DNA of 64,000 nt from Hevea brasiliensis (taxonomy: Eukaryota > Streptophyta > Magnoliopsida > Malpighiales > Euphorbiaceae): contig NC_079510.1 in NCBI RefSeq assembly GCF_030052815.1, positions 1,986,288 through 2,050,287 on the forward strand, given 5' to 3'. Made by a program: the position numbers and the translations under genes. Position 1 is the first letter of the stretch. Every line of letters begins with the position of its first letter. Shown here one piece after another: positions 1-64,000 of the stretch. Below the pieces are notes generated by a model. That model worked only from the letters and a program-made list of their open reading frames with translations. It was not told the DNA's origin and searched no databases.

Positions 1-1805
1 AGAAAATAGGTACATTGGTTTTAACACTCCCAACATACCACATTTTGCATTCAAAATTTGTTGGCATTGGTTAACAATACCATTTCTAAGCGTAAAATTA
101 ATGGAGCAGAATTTGTTTTCATACCCAATATTTACTATTCCATTAGTTACTGTTGCAATGGGAATTTGGGAAAATGATAAACATGAAAGTTGTTCCTTAT
201 TTTGTCTAGTTGAATTTCTTTTTTTGAATCACTCCATTTGGAGTTTTGTAGCTCAAGTTATGGTCCAAAAACCACAACTGGCTGGATTGGAATTTTTCTG
301 GACTGACCATATCTACAGTGCAGTGAATAGTGAATGAAACTGCCTTGTTGGATAGGTTCTGGTCATAATTTGGGGTGGGTTTCTTCATGAAAGTTGTTGG
401 TCTATATCTTAGCTTGTTGCTGGTAAAATTTCAGGTCAATTGGGCCATTCTACACTGAGTTATGGCCAAATGAACAATCACTGTTCATTTGGTCATTCTG
501 CAGAAACTGGTTGCAGGACACCCGGATTGGGGCAAGTTTTTGGTACACTTGGTTTGGTCTTATGGGCATGGTTTCTTTACCAAAGTTGTGCCATTATGTG
601 TCTAGTTTCATTTCCAATTGGCCAAACACCAATTGAACCTACACAGCCCAAGTTATGGCTGTCCAAACAGGCTGGACTCACATCCAAACCTGCTGGTTTC
701 ATTAGGCAGCATACCAAATCAGTTTTCTAATGCTACAATTCACTCCAAGTTGTGGTCAATTTACCTCAAATGGTCACTAATTGACCATTAGAATGTTCAT
801 ATACCATTTCATGAGCGAACCCTAATTTTGTTCAAGTCTCCAAGTTCTCAAAGTTCAATTTATACATTAAACTTGCAATTTCAACTTAAATCATGTCCTT
901 AAACATGAATTGAGTGAGAGAGAGAATAAATTGGGCACTAACCTTGTTGTGTGCCAATCCAAGCTTGAAAAACTTCTTTATTTTCACTTCTTTTTGCTGC
1001 CCAAGTATTGCACAAATTGTGATGACCAATTTTTGTGAAGGGAAGATGGGGTTTTATGGTGGGATGAAGGGAGAAATCAAGCTTACAAGGAAGCTTTCAT
1101 GGAGGTTGAAAGAGGTGAGGGAGAGGGCTGCCGAAATTTGGAGAAGAAGAGCAGAAAGTTTGTTAAATTTTTAACTCATTTCTTTCCTTTTTAATTGGTT
1201 TAAGAGTGCTTGTTAACATGTGATTGGTGGAGGCCTTTTTGATGACATCATTATGATGTCATAATTCAAGTTTTCATTCAATTTCTTTTCTTTTCTCTCC
1301 TACCCATTTTTAATTCAATTTTTAACAATATTTATTCATATTTAAGATCATAATAATTATTTACTTAACTGGACAAGTCGGCCAAAAATCATCTCTTAAG
1401 ACGAAATGACCAAAATGCCCTCCATTTGGCTTAACGGGTCAAAATTGTCTGTACCGATTGAAAAATTTTTCTAAATATTTTTCTTGGCATTCTAATGCCA
1501 TAGGAACCTCAATGACCCTTCTCTGGAGTCCCAATAATTATTTTATAATTTTTCTCCCAGGTCTAGGGCTCCTAGTTGCGAGAACCGCAACTTCTCACTA
1601 GGTTACCCATCGCTAGGGCACCGGCTCATTTAACTTGGTTGTATTTTATTTCTAAAATTTTTCCTAAATTTTTCTTATCAATATTTGAGTTAATTATGGT
1701 TCCTCACTTTAGTTTAAATATTTTTCCGAACGTTCTAGCTGTCCAGTCCGACACTGGTCACCGAAACAGTAAAATGTACGGAGTTGCTACAGGGAGGGTG
1801 TTACA
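1..1805 (-). repeat. Element A 3' LTR (partial)
   Basis: Matches 7858-9664 with scattered substitutions and small indels. The inner edge is the plus-strand CA at 1804-1805, directly followed by the polypurine tract. ORFs inside it (for example 440-730) recur in every LTR of the family and are not genes. Confidence 0.93.
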
Positions 1806-1818
1806 ACTCTTCCCCTCT
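1806..1818 (-). other. Polypurine tract of element A
   Basis: Read on the minus strand this is a purine run (AGAGGGGAAGAGT) touching the 3' LTR. That is where plus-strand DNA priming occurs in LTR retrotransposons. The same tract adjoins the left LTR of Gy2 at 55071. Confidence 0.8.
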
Positions 1819-2293
1819 AATTTAAATTTCGTCCACGAAATTTACCTGATGCAAACATTTGAGGGAACTGTTGCCTCATCGTCTCTTCACTTTCCCAAGT
1901 TGCCTCTTCGGTGTTGTGGTGCCTCCAAAGCACTTTCCCCAGTGGAATCTGCTTATTCCTCAACTCTTTCACTTCCCGAGCTAGGATCCGTATGGGTTCT
2001 TCTTCATATTTCAAATCCGGTTGTACTTCAATTTCTTCCATGGAGATGACATGTGAAGGATCTGTGCGATATCTTCTTAGCATAGATACGTGGAACACAT
2101 TGTGGATCTTGTCCAGCTCTGGTGGTAAAGCTAGCCTATAGGCCACTGGACCCACACGTTCAATGATTTCATATGGGCCAATGAACCTAGGGCTTAACTT
2201 ACCTTTTCTTCCAAACCTCAGTACCTTCTTCCACGGTGACACCTTGAGGAACACTTTATCACCAACTGCATATTCTATTTCTTTTCTCTTCAA
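1817..2293 (-). CDS. Integrase C-terminus with chromodomain (element A)
   Basis: A 158-residue open segment forming the C-terminal end of the polyprotein. Residues about 1-75 are the integrase C-terminal beta-barrel region (VGDKVFLKVSPWK, LSPRFIGPYEI). Residues about 95-145 are a chromodomain (ILAREVKELRNK, then VLWRHH and EATWE). Chromodomains steer chromovirus integration by reading histone marks. The stop lies against the polypurine tract, as expected for the natural end. The segment is out of frame with the upstream integrase core: compared with related integrases a frameshift lies near 2490, where the conserved EFAYNNSY block is read in the wrong frame. Confidence 0.85.
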   Translation of the reverse strand: MKRKEIEYAVGDKVFLKVSPWKKVLRFGRKGKLSPRFIGPYEIIERVGPVAYRLALPPELDKIHNVFHVSMLRRYRTDPSHVISMEEIEVQPDLKYEEEPIRILAREVKELRNKQIPLGKVLWRHHNTEEATWESEETMRQQFPQMFASGKFRGRNLN

Positions 2294-2574
2294 GTCGGCA
2301 TAGGATTTACATGCATGCGAGGCAACCTTGATTGGCTTTGATTAGTTTTACTTTCTCCTCGCCTATTTCACTGTGTGCAGCCCTACCGGTTGTCTTCGCC
2401 CAATTCAGTCCGGACTGCTGGAGTTCTACATTTTCTCCCATACGATTGCTTCATACGGGGCCATTTGGATGCTAGCTTGGTAGCTATTGTTGTATGCAAA
2501 TTACGCGATGGGAGGTATCTATCCCAACTTCCCTCAAACTCAATGACACAACTCCTCAGCATATCCTCAAGGAC

Positions 2575-2648
2575 CTGACATATATATCATGTTATTATTA
2601 TCATTTTAGTTCAATATTTGTATTAATTAAATTGGTTCAATTGTTTAC
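2575..2648 (-). other. 74-nt intron-like insertion in the integrase core
   Basis: On the minus strand the integrase frame reads SERVIQ up to base 2649, then 74 nt starting GTAAAC and ending TGTCAG, then continues in the same phase with VLEDMLRS from base 2574. The insert is AT-rich, contains stops, has GT-AG ends and an ACTAAAA branch-point-like motif, and is flanked by CAG and GT like a proto-splice site. Removing it restores the conserved integrase line. It could be a true short intron or a chance insertion with a CAGGT duplication. Confidence 0.6.
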
Positions 2649-4001
2649 CTGGATTACTCTTTCTGATTGCCCATTCGTCTGAGGATGGAAAGCTGTGCTG
2701 AAGTGGAGTTGTGTACCCAAGGACTCATGCAACTTCTTCCAAAATCTCGATGTAAACCTTGGGTCTCGATCAGATATGATGGAAAGTGGAATTCCATGCA
2801 GTCTAACTATCTCACTGATATACAATTCTGCTAACTTCTCCGGTGAGTAGTCAGTCCTAACTGGCAAAAAGTGTGCTGACTTTGTCAATCTATCCACTAT
2901 CACCCATACTGCATCATGTTTCCTCTGGGTGAGAGGTAGACCACTTACAAAATCCATGGTGACCCGATCCCATTTCCATTCTGGTATGCGTATAGGCTGT
3001 AGCAAACCTGATGGAACTTGATGTTCTGCCTTGACTTGCTGACATGTCAAGCATTTAGTCACATAGCCATCTATGTCCTTCTTCATACCAGGCCACCAAT
3101 ACTGAAGTTTCAGATCATGATACATTTTTGTACTTCCTGGGTGCATAGCATAAACACTGGCATGTGCCTCTTTCAGAATATTGGCTTTTAATTCCCCATT
3201 ATCTGGTACACATACTCTTCCTTTGTAGTATAGACACCCATCTGCTTTCACTTCATAGTCAGTTGCCTTCCCTTCTAGGATTTTGCTCATAATAGCCATT
3301 AACTTTTCATCTGCCTTTTGCCCATCTAAAATCTGCTGTAGCAGGTTTGGCCTTACTTGCAACTCAGCCAAAATAGCTCCATCTCGAACAAAAGATAGAC
3401 GGGCATTCAATGATCTCAAAGCTGTGATGGATTTTCTGCTCAAATCATTAGCAACTACATTTGCCTTCCCAGGATGGTAGTCAATTACACAATCATAGTC
3501 CTTCAGGAACTCAATCCATCGTCTCTGTCTAAGGTTGAGCTCCTTCTGGGTTGGCAAGTATTTCAGGCTTTTGTGGTCCGTGTAAATGTAGCACTTTTCA
3601 CCATATAAGTAATGCCTCCATATCTTCAGTGCGAAGATAATTGCTGCAAGCTCTAGATCATGGGTAGGGTAATTCTGTTCATGTGGCCTTAGCTGCCTGG
3701 AAGCATAAGCGATCACCTTCCCCTCTTGCATCAATACACACCCTAACCCATTATGAGAGGCATCATTGTAGACCACAAAGTCCTTTCCTAACATTGGCTG
3801 TGTTAACACTGGTGCCTCTGTCAACATAGCCTTCAACTTCTCAAAACTGGTCTGACACTTATCATTCCAGTCAAATCTGACATTCTTGTGTAACAACTTG
3901 GTCATTGGAGCAGCTATTAAGGAAAATCCCTTCACAAATCTCCTGTAATACCCAGCTAGCCCCAAGAAGCTTCTGACCTCAGTTGTATTTTTGGGAGGCT
4001 T
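2637..4001 (-). CDS. RNase H and integrase core (element A)
   Basis: Open frame downstream of the in-frame TGA at 4002-4004. It holds the end of the RT connection ([11 protein letters not shown]), an RNase H domain ([22 protein letters not shown]), and an integrase zinc finger (HASVYAMH then CLTCQQ). The integrase catalytic core shows its three acidic residues: D in [11 protein letters not shown] in [11 protein letters not shown] in NGQSERV. These domains remove the RNA strand and insert the cDNA. The reading stops at 2637, inside the intron-like insertion that follows Q of SERVIQ. Identification is secure; function is lost through the stops and frameshifts on either side. Confidence 0.9.
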
Positions 4002-4937
4002 TCATTCCATCAGTGCTTCTATTTTCTTGGGATCCACTCTAATCCCATCAGCTGACACTATGTGTCCAAGGAATGCAATTTCATTTAACCAGAAGTCACA
4101 CTTGGAAAACTTAGCATACAGCTTCTTTTCTCTCAGGGTTTGCAGAACAATCCTCAAATGTTCATCATGTTCTTCCCTGGTCTTGGAATACACCAAAATA
4201 TCATCAATAAAGACCACTACAAACCGATCTAAGTATGGATGCAAGATATGGTTCATAAGGTCCATGAATGCTGCTGGTGCATTCGTTAGGCCAAAGGGCA
4301 TCACCAGAAACTCATATTGCCCATACCGGGTCCTGAATGCAGTCTTTGGCACATCTACATCCTTCACCCTCAACTGATGATACCCTGATCTGAGATCAAT
4401 CTTAGAAAATACTCCTGCTCCCTTTAACTGATCAAACAAATTATCAATTCTAGGCAATGGATATTTGTTCTTCACAGTCACTTTATTCAACTGCCGGTAA
4501 TCGATGCATAACCTCAAAGTCCCATCCTTCTTTTTCACAAATAGCACTGGAGCTCCCCATGGTGACACACTGGGGCATATGAACCCCTTATCAAGCAACT
4601 CTTGCAACTGAGTTTTCAACTCCCTCAATTCAGTGGGTGCCATCCTATAAGGAGCAATGGAAATGGGTGCTGTACCCGGCAGTGTCTCAATAGCAAACTC
4701 GACTTCCCTTTCTGGTGGCAAACCAGGCAATTCTTCAGGGAATACATTTGGGAAGTCTTTTACTGTGGGTATGTCACACAGATCTGGCTTAGCCTGCCTA
4801 ATATCCACCACATGTGCTAGGTAGGCTTCATAGCCTTTTCTCATCATTCTTCTTGCAACTGTGGCTGAGATAACATTGGACAGGAAATCTGTCCTTTCAC
4901 CCACAACAGTGATCTCATTACCCTCAGGAGTTTTCAA
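4002..4937 (-). CDS. Reverse transcriptase domain (element A)
   Basis: A 311-residue open segment covering the protease-RT linker and nearly the whole RT. Seen motifs: [56 protein letters not shown], and the catalytic box FIDDILVYS (codons for FIDD at 4200-4211), all intact. RT copies genomic RNA into cDNA in the virus-like particle. The segment ends at a TGA (4002-4004) where relatives have tryptophan, a single-base change that separates RT from RNase H and integrase. Upstream the frame is interrupted again at about 4972. Confidence 0.93.
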
Positions 4938-5111
4938 AGAAATCTTCTTCAGTTTACAATCAACTATTGCCTAATGACGTGACAACCAGTCCATTCCCAA
5001 AATCACGTCAAACTCGTGGAAGGGCAACTTAATTAGATCTGCCGAGAATTCATACCCCTGAATCCTTAACGGGCAACCCTTGTACTCTTTGTTCACCACT
5101 ACACTGTGGCC

Positions 5112-5297
5112 CTACGGATTAGTGACCAGAATGTCTTGGTCACTCTCCCCTACTAGTATCCCCCTTTCTACGGGTAGGTTGATGCAGATGTATGAATGAG
5201 TGGATCTTGGATCCACCAATGCATGCACAGATGTATTGTAGAGGGAGAACGTACCCCTGATGACGTCTGGGGCATCTTGCTCCTCCTGAGCTCTCAT
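5112..5297 (-). CDS. Aspartic protease fragment (element A)
   Basis: A 61-residue open piece containing the retropepsin active-site line ALVDPRSTHSYI. The family normally has D-P-G-S here, so the glycine after DP is replaced by arginine, which would probably weaken the enzyme. The frame stops at 5112 (TAG), and the protease second half (5111-4975, with recognisable FDVILGMDWLSRH) runs into another TAG near 4972. Retropepsin cleaves the Gag-Pol polyprotein. The fragment overlaps the gag zinc-knuckle segment by a few bases in another frame. Confidence 0.8.
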   Translation of the reverse strand: MRAQEEQDAPDVIRGTFSLYNTSVHALVDPRSTHSYICINLPVERGILVGESDQDILVTNP

Positions 5298-5611
5298 AGC
5301 ATATGCTCTGGCAGGTAGTCCGCCTCGTGCCTCTCTCGCCGCTCAGATGCAGGCCTCTGTGATGGTCCCACTGCCTCAGATTTGCCAGATTTCCTTCCCC
5401 TTTGTGGTGCAGGAGTAGGTCTGTCTGTTTGTGTTGGAGCAGCTGTGGTAGTTCTGCATGGACAATTCCTTAGCTGATGCTCTGTCGACCCACACCTTAA
5501 GCAGGCACCAGTCACTCTCCAACACTCCCCCTTATGCCACTTCAGGCAATGTGGACATGCAGAAGATGCTGGGGCTGGTCCCCTGAACCCCATCCCTGGA
5601 GAGCTGCCCAC
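5294..5611 (-). CDS. Gag C-terminal zinc-knuckle segment (element A)
   Basis: A 105-residue piece with a CCHC knuckle: CLRCGSTEHQLRNC has C-X2-C-X4-H-X4-C spacing near residues 38-51, preceded by a second cysteine cluster (CPHCLKWHKGEC). The knuckle binds the genomic RNA. The downstream part is basic and Ser/Pro-rich, as is usual for gag tails. It is separated from the gag core by a frameshifted stretch at 5612-5736. Confidence 0.85.
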   Translation of the reverse strand: MGSSPGMGFRGPAPASSACPHCLKWHKGECWRVTGACLRCGSTEHQLRNCPCRTTTAAPTQTDRPTPAPQRGRKSGKSEAVGPSQRPASERRERHEADYLPEHML

Positions 5612-5736
5612 TGATGGTGTGGACTGACCTCTCCTAGGGGTAACCGTGGCTGGGCCCCGAGACCGACCACGACCTTGTGATTCACCGAACTCGTGCGTGT
5701 GGACCCTTAAACTTCTTCCCGGATGCAGGAGATGAA

Positions 5737-6144
5737 CTAGACCGACTGGGCCCCTCTTCTCGTGTCTCTCTTCTCAGTCCGCTCACTTATTCTTACTTTT
5801 TCAACTTTTATTGCAGCTTCCACTAACTTGGTGAAGTCGGTGATTCCCAAGGTAGTAATCATGATCTTTATGTTGTCATTTAATCCCTCTTCAAATCTCT
5901 TACACCTTTCGGCCTCATTAGGGACTATCTCCCTTCCGTAGCAGCTCAATCTGACGAATTCCTTTTCATACTCGGCCACCGTTAGCTGTCTCTGCCTCAA
6001 GTTAATGAACTCTCTTCTTCTCTCTTCCAGGTATACACTACCCACGTATTTCTTCTTGAATTCGGAGAGGAAGAAGTCCCAAGTTATTACTCGGATGTAC
6101 TTCATCAGACATGTATCCCACCATTCATATGCATCATCTTGCAA
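5737..6144 (-). CDS. Gag core (retrotransposon gag domain, element A)
   Basis: A 135-residue segment with the plant retrotransposon gag core: A-Y-E-W-W near the start, FKKKYVGSVYLEERRREF, LRQRQLTVAEYEKEFVRLS and RFEEGL. This domain forms the capsid shell. It is preceded by a frame disruption near 6190-6195 and an in-frame stop near 6163, and followed by a frameshift before the zinc-knuckle segment. Confidence 0.88.
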   Translation of the reverse strand: MQDDAYEWWDTCLMKYIRVITWDFFLSEFKKKYVGSVYLEERRREFINLRQRQLTVAEYEKEFVRLSCYGREIVPNEAERCKRFEEGLNDNIKIMITTLGITDFTKLVEAAIKVEKVRISERTEKRDTRRGAQSV

Positions 6145-6193
6145 CAGAGATACAAATGACTTCTAGATTTTGCTCAAGTGCGGTGGAGTTATT

Positions 6194-6517
6194 TTAAAAC
6201 CACACTGCTCGTTTCAACCAATTTTCGGCTGCAACAGAATCATCTTCTCTCTTGCCAATGAAGTCCACTGCTCCAAATTTTCTTAGTCTTTCCAGGTGTG
6301 ATTTCTGCTGTGGAGGTGGTAGTGGTGGTGGCGCTGGCATTACCCAAGCCATTTGTTTGAAGAATTCGGCCATTTGCTGGAACATGGCCTGTGGAGGCTG
6401 AGCAGGCTCTGCTTGAGCTGGCAGAGTAGGTTCTCCCCTACCCCCAGTCTCAGCTGCTGCAGGTGGAGCATGACTCTCCACTTCTTCCTCAACTGCTCTC
6501 TGAGATGTAGGGTCCAT
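6194..6517 (-). CDS. Gag N-terminus with probable start codon (element A)
   Basis: A 107-residue open segment beginning MDPTSQ at 6515-6517. It is proline/alanine-rich and ends in LERLRKFGAVDF then AENWLKRAVWF, the usual lead-in to the gag core. The start was chosen because it is the first ATG after the primer site and a short leader (6518-6627) and is followed by the expected gag N-terminal composition. A small frame change at about 6195 separates it from the gag core. Confidence 0.8.
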   Translation of the reverse strand: MDPTSQRAVEEEVESHAPPAAAETGGRGEPTLPAQAEPAQPPQAMFQQMAEFFKQMAWVMPAPPPLPPPQQKSHLERLRKFGAVDFIGKREDDSVAAENWLKRAVWF

Positions 6518-6627
6518 ATCCTATTCAAAATAACAAAGATAAACAGATCTGCATTAGTGTCACCTCGACTCTTACAAATGCAATGCATGGTATGGACTCA
6601 ATCTAGGCCCAGAAACGCCTAAACCGT

Positions 6628-6639
6628 GCTCTGATACCA
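6628..6639 (-). other. Primer binding site, initiator Met tRNA (element A)
   Basis: On the minus strand TGGTATCAGAGC begins a few bases after the 5' LTR end. This is the standard plant match to the 3' end of initiator methionine tRNA, where minus-strand cDNA synthesis starts. Confidence 0.93.
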
Positions 6640-6644
6640 CTAAA

Positions 6645-9600
6645 TGTGACACCCCTTACCCGTCTACAGTATATCTGAGTAAGCTATGTCACACGGTGTA
6701 CCGGAACACTCCATTTTATCTTAATTATTTTTATTCTTTCTTAATTAATTTTTATCATAGTTTTGAATATAACTTGTGAAATATAATTCATTTAAGTCAT
6801 TTATTGAAATTATAATTTATTTGAAGTTCCGAAAATTTTATAGAAAATCCGGCAGAGTACAGGCTAAAGATGGAGAAAACAGTTCTTCGGAACCTGTGAA
6901 AAACACTTCCAATAATCATATTCAATCATTCTCAAACTCCAATATCAAAATGTCAATATAATTTTTATTTTCAACAACATCTCCATTTCTCAATCATTCA
7001 TTTCTCATAGTACTCATATATAAGCAATAAGTAAATACTCAAATTTTTCCATTCATAATCACAATTTTCATCATTTACATGAACATCAAAATACATTACA
7101 TAAGTTTCATTTACACAAAAGAAAATAAAAGTTAGTTACAAAACACCAAAATGAAACCTAGTGTCCTACCAATGCACTGAAGATGGTGAGGTGACACGGA
7201 CACTATGCAGAGCTGCAGGAGGTCTCACCCAGTCTGTGGTCTACCGGGCTCTCGGTCAGGATCTCCAGAACCTACGTGTGACAAAAGCAACGCGCTAAGC
7301 AATAATGCTTAGTGGTGCCAATAATATAATAAAAAGAAATAACAGAAAATAAATATGTAGTGAATGTATTAATGTCTCATTGTAAATAAATTTTCTTTGA
7401 GTATTTGTAGTCGTACTTATTTTGTACTGGTTATATTCGTTATTTCATTACATTTATCCACTTTCATTTTTTTTGTTACCCAAGTAACCTATAATGGACG
7501 ACTGGACTGGATAAACGGGTAAACTGGCACTGGGTATCCAGTACCTCGGGCCGTCACACCATCGGTCACATATGTATCTCTCGATGTGCAACAGAACAGC
7601 TAACAAGCTGTAATAACATCAGGCACAAGGCCAAATCTCAACACAATGTCAGAATGGCTAAAAGCCATGAAATCACAGAATGGTATAATGCCATGTGCAG
7701 TACTGCTAACTGAACCCTATTGACATGCCAAACTATCCAAACCAATCTTGTTAGGTATACTAGGGCATTTGATACTTTTGAATTTTACAATTTTTGAATT
7801 TCAAGTTTTGGTGTTACTATTCCCTTCATTAGTCAACAAAAATGTTGACTTTTGCATAGAAAATAGGTACATTGGTTTTAACACTCCCAACATACCACAT
7901 TTTGCATTCAAAATTCGTTGGTATTGGTTAACAATACCATTTCTAAGCTTAAAATTAATGGAGCAGAATTTTCAGTTTTCATACCCAATTTTACTGTTCC
8001 ATTAGTTGCTGTTGCAGTGGGAATTTGGGAAAATGATAAACATGAAAGTTGTTCCTTATTTTGTCTAGTTGAATTTCCTTTTTTGAATCACTCTATTTGG
8101 AGTTTTGTAGCTCAAGTTATGGCCTAAAAACCACAACTGGCCGGATTGGAATTTTTCTGGACTGACCATATCTACCGTGCAGTGAACAGTGACTGCAACT
8201 ACCTTGTTGGATAGGTTCTGGTCATAATTTGGGGTGGGTTTCTTCATGAAAGTTGTTGGTCTATATCTTAGCTTGTTGCTGGTAAAATTTTAGATCAATT
8301 GGGCCATTCTACACTGAGTTATGGCCAAATGAACAATCACTGTTCATTTGGTCATTCTGCAGAAACTGGTTGCAGGACACCCGGATTGGGGCAAGTTTTT
8401 GGTATACTTCGTTTGGTCTTATGGGCATGGTTTCTTCACCAAAGTTGTGCCATTATGTGTCTAGTTTCATTTCCAATTGGCCAAACACCAGTTGAACCTA
8501 CACAGCCCAAGTTATGGCTGTCCAAACAGGCTGGACTCACATCCAAACCTACTGGTTTCACTAGGCAGCATACCAAATCAGTTTTCTAATGCTACAATTC
8601 ACTCCAAGTTGTGGTCAATTTACCTCAAATGGTCACTAATTGACCATTAGAATGTTCATATACCATTTCATGAGCAAACCCTAATTTTGTTCAAGTCTCC
8701 AAGTTCTCAAAGTTCAATTTATACATTAAACTTGCAATTTCAACTTAAATCATGTCCTTAAACATGAATTGAGTGAGAGAGAGAATAAATTGGGCACTAA
8801 CCTTGTTGTGTGCCAATCCAAGCTTGAAAAACTTCTTTATTTTCACTTCTTTTTGCTGCCCAAGTATTGCACAAATTGTGATGACCAATTTTTGTGAAGG
8901 GAAGATGGGGTTTTATGGTGGGATGAAGGGAGAAATCAAGCTTACAAGGAAGCTTTCATGGAGGTTGAAAGAGGTGAGGGAGAGGGCTGCCGAAATTTGG
9001 AGAAGAAGAGCAGAAAGTTTGTTAAATTTTTAACTCATTTCTTTCCTTTTTAATTGGTTGAAGAGTGCTTGTTAACATGTGATTGGTGGAGGCCTTTTTG
9101 ATGACACTATTATGATGTCATAATTCAAGTTTTCATTCAATTTCTTTTCTTTTCTCTCCTACCCATTTTTAATTCAATTTTTAACAATATTTATTCATAT
9201 TTAAGATCATAATAATTATTTACTTAACTGGACAAGTCGGCCAAAAATCATCTCTTAAGACGAAATGACCAAAATGCCCTCCGTTTGGCTTAACGGGTCA
9301 AAATTGTCTGTACCGATTGAAAAATTTTTCTAAATATTTTTCTTGGCATTCTAATGCCATAGGAACCTCAATGACCCTTCTCTGGAGTTCCAATAATTAT
9401 TTTATAATTTTTCTCCCGGGTCTAGGGCTCCTAGTTGCGAGAACCGCAACTTCTCACTAGGTTACCCATCGCTAGGGCACCGGCTCATTTAACTTGGTTG
9501 TATTTTATTTCTAAAATTTTTCCTAAATTTTTCTTATTAATATTTGAGTTAATTATGGTTCCTCACTTTTGTTTAAATATTTTTTCGAGCGTTCTAGCTG

Positions 9601-9664
9601 TCCAGTCCGACACTGGTCACCGAAATAGTAGAATGTACGGAGTTGCTACAGGGAGGGTGTTACA
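6645..9664 (-). repeat. Element A 5' LTR, 3020 bp
   Basis: Complete LTR, plus-strand TGTGACACCCC at 6645 to TGTTACA ending at 9664. It carries the double hairpin (7271-7320), the GGCATGCCAA block and the degenerate CATAACT-type modules found in the other long LTRs of this window. Confidence 0.93.
7271..7320 (-). other. Double hairpin in element A LTR
   Basis: Minus strand: stem 1 CTAAGCA/TGCTTAG; stem 2 CGCGTT region with CACACG, one mismatch from a CG-to-CA change. Sits in GGCACCACTAAG...GTAGGTTCTGG context. Confidence 0.7.
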
Positions 9665-11361
9665 AATTGACCCCGAGAGCTGACTCCTAACCTAACTGTC
9701 AAATAAAATCGGAGAAAAGAAAATTTCGGAATCGAAAATTAAATTAAAGAACTAATAAAAAAAAAGAAAAAAGAAGGAAAATGAAAAAGGTGTTGGGAAA
9801 TGACATCATGCATGACATCATGCATGATGCCATAAATCCCATAATTAATAATTTGATTAAATGGATTTTTGGGTCTTCCATAAGACAAAAGACATAAAGA
9901 AAGAAAAGAAAAAAAAATAAAACACAAAATTCTTCTTCAAAAGCGTCACTCTCCCTCTCCCACACCAAAACCTCCATCAAAGCTCAATTTTGAGCTTGCA
10001 TATTATGAGATTTCACCATAGAAAAGTAAGCCACCATAGTTAAAGCTTGTCTATGCAACTTGAGAAGAAGATTGGTCATCAAAGAAAGAAGAAAAGAAGA
10101 AAGAAAATTGGAGAAAAGGGGAGTTAGAAGTTGCTACACAAAGGTTAGTGATTTAAGTTGCAAATGAGTTTATTACTTGTGTTTATAACTTAGTTAACTT
10201 AGAAAAATGCTTAAAATGAAATAAAAATTTATTGAGGGACCATGAATGATTTTCAGCCAGCATGTATATGGGAGTATATTTGCATGGTTTGATGGATTTA
10301 ATTGGGTATATAAACCTTAGTTAGTTGAATGACTATGGTTAGAGGCATGGAATCAAGTAAATGCATGAGGTTAGTGAATTAGGGTTTGGACATTAGGGTT
10401 TAGAGACCAAAAATGTGAAAAACTTGTAAATGGTGTCTTTGACCTAATGTGAAGTGAAAAATGGTCATTTGTGACCAAATGAGGTGTGTTAGAAGTGTTG
10501 GAATTAAAAGCCAATTCAGATTGGATAAGGTTATGTCTTGTGACAAAGATGACCAAAATTTCCTTTGAGGGACCAAAAATGAAATTTTACAAGTCCAATG
10601 GATATGGGACCAATTGGGGATGAAAATAGGCACTAAATGACACAATTTTCATTTAGGAAGCCTGCCCAAAAAGTGACTAAAACCTAGTGAACAAAGTGAC
10701 CGAAGTTGAGAAATCGCAGGCTGCCCTGCACAAACTGACCAAATGAACAGTATTTGTTCATTTAGTCATAACTCGAGCTAGGCAGGTCAAAATGACCTGA
10801 AATTTTACCAGTGGTTAGATGAGATATAGACCTAAAACTTTCATGAAGAACACCAACCCAAATTATGCCATTAACCCAATCAAATTACTGAGCCAAATTG
10901 GGTCACTGAATCTGCAGACTGCAGATTTGCCATTTGAACAGTAAAGTTTCAATGGCTATAACTCTGTCTAGAAAACTCTGATTTAGGTGATTCTTGAACC
11001 GATGGAAACCTAAGGCATAGTAGAACATTTCATATGAAGAAAGTTAGACCAAATTATGGACCTAACTTGATCAAATTGCTAAACAAAGTTGGAATTAATA
11101 ATCTGCCAGAACAAAATTCTGCAGTATGAACAGTAAACCTAATTTGCTTATAACTTGAGCTACAAAACTCCAATTGGAGTGATTCAAAAAAGTGGAATAA
11201 ACTTAAGACAATAAGGAACATTTTCTATGAAGAAAGTTTTGCCAAATTCCAACAGTAAACTGACCAATGAAACAGTACAATTAGGGACACTAAAACTGAA
11301 AATTTGGCAATTTTGCCTAAAAGACCTAAGTTTTGAAAAAATGACCAAAACCAACAAGTTT
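9665..11361 (+). repeat. LTR B, first part (U3 and upstream half)
   Basis: Older long LTR in plus orientation, entered by element A at 9664/9665 and by solo LTR C at 11361/11362. It continues at 15430. The beginning of B is outside the window to the left of element A. It contains a short GACATCATGCAT direct repeat (about 9800-9825) and three or more degenerate modules around CATAACT...TCCAA...TGGAGTGATTC (10760-11190). No coding sequence is seen. Confidence 0.75.
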
Positions 11362-14300
11362 TCTAACACCCTCACTGTAGCAAATACGTACATTCTACTG
11401 TTTCGGTGACCGGTGTCGGTCCGGATAGATAGAACATTTGGAAAAATAATTAGACTAGAGTGAGGAGTCATAAATAACTTAAATATTAATAAGAAAAATT
11501 TAGGAAAAATTTTAGAAATAAAATACAACCAAGTTAAATGAGCCGGTGCCCTAGCGATGGGTAACCTAGTGAGAAGTTGCGGTTCTCACAACTAGGAGCC
11601 CTAGACCAGGGAGAAAATTCATAAAATATTTTTTGGGACTTCAGAGAAGAGTCATTGAGGTTTCTATGGCATTAGAATGCCAAGAAAAGGCTTAGAAAAA
11701 TTTTTCAATCGGTACAGACAATTTTGGCCCGTTAAGCCAAACGGAGGGCATTTTGGTCATTTCACCTTCAGAGACGATTTTAACCGACTTGTCCAGTTAA
11801 TTAAATAATTATTATGATCTAAAATGTGAATAAATATTATTAAAAATTGAATTAAAAAAGAGTAGAAAAGAAAAGAAAAGAAAAATAAAAAAAATTAGAA
11901 ATTATGACATCACATGATGTCATTAACATGCCCCCACCCAATCACAACTTGACAAACTAATTAAAAGGGATAAAAACTAATTAAAAAGAGACAAAATGAA
12001 AGACCAATCTGCACTCCCATCTTCATCCTTTGGGCAGCCAAAACGTAGAGAGAGAGAGGAGAGGGTTTCCACCATAGTTCAAGCTTCCAAGCTTGGAAAC
12101 CTTGCTTATCTTGCACCAAAAACCCTAGATCCCTTCAATAAAAATTACCCCCACACCTTGTAGGAGTGTTTGGTAGCCAAGAAAAGCCAAGAAAGTGAAG
12201 GAATTGCTTGGGAAAATTCTGCTCAAAAAGGGTTAGTGCACTAAACAATTTCTTTTCTTTCTTTAATCTTGTAAGCATGCTAAATCAAGTAGAAATTGTG
12301 TGAAATTAAAAGAAAAACTTGAGTAAATGAAATCTCTAAATTTGGCAGTAATGAGAAAGTCTAAGGATTGTTGGTTTTTGATGAAATGAAGTGGCTTAAT
12401 TATGTTATTGATGAGTATAGATGATGGATAAAGTGATTTGGTATGAGTTTGGTGTGTGTATACCATGAATTGGAAATTGGAGTTAGGGTTTGAGCATGAA
12501 ATTGAGACTATGATCATGCAATGGTGAAAGTAAGTTTTAATGGTCAATTAGTGACCATTTGGTTCTGTTTAAATTAAAAATGAAGTGAATTGTGTAGTGG
12601 GATTTGAGTGTGGTGTGGCTGCCCTTGGTGACCTGCAGGACTAGGCATGAGTCCAGCAGGTTTGGGTAGCAATAACTTGAATTGTAGTGGTTTAATTGGT
12701 GCAAGGCTAATTGGATATGAAACTAGACACATAATGGCACAACTTTGGTGAAGAAAGCCTGCTCAGAAAACCAAACCAAGTTGACCTAAAAATTGCCCTA
12801 ATCCGGGTGACCTGTAGTCTACCTAGGCAAAATGAGCAAATGAACAGTGTTTAGTCATTTGGTCATAACTCAGTGTAGAAAGGTCCAATTGACCTGAAAT
12901 TTTACCAGCAGAAATATGAGACATATATCAACAACTTTCATGAAGAACAAAAATCCAAATTCTGACCATAACCTAGTCAAATTGCCAACCAAACTTAAGT
13001 CACCAAATCTAGCAGAACCAAATTGCCCAGAAAATGCAGTGCAGTCACTCCAAAGATTATGGTAAAATGATCATAACTTGAGCTACAAAACTCCAAATGG
13101 AGTGATTCAAAAAAAAAAAAAAATTCAACTAGACAAAATAAGGAACAACTTTCATGTTGATCATTTTGCCAAATTCCCACTGTAAAAATGACCAATGGAA
13201 CAGTAAAGACAAAGCATAAAAACTGAAAATTCTGCCCAATTAACATTAAGCTTGGAAATGGTATTGGCAACCAATACCAACAAATTTTGAATGCAAAATG
13301 TGGTATCTTGGAGAACTTAGGTTCAATAAATTTATTATGTATTAAAAAGTCAACAATTTGAGTGAATAGTAATGTGAATAGTAATGCAAAGACACAAAGT
13401 ATAATAACTAAATTGGTAGAGGAAATTAAGATATGAAATTTCAAATCCATGAAACATTCATGGATTACTTGGAATAGAAATAGTAATTCACCTAAATGAC
13501 TTAATGAACATTTAAGTTATGTGAGTATATAGTTAAGATTTGTATTCCCATTACTAGTTCGTCTAATAAAACATGAGTGATACTGCTTAAATATGAAATG
13601 AAATTAACCTAGATGGATTGTTGAGTATAAATGGGATGAGGTTTACATTAGGATTTATGTTTCCATTACAAATAAGATAATAATACCTTGTATGAGTTAT
13701 GAATCAATATAAATATTGTAATGAATAAATGAATCACATGAAAATATGAATGGAACATTAGTTTTCTTTATAAGAGAAAGGAAGAACGTTTTGAGTATAA
13801 TGGTATATGAACACCATTGTTATGAATTGTGATCAATATGAATGATGTAAGGAATGTATGAATATTATGATGAATGTATAAATTATGAAATTTATCATGA
13901 AATAATGAAGTCAAAAAACACAATATATTAATATTTAATGATATTATGTGCCCTTGTATTGCCTAGACATGTGTGTCAGATTGGATAGTTTGGCATGCCA
14001 ATAGGGTATTGTTTTAGCAGTACTGCGAAAGGCTTTATGCCTGTATTTATGGCTTTATGCCCGTATTCATTGCTTTATGCCAACATTCATGGCTTTTATG
14101 CCCGATTATGTGTTATCATGGCTTTTTAGCCATACTGACTGCATACGTGGTTGACGTTCTGCGTCCCATGGTATGACGGCCTAAGGCACTGCGGTGTCTA
14201 GTGCCAACGACCCGTTATCCAGTTTAGTTAGCCTGTCATAGTTTACTTGGGCAGTGAAATTTATTGAAATAAGTTAAGCATATTAGGAATTAAAAATATT

Positions 14301-15429
14301 ATAAATTAAATAAAATAAATGAGTAAGATGACCTAAAATAAATTAGAATAGTTATTTATTAGAAAGAATCGAAATGAACTGGACCGATATTAAAAATTTA
14401 CTTATTATGAGATAATCTGAGACAACCTAGCAAGTATTGAGAAAATGCTAAAAGATTAGCAAAGAAAATTATAACATAAATAAATATTGCAAATGTGGCT
14501 TATATAATAATATAAGCATAAATTTATTATTTTTAGATCATTTTCTTTGTACATTATTACTGTACATTGGCGAAATAAACACTTCCAAAGAAGACTAAAT
14601 TAGGATAAAACATATTAAATTTTAGAAATAGCATGTGAAGTATAAATAAATCTTAATTATCCAAATTTTGTTTCTATCTTTATTTGTATATTATTTTCTT
14701 GTTATATTATTGCACCACTAAGCAGCAATGCTTAGCGCGATGGAATTGTTTCCTTCGCGCAGGTACTGAAGCTAGAACCCAATGGACGTTTGACTGGGAA
14801 TTTTGGGAGTTCTGATCTGCAGAAGTGTCTAAAGTATTCAAGGTTATCACCTCCTCAGCAATGCATATAGATAGGGCCCATATAGATTACATTTTATATT
14901 TTATACAAAATGCTTAGATAATGTATTGTAATGTATATTATGAACAGGTAATTAATAGGAATGTGATGTAAATTAATTAATTAGCTTTTTCATATGTAAT
15001 TAATTTATATATCATGTAAATTATGAAATTTTTTAATTATTTTGTAAATTATGTAAATTAAGGAAATTTAAAAATTTTGCTTATGTAATTTGAGAATGTT
15101 TACATATGAATTGAGTATGAATGGAAATGCATGGATGAGATTTGAAATATGAAAAAAATTATGAGAATGATTGATGAGATAATTATGATTAGCGTGGATA
15201 AGATTTTATTTTGAAAATATTATTGAATTTCAAACATGTGAATATTGAAATATGCCAAACGATAATAAATAGGAGAAACTCCGCTGGTTTCTTTGTCGAA
15301 AAATAAGTGATGTTAAATTAAACGAATTGAAAATTATTAAAAAAATAAAGTAAGCTAAGTTCGGGTGCTCTGGCACCGATTGTAGCACTCCTTGCTCGGC
15401 TACACTATAGTCGGGTGAGGGGTTTTACA
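11362..15429 (+). mobile_element. Solo LTR C, 4068 bp
   Basis: Starts TCTAACACCC (from TGTAACACCC) and ends TTTTACA. It is flanked by identical AGTTT at 11357-11361 and 15430-15434. Its beginning is the reverse complement of the end of the element A LTR (GACCGGTGTCGG and flanking bases), so it belongs to the same chromovirus group in opposite orientation. No primer site, gag or pol is attached, so the body was lost by LTR-LTR recombination. It carries the double hairpin at 14711-14766 and GGCTTTATGCC-type short repeats at about 14031-14105. Confidence 0.9.
14711..14766 (+). other. Double hairpin in solo LTR C
   Basis: Stem 1 CTAAGCA/TGCTTAG (loop GCAA); stem 2 GCGCGA/TCGCGC with inner GGAA/TTCC. 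Confidence 0.75.
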
Positions 15430-17047
15430 AGTTTGGTGACCAAAATGTGGTGTGTGAGTGAAGTTGGAGTTCCCATACCTACTAAGCCTTAGAAAGTCAA
15501 CAATTTGACTTGAATAGTGTAGTGAATAGTAACCCGAAATACAAAATTTCAAGAACATCGAATTTAGCACGTTAGAGCTAAGTAAAAGTGAAGTTAAATT
15601 TATGTTAGGATTTATGTTAAGTTATGGTACTGAAACACTATAAAAATTGTGTGTTTCAGTTGAAAAGAATACTGGGAAAGAATCTGAGGAACCGAGTCAA
15701 GGCCAAGAGGCGACTAGCTTGAGGTTTGTGCACAACATTACTATGCTTTAAAATTCATTGATAAAGTGAATGAAATATGTATTTTACATTTGCTTTGAAT
15801 TGTTGAAAATTTATTTGTGACATTAGTTATGATGTTTTGACTTAAATTGTTGAAAGTTATTGTGTATATTTGAAATGACAATGTCTAGCAAATTGTTAAG
15901 ATAAGTTTTGAAACCACAGTGTCATGACCATATATTTGAACACCTCATTAGCACGACTAGTGGGGGTAATTAGTTTCGAATTTTGATTCCTTCTCTGGAG
16001 AAGTGTTGAGGTGTGCCAGTAGAAGAGGATGTGAATGGATATCCATATATTTGAGCTAGCTAGCCTTATGATGTGATTTCTCTTTAGCCTCTGGCTATTG
16101 AGATTCTATTTGTTTCGAATGGCATGATCTAACTGTGGGTTTTATGAAATGTGTTTTGATACTTTGAAATAAACTTGGTTTGCATTAAAATCTCATAATT
16201 CATATTTTGTATTTAATGCTCATGTTTAGTCAAATTTTTGAATAAATGTGATTTATATTTTGCATAAAGATTATTTTAGTATGTTGTGCACCACTGAGTC
16301 CTAGTACTCAGCGATAGCTTTTATTCTTTATCACGAATCTGAGAGACTAGAGGAAGCAGGTGAAATGCTAAGGATTAAAGATCATTCAGCTTGAAGTTAT
16401 CAGGTATAATTTATACCCTAATTGTGAATATTTCTTTTGATGTATGTATTGCATATAAATGTATGGACATGCAAATGGGTCTTGAGCAGCTTGTACAAAA
16501 TTTGTATGAAGTTTGTAATAAAGTTTAGTTTGTATTTCTTTTGATGTAAATTCTGTAAGAATGTTTTAAATTGTTTTGTTTCTAATGAAATATGAGTACA
16601 ACTATTTTATTTAATTTAAATAAAATGTATTGCTAGTATTCTGAGGATTATTGGATTTTGAACTTGAGAAATTGATTGAAATGATTGTGGAATTGTTGAA
16701 ATTGATTGAGTTTGATTGTGAAATTGAAGTAGTGGTTGAGAAAAATTTTTAGAAGTTCTTTTTTACAGGTATTTGAAGAACTGTTTTCTCAAAATACAGA
16801 CAGAACTCTGTCAAAATTTTTATAAATTTTGCGGAAAAATAAAATAGGCCAAAAGTTTTAACTAGTTTTTAACTTCAATTAAATGTTTTAAATACTTATT
16901 AGAAATGCTCATCACGTATCAAAAATAAGAAAATTGTTTTAAAATCCCTTGTAGGGTGCTTAATGAGTTATCGGTAGGTGAAGTTCGATAGTTCATTAGG
17001 TATTCTACGGGATCATGTTATACCTTATAGAGGGGTAAGGTGTGACA
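15430..17047 (+). repeat. LTR B, second part (R/U5 half)
   Basis: Continuation of LTR B after the C insertion: bases before 11362 and after 15434 join into one sequence sharing a single AGTTT. It holds the double hairpin variant at 16287-16335 and ends GGTAAGGTGTGACA at 17047, where the Ogre LTR resumes. No primer site follows, so B is also solo or truncated. Confidence 0.75.
16287..16335 (+). other. Double hairpin variant in LTR B
   Basis: Stem 1 CTGAGT/ACTCAG; stem 2 weaker, GATA/TATC. Same CACCACT context. Confidence 0.6.
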
Positions 17048-18444
17048 TCTTTTAATTCAAGAAGTGTTATGAAGTGTTTGGATCATGTTAGAAGACTTAG
17101 ACCATTAGGTAGTTGTAACTAATTAGGAATCTTAACCGTTTATAAGACTAGAGTTAGAATCCAATGTAAATTTTTATTAATATTTTCTTTTTTTTCTTTT
17201 ATTTTCTTTAGTTTCTTTATTTTTTATTACAAACAAAATTGGTAAGTAGCCCTAAGGTAAGCACCAAAGAGAGCATTTGCGTGGAGCTTAAATGGAGCTA
17301 AACGGGAGTAAGCCAGGGATATCATTGCCATACTAGAAGAGAAGACCCTTTTTTAAGGGTAGCTTGCCCCAATGGCAACTGCATTTACCAATAGATAAGT
17401 AGCTCTAAACTTCTCGAATAACCATTGGCATGAAATTGTAGTAATAATAGAACTTTTATTTGGTAAATTAAAATTAAATTTATTTTTAATTTAACTAACT
17501 TTTGCATGTAATTAATTTAAATAAATACTTTGAAATTAAAATTAATCTTGTTTGTAAATTAAATTAATATTGGCATGTAAATAAATTTAATTTAATACTT
17601 GGTAATTGTAAAATAAATTTGCATGTTAGAAATCTTTATTACGTTGTGATTGTTTGGGCCTTATGTGATATTAGAATAAATTACACATGTACATAATTAA
17701 CTTAGTTCAATTATCCTTAGGATAACTTGGTGAAAATTAATTAATTAGGTTAAATAGAAACGTAAGGTTATTTGAAATTGAATTTATTTGTAAATTAAAT
17801 TCTCAATAATAAATTAATTTTAGTCATATGGTAAATATCATTTAAATAATTAGCAACCCCATAGATAGGAATTACTTGTGCATGAAAATTGTGTGTAAAT
17901 AACAACCCTTTTTGTGAATTACTTGCGTGTGTAGGATTAGAATTGCATTTTTTAGAATGAAGTTTAATAAAGTAATGATAAACAAGACTTTTAGAAATAT
18001 TAGTAGAGGACTGGCACTCGAATTAACGAGGTTAGACTAGGTGTAAGGGGTGCCTAACACCTTCCCCTTACGTACCCACTATCCAGAACCTAGATATTGG
18101 GCTATGGTAATGACAGTTGTGAAAACTCTGCAAGGAGTAAGTTGCCATCCATGACCCTCGAAAGAAACACTGAATATGTCCTGGTTATTACCTGGGTGGT
18201 GACTCCTATCTATCTATGCCTTCATGGCATAAATCCTTAGTATCGTGGTAGTGTTATGGGAAGACGGTACTTACCAGTGGTTTGATTCTATTAGGATTGT
18301 ATGAAGTGCATGTCTAGGAAATGCTGTCTAAGGAGGTGGTACTTAAGTGAGACCATTGTGACTCCACCATCTTTCCTGGGCATTACCTGGTGTATTTTAT
18401 ATAATTCTAATGGATGATATTTCGCCTCACGCCCCCCTCCTACA
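17048..18444 (+). repeat. Ogre element 1, 3' part of the 5' LTR
   Basis: About 1.4 kb matching the reverse complement of 47536-48931 at high identity. It ends CTCCTACA at 18444, directly followed by a tRNA-Arg-like primer site. The upstream part of this LTR was separated by the insertion of B and lies outside the window. No ORF of note; AT-rich in the middle. Confidence 0.85.
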
Positions 18445-18447
18445 ATT

Positions 18448-18466
18448 TGGTGACTCCGCTGGGGAC
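18448..18466 (+). other. Ogre/Tat primer binding site
   Basis: TGGTGACTCCGCTGGGGAC three bases after the LTR end. Ogre/Tat elements use a primer site of this form, complementary to an arginine tRNA. It differs by a base or two from the usual TGGCGACTC form. Confidence 0.85.
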
Positions 18467-18998
18467 TAAATGGATAGTTACTCCAACATGTTTCTATTAG
18501 TCTAATATTATTCCTCTGTTAAACTTTTTTGCATTGCACTACACTATCACACGGATCACCCTTACCCTTTTCAGCCCCGTTAGTACTAGCCAAGGAGACC
18601 ATAGTTTTACTCGAGCTATGACGAATTGGTGAATGCTAGCACCCCATGCCCGTACCTTCGAGTATATAAAAGAGCCATAGCTCCGGCCGTTGTGCTTAAT
18701 GGACAAGCTCTCGCATGGGTGACCCTTTTCCTACCTAATGAAGCCCATGAGCCATAGATTTCAACCCTAGGTACCTCGTAGATTTTTGTTATGCTGGATT
18801 TATAACCTTACTATTTAAACCATAAGTTCTAGTGGTAGTTGAGATGAACCTAGGCCTATGCATAAACCCAATGTGTGTATAGGCCCAAGTCCATTTCAAA
18901 ACCCATGTTAAGCAAGAGGATGCTTACTTATGGTTAAACTTTAAGGATATAAATCCTTTGTTTGTGAGGGAAGGATCGTCCTGAACCACCCTCTGTTG
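18467..18998 (+). other. Ogre 1 untranslated leader, first part
   Basis: Non-coding leader between the primer site and the hAT insertion. It continues at 20399-20690. I see no long open frame in it. Confidence 0.6.
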
Positions 18999-19266
18999 GT
19001 GTGTCCTACGGGTGGCCAAGGTCCGGTTTCGAATTGGAACCGAACCAGAATCGGTTCAGTCAAAACCAGACCGAAACCAGTCAAAACCGAAACTGGTTTT
19101 GAATCGGACCGAAACTGTCCTTCTACGGTTTGGTTCAGGTTCATATTTTTTAGAAACCGTGAACCAGCGGTTCCAAATCGGATTGAACTGACGGTTCTAA
19201 ACCAGACCAAACTAGCAATTTAAATATAAAAAAAATTCAATAAATACCTCACTCCACTCCTAATTC

Positions 19267-19267
<1 letters not shown>

Positions 19268-19317
<50 letters not shown>
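19268..19317. repeat. (AT)n microsatellite inside hAT-1
   Basis: Pure AT dinucleotide run of about 50 bp. The second hAT copy has a longer run at the same internal position (38855-38928). Confidence 0.95.
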
Positions 19318-19318
<1 letters not shown>

Positions 19319-19596
19319 TTAATTCTCTACACTCTCTTTAATTCTCAATACTCTTTCAATTTCTCTCAAGTTTTCTAAATAATTATTTTCTACACTCCTT
19401 TTAATTCTCAGTACTTTCATAATTCTCCTACTTTATTATTTTATATGCTCACTAAAATTTTTAATGCTATATCAATTACTCTGTTATTATTTTATATATT
19501 CAATAAAATTTTCAATACCTTTTATTTTGATTTTTTTTTCTTTTATATTTTTTTTAATTATCAATTATCATATAATTTTTTTAAAAAGGGCAAGTA

Positions 19597-19898
19597 ATAC
19601 TCAACTCAACTCAATTCAACTAATCTTTTATCCCAAAAATTTATTGGGGTCGGCTATATAGATTTTCTTTTTCCACTCTAAACGATTTTGGTTTAAATTA
19701 TCGGAAATGTGTAATACTTTTAGGTCATGTTGTACTATTCTCCTTCAAGTCAGTTTAGGTCTACTTATTCTTTTCTTTCCATTCTCTGACCCAATGTGCT
19801 CTACTTATCTAACTGGAGCTTTCATATGTCTACGCTTCACATGACCAAACCACCTCAATCTCCCTTCTCTCAACTTATAACTGAAAATTTTGATTGCT
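19597..19898 (-). mobile_element. RTE LINE 3' fragment captured in hAT-1
   Basis: About 300 bp matching the 3' end of the LINE at 41413-43255 (plus-strand start CTCAACTCAACTCAATTCAA, then TTTATCCCAAAAATTTATTG). It encodes the degenerate C-terminal end of the RTE ORF and the TTGAGT tail on the minus strand. Similarity stops at CTCTCAACTTAT near 19895. The fragment is 5'-truncated as LINE copies usually are. Confidence 0.8.
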
Positions 19899-20398
19899 CT
19901 AAATCTTAAAGGGATACATAGGCAAAATTAAGTTCATTCACCTTTTTCTTTTTTTTTTTTAAATTAATTTCATCTATAGTTTTTAATAAGTTTAAGTATT
20001 TGCTTATTTAATTTTTCTTAAAAATAAGTTAATTTTATTCTTTTTATTCTTATTTTATTTTGATTAAAAGATTTCTAAAAAAAATTAAAATATTTTTACA
20101 AATATAACTTAAATTATAAATCAATAAAATTTTTCTCTAATTTTTTCCTTTAAGTCGCTCTTAAACCACTCCAAAGCTGCTTCCAAACCGTCTTTCAAAC
20201 CATCTTGAACTGTCATTTTTTGAACCGTCTTTTAAACAGTTTTAAACCGGGGCTCGAACCGGAACCGGCAGTTCAGGAACTGTCTTCCCAACCGTCCCAT
20301 GACGGTTTGGTTTAGGTTCATGATTTTATTGAACCTGAACCAGCGGTTCAGAAACCGTAATCGGCAGTTCCTGAACCGTGGCCACCCCTAGTGTGTCC

Positions 20399-21080
20399 AG
20401 TGTACCATAGCCTAGGATAGAATTTTTTCTTACCCTGCACGTGAGAGTTGAAGGTATAAGGGGGCGAAGATTCAGTTCTAGAGATTTTTTTTTTTCGTCT
20501 TTGATTCAGTCTTTGGTGCAATTTTAGTTCAGTTTATATGGTCTGATTTTGGTTCGGTTTTGGTTTAGTTGGTATGGTTTTGTTTTGGTTTTATAAAAGT
20601 AAAGGCAAAAAAAAAAGAAAAAAAAGAAAAAAAAAGGTCTATTCATGCATTACATTCATGTACATAGCATACTTAGGTTAACCCTTAAATCCTATTTTTT
20701 TTAGCAAACATAGCCTCAAAACACACTGAAAAGCCTTTTAACCAGGTCACTTGGGTTAGGGAAGGCAAGAGACTAGTAAGGATTTCACCTGCACTACTTA
20801 AGATGGAATAAACTATGGCCGTGCTTAATGAAATATTGAACGCCAAGATGTTTGAGCTAGAAGAGACAATTGTGGTCAACTTTAGAAAGAGGCCCCGAGG
20901 TAGGCCAATTAAGTGGCATTAAAGTTATTGAGGTTCAAATTGTGTCTCACACCCCAAGGAGATTTTTTCCAATTAAGCCAACACTTATCCAAAGTTTTAG
21001 AGTGTCTCAAAGTTCAAGACCTCCTATAGCTCTTAGCACCCAGACCACTACCAAATCCACTCCCACCTAGCTATGATATC
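20399..21080 (+). other. Ogre 1 leader and decayed upstream coding
   Basis: Continuation of the leader after the hAT, with many stops. A poly-purine run (AAAGAAAAAA) is at about 20606-20636. From about 20700 short coding-like stretches appear, but none is long enough to name. Confidence 0.4.
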
Positions 21081-22300
21081 AACCAATGTTGTCAGTTCTA
21101 CCAAGCCCACAGTTATGACACCGACTTATGCTTTCAACTTAAGCATGATGTCTAAGACCTAATTGATGCTAAAAGGATAATTGACCCAGAAAATCAACCC
21201 AAAAGCCTCATGCCTAGCCAAAATTTCCACCTATATCAGGTCTTTACAAGATCTCTATCACCCCAAATAACCCTAATAGAATTATTGACTTTATCCAACC
21301 CATCCAAAAGCCCAATGAACTTATCCAACCCATCCAAAAGCTCAATGAACCTATCCAACCCATCCAAAAGCCCAATGAACCTCAGTTTATAATGGTTGTT
21401 GACATTTCTCATAATTCTAGCTATGATGAGGGTCCTTTGGATGTTTGGACCAATTTTGATGAAGAGGTAGTTGCATTACGACGAGATGGTTCAGTTCCAC
21501 TAGTGTCTGATTTCCAAATTGTTGGGATCTATGAAAACTAGATGGATCTAAAAGTGGCTACTATGAAGAAAGGAATGAAGTTTTTTCTTATCATAGGCCT
21601 AGGAGAAAGTATAGATGGTCTGGTGACTTTCTTGAGATGAAGGGGCAGATCATGTGTCATGGTTTGGGCTATGAGCCAACAGAAGAGGAAGAAGAGCTAA
21701 AGCCTCCTAAGTTCTTGAAAGAGGGGGCAATTACCTTGACATATGATTAGGGGTTACCACATGTGAAAGAGCTAAAGCAAAAAATCAGCACCATTGATCT
21801 AAGGATTCGTATGGAAAGCCAAACACCTAAAGCTACACCCCTAAGTTTGAGTCTATCTTTTGTAATGCTCACAGTAATGATACTGATGTTTCCAATTCTG
21901 ATGTACTTGATAAAGATTTTGAGGCAAAGATCAATAACATGACCAGTCCTTTTGCTTACTTATTTGATGTTTATTCTAATAGGCATAAGCATGGCATTCA
22001 TAATCATTTAGAATTAGTTTCTATTAATGCATCAAAATCGATCTTTATTAATTTGGGTACACCAAATAATCCCAAAGACATTAAGTTAGCTGAATATTTA
22101 ACCTAAGAAGAAAGAAATAAAGTTATAGCCTTGTTAACAAAGTACCAAGAAGCACATGTCTCGAGCTTAAAATCAGGTGACCGATTCCCAAGCCACACTG
22201 ATGTCCGCATAGGAAAAGAGTGATCAAAAGTTGACTTAGCTAGTTATCCTAATGAGGAGTAAAATTTCATCCTATGAAGGATTAATAGTAGCACATGTGG
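21081..22300 (+). pseudogene. Decayed Ogre 1 gag tail, protease-RT linker
   Basis: Fragments in the plus strand resemble Ogre gag-pro. Near 21120 is a remnant of the gag zinc-finger line (CFQLKHDV, LIDAKRI). At 21390-21740 are readable stretches with PLDVWTNFDEEV, MCHGLGYEPTEEEEE and PKFLKEGAI. At 22070-22110 is LAEYLTXEERNKVIALLTKYQEA, the linker that normally precedes RT. The RT itself is missing: reading jumps to RNase H/integrase-type sequence by about 22380. Multiple stops and frameshifts. Confidence 0.65.
21291..21380 (+). repeat. 30-bp tandem repeat, three copies, in Ogre 1 coding
   Basis: Three exact-length 30-bp units beginning TTATCCAACCCATCCAAAAG, differing at only a base or two. 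As a multiple of three they add a ten-residue Pro/Gln/Asn-rich unit each time without shifting frame. Confidence 0.95.
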
Positions 22301-22379
22301 ACCTAGAGGGAGAAGGAAAATGATATGAAGACATAAGGAGGTCTCTGGAAATGAGAGAATACTTGCAGTAAGCCTACAA

Positions 22380-23055
22380 AAGAGATAGAGTAACAATTCA
22401 TAGATTAGCCACTCAACTTACTTTAGTTGGGGGGCAATTCTACAAACTCTTATGTGTGATAGAAAAATAGGCTGAGTAAATAATGAAAGAAGTACATGCA
22501 GGAATGTGTGGTCCCCATATGAATGGAAAGGTTCTAGTTGAAAAAAAAAATGTTCGAAACATATAAGGATTGGCCTAAAAAACTCCTTTATGTTCTTTAA
22601 GGTTATCGTAGTACTACAAAGACATCCACGAGGGCAAACCCTTTCTCTTTAGTGTATGGGACTAAAGTAGTGTTATCCATTAAGCAAGAGGTGAAATCCT
22701 TAAGAGTGATGCTAGAAGCTAAGATCCTAGAAAATGAGTGGGCCTAGAAGAGATATGAAGAACTAGCTTTGATTGATGAAAAGAGGATGTGAGCCTTGTA
22801 TCATATATAGGCTTATCAGAGGAAGATAGCTAGAGCCTTTAATAAGAAGGTGAAGTCAAGAAAGATCAAAGAGGGATACATGGTTTGAAACAAGCTCAGC
22901 CCATCCCTTTTTGATTTAAGAGGAAAGTTTATCCAAGCTAGGATGGTCTATACATAGTCAACGAGATCTTACCACAGTAAGAATATTAGACCTGGATGGG
23001 AATGAATTTCAAAAACCGGTCAATTTAGACAGGCCCAAATGGTACTTGGTGTGAG
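22380..23055 (+). pseudogene. Decayed Ogre 1 integrase
   Basis: Readable Tat-lineage integrase pieces: MKEVHAGMCGPHMNGKVL (zinc-finger region, about 22487-22540), GYRSTTKTSTRANPFSLVYG (22602-22661), SLRVMLEAKILE, RYEELALIDEKRM, and the tail NEFQKPVNLDR then KWYLV at about 23000-23052. The catalytic core between the zinc finger and GYRSTTKTS is deleted. Stops interrupt each piece. Identification rests on these family-typical lines. Confidence 0.75.
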
Positions 23056-23620
23056 ATAGGCCCGCTAGGCTGAAAACTTACAAAAGACGGTCTAGGCAAA
23101 AGTAAGGGTCAAAGAAAAAAAAAAGAAAAGAAAAGGAAAAAATACTAGATTGAAAACCTGCAAAAGGCAGTCTAGGCAAAAGGAGAGATGGGAGAATATG
23201 TGGATGGAAAACTTGAAAAGGCCATTCGGCAAGTTATAAAGCTTATTTCTAACTCTGAAAGGTTAGAAATTTGGCAAAACTAAATGTAAGAGGGAGTAAT
23301 GGTATACCTGAATAAATAAAGAAGCTTTTATTGCATTAACCAGAAGTAGGTTTTATTTAATTATGATTGTGAATGTTTGTGTCTTTAGGGATACCTCAAA
23401 TGATTAAGTGATTGAGCTGCATTGTTTTGATTTAATCTATGTCTTCTGAGTATGGCAAGATGGGTGCTTGATATGAATGCCCTGGCAATTTTTCAATTTC
23501 AAAAAAAAAAAAAAAAAAAGAGGAGCCCGCTAGGTGGAAAACCTGAAAGGGCTGCTTAGGCAAAAGTTAGAGTAAGCCCACTGAGATGAAAATCCAAAAG
23601 GACATTTCAGGCAAAAGTTA
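23056..23620 (+). repeat. Post-integrase motif array of Ogre 1
   Basis: A degenerate unit of the form GCCCGCTAGGCTGAAAAC...GGCAAAAG occurs about five times (starts near 23061, 23143, 23200, 23524, 23577). Each unit pairs a GAAAAC(C/T) block with a GGCAAAAG block. Such units are typical just after Tat/Ogre integrase. A poly(A) run is at 23500-23519. Non-coding. Confidence 0.65.
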
Positions 23621-23930
23621 GGGCACAGAGAATAGAGTTCATGGAAGAGAAATGAGTCAAGGTAGAAATCATGGGGGGAGAGAAGAAAAAGAAAAATAAA
23701 AGGGAAATTGTATTGCAACCTTAAGGAAGTCTTTTCGGTGAATAATTTTCCTCAAAAATTTTGAGGCTAAAAGAAGGTTTTTGCAAAAAGAGGTCGAGGA
23801 CTAATTTTTTTTAGAATCTCTAGTAAAATCAGCATACCCATGATAGGAAGCAGCATACAAGAAGCACAAAAATCACAAAAAGAATTTTGAAACCCAGTCA
23901 TTTCAATTTTTTCAAATAATGAAATAGATA

Positions 23931-24406
23931 TTTTTTGGTAAGTCCTTAGAAGTTGTTTAGGGCACATGGCATAGTTGTGTAAGGCGTAGAAGAACACGCA
24001 TCAACATGTCACCTGTAGGTGTGTAAGGCGTAAAAGAACATACATCACCACAATTTCAAGTGTCGAACTATGAGGGGGTCTTATTCTTCCTCAGGATAGC
24101 AAGGGGGATACGTAGGTAGTTTAGGACCACGGTCCTAAATACGAACCCACAACATTTCATAACATATATTTTTTAGTAAGTCCTTAGATGTTGTTTAGGG
24201 CATATGGCATAGTTGTGTAAGGCGTAGAAGAACACACATCAACATGTCACCTATAGGTGTGTAAGGCATAGAAGAACATGCATCACCATAGTTTCAAGTA
24301 TCGAACTACAAGTGGGTCTGATTCTTCCTCAGGATAATGAGGGGAATACGTAGGTAGTTTAGGATTGCGGTCCTAAATACGAATCCACAACATTTCAAAT
24401 CACACA
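23931..24406 (+). repeat. 238-bp tandem duplication in the Ogre 1 3' untranslated region
   Basis: Two copies, offset 238 bp (GTAAGTCCTTAGA at 23938 and 24176). Each copy contains two GTGTAAGGCGTAGAAGAACA-type sub-repeats and a short hairpin (AGGACC-AC-GGTCCT in copy 1; wobble-paired in copy 2). Confidence 0.9.
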
Positions 24407-24735
24407 GTTGCCATTGTCATGAAACCGTAGCTAGTCTCATGACACAGAGTGTATCGACAGAGCAAGATACACTCAATTTTCACATGACACAGTTATCACT
24501 GTTATGAGACCGTAGTTAGTCTCATGACGCAGAGTGTATCGACAGAGCAAGATACACTCATTTTTCACATGACACAGTTATCACTGTTATGAGACCGTAG
24601 CTAGTCTCATGACGCAGAGTGTATCGACAGAGCAAGATACACTCATTTTTCACATGACACAGTTATTACTGTTATGAGACCATAGCTAGTCTCATAACAT
24701 AGAGTATGTCGACCGAGCAAGATATACTTGATCCT
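24403..24735 (+). repeat. 85-bp tandem repeat, about four copies, with two hairpins per unit
   Basis: Units start at 24403, 24488, 24573 and 24658, exactly 85 bp apart. Each has a hairpin GTTATGAGAC/GTCTCATGAC around an 8-nt loop and a second, GAGTGTATC/GATACACTC. Base changes between units tend to keep pairing (copy 1 GTCATG with CATGAC; copy 4 GTTATG with CATAAC). The array ends about 90 bp before the polypurine tract. Not a CRISPR: units are contiguous and spacer-free. Confidence 0.92.
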
Positions 24736-24824
24736 CATAGCCAATGTTTCATAGTTATTAGAAATTTGAGTTTCACTTTGACGAAACTTGAGCAATGCTT
24801 TCTCATTGATTTCAACTTTCGCCT

Positions 24825-24839
24825 AAGTGGGGGGCAAAT
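24825..24839 (+). other. Ogre 1 polypurine tract
   Basis: AAGTGGGGGGCAAAT immediately before TGTAGACCC. Its form and position fit the Tat/Ogre plus-strand primer. Confidence 0.85.
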
Positions 24840-24892
24840 TGTAGACCCTTATTTTGTGATGAGTATGTTCATTGAGGCCGTGGAAAACCCGA
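24840..24892 (+). repeat. First 53 bp of the Ogre 1 3' LTR
   Basis: Starts TGTAGACCCTTATTTTG right after the polypurine tract and is cut after 53 bp by chromovirus LTR sequence. The remainder of this LTR is proposed to be 47536-53950 in reverse orientation. Confidence 0.75.
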
Positions 24893-24893
24893 T
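24892..24893. other. Left junction of the proposed 29-kb inversion
   Basis: Ogre LTR (…AAAACCCGA) joins directly to the interior of a chromovirus LTR (TAGGGTTTTGAGAAG…). The chromovirus sequence matches the reverse complement of 57832 leftwards, and stops at the exact base where the fragment beginning at 53951 takes up. Confidence 0.8.
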
Positions 24894-27292
24894 AGGGTTT
24901 TGAGAAGTGAAAATTTGGCTTGGCTTAGGAAATTGTTAGAAAACATTTTAATGGTCAATTAGTGACCATTTTAGGTAAGTTGACCATAATTTGGACTGAA
25001 ATATAGCATGGCAAAGTGAAGGAGTATCTTTGCCTAGGACAAAGACGCGGGGTGACTGAAATTTCAGTCCACTTGGACTGCCATATCCTTGGCTGTGTTG
25101 GTCCAATTGGTGTTTGGCCAATTGGACATGAAACTAGGCTTATAATGGCACATTTTTGCTGAAGAAACCATGCCCAAAAGACCAAAGCAAGAGGACCAAA
25201 AGTTGGCCCCAATCCGGATACCCTGCAACAGCACCTGCAGAACTGACCAAATGAACAGTAACTATTCATTTGGCCATAACTCACTGTAGATATGGTCAAT
25301 TGACCTGAAATTTTTACAGCAACAAGATAAGATATAAACAAACAACTTTTATGAAGAAACCTACCCCAAATTATGCCATTAACCCATTCAAATTATTGAG
25401 CAAAGTTAAGTTATCAAACCTGCAACTCTGCAGATTTTCATTTGAGCAGTAATGTTTGGATGACTATAACTCTCTCTAGAAAACTCGGATTTAGGCGATT
25501 CTTGAACCGATGGAAACCTAAGGCATGGTAGAACATTTCATATGAAGAAAGTTAGACCAAATTATGAACTTAACTTGGTCAAATTACTGACCAAATTTGG
25601 ACCAAAATCTGCCAAAACTCAAAATTTCAGCATGAACAGTACACGTGAACAGTAAACTTATTTTGGCCATAACTTGAGCTACAAAACTCCAAATGGAGTG
25701 ATTCAAAAAAAGAAATTCAACTAGACAAAATAAGGAACAACTTTCATGTTTACCATTTCCTCAAATTCCCACTGTAACAGTGCTTAATGGAACAGTAAAA
25801 TTAAGCTTTAAAAACTGAAAATTTTGTTTCCCTTGGTTTAAGCCTAGAAATGGTAATGGTGATCACTTCCAACAAGTTTTAAATGAAAAATGTGGTATTT
25901 TTGAAGTGCCAAAGTCAAGGTACCTACTTTCTATGCAAAAATCAACTTTCTTGTTGACCAATGAAATGAATAGTGACACCAAAAGTTAAAATTCAAAGAT
26001 TGAAGAATTTTAAAGTATCAAATGCCCTAGTATACCTAACAAGATTGGTTTGGATAGTTTGGCATGCCAATAGGGTATTGTTTTAGCAGTACTGCGAAAG
26101 GCTTTATGCCTGTATTCATGGCTTTTATGCCTGTATTCATGGCTTTTATGCTCGGTTATGTGATATCATGGCTTTTTAGCCATACTGATTGCATACGTGG
26201 TAGACGTTCTGCGTCCCATGGTATGACGGCCCGAGGCACCACGGTGTCCAGTGCCAACGACCCATTATCCAGTCCAGTCGTCCAGTATAGGTTACTTGGG
26301 CATGGAAAAGTATAACTGCGGTTGCACTGATTATTAAAGAAAATACGAAAATTAAGTATCAGGAATGATTACAAAAATACAAAGAAGCTCAAGATCATGA
26401 AGAAAATAATTAACGAAATGTATGAAGAAGTTAATATCATAAAACATGATTAGCCCTTGACTAAACAATAAGTTAGTAATTAGTCAATTCTTATCAACAC
26501 AATAGCAAGGAAATTATTATTTTTATTTGCATATATTATATTTTCTTGTATTATTGGCACCACTAAGCTTTATGCTTAGCGCGTCACTTTTGCAACGCGT
26601 AGGTACTGAAGATTTGGACAGAGGGCCCGGTAGACCACAGATTGGGTAAGGCCATTCACAGTTCCGCATAGCGTGCGTGTCACCTCACAGACTACAGTGC
26701 ATTGGTAGGACACTAGGTCCCATTTTGTATTTTGAGATTTTTGTAAATTTGGTAATTAAACTCTTATTTTATCATATGTATTTGAACAAATGTAATATAA
26801 TTTTGTATTAATGTAAGTACTTGTAACTTGTGATTATAAATCACATGTGAGAATTTATTTATGATTTGAGTCTAATGATGATGTGAAATGACAAATAGAG
26901 GAATCGTTAAGAAATTGCTGTAACTTGATGTGATACAAAATGTGAATTGTATATGAGTACCATGAGATGAATGATTGAGAAATAAATGAAATTGATGAAA
27001 TTATTCTGAGACTTTGTTGATAATTGGAGTTGGGATTGATTGAATATGATCATAGGAAGTGTTTTTCACAGGTTCCGAAGAACTGTTTTCTCCATTTTTA
27101 GCCGTTACTCCGCCGGATTTTCTATAAAATTTTCGGAACCTCAAATAAATTACAATTTCAATAAATGAATTATATTTCACAAATTATTTTCAAAAACTAT
27201 GATAAAAATGAATTAAGATAAAATAGAGTGCTCCGGCACACTGAGTGGCATAACTTGCTCGGCTACACTGTAGTCGGGTAAGGGGTGTCACA
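24893..27292 (+). repeat. Gy2 LTR, displaced part (2400 bp)
   Basis: Reverse complement of 55425-57832 at very high identity, ending GGGGTGTCACA. It lacks the first 1.1 kb of the LTR, which is found at 53951-55070. It carries the double hairpin at 26556-26610 and the GGCTTTTATGCC minisatellite at 26099-26160 with one unit fewer than the other Gy2 LTR. ORFs at 24955-25341 (minus) and 26064-26315 are LTR sequence, not genes. Confidence 0.9.
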
Positions 27293-27297
27293 GATTC
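27293..27297. other. Gy2 target duplication, displaced copy
   Basis: GATTC on the plus strand, i.e. GAATC in the orientation of the partner at 58956-58960. It only becomes a matching pair if the inversion is undone. Confidence 0.8.
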
Positions 27298-28494
27298 CAT
27301 GTGGACAGTAATGCCTTAAGAGCAGAACCTTGTACTTTAATCTGTATCAAAGTGGCGATTTTCTCATACTTCTTCTCAAATATTACTAGGGTGTGTAGAG
27401 TAAGTGATTTCTAATAATTAAGCAAACTATCAAGAGTGGCTAATCTCACTTCAATCTTATCATGGTTAAGTGGAGGTAATGAATGAGCCCATAAGTCAAT
27501 GTCCCCTTCTTTAGCTTGTGAAGATTCTAAATTTTGGATTAAACTATGCTACTGTTGAACATTTTGTTCTCATCTTGTGATCTCATCAGTTGACTAACTT
27601 AAGATGCCATTGAAATTACTCTTGTTTACCCTTCACAAACAAATATCTTATGAAACCTGTTTCTAAAAAAATCGAAATATCATATTAGAAAATGATTATG
27701 ATTACGATCTAAGTAATTTCGAGTCATACTATTAAGGTAGATGATATCTATACATCTATTGAAGTAGGAAGATGCTTAGACTACTTAAATAGTATGATTC
27801 GAAATTACCCTAAATAAACATAAAAATGGTTAAATAAAGTAAAGGAAAAGAAAGCACGTCCCTTTTGCCTTAGGATGGGATAATCTTAACACCAAGTGAG
27901 TGTTATCTAATAGGATGGCTCTACCCTTAAAAGTGGTTTACTTTGGCTTTTAACTAATGTGATAGTTCTGTTCGAGGTCTAATTTGCTAAGATTTAAAGG
28001 TTTTCGAATTGCCCCTACTATAAATAGTAGAGCCTCATTTCATTATCATAATACTAAGGGGAAAATCCTCGGGTATCACAATAAATGAAAAAAGTTCCAA
28101 TCTGAGTGGAAGTCTTCCTAGATACTATCGGGGAAACTCACGAGTACCACTACATGACTTCCTCCTATTCCCTAAGGGTAAGAAAACCCGGGTATAGGGC
28201 TTAAGTATGTGTGGTTATTGTGTAAATGTCAAGTCTGTGAAGGGACATACCCACCTATTTCTTATTCAGGGAAAACCACAACAACACTGTTGTACCCTAA
28301 GGAAAACATTCGAACAATCATATAACAGAATAGTTAATAATGGATGAAAGTGAAATGATCATAGTAATAATTTTATAATATTTAAAATTCGACCAAGCAC
28401 AACCACCCTTGACATTTCATAAGTTAAACTCTAAGAGCACAAGATTTAATCTACTTTTGGACCTCTGGACTAGAAAGTTAAGTCTAGTATAATT
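27298..28494 (-). pseudogene. Ogre element 2 leader and start of ORF1
   Basis: Minus strand, downstream of a Tat primer site. Toward 27298 it reads ORF1-like protein (DIDLWAHSLPPLNHDKIE, LATLDSLLNY, KKYEKIATLI, then ALLSTW), with stops. That frame continues without a break into 58958 onward (N-P-I-Y-R-V-F) if the GAATC duplication is counted once. Ogre elements carry such an extra ORF1 (DUF7745-type) ahead of gag. About 700 bp nearest the primer site is non-coding leader. Confidence 0.75.
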
Positions 28495-28517
28495 GGTATC
28501 CCCAGTGGAGTTGCTAA
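28495..28517 (-). other. Tat/Ogre primer binding site of Ogre 2
   Basis: Minus strand reads TTAGCAACTCCACTGGGGAT, close to the Tat-lineage primer site (TGGCGACTCCACTGGGGA). It adjoins an LTR end (…TTGCGACA). Confidence 0.78.
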
Positions 28518-28519
28518 GT

Positions 28520-29225
28520 TGTCGCAAGGATTTTGCGGTCGTCAGACAATTTTCACCTAAGTGGAAAGTGAGGAGTTGCCACTTTAATTTTAAGGAAAAT
28601 TAAAGAAAGCCATTGGAAGCCTCTTTGCCCAATCTCATACTAAAGTGCTTTAACTACCTCAAATCCAATGGTTTAGATCTATCCTTGCAAATAAGATCAA
28701 TGCTGAAGATTGAAGTGTACCCGAATGCTTTAATTAACTCAAATTTGATGGTGAAAATTTGACCTTGTAAACCAAGTGCTATGATTCAAGGGTTAAGTGA
28801 TGTCTTTAAAATTCTGGCTTGCCCAACCCTTTTACTCTTTTCTGACCTTATGGTTTCCTTTATCCAATCTCTTTATCAGATCCCTTCATTCGATCTTTCT
28901 TAATTTGATGTTTCCTCATTGGAAGCCTCTTTGCCCGATCTCTCATCTGATCTATCTCTACACTTGTTGTCCGATCTCCTTTATTTGATCTTTTTTGTCT
29001 CGTCTGAAGCCTCTCCATCTGATCTCCCATCTAATCCGTGGTCTCTACACTTTTTATTTGACCTCTTTTATCTAGTCTATCTTTATTCTGTCTCTTATGT
29101 TATTAGTTCCCTCTCTAAAAAAAATGTAAACAGCACGTCTGAGGATACGCCTAGGATATTGAAAAAGCATTAAATGTTTTATCTAAGATGTCGCCTCGAG
29201 CCTCGCAAGCATCAAATGTATGGGG
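28520..29225 (-). repeat. Probable Ogre 2 5' LTR end and unassigned flank
   Basis: The LTR edge is plus-strand TGTCGCAAGG at 28520 (minus-strand end GCGACA). How far the LTR runs is unclear because no second copy is in the window. From about 28800 the plus strand has repeated pyrimidine-rich CCGATCTC/CTGATCTC blocks leading to the promoter-like site at 29226. No gene seen. Confidence 0.5.
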
Positions 29226-29240
29226 CTATATATATGAGGA
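29226..29240 (+). promoter_or_regulatory. TATA-like element ahead of the 29389 gene
   Basis: GGCTATATATATGAGG lies about 155 bp upstream of the ATG at 29389, followed by a pyrimidine-rich leader, as in a plant RNA polymerase II promoter. Confidence 0.5.
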
Positions 29241-29388
29241 AGGGGCTATTATTTCATACTTCTACATTCTTTCTCAAATTTCTCCAGTGAGTTTCCTCTC
29301 AAGTTTTCTTTCTCTGGCAACGAGATTTGGATTGAAGGTATAGTTTTTGATCTTTTTCCATTTATTATTTCCTTCTCTTACCTAAAAA

Positions 29389-31243
29389 TGAGTGGTATCA
29401 ATAGTCAAAGAGTGGCGAGCCTATCATCAGTCAGTGTTTTAAGGACCTATAATAAGGGTGAGAAGGCTAAACCAAGTGGGCAAACTGAGGTTGAAATGAT
29501 GGGTGAGCTGATCTCCAACTAGCCCACCAAGCTAAGCTAAGAATGGGCTCTGTACCCCAGGAAGGAAGCTCTCCTAGTGATGAGCTAATATCGGTTCTTA
29601 AGCATTCTAAATTGGTGTAAATCAGTCAGGAGTTCAACCTCTTGACCAATGTATATGAGCTCATCAAATGCCACAAGGATTTTTGAGCCAATCATTTTTT
29701 GGAAAAGGGAGACTAGATTATCATATATGAGGAATAGCTAAAAGACGGGCTACGATTCCCTTTAGAGTAGTTCTACAGGGATGTATTGAAGTATCACCGC
29801 ATCTGCATCCCTCAATTACATATGAACTCATGGCAAACTCTCATGGCCTTCTGAGGTTTGTGTCTAGCTAAAGGCCTTGAGCCTATAGTAAAGGTTTTTG
29901 TCGAACTACATTGGCTCACTTAACGAAAGAATGATGAGTATTAGTTTTTCCAAATGAAGCCAAACTATGGGCTCTTTACCGATCTCCCTTTCTCACTGAA
30001 GAACTAAAAATATTAGTTCTTTATTCTATGGAGCCGAGATCCCTATGGCTTTGAGGGTATTCTATGAAGCTAGAATTACTTGGCTAAAAGGCCAAAAAAG
30101 AAGATTGACCTTAATGAGGTCAAGAAGGCAATGGTCAAAAAGCTCAAGAGCCAGGTGAGCTCTCATCGATACCTGTGCTCGGACATTATTGGGGCCAAGC
30201 TAAAATGGTGGCTGATGAATGTGATTGCCCAAGAGAACGTTCCACTCTAGCTCTCTGACCTCAGGCCTCCAAACGGTAAAACCCCTTGTCCCAAGTCTTA
30301 TGATCAATACAAACTCACTAACTTCTTTTTGTGTGCAGATATGGTGGGTTCTCATGCTAAAAAGGTCACAAAGAAACAAAAGAGAGAGCTCACCTAATGG
30401 GTTTTTGAAAAGAAGGAAGCGACCATTACTACTGCTATTACTGCTGCTTAAACTATAAAAGCCAAAGAGCTTGAGGTCCAAAAGAGAGCTCAAAATGAAG
30501 GGGCAATCTCTCAAGCTTGAGCTAAAGAATAAGTCACAATTGAGAGATTTGTTCCCCCTCTTTAGCAACCTCTGCTCCAACCGACAACATCTACTGCCTC
30601 CGAGGGTGCCTCTTCCGGGCAAGCTGGCTCATCCAGACATCCAATCTCTAGGGGGGCCCAGGTATTGATGAGGTCTCTTAAGAAAAACTGGACTATCAAG
30701 GGAAATGTAAACCTCACTTGAGTTACTGGTGCCACAATTTGCTTTGCTGACGACCGAGATTAGATGGGCTTGGAGAGCATCGACAATCTCCTGAATCAAT
30801 CGATGAGCCTAAGTCTAGAAGTAGTAGCTACCTAGCACATGGTGAGGGAAAAGCTGATCTTTTTGAGATGGGAGATGTCTAAGGCAGTCCACGAGCTTAT
30901 CGGCTATAAAAGCCAGTTAACCGCTACCAACACTCAAATTGGAGAGCTTGAGCAACAACTAAAATCTTCCTAGGATGTCATAGCTCAAGAAAAAAAAATA
31001 AGAAATTGAGGATGTGCAAGTAGGCTAAGCAGTTGACTTGGTCACATATAATGAAGATCTAAAAGCCAAAGAGGATGAGCTGAAGGCAAAGGAGAATGAA
31101 GCTCTGGAGAGAGAAGCTAAAGCTTATGTGCAAGCTCATAGTGATCTCCTTACCTAACTGCTCAAGTGCTATCCTCAGGAAGACTTCACCTACCTTGAGA
31201 GGCTCACCCCAGGTGTAGAGGCGGAGAGCGAGAGTGAGTGAGA
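29389..31243 (+). pseudogene. Decayed 'putative gypsy-type transposon' (PF04195-like) gene
   Basis: Opens MSGINSQRVASLSSVSV at 29389. Later pieces, in shifting frames, include LKDGLRFPL, FYRDVLKYHRICIPQLHMNSWQTLMAF and a downstream YQFFQMK, which look like the N-terminal domain of plant gypsy-type transposon proteins. From about 30350 to 31240 the coding is Lys/Glu/Ala-rich (coiled coil), ending LTPGVEAESESE then a stop at 31241-31243. Many stops. The family call is from memory of the motif pattern and is moderate. Related plant elements carry this gene next to Tat-type sequences, which fits the neighbouring Tat primer site. Confidence 0.5.
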
Positions 31244-31369
31244 GGGGGGGTTATGTAACTAATGTTCAGGTTGAGGGAGAACCGCCCGCAGAATGACTTG
31301 TAATTTTTGAAATTTGTTAAAAAATAAAATATCATATGAGATCGATCTTTTTAACATTTTTGCTTTTCA

Positions 31370-31830
31370 ACTAACCTTAGGATCTATTGAGATCAAATAA
31401 TCTTAAGACCGAACCTTAAGATATATTAAATTAAGCTTTATTAAGATCGGGTAATTTTAAAACTAAACTTCAACTAGAAACAAATGAAACTTAAAACAAG
31501 TATTATTGAGATCGGATAGTCAACATACGGAAATTGAACATGAACCAAGAAACTAGACTTTGATTAAAATATAACCAAAATTAAGATGAGTACGTAAAAT
31601 TAAGCTTTGCGGAGATCAAATAATCAGCATACAGAAATTGAACTTGAACAAAAAAACTAGACTTCGATTAAAATATGACCAAAATTGAGACAAGTATGTA
31701 AAATTGAGCTTTGTGGAGATCACATAATTAGCATACGAAAATTAAACTTGACTGGGAAATCGAATTTTGATTCAAACATGAACAAAACTAGAACTTATAT
31801 AAAATTGAGCTTTATTGAGATAGGATAATC
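31370..31830 (+). repeat. Degenerate ~111-bp tandem repeat
   Basis: The block AAATTAAGCTTTGCGGAGATC...CATAC...AAATTGAACTTGAAC...ACTAGACTTCGATTAAAATA repeats about four times with drift (for example 31598 and 31709). AT-rich and non-coding; it lies between two decayed elements. Confidence 0.7.
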
Positions 31831-32165
31831 ATAATACTGGACTTTGATTAAAACCTAAAAATAAAATTGAAACTTGAAATTGATTGTGATTTACTAAATT
31901 AACACAGAAAATTACAAATTCTCACCATTTAAATGACCATACAAAAAAAAAATTCTCACCATAAATTTACCTTGAAATGTAAGAAGGCAAAGAAATGGTA
32001 CAAGGCTTATGTTGCTGATAAGGTTGATAGCATGAACTAATCTTAATTTGTGGTAGAATTTACTAACTAGGCCTTCCCATAAAGCTCTAGGGAGTTGAAG
32101 GTTGTAAACTTTGAACAGTTGAGACAAACAACTACTATGAGTGTAGATTTGTATAAGACAATTTT

Positions 32166-32462
32166 ATGGATCTTCTGCAGTATGTAGGGCAAGAGTATGA
32201 TACTGATATAAAAAAAGCTAAGAGATACACCCAAAGGTTACACTCTAGATATTCTTCTTTGATTTTAGCTACTGAAACCCACAGCTTCCATTTGATAATA
32301 GATGCTATAAGGAAGAAGGAAGCTGGGGTTATCATTAAAGGGAGTCTAGATTTGAAAAGTACTGAGGCTGAACAATCTACCATTTCAAAGGCTATAGATG
32401 CTAGGAGATTCAATCACATGATAAAGGCTATTTCTCCATCCGAGACTAAGAAAGAAAAATGA
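32166..32462 (+). pseudogene. Gag core of decayed gypsy element
   Basis: A 98-residue open piece (MDLLQYVGQEYDTD, KRYTQRLHSRYSS) resembling the second half of a plant gypsy gag core. A zinc-knuckle remnant follows at about 32570-32665 (YVKCGKPHQGPC; YYRCE then EGHMSRECP) with a stop inside it. The role was RNA packaging. Confidence 0.65.
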
Positions 32463-32908
32463 GGGAAGTTTAGCAAGAACAAAAGAAGAATAAGTTCTAG
32501 AATAAAATCAATTTAAGCCTCGAGATGAGAAGTGGATCTAGTTCAGGTTCAGATACTTCTGGTTATGTTAAATGTGGAAAACCTCATCAAGGACCATGTA
32601 GGTTTAGAATCTCTAAGTATTACAGATGTGAGTAAGAGGGACACATGTCACGAGAGTGTCCCAATATGGAAAGAGTGGCTTCTCAATAAGTAGGGTCAGG
32701 CAGTGTGGCCCAACCTGCAGTGAGACGGACTTCTGTGGGTCCCTCATTAAGAAAGGGAAAGGGTAGAGGATGAGATTCTTCATCCTCCATAACAGGTTTA
32801 TAAGGGAGGGGTTCGACATCAATAGCTCAAATCTTTACCATAACACAACAAGAAGCCAATACCTCTAACATTGTGGTGTAAAATAACCTTTGTATAAATA
32901 GTTTCAAT

Positions 32909-33235
32909 GTGCATGCTTTGATTAATCCAGGCACTTCACATTCTTTTCTTAACTTTGATACAGTCCTAAGATTAAGATTGGCAGTCTTAAGTTTAGAATG
33001 TCCATTAATTATTAGTGGACCCAAATGTGACCATTCAAGAATAGGGATGATTTATTATGCTTGTCTAGTGATGATTGAGGACAGGTGTTTTCCAGTTGAC
33101 CTAGTAGTTCTAGAGTTAACAGATTTTGATGTTATTCTAGGAATGGATTGGATCTCTACCAATTATGCTACCCTAGATTATAGAAGCAAGATAATAAAGT
33201 TTAGAGGACAGGATGGGTTAGTTGTAGCATTCTAA
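32909..33235 (+). pseudogene. Aspartic protease of decayed gypsy element, catalytic Asp lost
   Basis: A 108-residue open frame with the retropepsin fold lines ALINPGTSHSFL and VILGMDWIS. The family active site is ALIDPGSTHS; here the catalytic aspartate codon is AAT (Asn, 32924-32926), so the protease cannot work. A TAA ends the piece at 33235. Confidence 0.82.
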
Positions 33236-34124
33236 AGAGATAAGGTAGTACCTGTAAACGGTATGATCTTAGCCATACAAGCTAGAAGGATGCTCCAAAA
33301 AGGGTGTAAAAGGTTTTTAGCTCATGTTAAAGAAGTTGTGGAAAACAAAGGTGGACCAGGATCAGTTCCTATGGTAAGAGAATTTCCCGATGTGTTTCTA
33401 AAGAGTTACCTAGATTATCGCCTGATATGGAGATAGATTTTGAAATTGACCTAGTGCCTGGCATTAGACCCATATCTATCCCTCCTTACAGGATAGATCT
33501 TACAAAGCTAAAGGAATTAAAGGAACAACTATAGGATTTAGTGGATAAGGGATTCATTAGATCAAGTACCTCTCCTTAGGGTGCTCCTGTGTTATTTATG
33601 AAGAAGAAAGATGGATCCATGAGGTTATGCATCTACTACACACAGTTAAATAAAGTGACCACAAAGAACAAGTACCCTTTATCTCATATTGATAACTTGA
33701 TTAATTAGCTAGCAAGAGCTAGTTGCTTCTCTAAGATAGACATAAGGTTTGGATATGACCAGTTACGGATCAAGGACACAAATATTTCGAAGACTGCTTT
33801 TTGGATCAGATACGAGTATTATGAGTTTCTTATGATGCCATTTGGGTTAACCAATGTCCCAACTGCATTTATGGATCTCATGATAGGGTATTTAGACCTT
33901 ATCTAGATCACTTTGTGATCGTCTTTATTAATGACATATTAGTATATTCCAAAAGTCCCAAAGAACATGCACTGCATCTAAGAACGGTTCTTCAGATATT
34001 AAGGGAGTATCAGTTGTATGCAAAGTTTTCTAAGCATGAGTTTTGGCTGAAGAGTATATTTTTCTTGGGATATGTAATGTTAGAGAAGGGAATTGGAGTA
34101 GATGCTAAGAAGGTTGAAATATGA
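33236..34124 (+). pseudogene. Reverse transcriptase of decayed gypsy element, FIND instead of FIDD
   Basis: Recognisable from VREFPDVF (33376) through [53 protein letters not shown] and the catalytic box, to FFLGYVM. Frameshifts near 33395 and 33888, and several stops. The first catalytic aspartate of the FIDDILVYS box is AAT (Asn) at 33930-33932, so polymerase activity is lost. The last open stretch is 33915-34124. Confidence 0.88.
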
Positions 34125-34133
34125 CAGATTAGT

Positions 34134-34713
34134 CAAGTCTGACTACAATCACTGAGATTAAGAGTTTCCTAGATTTGGCGGGCTATTATAGGAGATTTGT
34201 GCTTGATTTCTCTAAGATAACTACACCAATGACTATGTTAACTTAGAAGAATAAGTGGTTTGAATGGAGTGATCAGTGTGAGAAGAGCTTCCAAAAGCTT
34301 AAGGAATTTCTAATTTCAGCATCCATGCTGGCTTTGCCTTCAATTAATGAAGATTTCACCATTTAATTTGATGCCTCCAGAGTCAGTTTGGGATGTGTTC
34401 TTATGCAGAATAGTAGAGTAATAGCTTATGTTTAGAGGAAGTTAAAGAAGCATGAAGCTAATTATCCCACTCATGACTGACGATAGTCATAGTCTTTGCC
34501 CTAAAGATGTGGAGACACTATCTCTATGGGGTTAAATATGAAATTTTCACATACCACATGAGTCTCCAGTACATTTTCAACTATAAATAGCTAAATCTCA
34601 AACAAAGGAGATGGATAAAACTGCTTAATGATTATGAATATACCATTTAGTACCATCCGAGAAAGGAAAATATTGTTGCAGATGCCTTTAACCAAAAATC
34701 ATTTAGCAATTTT
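34134..34713 (+). pseudogene. RNase H region of decayed gypsy element
   Basis: Readable pieces: FEWSDQCEKSFQKLKEFL, FDASRVSLGCVLMQNSRVIAY and EANYPTHD, then a degenerate end near 34700 at the position where relatives have ADALSRKS. LTR E begins at 34714, so the integrase is missing. Confidence 0.75.
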
Positions 34714-35345
34714 TGTAACACCCTCACTTTACATAGTTCATAAGTTCTACTGTTCTGACGGCTAATGTTTGTCCGGATAGCCAGAATGTCTGGAACTACA
34801 CTTAAATGATAGTGAGGAGACATAAAATGATGGAATACATGATAAAAAAATACAAGAAAAATTAAGAGAAAATAAAAGAGATAAAGTGCAATTAGGTTAA
34901 ACGAGCTAGAACCGTAACGATGGGTGTCCGCACCAGGAAGTCACGGCGAAGAAAGTTACTGACCCCAGGACCACGAGAAACCCTAAGAAATAATTTTTGA
35001 GACCTAATTAAAGGTTTACTAAGGAAAAAATGACATTAAAAATGTCAAAGGAAATTTAGTTATTTGGTACAGATAAAAATGAAAATTAAAGGAATTGACG
35101 AATCAGGAATTTAATCGGTATTACCGAAAAAGTTAGACTATCATCTGAAGAGGGACATTTTGGTCATTTGACACCTAAAGTTGACTTTTGACCTAAATTT
35201 CCATTAAAAAGAGTGAAATTAAAATTTAAAAATCCCATGAAAATGTAAAATTATACATGCAATGTAATTAAAGGAAATATGGGGGGTGTAAATTGAAATA
35301 TGAAAACTTGAAATACTATAATAATTAATTAAATTTTTAGTGGAG

Positions 35346-35354
35346 GTATAAAAG
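35346..35354 (+). promoter_or_regulatory. LTR E TATA box
   Basis: GTATAAAAG about 630 bp into the LTR, followed by a C/T-rich leader; placement fits the U3/R boundary promoter. Confidence 0.6.
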
Positions 35355-37639
35355 CATAAGATGACAAGTTAAATCCACTCACTTCACTTCATCTTCTCCA
35401 ATTCTCAACAATGGCCGAAATTGTTCTCTCTCAAATCTCCTGGGATGTTTCTTCATGTAAAACTTAAATCTCCCCCATTTTCAACCTAAAATCACAAGTT
35501 GCCTTCACTAAACTTTGTCCTCACACCATGGAAAGACTATAGGCAATAAAAGGAAGGAAAAATTTCAAGGTTTTAATAAGCTCAAGAAAGGGAACAAAGA
35601 GGTTAGTGCTTAAACTTCCCATTTTTCTTCTTTAACTCTTGTTTTGAGCTTGGGATGAGTTGATATGCTAAGAAAATTGAGGAAATTAATGAGTAATGGT
35701 GAATCCTTCATTTCAACAGCCATGGAAACCATGAGAGTGTGATTGATTCTTACATGTAAATGATGATTAGTGAGGTTGATTAAGGTGATTATATGTACTA
35801 TGACTTAATTGTATGTGTATGTTAGAGATTGACAATTTAAATTAGGGTTTTGAAATAATTATTGGAGATTTGTGTAATTGCTTTATTTTAGGTAGCTTTG
35901 AAAGCATATGAGATTGATAATTTCATGTATGTAAAAGGTGAATTGTGATGTTGATGAATAAGTTATAGGTTGTGGGATGAAGTTACTTGTGATAGAAAAT
36001 TGATTTCATGTGTATATTGTTGACTTCGATCATTTGAATTAGGGTGTTGAATTGATTATTAGAGACTTGTGTAAATTGCTGGAAATTTGACCAATTGAGA
36101 TTTGATTGATGATATTAGAATTGAATGCAAATATGTAGTTTGGGAGATGGGGAAATGAAAATTGGAAGTGTAATTTTGTGCAGGTTGAGTAATTTGTTAT
36201 AAATAGTGTGTTTTTTGAGCCCTAACCGAAATTGTGTGGCCCCAGTTGTTATGAGGCCAATTGAAAGTAAAACTAGACCTAAGATGCACCAATTTTTATG
36301 TAGAAACCATGCCTAAATTTTGCATAAAAAATGACCTAAATATTGCCCTAATCCGGATTACCAAATAGTGAACCCAGAAAATTGACCAAAGGAATAGTGT
36401 ATCTTCATTTGGCCATAACTTACACTAGACAAATCCAAATGATCTGCAATTTATATCGTTGGAAAGCTTAGACATAGGGCTACAACTTTTGTGAAGACAC
36501 CAGAGCCCAGAAATGCCATTAACCAAGTCAAATTGCTTCACAAGTTGGGACACCAAAACTGGCCAAAATCAAAACAGCCCAGAATTGCTGGACATATGCA
36601 ACCTAACCAGTTTTGGTAAAAAGACCATAACTTGGTCCACAGAACTTCAAATGACATGAAACCAGTGTCAAAATTTCAATAAGACATAGACCTACAATAT
36701 TTCTATATTTGACCAGAACCCAGAAATCAAGAGAAATAGGGCAATTGGCTAGGCCAAATTAGTGCATAAATTCTAGAAATGTGCATAAGTAACCATTGAC
36801 TTCAGCATAGTCTTTTAGACATATCTTTCACTAGAAAACTTCAATTGAAATGTGCCATATAGTTCTAAAAACCTAAGAAATAAGGCTTTAACTTTTTTTT
36901 AGATATCTACCTCAAATTATGAATGTAAGAAGCTTCAATTTTGGGTCAAAACTTCTAACCTAAATGGAAATCATGTTAGTATAGGACATTGGAGTCCAGG
37001 CCAATAATGTGGTTATAAGTAAATCTACATGACTTGAAATAGTGCAACTAAAAATTCTTAGTGACCATAAGACATAGGGAAACGTATCCTATGAAGAACA
37101 CTAGTCCTAAATGTTTCTACAACCTGTCTAAATAATTTGACAAATTATGTTACCAAAACTGCCTAGATAAGGAACTAGAATTTGCAACTGAACTAGTTAT
37201 GGTTATTTGACCATAACTTGAGTTATACAAATCCAAATGACATGATTCAAAAAGGAAAATAAAGACAAGACATAGAAGGGCAACTTCTATAAAGGAAGTG
37301 AGGCCAAACAGTGGCCATAAATTTCTTAATTTGATATGCAAAATCAAGACATTATAATTGAACCTAAAGAAAAGTTCTTGAAATAAATTATTGACTTATC
37401 CCTAATAAGTCACTACATGCTAAATTATATGAAATAAGTATGTGGGACCACTTTTCCACTACAAGGTGACATGAAATCAGTTGATACATAAAATATAAAT
37501 TACCTAAATGGTTTGTTAAACACATAAGTCATATGAAAATACACTTGGAACCTATGTTTCCATCATATATGAAATAACAATACTATGAATATGTATAGTA
37601 CATGACATGACAGATGCCACTGTGCCTAATTATATTTCT

Positions 37640-37985
37640 GGCTTTAACAGCCTGCCCATTGGCTTTGTGCCTGACATGACAGAGGTATACAGGATAGAAT
37701 ATTCCTGTATATCCAGTCTTTATAAACTATTATAGGGTACTTGGCATTAATATGATTTTAAAAGACTGAGAATGCACCGATATGATTTTTACATGAATAA
37801 TCATTGATCAACAAAATATGTTTAATATGATTTCTGACTTTATGCCTGTCCATTGGCCTTGTGCCTAACATGACAGTTGTATATAGGGTAGACATATAGA
37901 GGTCTAACTAGTATACTCCCGTGTATCCAGCGTTACAATCTGTTATAGGTTACTTGGGCTCTAAAATCATTAATATGACTGATAT
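37640..37985 (+). repeat. ~210-bp internal duplication and short repeats in LTR E
   Basis: CCCATTGGCTTTGTGCCTGACATGACAG at about 37650 recurs in modified form at 37850, each followed by a TATCCAG...TTATAGG(G/T)TACTTGG block. A 22-bp CTGATATGACTGTAAAGACA-type unit repeats from 37978 to 38030. Confidence 0.7.
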
Positions 37986-38181
37986 GACTGTAAAGACACT
38001 GATATGACTGTAAAGACACTGATATGAGTTTAAAAAGAAAAAGAAATAAATAAATACACAGATAAGATACTGATAATAAATTTATTCCCAAAGTGCAATT
38101 GAAATATACAATTGACCTAGAATTATGAAATTTCACATATTATTGTCATTTTAAATCATTTAGTTATTCTACCTTAAGATT

Positions 38182-38238
38182 ATGCATCACTAAGCAATTT
38201 GCTTAGCGCGTTGTATTTTCCATCGCGTAGGTACTGGA
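38182..38238 (+). other. Double hairpin in LTR E
   Basis: Stem 1 CTAAGCA/TGCTTAG; stem 2 CGCG/CGCG; followed by TAGGTACTGG. Confidence 0.7.
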
Positions 38239-38589
38239 GACTAACAATTGCCACAGCATTAGCCGCCACATCAGTAGCCGCCACAGCAATGCTCTGTCTA
38301 CATTTTGACCAGATCTGCTACAGTCTAGAGTCACCTCAGCAGTGTTTATTTTGGTAAGGCCCATATGTAATTAGGTTTTGCATTTTGGTTCATGTATAAT
38401 GAGATGTATATTAATTTTGAACATTGTAATTAAATGTAATTATATTTTAGACTATATATAAAGTTTGTAATTTTTGTATATAAATTTTCATGTGAATGAA
38501 CTGAATTTCATTTTCTTGAAATGATATGATATGGTATATAGAAAAATGATACAAATATGAAATTGTTTTTAACAGGTGACTAGTGGAAC

Positions 38590-38850
38590 TAGGGGTGGCT
38601 ACAGTCCGATTTCGAACTGGAACCGAATCAGAACCAGTTCAATCAAAACCAAACCGAAATAGGTCAAAACCAGAACTAGCTTCGAACCGGACTGAAACCA
38701 TCCTTCTACAGTTTAGTTCAGGTTCATATTTTTTAGAAACCGTGAACCGGCGGTTTCGAATCGGATTGAACCGATGGTTCCGAACCGGACTAAATCAGCG
38801 ATTTAAATACAAAAAAAAATTCAATAAATACCTCACTCCACTCCGAATTC

Positions 38851-38930
<80 letters not shown>

Positions 38931-39041
38931 TATACACAATTATTCTCTATACTCTCTTTAATTCTTTATACTCTTTCAATTTCTCTCAAATTTTCTAAAT
39001 AATTATTTTCTACACTTCTTTTAATTCTCAATACTTTCATG
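38590..39041 (+). mobile_element. hAT-2, truncated copy of hAT-1
   Basis: Starts TAGGGGTGGCTAC and matches the first ~430 bp of hAT-1 (AACCG-rich zone, CTCACTCCACTC, (AT)n, ACTCTTTCAATTTCTCTCAA). Similarity ends after AATACTTTCAT at 39041, so the right end is missing. Its apparent ORF (38583-39002) contains the AT run read as YIYIYI and is not a gene. Confidence 0.8.
38855..38928. repeat. (AT)n microsatellite inside hAT-2
   Basis: About 74 bp of pure AT repeat at the position where hAT-1 has about 50 bp. Confidence 0.95.
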
Positions 39042-39091
39042 GTTCTCACCCACCTACATTACTGTAGTTATCTTTATCAACCCAGTGTCTT
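39042..39091. other. Unassigned flank left of solo LTR D
   Basis: Fifty bases that join 44308-44432 when LTR D is removed (shared GTCTT). Together with 46597-46740 the minus strand has a weakly coding-like look with stops; I do not recognise it. Confidence 0.4.
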
Positions 39092-39540
39092 TGTCACACC
39101 TTATCCTGGTAAGGCATGACATATTCCAGTAGCATACCTAATGAATTACCGAACTCCACCTACCGATAACCCATTAGTTATGCTATAAAGGATTTTAAAA
39201 CAAATCATAGCTTTTTATCTTATCAATTCCTTGGCGGAAAACTGCATGAGTATAGTTAAAATTCCATGTAAACATTCATTGGAAATAATGATAGACTAAA
39301 TAGTGTAAAAGTTACATTTCCATAAGTCTCAAAGTAAAATACAAAATAATTACAAACTCAAAATGTGATAGCAATACAATACTTTTAAATGCAAATTGCT
39401 CAATGTCCGTACATCTATACATATAGGTACAAAATACATCAAAAGGAAATTACAAGGGTATACCTACGATATATACCCACAATCAAAACCAAAATGCTGC
39501 TTCCAAGTCTCTCACTCAACAGCCTTCTCTTTTCCCTTTC

Positions 39541-39590
39541 CCGCGATAGCATAAATAAGCTATCGCTGAGTATATCACTCAGTGGTGCAC
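39541..39590 (-). other. Double hairpin variant in solo LTR D
   Basis: Minus strand stem 1 CTGAGT/ACTCAG; stem 2 CGATAGC/GCTATCG, perfect seven pairs. Confidence 0.75.
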
Positions 39591-41396
39591 AACTAATAAT
39601 TTTAAAACTTAAAATAAAGTAAAACTTGTCAAGGCATAATAAATCACATCCTTCTTAAGCATGAAAACATCACAGTAGTTCTATGTTCATGAGAGCCATT
39701 TATTGGAATAATATTTCAAATGAGAAATCACACTTCATAAATCACAATTCACAAAGCATTAGTGTTGCCAACATCAACACACAATTCAGGCCATGACACA
39801 AAATTTCACGATCAGTGCCGTGTTATACACCACGACAAAGCAATCTCAACCTCACTAACCATTATTAATGAGGGAAGGGCTAGCTAGCTAATGAGTACTC
39901 ATATAGTCTTACCCCACTAACCGTTATTAATGGGAGACATAATCAATATCAATTATCAACTCCAAGTAGCCGTTACTCGGGAGTTACGAAAGGGATCACA
40001 TGCTAACTGTGGTTTCAAAATAGTTTCCAAAAATTTCGCACTCAGCAATCACATTTATAAACCAATAAACACATTTAAATTCATCATAATATCCATATAA
40101 AGGTGGCAACACCCAATTTTCTTAAATGCAAGAGAAAAACTATATTTCAGTCAAAGTAAACTTGTTCAAAGCAAACTCTTTCAAATAAACAAATTCCAAA
40201 TAATTTACAAGTTTAAAAATGAAGAAAAGGTTAGTTGTGCACAAACCTTCAATACTCTCCTTTCTCTTTACTCACTATTCCTTATTCGTCACAACCTCTT
40301 TCTCTACTGAAAATACATAAATAGAATGTCTGAATATGCATCTCAATTGCTGCCAAGAACTCATTACATGAAAGTCTAATGCATCCCAAATTAGCTTTGC
40401 AAATTTAGGAGAGTTTTGATTTTGGACAGCTTGGTGCCCCAATCTTTGAACCCAATTTTTACCTAGTTTCGATCATAATTTAGTGAGGTGTTCTTCATGA
40501 AAATTGTTCATTTGGGTCTTAACTTAATTTTCCTATTTGAATTGCCTAATTTGGAGCTATGTAGCTCAAGTTATGACCAAAACATGGTTACTGTTTACGT
40601 TACTATTCACCCTACAGTTTCAGTTCTAGCAGATTTAACGATCCAACTTCGTTTAGCAATTTGATCAAGTTAAGTTCATAATTTGGTCTAATGTTCTCCA
40701 TACAAAATGTTCTACTATGTCTTAGATTTCCATCGGTTCAAGAATCGCCTAAATTGAAGTTTTCTAAAGAGAGTTATGACCATACAAAATTTACTGTTCA
40801 TATGGTCAATCTGCAGATTTTCAGATTTTCTGCAGATTTGGTGATTCAATTTTGCTTAGCAATTTGATTGGGTTAAGTCCATAATTTGGCCTTAAGTTCT
40901 TCATATGAAATGTTCTACTATGTTTTGAGTTTCTATCAGTTCAAGAATCACCTAAATCAGAGTTTTCTAGAGAGAGTTATGGCCATGCAAATTTTACTGT
41001 TCACATGCCTAACTCTGCAGGTTCCAGAATTTTGTCTCCAAGTTCAAGCCAAGTTTTAGGCAATTTCTGGGCAGTTTCTGGGTTCGGTCTCTGCATGAAA
41101 ATTCTAGCCCTATGTCTTAAGTTTCATTTCCAATTGGTTTCACACCAATTAGAGTTGTGTAGCTCAATTCATGGGCTATCAAACACACTAAACTCAGTGT
41201 GCAAATTCTACCCTAGGTTCAAATTTTCATTTCTTCAATTATTCCTACTAACCAACCTCAATTCACATTTAATTCACCCAAAATGACTATAATTTAGCAT
41301 TGACATATCAATGGCACTTCCTAGCATAAACCTCACAATTTTCAAATACCAAAGTTTGTAATTTTCTCTAATCCTACCATTTCATTACTTCCATTC

Positions 41397-41412
41397 ATCA
41401 ACCCAATGTCAA
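41397..41412. other. LINE target duplication, left copy
   Basis: ATCAACCCAATGTCAA, identical to 43256-43271; 16 bp fits LINE-type target-primed insertion. Confidence 0.92.
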
Positions 41413-41440
41413 CTCAACTCAACTCAACTCAACTAAGCCT

Positions 41441-42103
41441 TTATCCCAAAAATTTGGGGTCGGCTATATGGATTCGCTTTTTCCACTCTGAACGATTTTG
41501 GGTTAAATCCTCAGAAATGTGTAATGCTTCTAAGTCATGCTGTACTACTCTCCTCCAAGTCAATTTAGGTCTACCCCTTTTTTTCTTTCTATCCTCTAGC
41601 CTAATGTGCTCTACTTGTCTAACTGGAGCCTCCGTATGTCTACGCTTCACATGACCAAACCACCTCAATCTCCCTTCTCTCAACTTATCTTCAATTGGCA
41701 TCACTCCTACCTTTTCTCTAATACTTTCATTATGGACTTTATCTAGTCTAGTATGGCCACTCATCCACCTTAACATTCTCATCTCTGCAACTCTTATCTT
41801 AGATGCATACGACTCTTTCAGTGCCCAACACTCACTACCATATAGCATAGCCGGTCGTATGGTCATGCAGTAAAATTTTCCTTTTAATTTATTGGGAATC
41901 TTATGATCACATAAAACTCCCGTGGCACGTCTCCACTTCAACCATCCGGCTTTAATCCTATGACTAACATCCTCCTCACATCCCCCATCTACTTGAAGGA
42001 CTGAGCCTAGATATTTAAAGTGATTACTTTGGGACAGTGCCACTCCATTCAAACTAACTCCTTCCCTATCACCAGTTTGGCCTTCACTGAACTTGCAATG
42101 CAT
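41441..42103 (-). CDS. RTE C-terminal domain (ORF2 end)
   Basis: A 220-residue open segment continuing the RT frame after a small indel near 42117. It contains [53 protein letters not shown] and the end HIADPKFLG followed by a stop. This is the standard thumb/C-terminal part of plant RTE ORF2 proteins, function beyond RT support unknown. The stop lies about 30 bp before the TTGAGT tail. Apart from the frameshift joining it to RT it is intact. Confidence 0.9.
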
Positions 42104-43053
42104 GTATTCTGCTTCGTTCTACTTAACTTAAAACCCTTTGACTCTAGAGTACTTCTCCAAAGTTCTAGCTTCCTATTGACTCCTTCTCGTGTCTCATCTA
42201 TCAGAACAATATCATCCGCAAACATCATGCACCAAGGAATACTCTCTTGTATATGTTTCGTCAGTTCATCTAAAACTAATGTAAAAAGGTAAGGGCTTAT
42301 GGCTGATCCTTGGTGTAATCTAATTGAGATCGGAAAATCTCTTGTGTCCCCTCCCACTGTGCGCACAATAGTAGTTGCTCCTTCATACATATCTTTCAAT
42401 ACTTGTATATACCTAATAGATACCCTCTTTTGTTCTAACGCATTCCATAAGACCTCTCTTGGAACACTATCATAAGCCTTCTCCAAATCAATAAAAACCA
42501 TGTGTAGATCTTTCTTCCCATCTCTATATTTCTCCATCAAGCTTCTAATGAGAAAGATCGCTTCCATAGTTGAACGACCAGGCATGAAACCAAATTGATT
42601 GAGAGAGATAGAAGTATCATGACGTAGTCGATGCTCCACAACTCCCTCCCACAACTTCATAGTATGGCTCATGAGTTTAATTCCCCTATAGTTTGAGCAA
42701 CTCTGTATGTCTCCCTTATTTTTAAAAATAGGTACTAAAATACTCTTCCTCCATTCATCAGGCATTTTCTTTGAGTTTAGAATCTTATTAAATAATTTAG
42801 TTAACCATGCCACTCCCATATCTCCCAAATACTTCCACACTTCAATTGGTATTTCATCGGGTCCACAGGCTTTACCTACTTTCATTCTCTTAAGTGCTTC
42901 CTTTACTTCTAAAGATCTAATCCTTCTAGTATAATTTACATTCTTTTCTATTGTTCTATAATCTATATTCACGCTATTTCCATTTTGACTATTATTAAAG
43001 AGATCATTAAAATAATTTCTCCATCTTTCTTTAATGTCCTCATCTTTCACCAC
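42049..43053 (-). CDS. RTE reverse transcriptase domain
   Basis: A 334-residue open segment with the LINE RT boxes in order: [59 protein letters not shown] and the catalytic FADDIVLI (FADD codons at 42211-42222). All catalytic aspartates are present. It copies its RNA at a nicked chromosomal site. A frameshift near 43055 separates it from the upstream linker, and another near 42117 from the C-terminal part; the copy is also 5'-truncated, so it is dead. Confidence 0.93.
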
Positions 43054-43255
43054 ACTTTTCCTTCTTTATCCTTAATGCACCTAACTTGATTGAGATCTTG
43101 ACATTTCCTTTCTCTACTCCTTGCTAATCTATAAATATCTTTCTCCCCTTCTTTAGTTTCAAGTTTCTCATATAACTTTTCAAAGGCCTGTGCTCTTGCT
43201 TGGCTAACTGCCTTTTTTGCCTCTTTCTTTGCTATCTTGTACTGTTCATATGCCT

Positions 43256-43271
43256 ATCAACCCAATGTCAA
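43256..43271. other. LINE target duplication, right copy
   Basis: ATCAACCCAATGTCAA, identical to the copy at 41397-41412. Confidence 0.92.
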
Positions 43272-43871
43272 TTCAAACTAAATAAACCTCAAATGATCAT
43301 AATTTAACACTACACACACCAATTTCACTCTTTAGCACCAAAGCTCCAATTTTTCCATGAACCCCAATCTCCCATAACTAAATTTATACACATTTCATGC
43401 AATTTCTTTGCCCCAATCATGCATACTACTTCAACTAAGTTTAATCTCATCACCAATTTCATTCAAAGACATCAAGCCCTAACTTTTCTCCAATTTGGCC
43501 AAAACCATAATTTAGATTCCCTACATGTTTTCTTTCATTTTCTTATGAAATTTCATCATAATCTAACTTAATTTAAGGTTTGTATAACTAAATGAGCATT
43601 AAAGAACTTGCCTCTTGATGACTTCCTTCCAACTCCCCAAATCTTCAATTTTCTTCTAATCTCTTGTTTCGCCTTGCTTTTAATCTCTCAATCAAAAATC
43701 CCTTTGATGTTTACTATAAGTTAGATAGAAAACTCATGAAAGATAAGTAAGGGATTGAGCTTAGAGGATGGGTGTCTATGGAGGAGGAAGAAAGAAGAAG
43801 AAAGAAATAATGAAAGAGGGAGAGGGCAAGTGGGGCAGCATGAATGGGAGAGGAAGGGAGGGTTTTGTCTT

Positions 43872-43880
43872 CTTTTATAC
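43872..43880 (-). promoter_or_regulatory. LTR D TATA box
   Basis: Minus strand GTATAAAAG about 430 bp from the LTR start, the same setting as the TATA box of LTR E. Confidence 0.6.
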
Positions 43881-44307
43881 CTATTTTATTTCTTTTAATT
43901 AACAATTGAATTTAATTATCAAAAGCCCATAAGTCATAATTTTAAATTTTGTCTTAATGAAAATGAAAATTTAAGTTTTCGCTTCTTAAATTTCCCTTAC
44001 ACATTTTTACTTGAATTTTTCCTCAAAAATTTATTCATAATTCAATTTACTATTTTCATTTACTTAAATTAACATTTTGGTCAAAAATCAACTCTTAAAG
44101 TGAATTCATCAAAATGCCCCTTATCAGTTCATAATCCCTCTTTTACAATATACCCGGTGAGTCCTTGTATTTTTGGGTCACTTAAATTTTTATTGTGTCT
44201 ATCTCAATTAATTTTCTATTTATTTTTGGTCCTCAAAGTGTCTTTGAATAGTACTAGTCACGGACCAAAAATGGTACTATTCATAATTAGAGGTTCAGGA
44301 TGTTACA

Positions 44308-44432
44308 GTCTTCATGCTACCTCTCTGTTACTTGTCTCAAGTATCACCTTCATTTGAGCTATCCATGTATCCTTAACTGATAATTCTAGCCATCACCCTT
44401 CTCCAATCAGCTGGTGCAACTTCTCCAAAAAT
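44308..44432. other. Unassigned sequence between LTR D and the next LTR
   Basis: Host sequence of LTR D. It joins 39042-39091 on the left. No recognisable gene; the minus strand has a 40-residue coding-like stretch with stops. Confidence 0.35.
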
Positions 44433-46596
44433 CATATATGTATGTATGTGTGATGTGTTCAAAATGTATTTAAAAAATGAAAATATTTTAAAAGTTTTAA
44501 TCTCTAAAAGCTTTTAAGTGTTTCGTTGGGTAGAAGAAACTTCAGCAGTCAAAGTATGTACTTTCAATAGCTGAAGTCCCTTTTTACTGTTCAAATCCTT
44601 TTTGGGCAACATGGATTCTGGCAGCTAGAATTATGACTTCTTGCAGTTGAAATTCCCTCGGTAGTGAGTGTATAAAGGGCTAACAACTTATTTTCTACCA
44701 AAAAGGAACTTAAACTCTCTATCTCCTAAGCTTTGGGGACATGTAAGGTTGGGTTTAAAGAGGTTCTCTTGGCCATATCATGCTTTGAACTTTGATTCTT
44801 CTTTAGGGAAGCTTGGTGAAAGTGGATTGAAGTTGGAATTGTCAATTTACTTCCTTCTCCATTTCAAGGGAAAGTGGTAATTTCTCTTTTGTTTTGGTTT
44901 TTTAGTAGAATCCAAGTATACCTAAGTGTATCAGATTGTTGGTTTTTGAATTACATATGATTTTTGCATGGTTTTAAGTTTTTTATTTTTAGGAAAAGAG
45001 TTGCATGTTGAGATTTTGGATGAAAGTATGATTTTCCTTGTTGTATTTTGGTATTTAATTGTTAAATGAGGTGTTGTTCTTACTTCTGTCAAGTCTAAGT
45101 GTTTATGGTGATAATAGAAATTTGTTAGAACCTTGAATCCTAGCTTTTAATTGTTGCATGTGAGCTTGGAGCATGGATTCAAATTGTTTTAGTCCTCAAG
45201 AATGTGTTTATATGTTTGAATTGTGTTTTCGAGCCTTGTGGTATGTTTTGAGGTTTTGGGAGAGAGTTTCTGATGGTTTCAACTTGAGAATTTTGAAAAA
45301 TCACAGGTTCAGCTGCCAACATGTAGTTTCTCATGAAAGAATCTAGAGAAATTCCAGATTTGGCACCCAAAGTCTAAGACTTGGGCAACTGCAATGGCTA
45401 CTACCCAAAATGAGCACCCGATTCATTAGCTGAAGTCTAAAACTCCAACAGTTGAACATAGTCCTCCTGGCCTTATTTCTCCTTTAGTTCTAAGGTTCCA
45501 AAACATGATTTTATTGGCCTAGTATAAGATGTTTGTTATGTGTATAGAGTTTTAGAGCTTTAAATAACTCCTTAGGTTATCATGTTTATAGGATCAAACT
45601 TGAGGGATTTAAGAAGCTAAGAATCCAAGGCTAGCTATTATTCATGTTAGGTGTTTGATAGGCTACAAGAGGTGTGTAACTCTAACCCTAATAAATGTAA
45701 AATTCTTTAAATAAGATTCATGATCATCCGCATGTATCATTTCATTGTTTACTAGAGTGTATGTATCTAGAACACAAAAAAGTTGCATTTTGCATAATTA
45801 TTATTGATGCATGATGGAATTTGGATGACCTACTGATTCCCCCTATGTTACATATATGTTATATTTATGATGTAATTATGCATGATCTGTGGTAATAAGA
45901 CTAGGTAAGGCCTAATAAGCTCCTAGTGCACTACTTTTAAGCAAAAGTCATGAGAAGCTTCTATATGAACCTGGCATATTGGACATATTAAGCAGAAGTC
46001 TTGAGGAGCCTATGTATGAGCTGGGCATATTGGATCTGGGGAATCACTGGTGATAAGTCCATCTTATGTGGAATGCTTATAATTTGAAAACTCATTTGGA
46101 TGATGCATTGCATATGTATGAAATAAATGATATAATTAATTGATGTTGGTTAGTTTTCTCACTAAACTTGTGTAAGCTCAACCTTTTCCCCTAACCCCAA
46201 GTGCAGAAGTGTAGTAATAAAAGAGTTCTTTAGAGTGGAGCAGTAGGAGTAGCTGTAAAGTTTTCATATGTATGTTTAATGGACATGTAATATGCAAAGG
46301 AATAGTTACGGTGTTGGTAATCAAGTTTAGATAGAGGTTTTATCTTAAGCTTAAGTGATGTAATTATATATGTGTTTGAAATCTAGGCTAACTCCTCACG
46401 TGAGTATGTACGTATGAACTAATTACACTTTAGTGATTTTATGTATGTAAAGATTTAATGGGTTAGAATATGCTTGGATTATGAGATATAGGGATATGTT
46501 CATGTTTAACAGGTTTTAGGCTTGCTATGGGTTCCAGCAGCCTTAAGCTGATTTATTTGCTAGCACTGATAATGGCCCCTAAGTTGGGTCATTACA
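44433..46596 (+). repeat. LTR-like block H (edges approximate)
   Basis: Has a TATA-like GTGTATAAAG (44666-44676), a leader, a run of LTR-like non-coding sequence and ends GGGTCATTACA at 46596, the usual CA end. A (TATG)n run at the left blurs the other edge. AAAAT at 44428-44432 and 46596-46600 may be a target duplication overlapping the edge. No primer site follows, so it may be solo. Short repeats AGCAGAAGTC(T/A)TGAG occur at 45950-46005. Family unknown. Confidence 0.5.
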
Positions 46597-47139
46597 AAAT
46601 TTGTACAGCTCATCGTCCATGGCCATGCTTGTTTCTTCGCCATGACCTTGCTCGTGGTTAATCTTCTGGACAAATTCTAATCCACAAACATATTCGTCCT
46701 AATCCATTAGATTTGCTCTCTCTTTCCATCCTAAATAGAAGTCTTTACTACCAAAAATGCATGCCAAAAAGTAAAAATCCTAACATAACTGAAAGATAAT
46801 GACTTAAAGGGATAAAAACTAAACAAATAACAAAAAATAATAAAAAAAAATAAAATTAACTAAAAATAAGTAAAATAAATAAGTAAAAACACATAAATTT
46901 ATATGTTAAAATATGACTTATCAAATACGCCCACACTTAAGATTTTACTCGTCCTCGAGTAATAGGGGGAAATAAATCACAAAACAAAACAGCAAATAAG
47001 ACAAAATAGTAGGTTATAAAGCTATCCAAACCATGATTTCCCAACTGGATACACTTTAAATTTAGAAGAAATCAAACTAACCATATCCATGATGACCTTT
47101 TTCTTATCCAAGCAAAACTTGAAAACACATGTGTAAACC
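46597..47139. other. Unassigned AT-rich sequence
   Basis: Contains an A-rich zone (46740-46900) and the block CCACACTTAAGATTTTACTCGTCCTCGAGTAA (46932-46962), a type of sequence met in plant LTR-retrotransposon interiors. No gene. Confidence 0.4.
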
Positions 47140-47535
47140 TGTAACATCCTAAACTTCTGAGCTCTGAATAGTGCCATATTGAATCAGTGAATAGTACTAT
47201 TCAAAGCCAGTTTGAGGATTAAAAATGAAATGAAAATAAATTGAAATAAGCAGTATTAAAATCAAATTGACCATCGAGTTAGGGAGTTAAAAGTCATTAT
47301 CGAAAAAGATTGACTATAACCCGATGAGGGGCATTTTAGTTATTTGACACCCATAGTTGACTTTTGACCTAAATGTTCATTAAAATGAGTGGCATTAAAA
47401 TGTTGAAAATGCATTAAAAATTTGAAGTGTTTATGGAAATTAAAAAGGGATATAAAGGGAATTAAGAAAATTAATATAATTATAATCATATTAATTAATT
47501 TTAATTAAAAATTATGACAAATTATAATTAGACAC
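47140..47535 (+). repeat. LTR F, first 396 bp
   Basis: Starts TGTAACATCCTAAACTTCTG and resembles the start of LTR D (reverse complement of 44307 leftwards: TGTAACATCCTGAACCTC). It is cut at 47535 by the Ogre 1 LTR edge. If the inversion is undone, Ogre 1 sits in F and the rest of F is expected to the left of the window. GACAC at 47531-47535 would be the Ogre 1 target duplication. Confidence 0.65.
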
Positions 47536-49829
47536 TGTATGAGGGGGGGCGTGAGACGAAATACCATCCATTAGAATTATATAAAATACACCAGGTAATG
47601 CCCAGGAAAGATAGTGGAGTCACAATGGTCTCACTTAAGTACCACCTCCTTAGAAAGCATTTCCTAGACATGCACTTCATAAAATCCTAATAGAATCAAA
47701 CCACTGGTAAGTACCGTCTTCCCATAACACTACTACGGTACTAAGGATTTATGCCACAAAGATGTAGATAGACAGGAGTCGCCACCCGAGTAATAACCGG
47801 GACATATTCAGTGTTTCTTTCGAGGGTCATGGATGGCAACTTACTCCTTGCAGAGTTTCCACAACTGTCATTACCATAGCCCAATATCTAGGTTCGGGAT
47901 AGTGGGTACGTAAGGGGAAGGTGTTAGGCACCCCTTACGCCTAGTCTAACCTCGTTAATTCGAGTGCCAGTCCTCTACTAATGTTTCTAAAAGTCTTGTT
48001 TATCATTTCTTTATTAAACTTCATTCTAAAAAATGCAATTCTAATCCTACACACGCAAGTAATTCACAAAAAGGGTTGTTATTTACACACAATTTTCATG
48101 CACAAGTAATTCCTATCTATAGGGTTGCTAATTATTTAAATGATATTTACCATATGACTAAAATTAATTTATTATTGAGAATTTAATTTACAAACAAATT
48201 CAATTTCAAATAACCCTACGTTTCTATTTAACCTAATTAATTAATTTTCACCAAGTTACCCTAAGGATAATTGAACTAAGTTAATTATGTACATGTGTAA
48301 TTTATTCTAATATCACATAAGGCCCAAACAATCACAACCTAATAAAGATTTCTAACATGCAAATTTATTTTACAATTACCAAGTATTAAATTAAATTTAT
48401 TTACATGCCAATGTTAATTTAATTTACAAACAAGATTAATTTTAATTTCAAAGTATTTATTTAAATTAATTACATGCAAAAGTCAATTAAATTAAAAATA
48501 AATTTAATTTTAATTTACCAAATAAAAGTTCTATTATTACTACAATTTCATGCCAATGGTTATTCGAGAAGTTTAGAGCTACTTACCTATTGGTAAATGC
48601 AGTTGCTATTGGAGCAAGCTACCCTTAAAAAAGGGTCTTTTCTTCTAGTATGGCAATGATATCCCTGGCTTACTCCCGTTTAGCTCCATTTAAGCTTCAC
48701 GCAAATCCCTCTTTGGTACTTACCTTAGGACTACTTACCAATTTTTTTTGTAATAAAAAATAAAGAAACTAAAGAAAATAAAAGAAAAAAAGAAAATTTT
48801 AATAAAAATTTACATTGGATTCTAACTCTAGTCTTCTAAAGGGTTAAGATTCTTAATTAGTTACAACTACCTAATGGTCTAAGTCTTCTAACATGATCCA
48901 AACACTTCATAACACTTCTTGAATTAAAGGAAAACAGAAAAATAGATCAAATATCAATTAAAACCCAAGAAAATACAAAAACATGCATAAATATACAATT
49001 TCTAAATTCTCGTAGATTAATGGTAGCAAGAAATCCGATTTTTTAAAAATAGTTATACATGCCTAAAAATCATAAAACAATTACAGAAGACAGCCTACAT
49101 ATCATACAAGATCATAAAATTTATAAATCAAACAAAACCCTAGCTGAATGGTCTACATAAATCGTAACTTTTCTAAGTGACAGAATTGTACTACTTTTTT
49201 ATAAAATTCATAACTCATTAACCACAATAGATATGAATGAAAAACCAATTGGAAAAGATTCATAAGATTCTTAAGTTAATTTTAGACACTAGATTTACAC
49301 AAAAATATTAAGGAACAAGGGAGATATGGGCTCCGCAAGTCGGATATCCTGCAAATCAGATTTTACAGGAACCCTAACTTCAAATAGTCATAACTTACAA
49401 AATATTAAAGCTTTTTTAGTGATTCTTGAGCCTAAAATTAATGGAATTTTGTTTAGAATATGAATATAATTTTTACAAATTTTTTACAGATTCAGAAAAT
49501 AAAGAAAAATAATAAAAATATGAGAGACAAAAAATTGAACATGTGCAGAGTTGTGTATCCCCTCAAATTAAACATGATTACATGACCTATATGAACATAT
49601 AAAATAAATTGAAGACAAAGAGCATAGAATTAAAATATTGTGTGGCATAGATCTTGAAAAAAAACAATAAAAACTGACCTTCCAGAAATCTTGTATGAAA
49701 ATCTTCTTGAAGAAAAGAAAAAAATAAGGAAGAACTCAAAGAGTCTTGAATATCTCTAAGTTTCCTATAGCTCTGAATTTTCTCTTCCTCTTTCCTCCCA
49801 TCCTCCTTTTCTTCCCTTCTCTAGTAGGG

Positions 49830-49837
49830 TATTTATA
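49830..49837 (-). promoter_or_regulatory. Ogre 1 LTR TATA box
   Basis: Minus strand TATAAATA within CCCTATAAATACCC, followed downstream (minus) by a pyrimidine/purine leader. Position fits the LTR promoter. Confidence 0.65.
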
Positions 49838-49853
49838 GGGTTTTGGAAGAGAC

Positions 49854-50099
49854 GTGTGATAGGGTTTGGAGTCTTAGGGTTATAAAGTTTAGATGACTTA
49901 AACAACTACGATTGCAGAATTCGAATAAGACCAGGATATGGGTGAGGTATTTCAACCAATAGGAAGACAGGAAAAAATGGAATGCACCAATAGGAGGCGA
50001 GGAAGAGGTGTGGTAGGGTTTGGAGTCCTAGTGTGATAAAGTTCAGATAACTTAAATGACTAGGATTGATGAATTTGGATGAGACTGGAATATGGGTGA
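49854..50099 (-). repeat. 154-bp tandem repeat in the Ogre 1 U3
   Basis: Units start GTGTGATAGGGTTTGGAGTC at 49854 and GTGTGGTAGGGTTTGGAGTC at 50008. The second unit is split by solo LTR G and finishes at about 53606. Each has a GGATATGGGTGAGGT...CCAATAGG block. Repeats upstream of a TATA box may act as promoter elements; that is inference. Confidence 0.85.
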
Positions 50100-53000
50100 T
50101 GTAACATCCCCGTTGTATGTGTTCTGTACGTTTAATTGCTCCAGTAGTCAAATAACAGTCCAGGCAAGTCAGGATGTCTGGAACTACACTTCGGTGATGG
50201 TGAACAGACATATAATGATGAAATAAATAAAAAGAAAATACAAGAAAAATCAAACAAAAATGAAAGAGAGAAAACGAAGCTAAGTTAAACGAGCCAAGAT
50301 CATGGCGATGGGTGACCGCACCGAAGGCCGTTAATTCTTGACCACGGGGAACCCTCTGAATCTAATTTTGAGACATAAATAAAGGTTTATTGAAATGTAA
50401 TTGACACTAGAAATATCAAAGAAAAATTAGTAAATTAGTACAAAGAAAAATGAAAAATTGAGAAATAGACAAAAATCGGTGTTACCGAAAAATCGGGAAT
50501 GTAACCCGAAGTGGGGTATTTTGGTCATTTGACACCTAGAATTGGCTTTTGACCTCAATGTCCATTAAAAATAAATGATATTACACCTTAGAAAATGACA
50601 TGAAAAATTAAATTATGATGCATTATGTAAATTGTGAAAGAAAAGAGGTAAATGTGTAAATAAAGGAACCTTAACCTAATTAAACATTAAACAACTCATA
50701 AGTGCTCCACTAACTATATTATAAACTACATAAAATAAGCATTAGTGGGCAGAATTGGGTCATCTTCAACCTTGAGAAAACCTTGTCAGAATCCTCTCAA
50801 AGTCCTCCATGGCCACCATGCATGGAGCTTTCTCTCTCCATCATCAAGCCCTCATTTCCACTTCCTTCCTTCATTAAAGCTTGCATACTCACCTTGGGGA
50901 AGATATTGGCAACAAGAAAAACAAGATTTGGTGAGGTTTGAAGGAAGCTTTAAAGTGGTAAGTGTCCAAAATCCCTCCCTTGCTTTAGTAAAGCTTGTGT
51001 TTAGGTTGAGGTGAGTGTTTTGGTGAAGAGAAATGAAAGAAATAGTGAGAAATGAATTTGTCCATTTTTGGCAGCCATGAACCCTTGTTGAGCTTGAGTT
51101 ATTTTTACTTCTAATGAATGAAAATGAAGGTTGATTGATTCAAATGAAAGTTAGAGTAAGTTTGTGCACAAGTATGTACATGTAGTGTTTAGATTAAAGG
51201 TGTGAAATGGAACCTTGAAGCCTTGAGCAAACTGCCATGTTTGGCAGCCCCTAATAGCATGAATTTGTGTGTGAATATATGGTTATTAATGATATATGTT
51301 AATGTCAATTTGTGGGCAGCAAGTGTAAGTGATGTTGAAGTATGAATATGTTGAAGTATATGTGTAATATTAACATTGAAGTATGTTGAATTTTGGTGGA
51401 AGTGAATGTTGAACTTAATGATGGATTGTGTGCATTGAGCACTTGAACATTCTACCCAGAATTGTTGCTGAAATTGTGTATAATATATGTATAGAAGTAT
51501 TGTTGATTGAATATTGTAGTAATGAGGAGCAGAAGGAACATTAAATTGGAAGTGTATGAGCTTTGTGCAGGTTGTGTATTGAAGGTAGCACCTAAATGAG
51601 GCCATAAGTGCCAAACTATGAACCCAATTGGTATGAGGCCAATATGGGGTGAAACTAGACACTAAATAGGCCAACTTTCATGTAGAAAGGTTGCCAAAAT
51701 TCTGCCTAGAAACTGACCTTAAAAAGTGACCGAATCTGGATTAGTGCAATTGAGGCCTGAAAACTAAACATTTGGGCAGCAGTTAGTTTTTAGGCCATAA
51801 CTCACTCAAAACAGGTCCAATTGACCTGAAATTTTGACCATGAATAGTTAAGACCTATATCTACAAGTCTTATGAAGACACCAAAGCCCAGAAATGACCA
51901 GAACCAAGGCAAATGGCTTGCACAATTTCGAGCACAAAAACTGCCGAACCAAAAGTGACCTAAAAATTGACCAAATTGTGCACTAAAAGTGCAATCTGTC
52001 CAGCTTTAGCAAATTGACCATATCTTGGTCTACACAACTCGGAATGACCTGAAATTTTGCCCCGCGTGCAATAAGACATAGAGCTACAATTTTGCTTCTT
52101 TGACCAGGAGCTAAAAACCAAGGGAAATAGGACTTTAAGCTAGACCAATCTAGCACACAGAAAGTGAGAATTTGACATTTTGCATACAATGATGCTTGAA
52201 GCATTTTGGCAATGAATGCCAACTTGTAAAAATGGTAAATTGCACTATATTGGCAGCATATTGAGAGATAAATTGTGACATATTGATGCTAGAAACAACT
52301 TGTTCATATTACCTAAAAAGGTCAACATATGCATTGACTTGTGAATTATATAATAGTTAGTAAACTCCAAAGATTGAAGAATTAAACAATTAAATTATAA
52401 TGTGCCCTAGTTTGCCTAGTTGACTAGTATGGATAGGTTGGCATGCCAATAGGATTCTGACAGCTGTTCTGTAAATGGCTTCATGCCATACTGTGTTTTT
52501 ACGGCTTATTATGCCGCACTGTGACTTTAATAGCCTACGGCTATACATATTGTGTATTTATTTTTGGCTTATCGCCAGATTGACTATATGGCTTTTTAGC
52601 CACGCTATTTGCACACCGGGAGACACTTTGTGACCGATGGTGTGACGGCCCGAGGTACTAGGTACCCAGTGCTAGTATATTCGTTTATTCAGTCTGGTCA
52701 GTATATAGGATACACGGGCAGTAATTCAAGTACTACTAAATTCAAATAACTAAATTCAGTCTTCTGACATACAACACTACCAAAATTAGCAGATATTGAA
52801 ATGTTAGCAAATAAAGGTAGAATCAACAATTGTGAAGAACACCGATGCCATAAATTTATTTACTTTATTTTAGTGTATATTTCTTTATATTTGGCACCAC
52901 TAAGCAAAATTGCTTAGCGCGTTGCTTTTGTAACGCGTAGGTATTGGAGACACAGCTAGGGAGCCCAGCAGACCTACTACCGGGTGAGACATCAGATCTG

Positions 53001-53542
53001 CACAAGAGTCCAGAGTCATTTGCACTACATTGCATACATGATAGGACTTAGGATATCTTGTATTTTGTACTTTTGTTGTATATTTGAAATTTGGCCTTGT
53101 ATTTTGTAATATTATGAAAGCCTTAAAGTTTGTAATATTTTGTACATATTAAATAACATGGAGATTTTCTGTATATATTTAAATTATTATGGACTGTATT
53201 ATGGAATAGTTTAATGACTTTAAAAGTCTATTGACTTTACTGAGAAATAGAGACTGTGAAATATTTGAGATTTTGATATCATAATATTAAACTGTTTTCA
53301 ACAGGTTTGGAAGGACAGTTGTCCTAAATATAGACGGCACCTTGCCAAATTTTTATTACCAGTCTTGAAACACTGATTTTAACAAAGTATGACAATAGTA
53401 TCAACATGATATGAATATTACATAAATGACTTCTTAAAATCAAATTGAGTTTAGAAAATGTGATATTCATAGACTAGGTGCTCCGGCACGCCGTGTAGCA
53501 AGCCTTGCTCGGCTATTCTGTAGACGGGTAAGGGGTGTTACA
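50100..53542 (+). mobile_element. Solo LTR G, 3443 bp
   Basis: Starts TGTAACATCCC and ends GGGGTGTTACA, flanked by identical GGTGA at 50095-50099 and 53543-53547. It has a TATA-like TATTATAAAC (50715-50726), CATAACT-type modules at 51790-52030, a GGCATGCCAATAGG block (52441) and the double hairpin (52892-52945). No internal region remains. The rejoined flanks restore the second 154-bp Ogre repeat. Confidence 0.92.
52892..52945 (+). other. Double hairpin in solo LTR G
   Basis: Stem 1 CTAAGCA/TGCTTAG; stem 2 CGCGTT/AACGCG, perfect; followed by TAGGTATTGGAG. Confidence 0.75.
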
Positions 53543-53811
53543 GGTGAGGTGTTCCAACCAATAGAAAGAGAGGGAAGCGGGTGACACCAATAGGGAGTGA
53601 GGAAGAGAGTGAGGCCAAGGAGGAGAGAGATATTTTGTTATTTTAATTTTCAAAAAATAATTAAATGGGTCCCATTTAAAATTCATAACTAGCCTTTCTT
53701 AGGCCCATGAAGCCCAATTAAACTTAATTAGATCCATTTAAGAACTACCCATATTAAATTTAAACAAAATAAAATTTTATTTAAATTTAATTAAATTAAT
53801 TTTCCCAAAAC

Positions 53812-53850
<39 letters not shown>

Positions 53851-53874
53851 TTTTTTTTTTTTTTTTTTTTTTTT
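53812..53874. repeat. (TTA)n followed by a T run
   Basis: About 13 TTA units then about 25 T, in the Ogre 1 U3. Confidence 0.95.
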
Positions 53875-53949
53875 CAAGATCATGCCACAGAATTAATAAT
53901 TCAGCTCCATGCCTCGAATTACATCTTACAGTCATATAATTTTTCATCA

Positions 53950-53951
53950 TG
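53950..53951. other. Right junction of the proposed 29-kb inversion
   Basis: Ogre LTR (…TTTTTCATCAT) meets the inside of a chromovirus LTR (GCATCCATTTC…). In the intact Gy2 LTR the base before GCATCC is at 57832 and the preceding sequence is the one found, reversed, at 24893. Confidence 0.8.
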
Positions 53952-55070
53952 CATCCATTTCAATTTACTCATACACCTTAGTTAGCACACTAGTTCAATA
54001 TCCATGCATATATATACCTTAAATATCATTTCTAGCCCACTCTAAGTCCATTAAAACAATCAAACTCATCCTTCCTTAGGGCTGCCAAAAATTGAAAATA
54101 CTCTAACATATATAATTTACTTCAAACATAATCTCTAGTCCATTTAAGTTACAATTTCCTACTAAATTCAAGTCCCTAACATGGGAATAAAGAAATCTTT
54201 GCATAAGTAAGCACTAACCTTGAATGGGGCAGAATTTCAAGCTACCCAAACTCCTTCTTTCTTCTTCTTTTGGCTGCCTAGAGGTTACTCAAGTTGCTAG
54301 GTTAATTTTTTGTGAAGCTAGGTTATGATTTTGTTGGGTAGAAATGGGTGAATCAAGCTTTGAAAAGCTTGAATATACTTAGCTATGGAAGAGAGGTCAC
54401 GTATTGGAGGAAGAAGAAGAAGAAGAAGAGCATAATTTTTAGGTCCATTTGTCTCTTTTAAGTATTTAAGAAAGCTTATTAACTTGTGATTGGTTGGTAA
54501 TTTATAAATGACATCATCACATGTCATAATTTGCTTTTTATTTCATTTTTCTTTTCTTTTCATCACTACTCATTTTCAATTTAATTTCCAGCAATATTTA
54601 TTCATATTTTGAATCATAATAATTATTTACTTAACTGGACAAGTCGGCCAAAAATCACCTCTGAAGGCGAAATGACCAAAATGCCCTCCGTTTGGCTTAA
54701 CGGGTCAAAATTGTCTGTACCGATTGAAAAATTTTTCTAAATATTTTCTTGGCATTCTAATGCCATAGCAACCTCAATAACCCTTCTCTGGAGTCCCAAC
54801 AATTATTTTATGAATTTTTCCTCGGGTCTAGGGCTCCTCGTTGCGAGAACCGCAACTTCCCTCTGAGTTACCCCTCGCTTGGGCACCGGCTCATTTAACT
54901 TGGTTGTATTTTATTTCTAAAATTTTTACTAAATGTTTCTTATTAATATTTGAGTTAATTATGGTCCCTCACTTTAGTTTAAATATTTTTCCGGATGTTC
55001 TAGCTGTCCGGACCAACACCGGTCACCGGAACAGTAGAATGTACGGAGTTGCTACCGGGAGGATGTTACA

Positions 55071-55424
55071 ACTCTTCCCCTCTTATTTAAATTTCGTCCT
55101 CGAAATTTATCCGGTGTAAATAGTCGAGGAGCTATTACCTCCTTATTTCTTCACCTTTCCGTGTTATCATACTTCACTTTCTCCTAGTCTCCATCCTATC
55201 CTCAAACAGTTATGTACTCATCCTTTTTCATCTTAAATATAGTCTCCTTCTTATTTCCATTTGCTATCTCATTGTCTCTTCACTCTCTTATTCCATACCC
55301 TAACCTAAAATAAATAGGAAATACAGATCTGCAATAGTGTCACCTCGACTCTTATGAATGCAATGCATGATATGCAGTCTATCTAGGTCCAAAAATGCCT
55401 AAACCGCGCTCTGATAGCAATAAA
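55071..55424 (-). other. Gy2 internal region (354 bp): polypurine tract, leader, primer site
   Basis: The left edge repeats element A's polypurine tract and the next few dozen bases (ACTCTTCCCCTCT, AATTTCGTCC). The right 110 bp matches element A's leader (ACAGATCTGCA, GTGTCACCTCGACTCTTA). The primer site is at 55408-55419, TGCTATCAGAGC, one mismatch from the usual TGGTATCAGAGC. About 200 bp between is pyrimidine-rich with no coding. Confidence 0.85.
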
Positions 55425-58400
55425 TGTGACACACCTTACCCGACTACAGTGTAGCCGAGCAAGTTATGCTACTCAGTGTGCCAGAGCACTCTATTTTATC
55501 TTAATTCATTTTTATCATAGTTTTTGAAAATAATTTGTGAAATATAATTCATTTATTGAAATTGTAATTTATTTGAGGTTCCGAAAATTTTATAGAAAAT
55601 CCGGCGGAGTACCGGCTAAAAATGGAGAAAACAGTTCTTCGGAACCTGTGAAAAACACTTCCTATGATCATATTCAATCAATCCCAACTCCAATTATCAA
55701 CAAAGTCTCAGAATAATTTCATCAATTTCATTTATTTCTCAATCATTCATCTCATGGTACTCATATACAATTCACATTTTGTATCACATCAAGTTACAGC
55801 AATTTCTTAACGATTCCTCTATTTGTCATTTCACATCATCATTAGACTCAAATCATAAATAAATTCTCACATGTGATTTATAATCACAAGTTACAAGTAC
55901 TTACATTAATACAAAATTATATTACATTTGTTCAAATACATATGATAAAATAAGAGTTTAATTACCAAATTTACAAAAATCTCAAAATACAAAATGGGAC
56001 CTAGTGTCATACCAATGCACTGTAGTCTGTGAGGTGACATGGACGCTATGCAGGACTGTGAATGGCCTTACCCAATCTGTGGTCTACCGGGCCCTCTGTC
56101 CAAATCTTCAGTACCTACGCGTTGCAAAAGCGACGCGCTAAGCATAAAGCTTAGTGGTGCCAATAATACAAGAAAATATAATATATGCAAATAAAAATAA
56201 TAATTTACTTGCTATTGTGTTCATAAGAATTGACTAATTACTAACTTATTGTTTAGTCGAGGGCTAATCATGTTTTATGATATTAACTTCTTCATGCATT
56301 TCGTTAATTATTTTCTTCATGATCTTGAGCTTCTTTGTATTTTTGTAATCATTCCTGATACTTAATTTTCGTATTTTCTTTAATAATCAGTGCAACCACA
56401 GTTATACTTTTCCATGCCTAAGTAACCTATACTGGACAACTGGACTGGATAACGGGTCGTTGGCACTGGACACCGCGGTGCCTCGGGCCATCATACCATG
56501 GGACGCAGAACGTCTACCACGTATGCAATCAGTATGGCTAAAAAGCCATGATATCACATAACCGGGCATAAAAGCCATGAATACGGGCATAAAAGCCATG
56601 AATACGGGCATAAAAGCCATGAATACAGGCATAAAGCCTTTCGCAGTACTGCTAAAACAATACCCTATTGGCATGCCAAACTATCCAAACCAATCTTGTT
56701 AGGTATACTAGGGCATTTGATACTTTAAAATTCTTCAATCTTTGAATTTTAACTTTTGGTGTCACTATTCATTTCATTGGTCAACAAGAAAGTTGACTTT
56801 TGCATAGAAAGTAGGTACCTTGACTTTGGCACTTCAAACATACCACATTTTTCATTTAAAACTTGTTGGAAGTGATTACCATTACCATTTCTAGGCTTAA
56901 ACCAAGGGAAACAAAATTTTCAATTTTTAAAGCTTAACTTTACTGTTCCATTAAGCACTGTTACAGTGGGAATTTGAGGAAATGCTAAACATGAAAGTTG
57001 TTTCTTATTTTGTCTAGTTGAATTTCTTTTTTTGAATCACTCCATTTGGAGTTTTGTAGCTCAAGTTATGGCCAAAATAAGTTTACTGTTCACGTGTACT
57101 GTTCATGCTGAAATTTTGGGTTTTGGCAGATTTTGGTCCAACTTTGGTCAGTAATTTGACCAAGTTAAGTTCATAATTTGGTCTAACTTTCTTCATATGA
57201 AATGTTCTACCATGCCTTAGGTTTCCATCGGTTCAAGAATCGCCTAAATCCGAGTTTTCTAGAGAGAGTTATAGTCATCCAAACATTACTGCTCAAATGA
57301 AAATCTGCAGAGTTGCAGGTTTGATAACTTAACTTTGCTCAATAATTTGAATGGGTTAATGGCATAATTTGGGGTAGGTTTCTTCATGAAAGTTGTTTGT
57401 TTATATCTTATCTTGTTGCTGTAAAAGGTTCAGGTCAATTGACCATATCTACAGTGAGTTATGGCTTACTGTTCATTTGGTCATTTCTACAGGTATTGTT
57501 GCAGGGTATCCGGATTGGGGCCAACTTTTGGTCCTCTTGCTTTGGTCTTTTGGGCATAGTTTCTTCAGCAAAAATGTGCCATTATAAGCCTAGTTTCATG
57601 TCCAATTGGCCAAACACCAATTGGACCAACACAGCCAAGGATATGGCAGTCCAAGTGGACTGAAATTTCAGTCACCCTGCTGCTGTCCCTAGGCAGCATA
57701 CTCCTTCACTTTGCCATGCTATATTTCAGTCCAAATTATGGTCAACTTACCTAAAATGGTCACTAATTGACCATTAAAATGTTCTCTAACAATTTCCTAA
57801 GCCAAGCCAAATTTTCACTTCTCAAAACCCTAGCATCCATTTCAATTTACTCATACACCTTAGTTAGCACACTAGTTCAATATCCATGCATATATATACC
57901 TTAAATATCATTTCTAGCCCACTCTAAGTCCATTAAAACAATCAAAATCATCCTTCCTTAGGGCTGGCAAAAATTGAAAATACTCTAACATATATAATTT
58001 ACTTCAAACATAATCTCTAGTCCATTTAAGTTACAATTTCCTACTAAATTCAAGTCCCTAACATGGGAATAAAGAAATCTTTGCATAAGTAAGCACTAAC
58101 CTTGAATGGGGCAGAATTTCAAGCTACCCAAACTCCTTCTTTCTTCTTCTTTTGGCTGCCTAGAGGTTACTCAAGTTGCTAGGTTAATTTTTTATGAAGC
58201 TAGGTTATGATTTTGTTGGGTAGAAATGGGTGAATCAAGCTTTGAAAAGCTTGAATATACTTAGCTATGGAAGAGAGGTCACGTATTGGAGGAAGAAGAA
58301 GAAGAAGAAGAAGAGCATAATTTTTAGGTCCATTTGTCTCTTTTAAGTATTTAAGAAAGCTTATTAGCTTGTGATTGGTTGGTAATTTATAAATGACATC

Positions 58401-58955
58401 ATCACATGTCATAGTTTGCTTTTTATTTCATTTTTCTTTTCTTTTCATCACTACTCATTTTCAATTTAATTTCTAGCAATATTTATTCATATTTTGAATC
58501 ATAATAATTATTTACTTAACTGGACAAGTCGGCCAAAAATCACATCTGAAGGCGAAATGACCAAAATGCCCTCCGTTTGGCTTAACGGGTCAAAATTGTC
58601 TGTACCGATTGAAAAATTTTTCTAAATATTTTCTTGGCATTCTAATGCCATAGGAACCTCAATAACCCTTCTCTGGAGTCCCAAAAATTATTTTATGAAT
58701 TTTTCCCCCGGTCTAGGGCTCCTCGTTGCGAGAACCGTAACTTCCCTCTGAGTTACCCCTCGCTTGGGCACCGACTCATTTAACTTGGTTGTATTTTATT
58801 TCTAAAATTTTTACTAAATGTTTCTTATTAATATTTGAGTTAATTATGGTCCCTCACTTTAGTTTAAATATTTTTCCGGACGTTCTAGCTGTCCGGACCG
58901 ACACCGGTCACCGGAACAGTAGAATGTACGGAGTTGCTACCGGGAGGATGTTACA
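55425..58955 (-). repeat. Gy2 5' LTR, complete
   Basis: TGTGACACACC to GATGTTACA. It has the double hairpin at 56110-56161 and a minisatellite of GGGCATAAAAGCCATGAATAC units at 56560-56645 (one more than the displaced LTR). It shares blocks with element A and solo LTR C, so all three are one wider family. Confidence 0.92.
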
Positions 58956-60610
58956 GAATCCCATTTACAGGGTCTTCTCTTTTAATGACATCGATACAAC
59001 TCCAACGCTAAAAGAGTATCAGTCATTATTAGAGATAACCTATGTGGCTCAAAATCATGTGTACCTTTAGCTTGATTACTGACAGACGTGGAAGCAGTTT
59101 GCCAGTATAGTAGGAGTTTTAGTGGAGGAAGCAAAAGCTAAGAAAGCTATCAAAGGCAATTCCCATGGATGGTATTGGACTTATATCAAGAAGAACTTTG
59201 ACCAGCACATCCAAATTAGAAAGTTACAGGTTGCCATGCAAACATTGGCTCTTAGTGTTTATGGGTTAGTTTTATTACCCTGACCCTTGGAGGTAATAAG
59301 TCGGAATGTGGTGGAGCTGTTCTTGGCAGTTGACAAACAGAACATCAATCCAATCCTTGTTATTATTGTTGAGACCATTCTGACTCTAACCTATTACTGA
59401 GAGAGGGGTGAAGGAACTTTAAATTACTGCAGTCAACTATTGTATCTCTGGGTCTTAACACATGTTTGTCTGTGGGAGACCAAAGACTTGACCTAGTACC
59501 CTAATTAACCCATCATTGAAAAAATATTGAAGATAGTGATAAGGGAAAAGAGTGAACATCAGTGGCAAGAACTTATTTTGAGTTATAATAGTCAAAACTA
59601 TTGCTAGAGAAAGCTTTGGAACCCTGGTTAGCCCTTTATATTCAGTATAGGGGATTATTAGTTTGTACCTTTAGTCGGGGTGACTGGATGTACAAGTTAC
59701 TCGCTAGCTTTAGTAACGAGGCAGTTTGATTCTACTAAGTTCTTTCCGTGCACTAGAGAATTCTTCAAAGTTCATTTCTATCATGAAGATGGTAGAGGGG
59801 ATGAATTGAAGGCCCTGCACAAGTTCTGGGAGAGAGTAACCTTAATGGACTGGTCACCTAAGGAACTTAACACGACAGAAGGCTACCTTATGTGGAGGGA
59901 GAAGAGAGATAAAGGGTATGAAGTTCCTAAGCTGATGGGTCTTGAAAATAAATTGCCACAGAAGGACACTTTTGAGGACTACTTTGAAGAGGCTCATCCT
60001 AGGTTGGAAAATCATTTCCAAAGCATAATGCTTGGAAATCAATAGTTGAAGGAACAAATCAAGCAGCTAGAAGCTTAAAAAGGACAATCAGCCTGAAATA
60101 TTTGGCAAGCCATAAAAATCAAAGGAAAAAGGGTTAGAGAAGAAATGGGGGCAACTAAGGTAGAATATGAGGAACACAAAGCTCAATGGGAAAGAGAGAA
60201 GTCCATGCTATGAGGAAAGATAAAAGAGGCTGGGATGCAAAAGAACAAGTTACAAGAAGAGCTTAGTCATCAAAAGATGCTAGTGGCTAAATATGAGCAG
60301 GAACTTAATATGAAAAGGATTGAATATGATGGGCAAGCACAATTGATCAATGACATTCTGAAGGAGTGTGCTAAGGAAAAAGCTAAAAAAGAGCACTATG
60401 CCAATCGTTATTAGGAACTAAAAGAAAATGTTGATTGGCTAGAGAGGATGGCTGCCTAGGGTAAATAGAAGTCATTACCTGAATCAAAATATGCCCTGTG
60501 TATGTTTGATCTAGCAAGACAAGTAGAAAGGATATACGAATACTCGAAGAAATGCCATAACATCTTGAAGAATCTTCCTGAACTAAGACATTAGCTAAGC
60601 TTGTAAAATA
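58956..60610 (+). pseudogene. Ogre 2 ORF1 (DUF7745-type) remainder
   Basis: Continues the ORF1 begun at 27298 (minus). Readable lines: NDIDTTPTLKEYQSLLEI (58986), QTWKQFASIVG (59087), KLQVAMQTLALSVYGLVLLP, VVELFLAVDKQNINPI, then a clean 121-residue open piece at 59680-60045 (SYSLALVTRQFDSTKF, FFKVHFYHEDGRGDELKALHKFWERV, WREKRDKGYEVPK). From 60050 it becomes a Lys/Glu-rich coiled coil and ends near 60600. Ogre elements carry this ORF1 ahead of gag; its role is not known. Several stops make it a pseudogene. Confidence 0.78.
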
Positions 60611-61065
60611 TTTGATCATGTAAATAAATAATTTCGATCTTTAAAACAATGAAAGAATTTTGGAGATATATTTTATGCCTTGAGATGGTGATAATGAATG
60701 AATAGCATAACTCCCGTGGGATTTATCCTCGTTAGGGTTAGGCAAAAAGCCATGGCCGTGAGATGAACAAGTATCATGGATACAAACATGACCCTGTCAT
60801 TCACATTTGGGCTATTGGATGATACCATTGTGTTGAAAACTCAAATTACCCTTTGTAAACAAAAATATGACAATTAAATTATCACTGTATCCTTTTAATA
60901 GATAAAGAAAGGTAATTAAAATAAAAGAAGCTAGGTAAAGTAAACCAATGAATACATTCATTATAAGAAAAATCATCAATATTACTAGGCAAAAAGTAAA
61001 CCCGATGGGACAACCAAGCACTTAAACAAAAGTTTACTTAACCTGGGCTCAAACGAGGAGGATAA
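60611..61065 (+). other. Spacer between Ogre 2 ORF1 and gag
   Basis: Non-coding, AT-rich. No clear motif; no splice signals could be judged. Confidence 0.4.
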
Positions 61066-63000
61066 TGGAAGAACAAGAGCAAGTCCAAAACTTGCAAGGT
61101 CAAGTTTCTGAGTTAAAGGAGCAAGTGTTTGAATTAATGAAGATGATAGGAGAAATGGCTCGCAATAAAGAAGTAGTGGGTCTTTCTCATTGCCTAAAAA
61201 TCCCAGCAACTATAACTAGGGATTCAACTGCCTAGCAATAAGCCTCAACCTCATTTACCTTTCAACCCCCTAATACTAATTTAGTTGTCACTACTCAAGC
61301 TAACTTGCATGTCTCTATGTTTTAAATAAGTGAGCCGTCTTTCCCCTTTATAACACAACTAGCCAATTAGCCCTATAGCCAGGCCATGCCCTACGCTAAG
61401 TATTATCCACCAATGCCCAATCCTACAATCATGCCAAACCCCTCAGCACTGCAAGTTATGAGTTCACCTTATCAAACAATAGGAGGGATGGTCTATGGAT
61501 TTACTATGGCAGACAAGGGGAAAGAAAAAGTAAAAAATGAGAAACTATCAGCTCTAGAAGAGCACTTGAGAGCCATAGAAGGATTGAACATGTATGGCTA
61601 GGTAGACATATTTGCCCTAAGGTTAGTCTCAGATCTAGTAGTGCCTCCCAAGTTTATGATCCTTGAGTTTGAGAAGTACAATGGCACTTCTGACCCCTGC
61701 ATACATTTGGCTACTTATATGGCCAAGATGTTAGCACTAACCGAGGATGACAAGTTGTTAATTCAGTTTTTCCATGAAAGTCTTGGGGCTAGCTCTGCGA
61801 TGGTATGTTCAATTGGATAGGAGTAAGCTACACTCTTAGAAAGACTTAGCTGATGCTTTCTTGAAGCAATATAAATTCAATTGTGATGTGGCCCCAATAA
61901 GGAGAGATCTCCATAATCTCGTACAAAAGGAAGGGGAAAGTTTCAAAGAGTATGCTTAAAGGCGGAGGGAAAAAGCAGCGGAAGTTTATCCACCAGTGAT
62001 AGATAATGCTATGATTTCTGTTTATTGAAACTTTAAAACCTCCTTTATTTCAACTTTATGATTGGGAATACTTCCAATAGTTTTACTAATATCATATAAA
62101 CTGGGGAAAGGATCGAAGACAATTTGAGGCTAGAAAGGCTATAAGAAGCTATGAGGGAAGGTCTAGTGAAAAGAACTGTCAATTCTGGAAAGACAAGAGA
62201 AGGGGAAGTGTATGCTATAGTGAAACAGGCCTATTAACCATGCTCCTCACAAAACACCTTCCGTCCCTGATTCCCTACCCAAAATTCAATGATAGCTAAT
62301 GTTCCCCCATAAGTCCCACATTACTCTTACCCTCGCTCATAGCAATTTCCACCACAAACCACTTACACACCTAGACCACCAATCCAAACAAATCCTTTTA
62401 TCTGACCACCAAGTCCTCAAGCTAACCCTAGGCCACCCAGAAATCCTGATCCACCTCTACCGATGCCTCTTAGTGAAATTTATCGCTACCTCCTGAGTAT
62501 TAACCAAATTGTTCCTATACCCCTGTTACAACTGCCCTATCCCTAATGGTATGATGCTAATGCTCGATATAAGTATCACAGAGGTGTAATCGATCACTCG
62601 ACTGATAATTGTAGGGCACTAAAATGTAGAGTTCTGTCCCTTATCAGGAATGGTTAGTTAAAAATAAAAGGAAGTAGCACAGCACCTAGTGTATCCACAA
62701 ATCCATTGCCAAACCATAATGCTGAAAGGGGAGGCAATGTGAACATGGTCGAATCTGTGGAGGAGGATTTGGTTTATGAAGTTGAACAGTTGAGTCCATA
62801 TTTTGAAGAAATTTTTGAATTTTCCATGAATGAAGGGTATTTAAACCCTGAGGTGTTGAAGCCAGAAGGTGACCGGTCTGGTTTTGGATGTGCCTATCAT
62901 GGAGGCACAGTGAATCATGAAATGAAAAATCATGAAGAATTTAAGAATGAAGTTTTGAAGCTATTGAGGTTCAGAATATTAAGATGTTAAAAGGGATTAA
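61066..63000 (+). pseudogene. Ogre 2 gag
   Basis: Opens MEEQEQVQNLQGQVSELKEQ (ATG 61066), a coiled coil. Proline-rich linker at 61380-61480. Gag core: PPKFMILEFEKYNGTSDP then TYMAKMLALTEDDKLLIQFFHESL (61648-61790), a frameshift, then a QYKFN-like piece. A zinc-finger remnant is at 62570-62650 (YHRGVIDHSTDNCRALKC) with the first cysteine lost. The open piece 62706-62990 continues toward the protease. Many stops and frameshifts. Confidence 0.75.
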
Positions 63001-63275
63001 AGGTAAAGGAAAAAGAAGAAGTGAATTCCATTAAACACAGTGAGGACAGCCCAAGCCTTCCTCTTGGGATAAGATTTGTGTTCTCTATCCCTACTGGACT
63101 AGCCTCATTGGTGCCACCAAGAGTTCTCATTAGGGCACCTTCACAACTCCTGGTAACCAATACCCATGCTATGCCCTGAAACTACAGTTTTCAAATGTTT
63201 ACCCAAAATGCTTTGTGTTATTCCACTATTTCTGCCCTGAACCACACTTATACTTAACCTATCACCACACTGAGA

Positions 63276-64000
63276 TTGTGCTTCCCTCCTTCTTCCCACT
63301 TCAAAATTACCTTCATAGGACCATTGTGTCCTATAAGCTATACAACTATCCCACAAGTACTCCAGCTTGAACTTAACCCAACCCCTAACTTACCTTCAGT
63401 AGATGGGGAAATAGAATATATCACCGGGAGCGGGATATGTTATGGCCTAGAGGAAATAAAAGAGAAGAAAGGGAAGGCGAAGGTAGGGGACTTATTAGAA
63501 AATGCCGAAGAAGGAGCCAAGGAGGTTGAGAAGGGAAAATCTAGTGAGAAAAAGGATGAAGAAGAGCTGCTATTACAGATAATGAAGCAAAGTGAGTATG
63601 ATGTTATAGAACAATTGAAGAAGACATATGCCAAGATTTTATTGCTGTCACTAATCTTGAGTTCAGATGTACATCGCCAAGCCTTACAGAAAGTTCTGAA
63701 TCAGGCCTTTGTGACTTTTGATATCACACTGGGACAGTTTGAGAAGATTGTTAGATAAATTCAGGCTTTAAATTTTGTTACCTTTTTGGGTGACGAGATA
63801 GACCCAGCTGGTTTAAAGCACACTAAGGCTCTACACGTGATAATAAAATGCAAGGGATGCATGGTAGCTAAGGTTCTAATTGATAATAGATTAGCACTCA
63901 ATGTGTTGCCAAGTGCCACCTTGGCTAGGCTCCCAATTGAGCTGTCTTTGATGTGCCAGAGCAGTATAATAGTTAGAGCTTTCGATGGGACAAAGAAAGA
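63276..64000 (+). pseudogene. Ogre 2 protease region, cut by window end
   Basis: A 160-residue open piece to 63758 with a Lys/Glu stretch, then LLLQIMKQSEYDVIEQLKKT, LLLSLILSSDVHRQALQKVL and FDITLGQFEKIV, the lead-in to Tat-type protease. A TAA at 63756-63758 interrupts, and the same frame continues FVTFLGDEIDPAG, ALHVIIKCKG, VLIDNRLALNVLP. The aspartate of the active-site triad is present, but the glycine after N (usual IDNGSSLNV) is arginine. RT would lie beyond the window. Confidence 0.82.

What the first reader, a model, noticed from the sequence alone, without database searches (positions are those of the whole stretch)
24893..53950. A 29-kb inversion cutting two retrotransposons, proven internally by restored TSD, LTR and reading frame
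Four independent repairs follow from flipping this one segment. (1) Chromovirus LTR pieces 24893-27292 and 53951-55070 join at the exact base (57832/57833 in the intact copy) into a 3520-bp LTR, against 3531 bp for its partner. (2) The 5 bp outside become GAATC on both sides of Gy2. (3) The Ogre ORF1 frame on the minus strand at 27298 runs on into 58961 in phase through W-N-P-I-Y. (4) The 53-bp start of the Ogre 1 3' LTR at 24840 joins the rest in direct orientation. Chance cannot give all four. Junctions show only 0-3 bp of microhomology between unrelated LTRs, suggesting end joining, not homologous recombination. It postdates Gy2, whose LTRs are nearly identical. An assembly inversion remains possible, though a misjoin is less expected between non-homologous sequences.
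Basis: partly seen in the sequence, partly recalled or inferred. Interest (0 to 1): 0.9.

Follow-up and report, generated by a model that had tools for sequence, protein, structure and literature searches.

The report
Small inversion splitting rubber-tree retrotransposons
In the rubber tree genome sequence a 29,058-base piece of DNA made largely of old mobile elements sits the wrong way round, splitting two of those elements; it is an unusually well documented example of an ordinary kind of DNA-repair accident.

Summary
Segment 24893-53950 is inverted relative to an inferable ancestral order, and independent copies in the same genome (Hevea brasiliensis) back the repairs. The split chromovirus-type LTR (24893-27292 minus, 53951-55070 plus) meets at one exact base of its partner (57832/57833); 3 of 3 close copies looked at read through there. 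The Ogre LTR start (24840-24892) runs directly into the complement of 53950 in 14 of 14 other copies examined. The Ogre pieces ending at 27298 and starting at 58961 lie exactly 5 bases apart in 14 of 14 copies examined, GAATC in 11: the target site of the insertion. Each junction has one full-length match in the assembly. The break sites share no detected homology; junction B has no microhomology, junction A one ambiguous T, and the event gained one base. Two breaks rejoined inverted by end joining fits best. It postdates the chromovirus insertion (57 of 3505 LTR sites differ, about 0.6-1.2 My at recalled rates). An assembly error is unlikely (no N, no shared sequence at the joins, one base gained) but was not excluded: no reads or other accessions were within reach. 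An ordinary kind of event, read at base resolution.

The parts
24893..53950 (.). Inverted segment, 29,058 bp
   Evidence: Both junctions split sequences that are continuous in other genomic copies
24892..24893 (.). Junction A: Ogre 1 LTR joined to reversed chromovirus LTR
   Evidence: One full-length match in the assembly; T 24893 fits either side; small inverted repeat AAAACCC-GATA-GGGTTTT here
53950..53951 (.). Junction B: reversed Ogre 1 LTR joined to the rest of the chromovirus LTR
   Evidence: One full-length match in the assembly; 39 of 39 other scored matches stay within one half
17048..18444 (+). Remnant of the Ogre 1 5' LTR
   Evidence: 96.6% to 47536-48931 minus; PBS-like site 18448-18463 (motif recalled); pairing with Ogre 1 inferred
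24825..24839 (+). Polypurine-like tract of Ogre 1
   Evidence: Sequence; role recalled from the family
24840..24892 (+). First 53 bp of the Ogre 1 3' LTR, left outside the inversion
   Evidence: Continuous with the complement of 53950 in 14 of 14 copies
53548..53950 (-). Continuation of the Ogre 1 3' LTR, up to the nested solo LTR
50100..53542 (-). Solo LTR nested in the Ogre 1 3' LTR, TSD TCACC (53543-53547 and 50095-50099)
47536..50099 (-). Rest of the Ogre 1 3' LTR (outer end inferred from the match to the 5' remnant)
   Evidence: Match to 17048-18444 over 47536-48931
24893..27292 (-). Gy2 (chromovirus-type) left LTR, outer 2400 bp, inverted
27293..27297 (-). TSD GAATC, inverted side
27298..27497 (-). 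Ogre 2 piece that ended at the Gy2 insertion (searched stretch)
28501..28516 (-). PBS-like site, probably of Ogre 2
   Evidence: motif recalled, up to 3 mismatches
53951..55070 (+). Gy2 left LTR, inner 1120 bp, outside the inversion
55071..55424 (-). Gy2 interior, 354 bp, no coding capacity seen; PBS-like site 55408-55419 on the minus strand
55425..58955 (-). Gy2 right LTR, intact 3531 bp (the 5' LTR if the PBS-like site is right)
58956..58960 (+). TSD GAATC, right side
58961..59060 (+). Ogre 2 piece that continued the one ending at 27298 (tested stretch)
   Evidence: 14 of 14 empty sites

Best explanation
A real chromosomal inversion of 29,058 bp in the rubber tree lineage. Two double-strand breaks, one about 53 bp into the 3' LTR of an Ogre element and one inside the left LTR of a chromovirus-type element (Gy2) nested in a second Ogre, freed the segment between them. 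Both ends were rejoined in the opposite orientation by non-homologous end joining. The Gy2 break lost and gained nothing relative to its partner LTR. The Ogre break was probably staggered by one base and filled in, which left one A on both sides. Shown: ancestral continuity at the sites in other copies, reciprocal junctions, no detected homology between the break regions, 1-bp net gain. Inferred: that the breaks were simultaneous, that classical NHEJ was the pathway, and that the inversion exists in the plant and not only in the assembly.
For: Exact reciprocal split of one LTR with 3 of 3 close read-through copies elsewhere. 14 of 14 Ogre LTR copies continuous. 14 of 14 empty sites with exactly one 5-bp target. 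One full-length match for each junction among the 40 scored. No match between the Ogre break region and the Gy LTR on either strand. Net +1 A against 14 of 14 copies. No N in the window. Cas9-induced inversions in tomato protoplasts include precise joins, and most imperfect joins carry small deletions (PMC13094083, passages).
Against: No read or second accession was examined. No uninverted copy of the locus was found in this assembly for a direct comparison. Genome searches score only the 40 best candidates. The single extra A could be a private variant of this Ogre copy that preceded the inversion. A replication mechanism with two template switches would leave similar junctions.
Confidence: 0.84

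Rival explanations
1. Assembly artefact: the contig was flipped or misjoined and the plant carries the uninverted order.
For: No read was checked. The source assembly (probably the Nanopore/BioNano/Hi-C one of PMC10106855, passages) is repeat-rich, and the uninverted order is what all element copies predict.
Against: Neither join has sequence shared by both sides beyond one base, so overlaps cannot mislead an assembler. Both joins are base-exact and reciprocal. The window has no N, so no scaffold gap sits at a join. A flip in silico would not gain a base.
Confidence: 0.08
2. Replication-based template switching (two switches to the other strand and back) made the inverted order without two double-strand breaks.
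For: 1 bp of ambiguity at junction A and one extra base are compatible.
Against: Exact reciprocity with nothing lost or duplicated beyond one base over 29 kb is easier by cutting and rejoining.
Confidence: 0.06
3. Homologous recombination between inverted repeats turned the segment round.
For: The window is full of related LTRs in both orientations. A solo LTR related to Gy2 starts 408 bp from junction B.
Against: The breaks lie in LTRs with no detected homology. The two Gy2 LTRs, and the solo LTR, were in direct orientation to each other before the event, which would give deletion and not inversion.
Confidence: 0.01
4. The pieces belong to different elements and only look complementary.
For: Both families have many copies.
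Against: Two pieces meet at one base, and the outer ends carry the same 5 bp that 11 of 14 empty sites show once.
Confidence: 0.01

Closest known systems
Cas9-induced paired-break inversions in tomato protoplasts (PMC13094083; passages seen)
   Same: Two breaks on one chromosome rejoined inverted, precisely or with a few bases changed
   Different: Here spontaneous, found in a genome assembly, in repeat-rich DNA; breaks not targeted
[quoted passage not shown] passages seen)
   Same: Natural plant rearrangements in retrotransposon-rich DNA; end-joining signatures at indels, and one inversion of about 6.5 Mb
   Different: Those were read by comparing two genomes, and several carry long deletions or inserts; here the ancestral order comes from element copies within one genome, and almost nothing was lost or gained
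Inversions between sugarcane Bru1 haplotypes (PMC4902974; passages seen)
   Same: Small local inversions in plant DNA
   Different: The one analysed there was thought to come from duplication and inversion of a neighbouring segment; no duplication is seen here

Membership tests
Inversion by non-homologous end joining | Two reciprocal junctions whose sides are each continuous in ancestral copies | tested here: met
Inversion by non-homologous end joining | No inverted homology between the two break regions | tested here: met
   BLAST of both break regions against the window, both strands
Inversion by non-homologous end joining | Little or no microhomology and small indels at the joins | tested here: met
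   0 bp at B, one ambiguous base at A, net +1 bp
Inversion by non-homologous end joining | Junctions present in genomic DNA of the plant | not testable with these tools
   No reads held; PMC10106855 states that reads of the likely source are under PRJCA006928 (passage)
Inversion by recombination between inverted repeats | Homologous inverted repeats at both breakpoints | tested here: not met
Chromovirus (Gypsy) for Gy2 | Chromodomain after integrase | tested here: inconclusive
   Gy2 has a 354-bp interior without such genes. The related element Gy1 has RT, RNase H, integrase and a Chromo match at E 2e-4, 21.6 bits against a cut-off of 25.1; its LTR is 87-88% alike to Gy2 over about 640 bp
Ogre/Tat (Gypsy) | Long LTR starting TGTAGACC after a G-rich polypurine tract, tRNA-type PBS, extra ORF before gag | tested here: inconclusive
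   LTR start, polypurine-like tract and PBS-like sites seen (motifs recalled); the extra ORF and the pol domains of these two copies were not tested

The most novel reading that the evidence does not exclude
The two breaks were sequence-directed: both fall directly after the same word, AAAACCC followed by G or T and A (the Gy2 site resembles a plant telomere repeat unit, recalled), in the same orientation in two unrelated LTRs, so a nuclease or a fragile motif may target LTRs of different families and drive inversions.
Probability: 0.04. Interest if true: 0.55.

Novelty: new member of a known kind. Interest (0 to 1): 0.3.

Why it matters
Small inversions inside repeat-rich plant DNA are hard to see without a second genome. 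This one can be read at base resolution from one genome, because nested retrotransposons carry their own record (paired LTRs, target duplications, many sister copies). The same logic could be run genome-wide to count end-joining inversions and date them by the elements they cut. For this locus it would also correct an annotation that calls the split LTR pieces separate elements.

Tried and rejected
A second in-window copy of the Ogre 1 LTR start: none; resolved with genome copies. A second haplotype or duplicate of the locus: the Gy2/Ogre 2 border (40 scored of 450 candidates) and both junctions (40 of 871, 40 of 423) each have one full-length match, the window itself; the 32 other matches to the Ogre half were 98% identical. 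Shared AAAACCC at both break sites: P 0.0009 for that exact comparison, but 0.02 when other sides, orientations and offsets are allowed; treated as chance. Breakpoint as a family mosaic boundary in the Gy LTR: 6 of the 7 copies L002-L008 look different in the first bases after it, but their alignment to the intact LTR runs through it in 7 of 7; dropped. Coding content of the inverted segment: ORF 42049-43065 looks like a plant LINE-1 reverse transcriptase; ORF 41441-42118 had no Pfam match. Literature: the listings showed no report of this inversion, in this open library only. Papers seen: passages by term search in PMC4902974, PMC7156093, PMC13094083, PMC10741621 and PMC10106855 (59, with abstract and outline in 60); PMC12512020 searched for four terms, none present; the others as search listings only.

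Full report
What was checked. The finding says that flipping 24893-53950 repairs two retrotransposons in four ways. I tested each repair without rebuilding the elements, by aligning the pieces separately to the intact partner LTR and to copies elsewhere in the same genome. The window lies at G000:C18:1986288-2050287 of a 1.877-Gb assembly in 755 contigs. The source is Hevea brasiliensis: a protein named as Hevea (P0177) has a longest contig of 116,300,341 bases, exactly the length of C5 of this assembly. The accession is probably the wild tree MT/VB/25A 57/8 (PMC10106855, passages: 18 linkage groups, N50 102.0 Mb; C8 here is 102.0 Mb). That paper gives 1.72 Gb of contigs against 1.877 Gb here, so the identification of the accession is an inference.

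The split LTR. 24893-27292 on the minus strand matches 55425-57832, and 53951-55070 on the plus strand matches 57833-58955. The pieces meet at 57832/57833 with no base missing or repeated. Three of three close copies in the genome (L051, L053, L054) are identical to the intact partner over 60 bases before and 30 after this point. Seven more diverged copies (L002-L008) align through it at 78-82%, although 6 of these 7 look quite different in the first bases after the break point. The two pieces differ from the partner by 42 of 2385 and 15 of 1120 aligned sites (Fisher P 0.39), in total 57 of 3505, K 0.0165. That is 0.63 My at 1.3e-8 or 1.18 My at 7e-9 per site per year, rates recalled and not calibrated for Hevea. 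The inversion is younger than this insertion.

The target site and the host Ogre. The bases outside the two outer LTR ends are GAATC on both sides after flipping. I searched the genome with 200 bases of the Ogre piece ending at 27298 (40 scored of 69 candidates) and examined the 14 best copies other than the window. In 14 of 14 the piece starting at 58961 follows after exactly five bases, GAATC in 11, GAATA, AAATC and GAACC in one each. This is the empty site of the Gy2 insertion. It shows that the sequences now at 27298 and 58961, 31.7 kb apart and on opposite strands, were neighbours. This supports the in-phase join at DNA level; I did not translate a joined frame.

The Ogre LTR. The 53 bases from 24840 have no second copy in the window, so this repair could not be tested from the window alone. 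The genome search with the sequence reading down from 53950 (40 scored of 743 candidates) gave 11 other copies with flanks, and one search gave three more. In 14 of 14 the 53-base start stands directly before it. In 12 of 14 the joint reads CCG then ATGATG; in two (L023, L032) the G is an A, with no change of length. None has the extra base that the window shows when its two sides are counted together (A 24892 and the complement of 53950). The event therefore gained one base at the Ogre break, unless that copy already carried a private extra A.

The junctions. Each has one full-length match in the assembly, the window itself. For junction A, of 39 other scored matches 7 cover only the right half and 32 reach one or two bases past the joint from the left. 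For junction B, 39 of 39 other scored matches stay within one half or the other. The border of Gy2 with its host Ogre at 27298 also has one full-length match, so no second haplotype or duplicate of the locus was found. At junction A the T at 24893 fits either side; at junction B no base does. The break regions show no match to the other LTR on either strand; a solo LTR related to Gy2 starts 408 bp from junction B. After the inversion, junction A carries the small inverted repeat AAAACCC-GATA-GGGTTTT, because AAAACCC precedes both break sites. The chance of that is 0.0009 for the exact comparison and 0.02 when other sides, orientations and offsets are allowed. I do not lean on it.

Mechanism. 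Two breaks with inverted rejoining by non-homologous end joining is the simplest account. It needs no homology, and a one-base stagger with fill-in explains the extra A. Experimental inversions in tomato protoplasts show the same range of joins, precise or with small deletions (PMC13094083, passages). Homologous recombination is contradicted by the unrelated break sites, and by the direct orientation of the two Gy2 LTRs before the event. A double template switch is possible but unneeded.

Artefact question. Not settled, because no reads were available. Against an artefact: no N in the window, no shared sequence at either join for an assembler to be misled by, two base-exact reciprocal joins, and a one-base gain. 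The likely source tree was described as having a low heterozygosity rate (PMC10106855, passage), which fits a single haplotype. I give about 8% to an assembly error.

Further support. The remnant of the Ogre 1 5' LTR (17048-18444) and its likely 3' partner (47536-48931) are 96.8% alike over aligned sites and lie in opposite orientation now. Flipping makes them direct, as an LTR pair must be. That they are one element's pair is inferred.

Orientation of Gy2. A PBS-like site lies at 55408-55419 on the minus strand (motif recalled), so Gy2 is probably read on the minus strand. The LTR cut by the inversion is then its 3' LTR.

Verdict. The event belongs to a known kind. Its interest lies in the completeness of the internal record, not in a new mechanism.

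Noticed in passing
55071-55424 and loci L056-L061: The Gy2 interior is only 354 bp between 3.5-kb LTRs. It is no private deletion: 39 of 39 other scored matches cover 349-354 of the 354 bases at 96-98%, out of 3973 first-look candidates. In the five other loci looked at, the LTR end lies beside the interior in 5 and the LTR start in 4. It looks like a very numerous non-autonomous family with giant LTRs and almost no interior.
   Followed up: partly
G000 C7:11237912 and 11242711; C8:69565219 and 69569763; C8:66185910 and 66189805; C8:82192411 and 82196824; C1:36377077 and 36380945: Interiors of the same family in pairs 3.9-4.8 kb apart, as expected of LTR-interior-LTR-interior-LTR tandems.
   Followed up: no
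L057-L061: The 354-bp interior is 97-98% like that of Gy2, while 18 of 19 LTR matches beside it are 82-92% alike and the alignments break up; the LTRs may be mosaic or recombining.
   Followed up: no
50100-53542: Solo LTR (3443 bp) inserted in the Ogre 1 3' LTR with TCACC on both sides.
   Followed up: partly
42049-43065 (minus): Open reading frame for a plant LINE-1 type reverse transcriptase inside the inverted segment. The best protein hit and several others carry catfish names, perhaps plant sequence in fish assemblies.
   Followed up: partly
1-9665: A chromovirus-like element (Gy1) cut by the window edge, LTR pair 97.7% identical over the part present, with RT, RNase H, integrase and a weak Chromo match on the minus strand.
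   Followed up: partly
23928-24728: Direct repeats of about 232-251 bp, 90-92% alike, just before the Ogre 1 polypurine-like tract.
   Followed up: no
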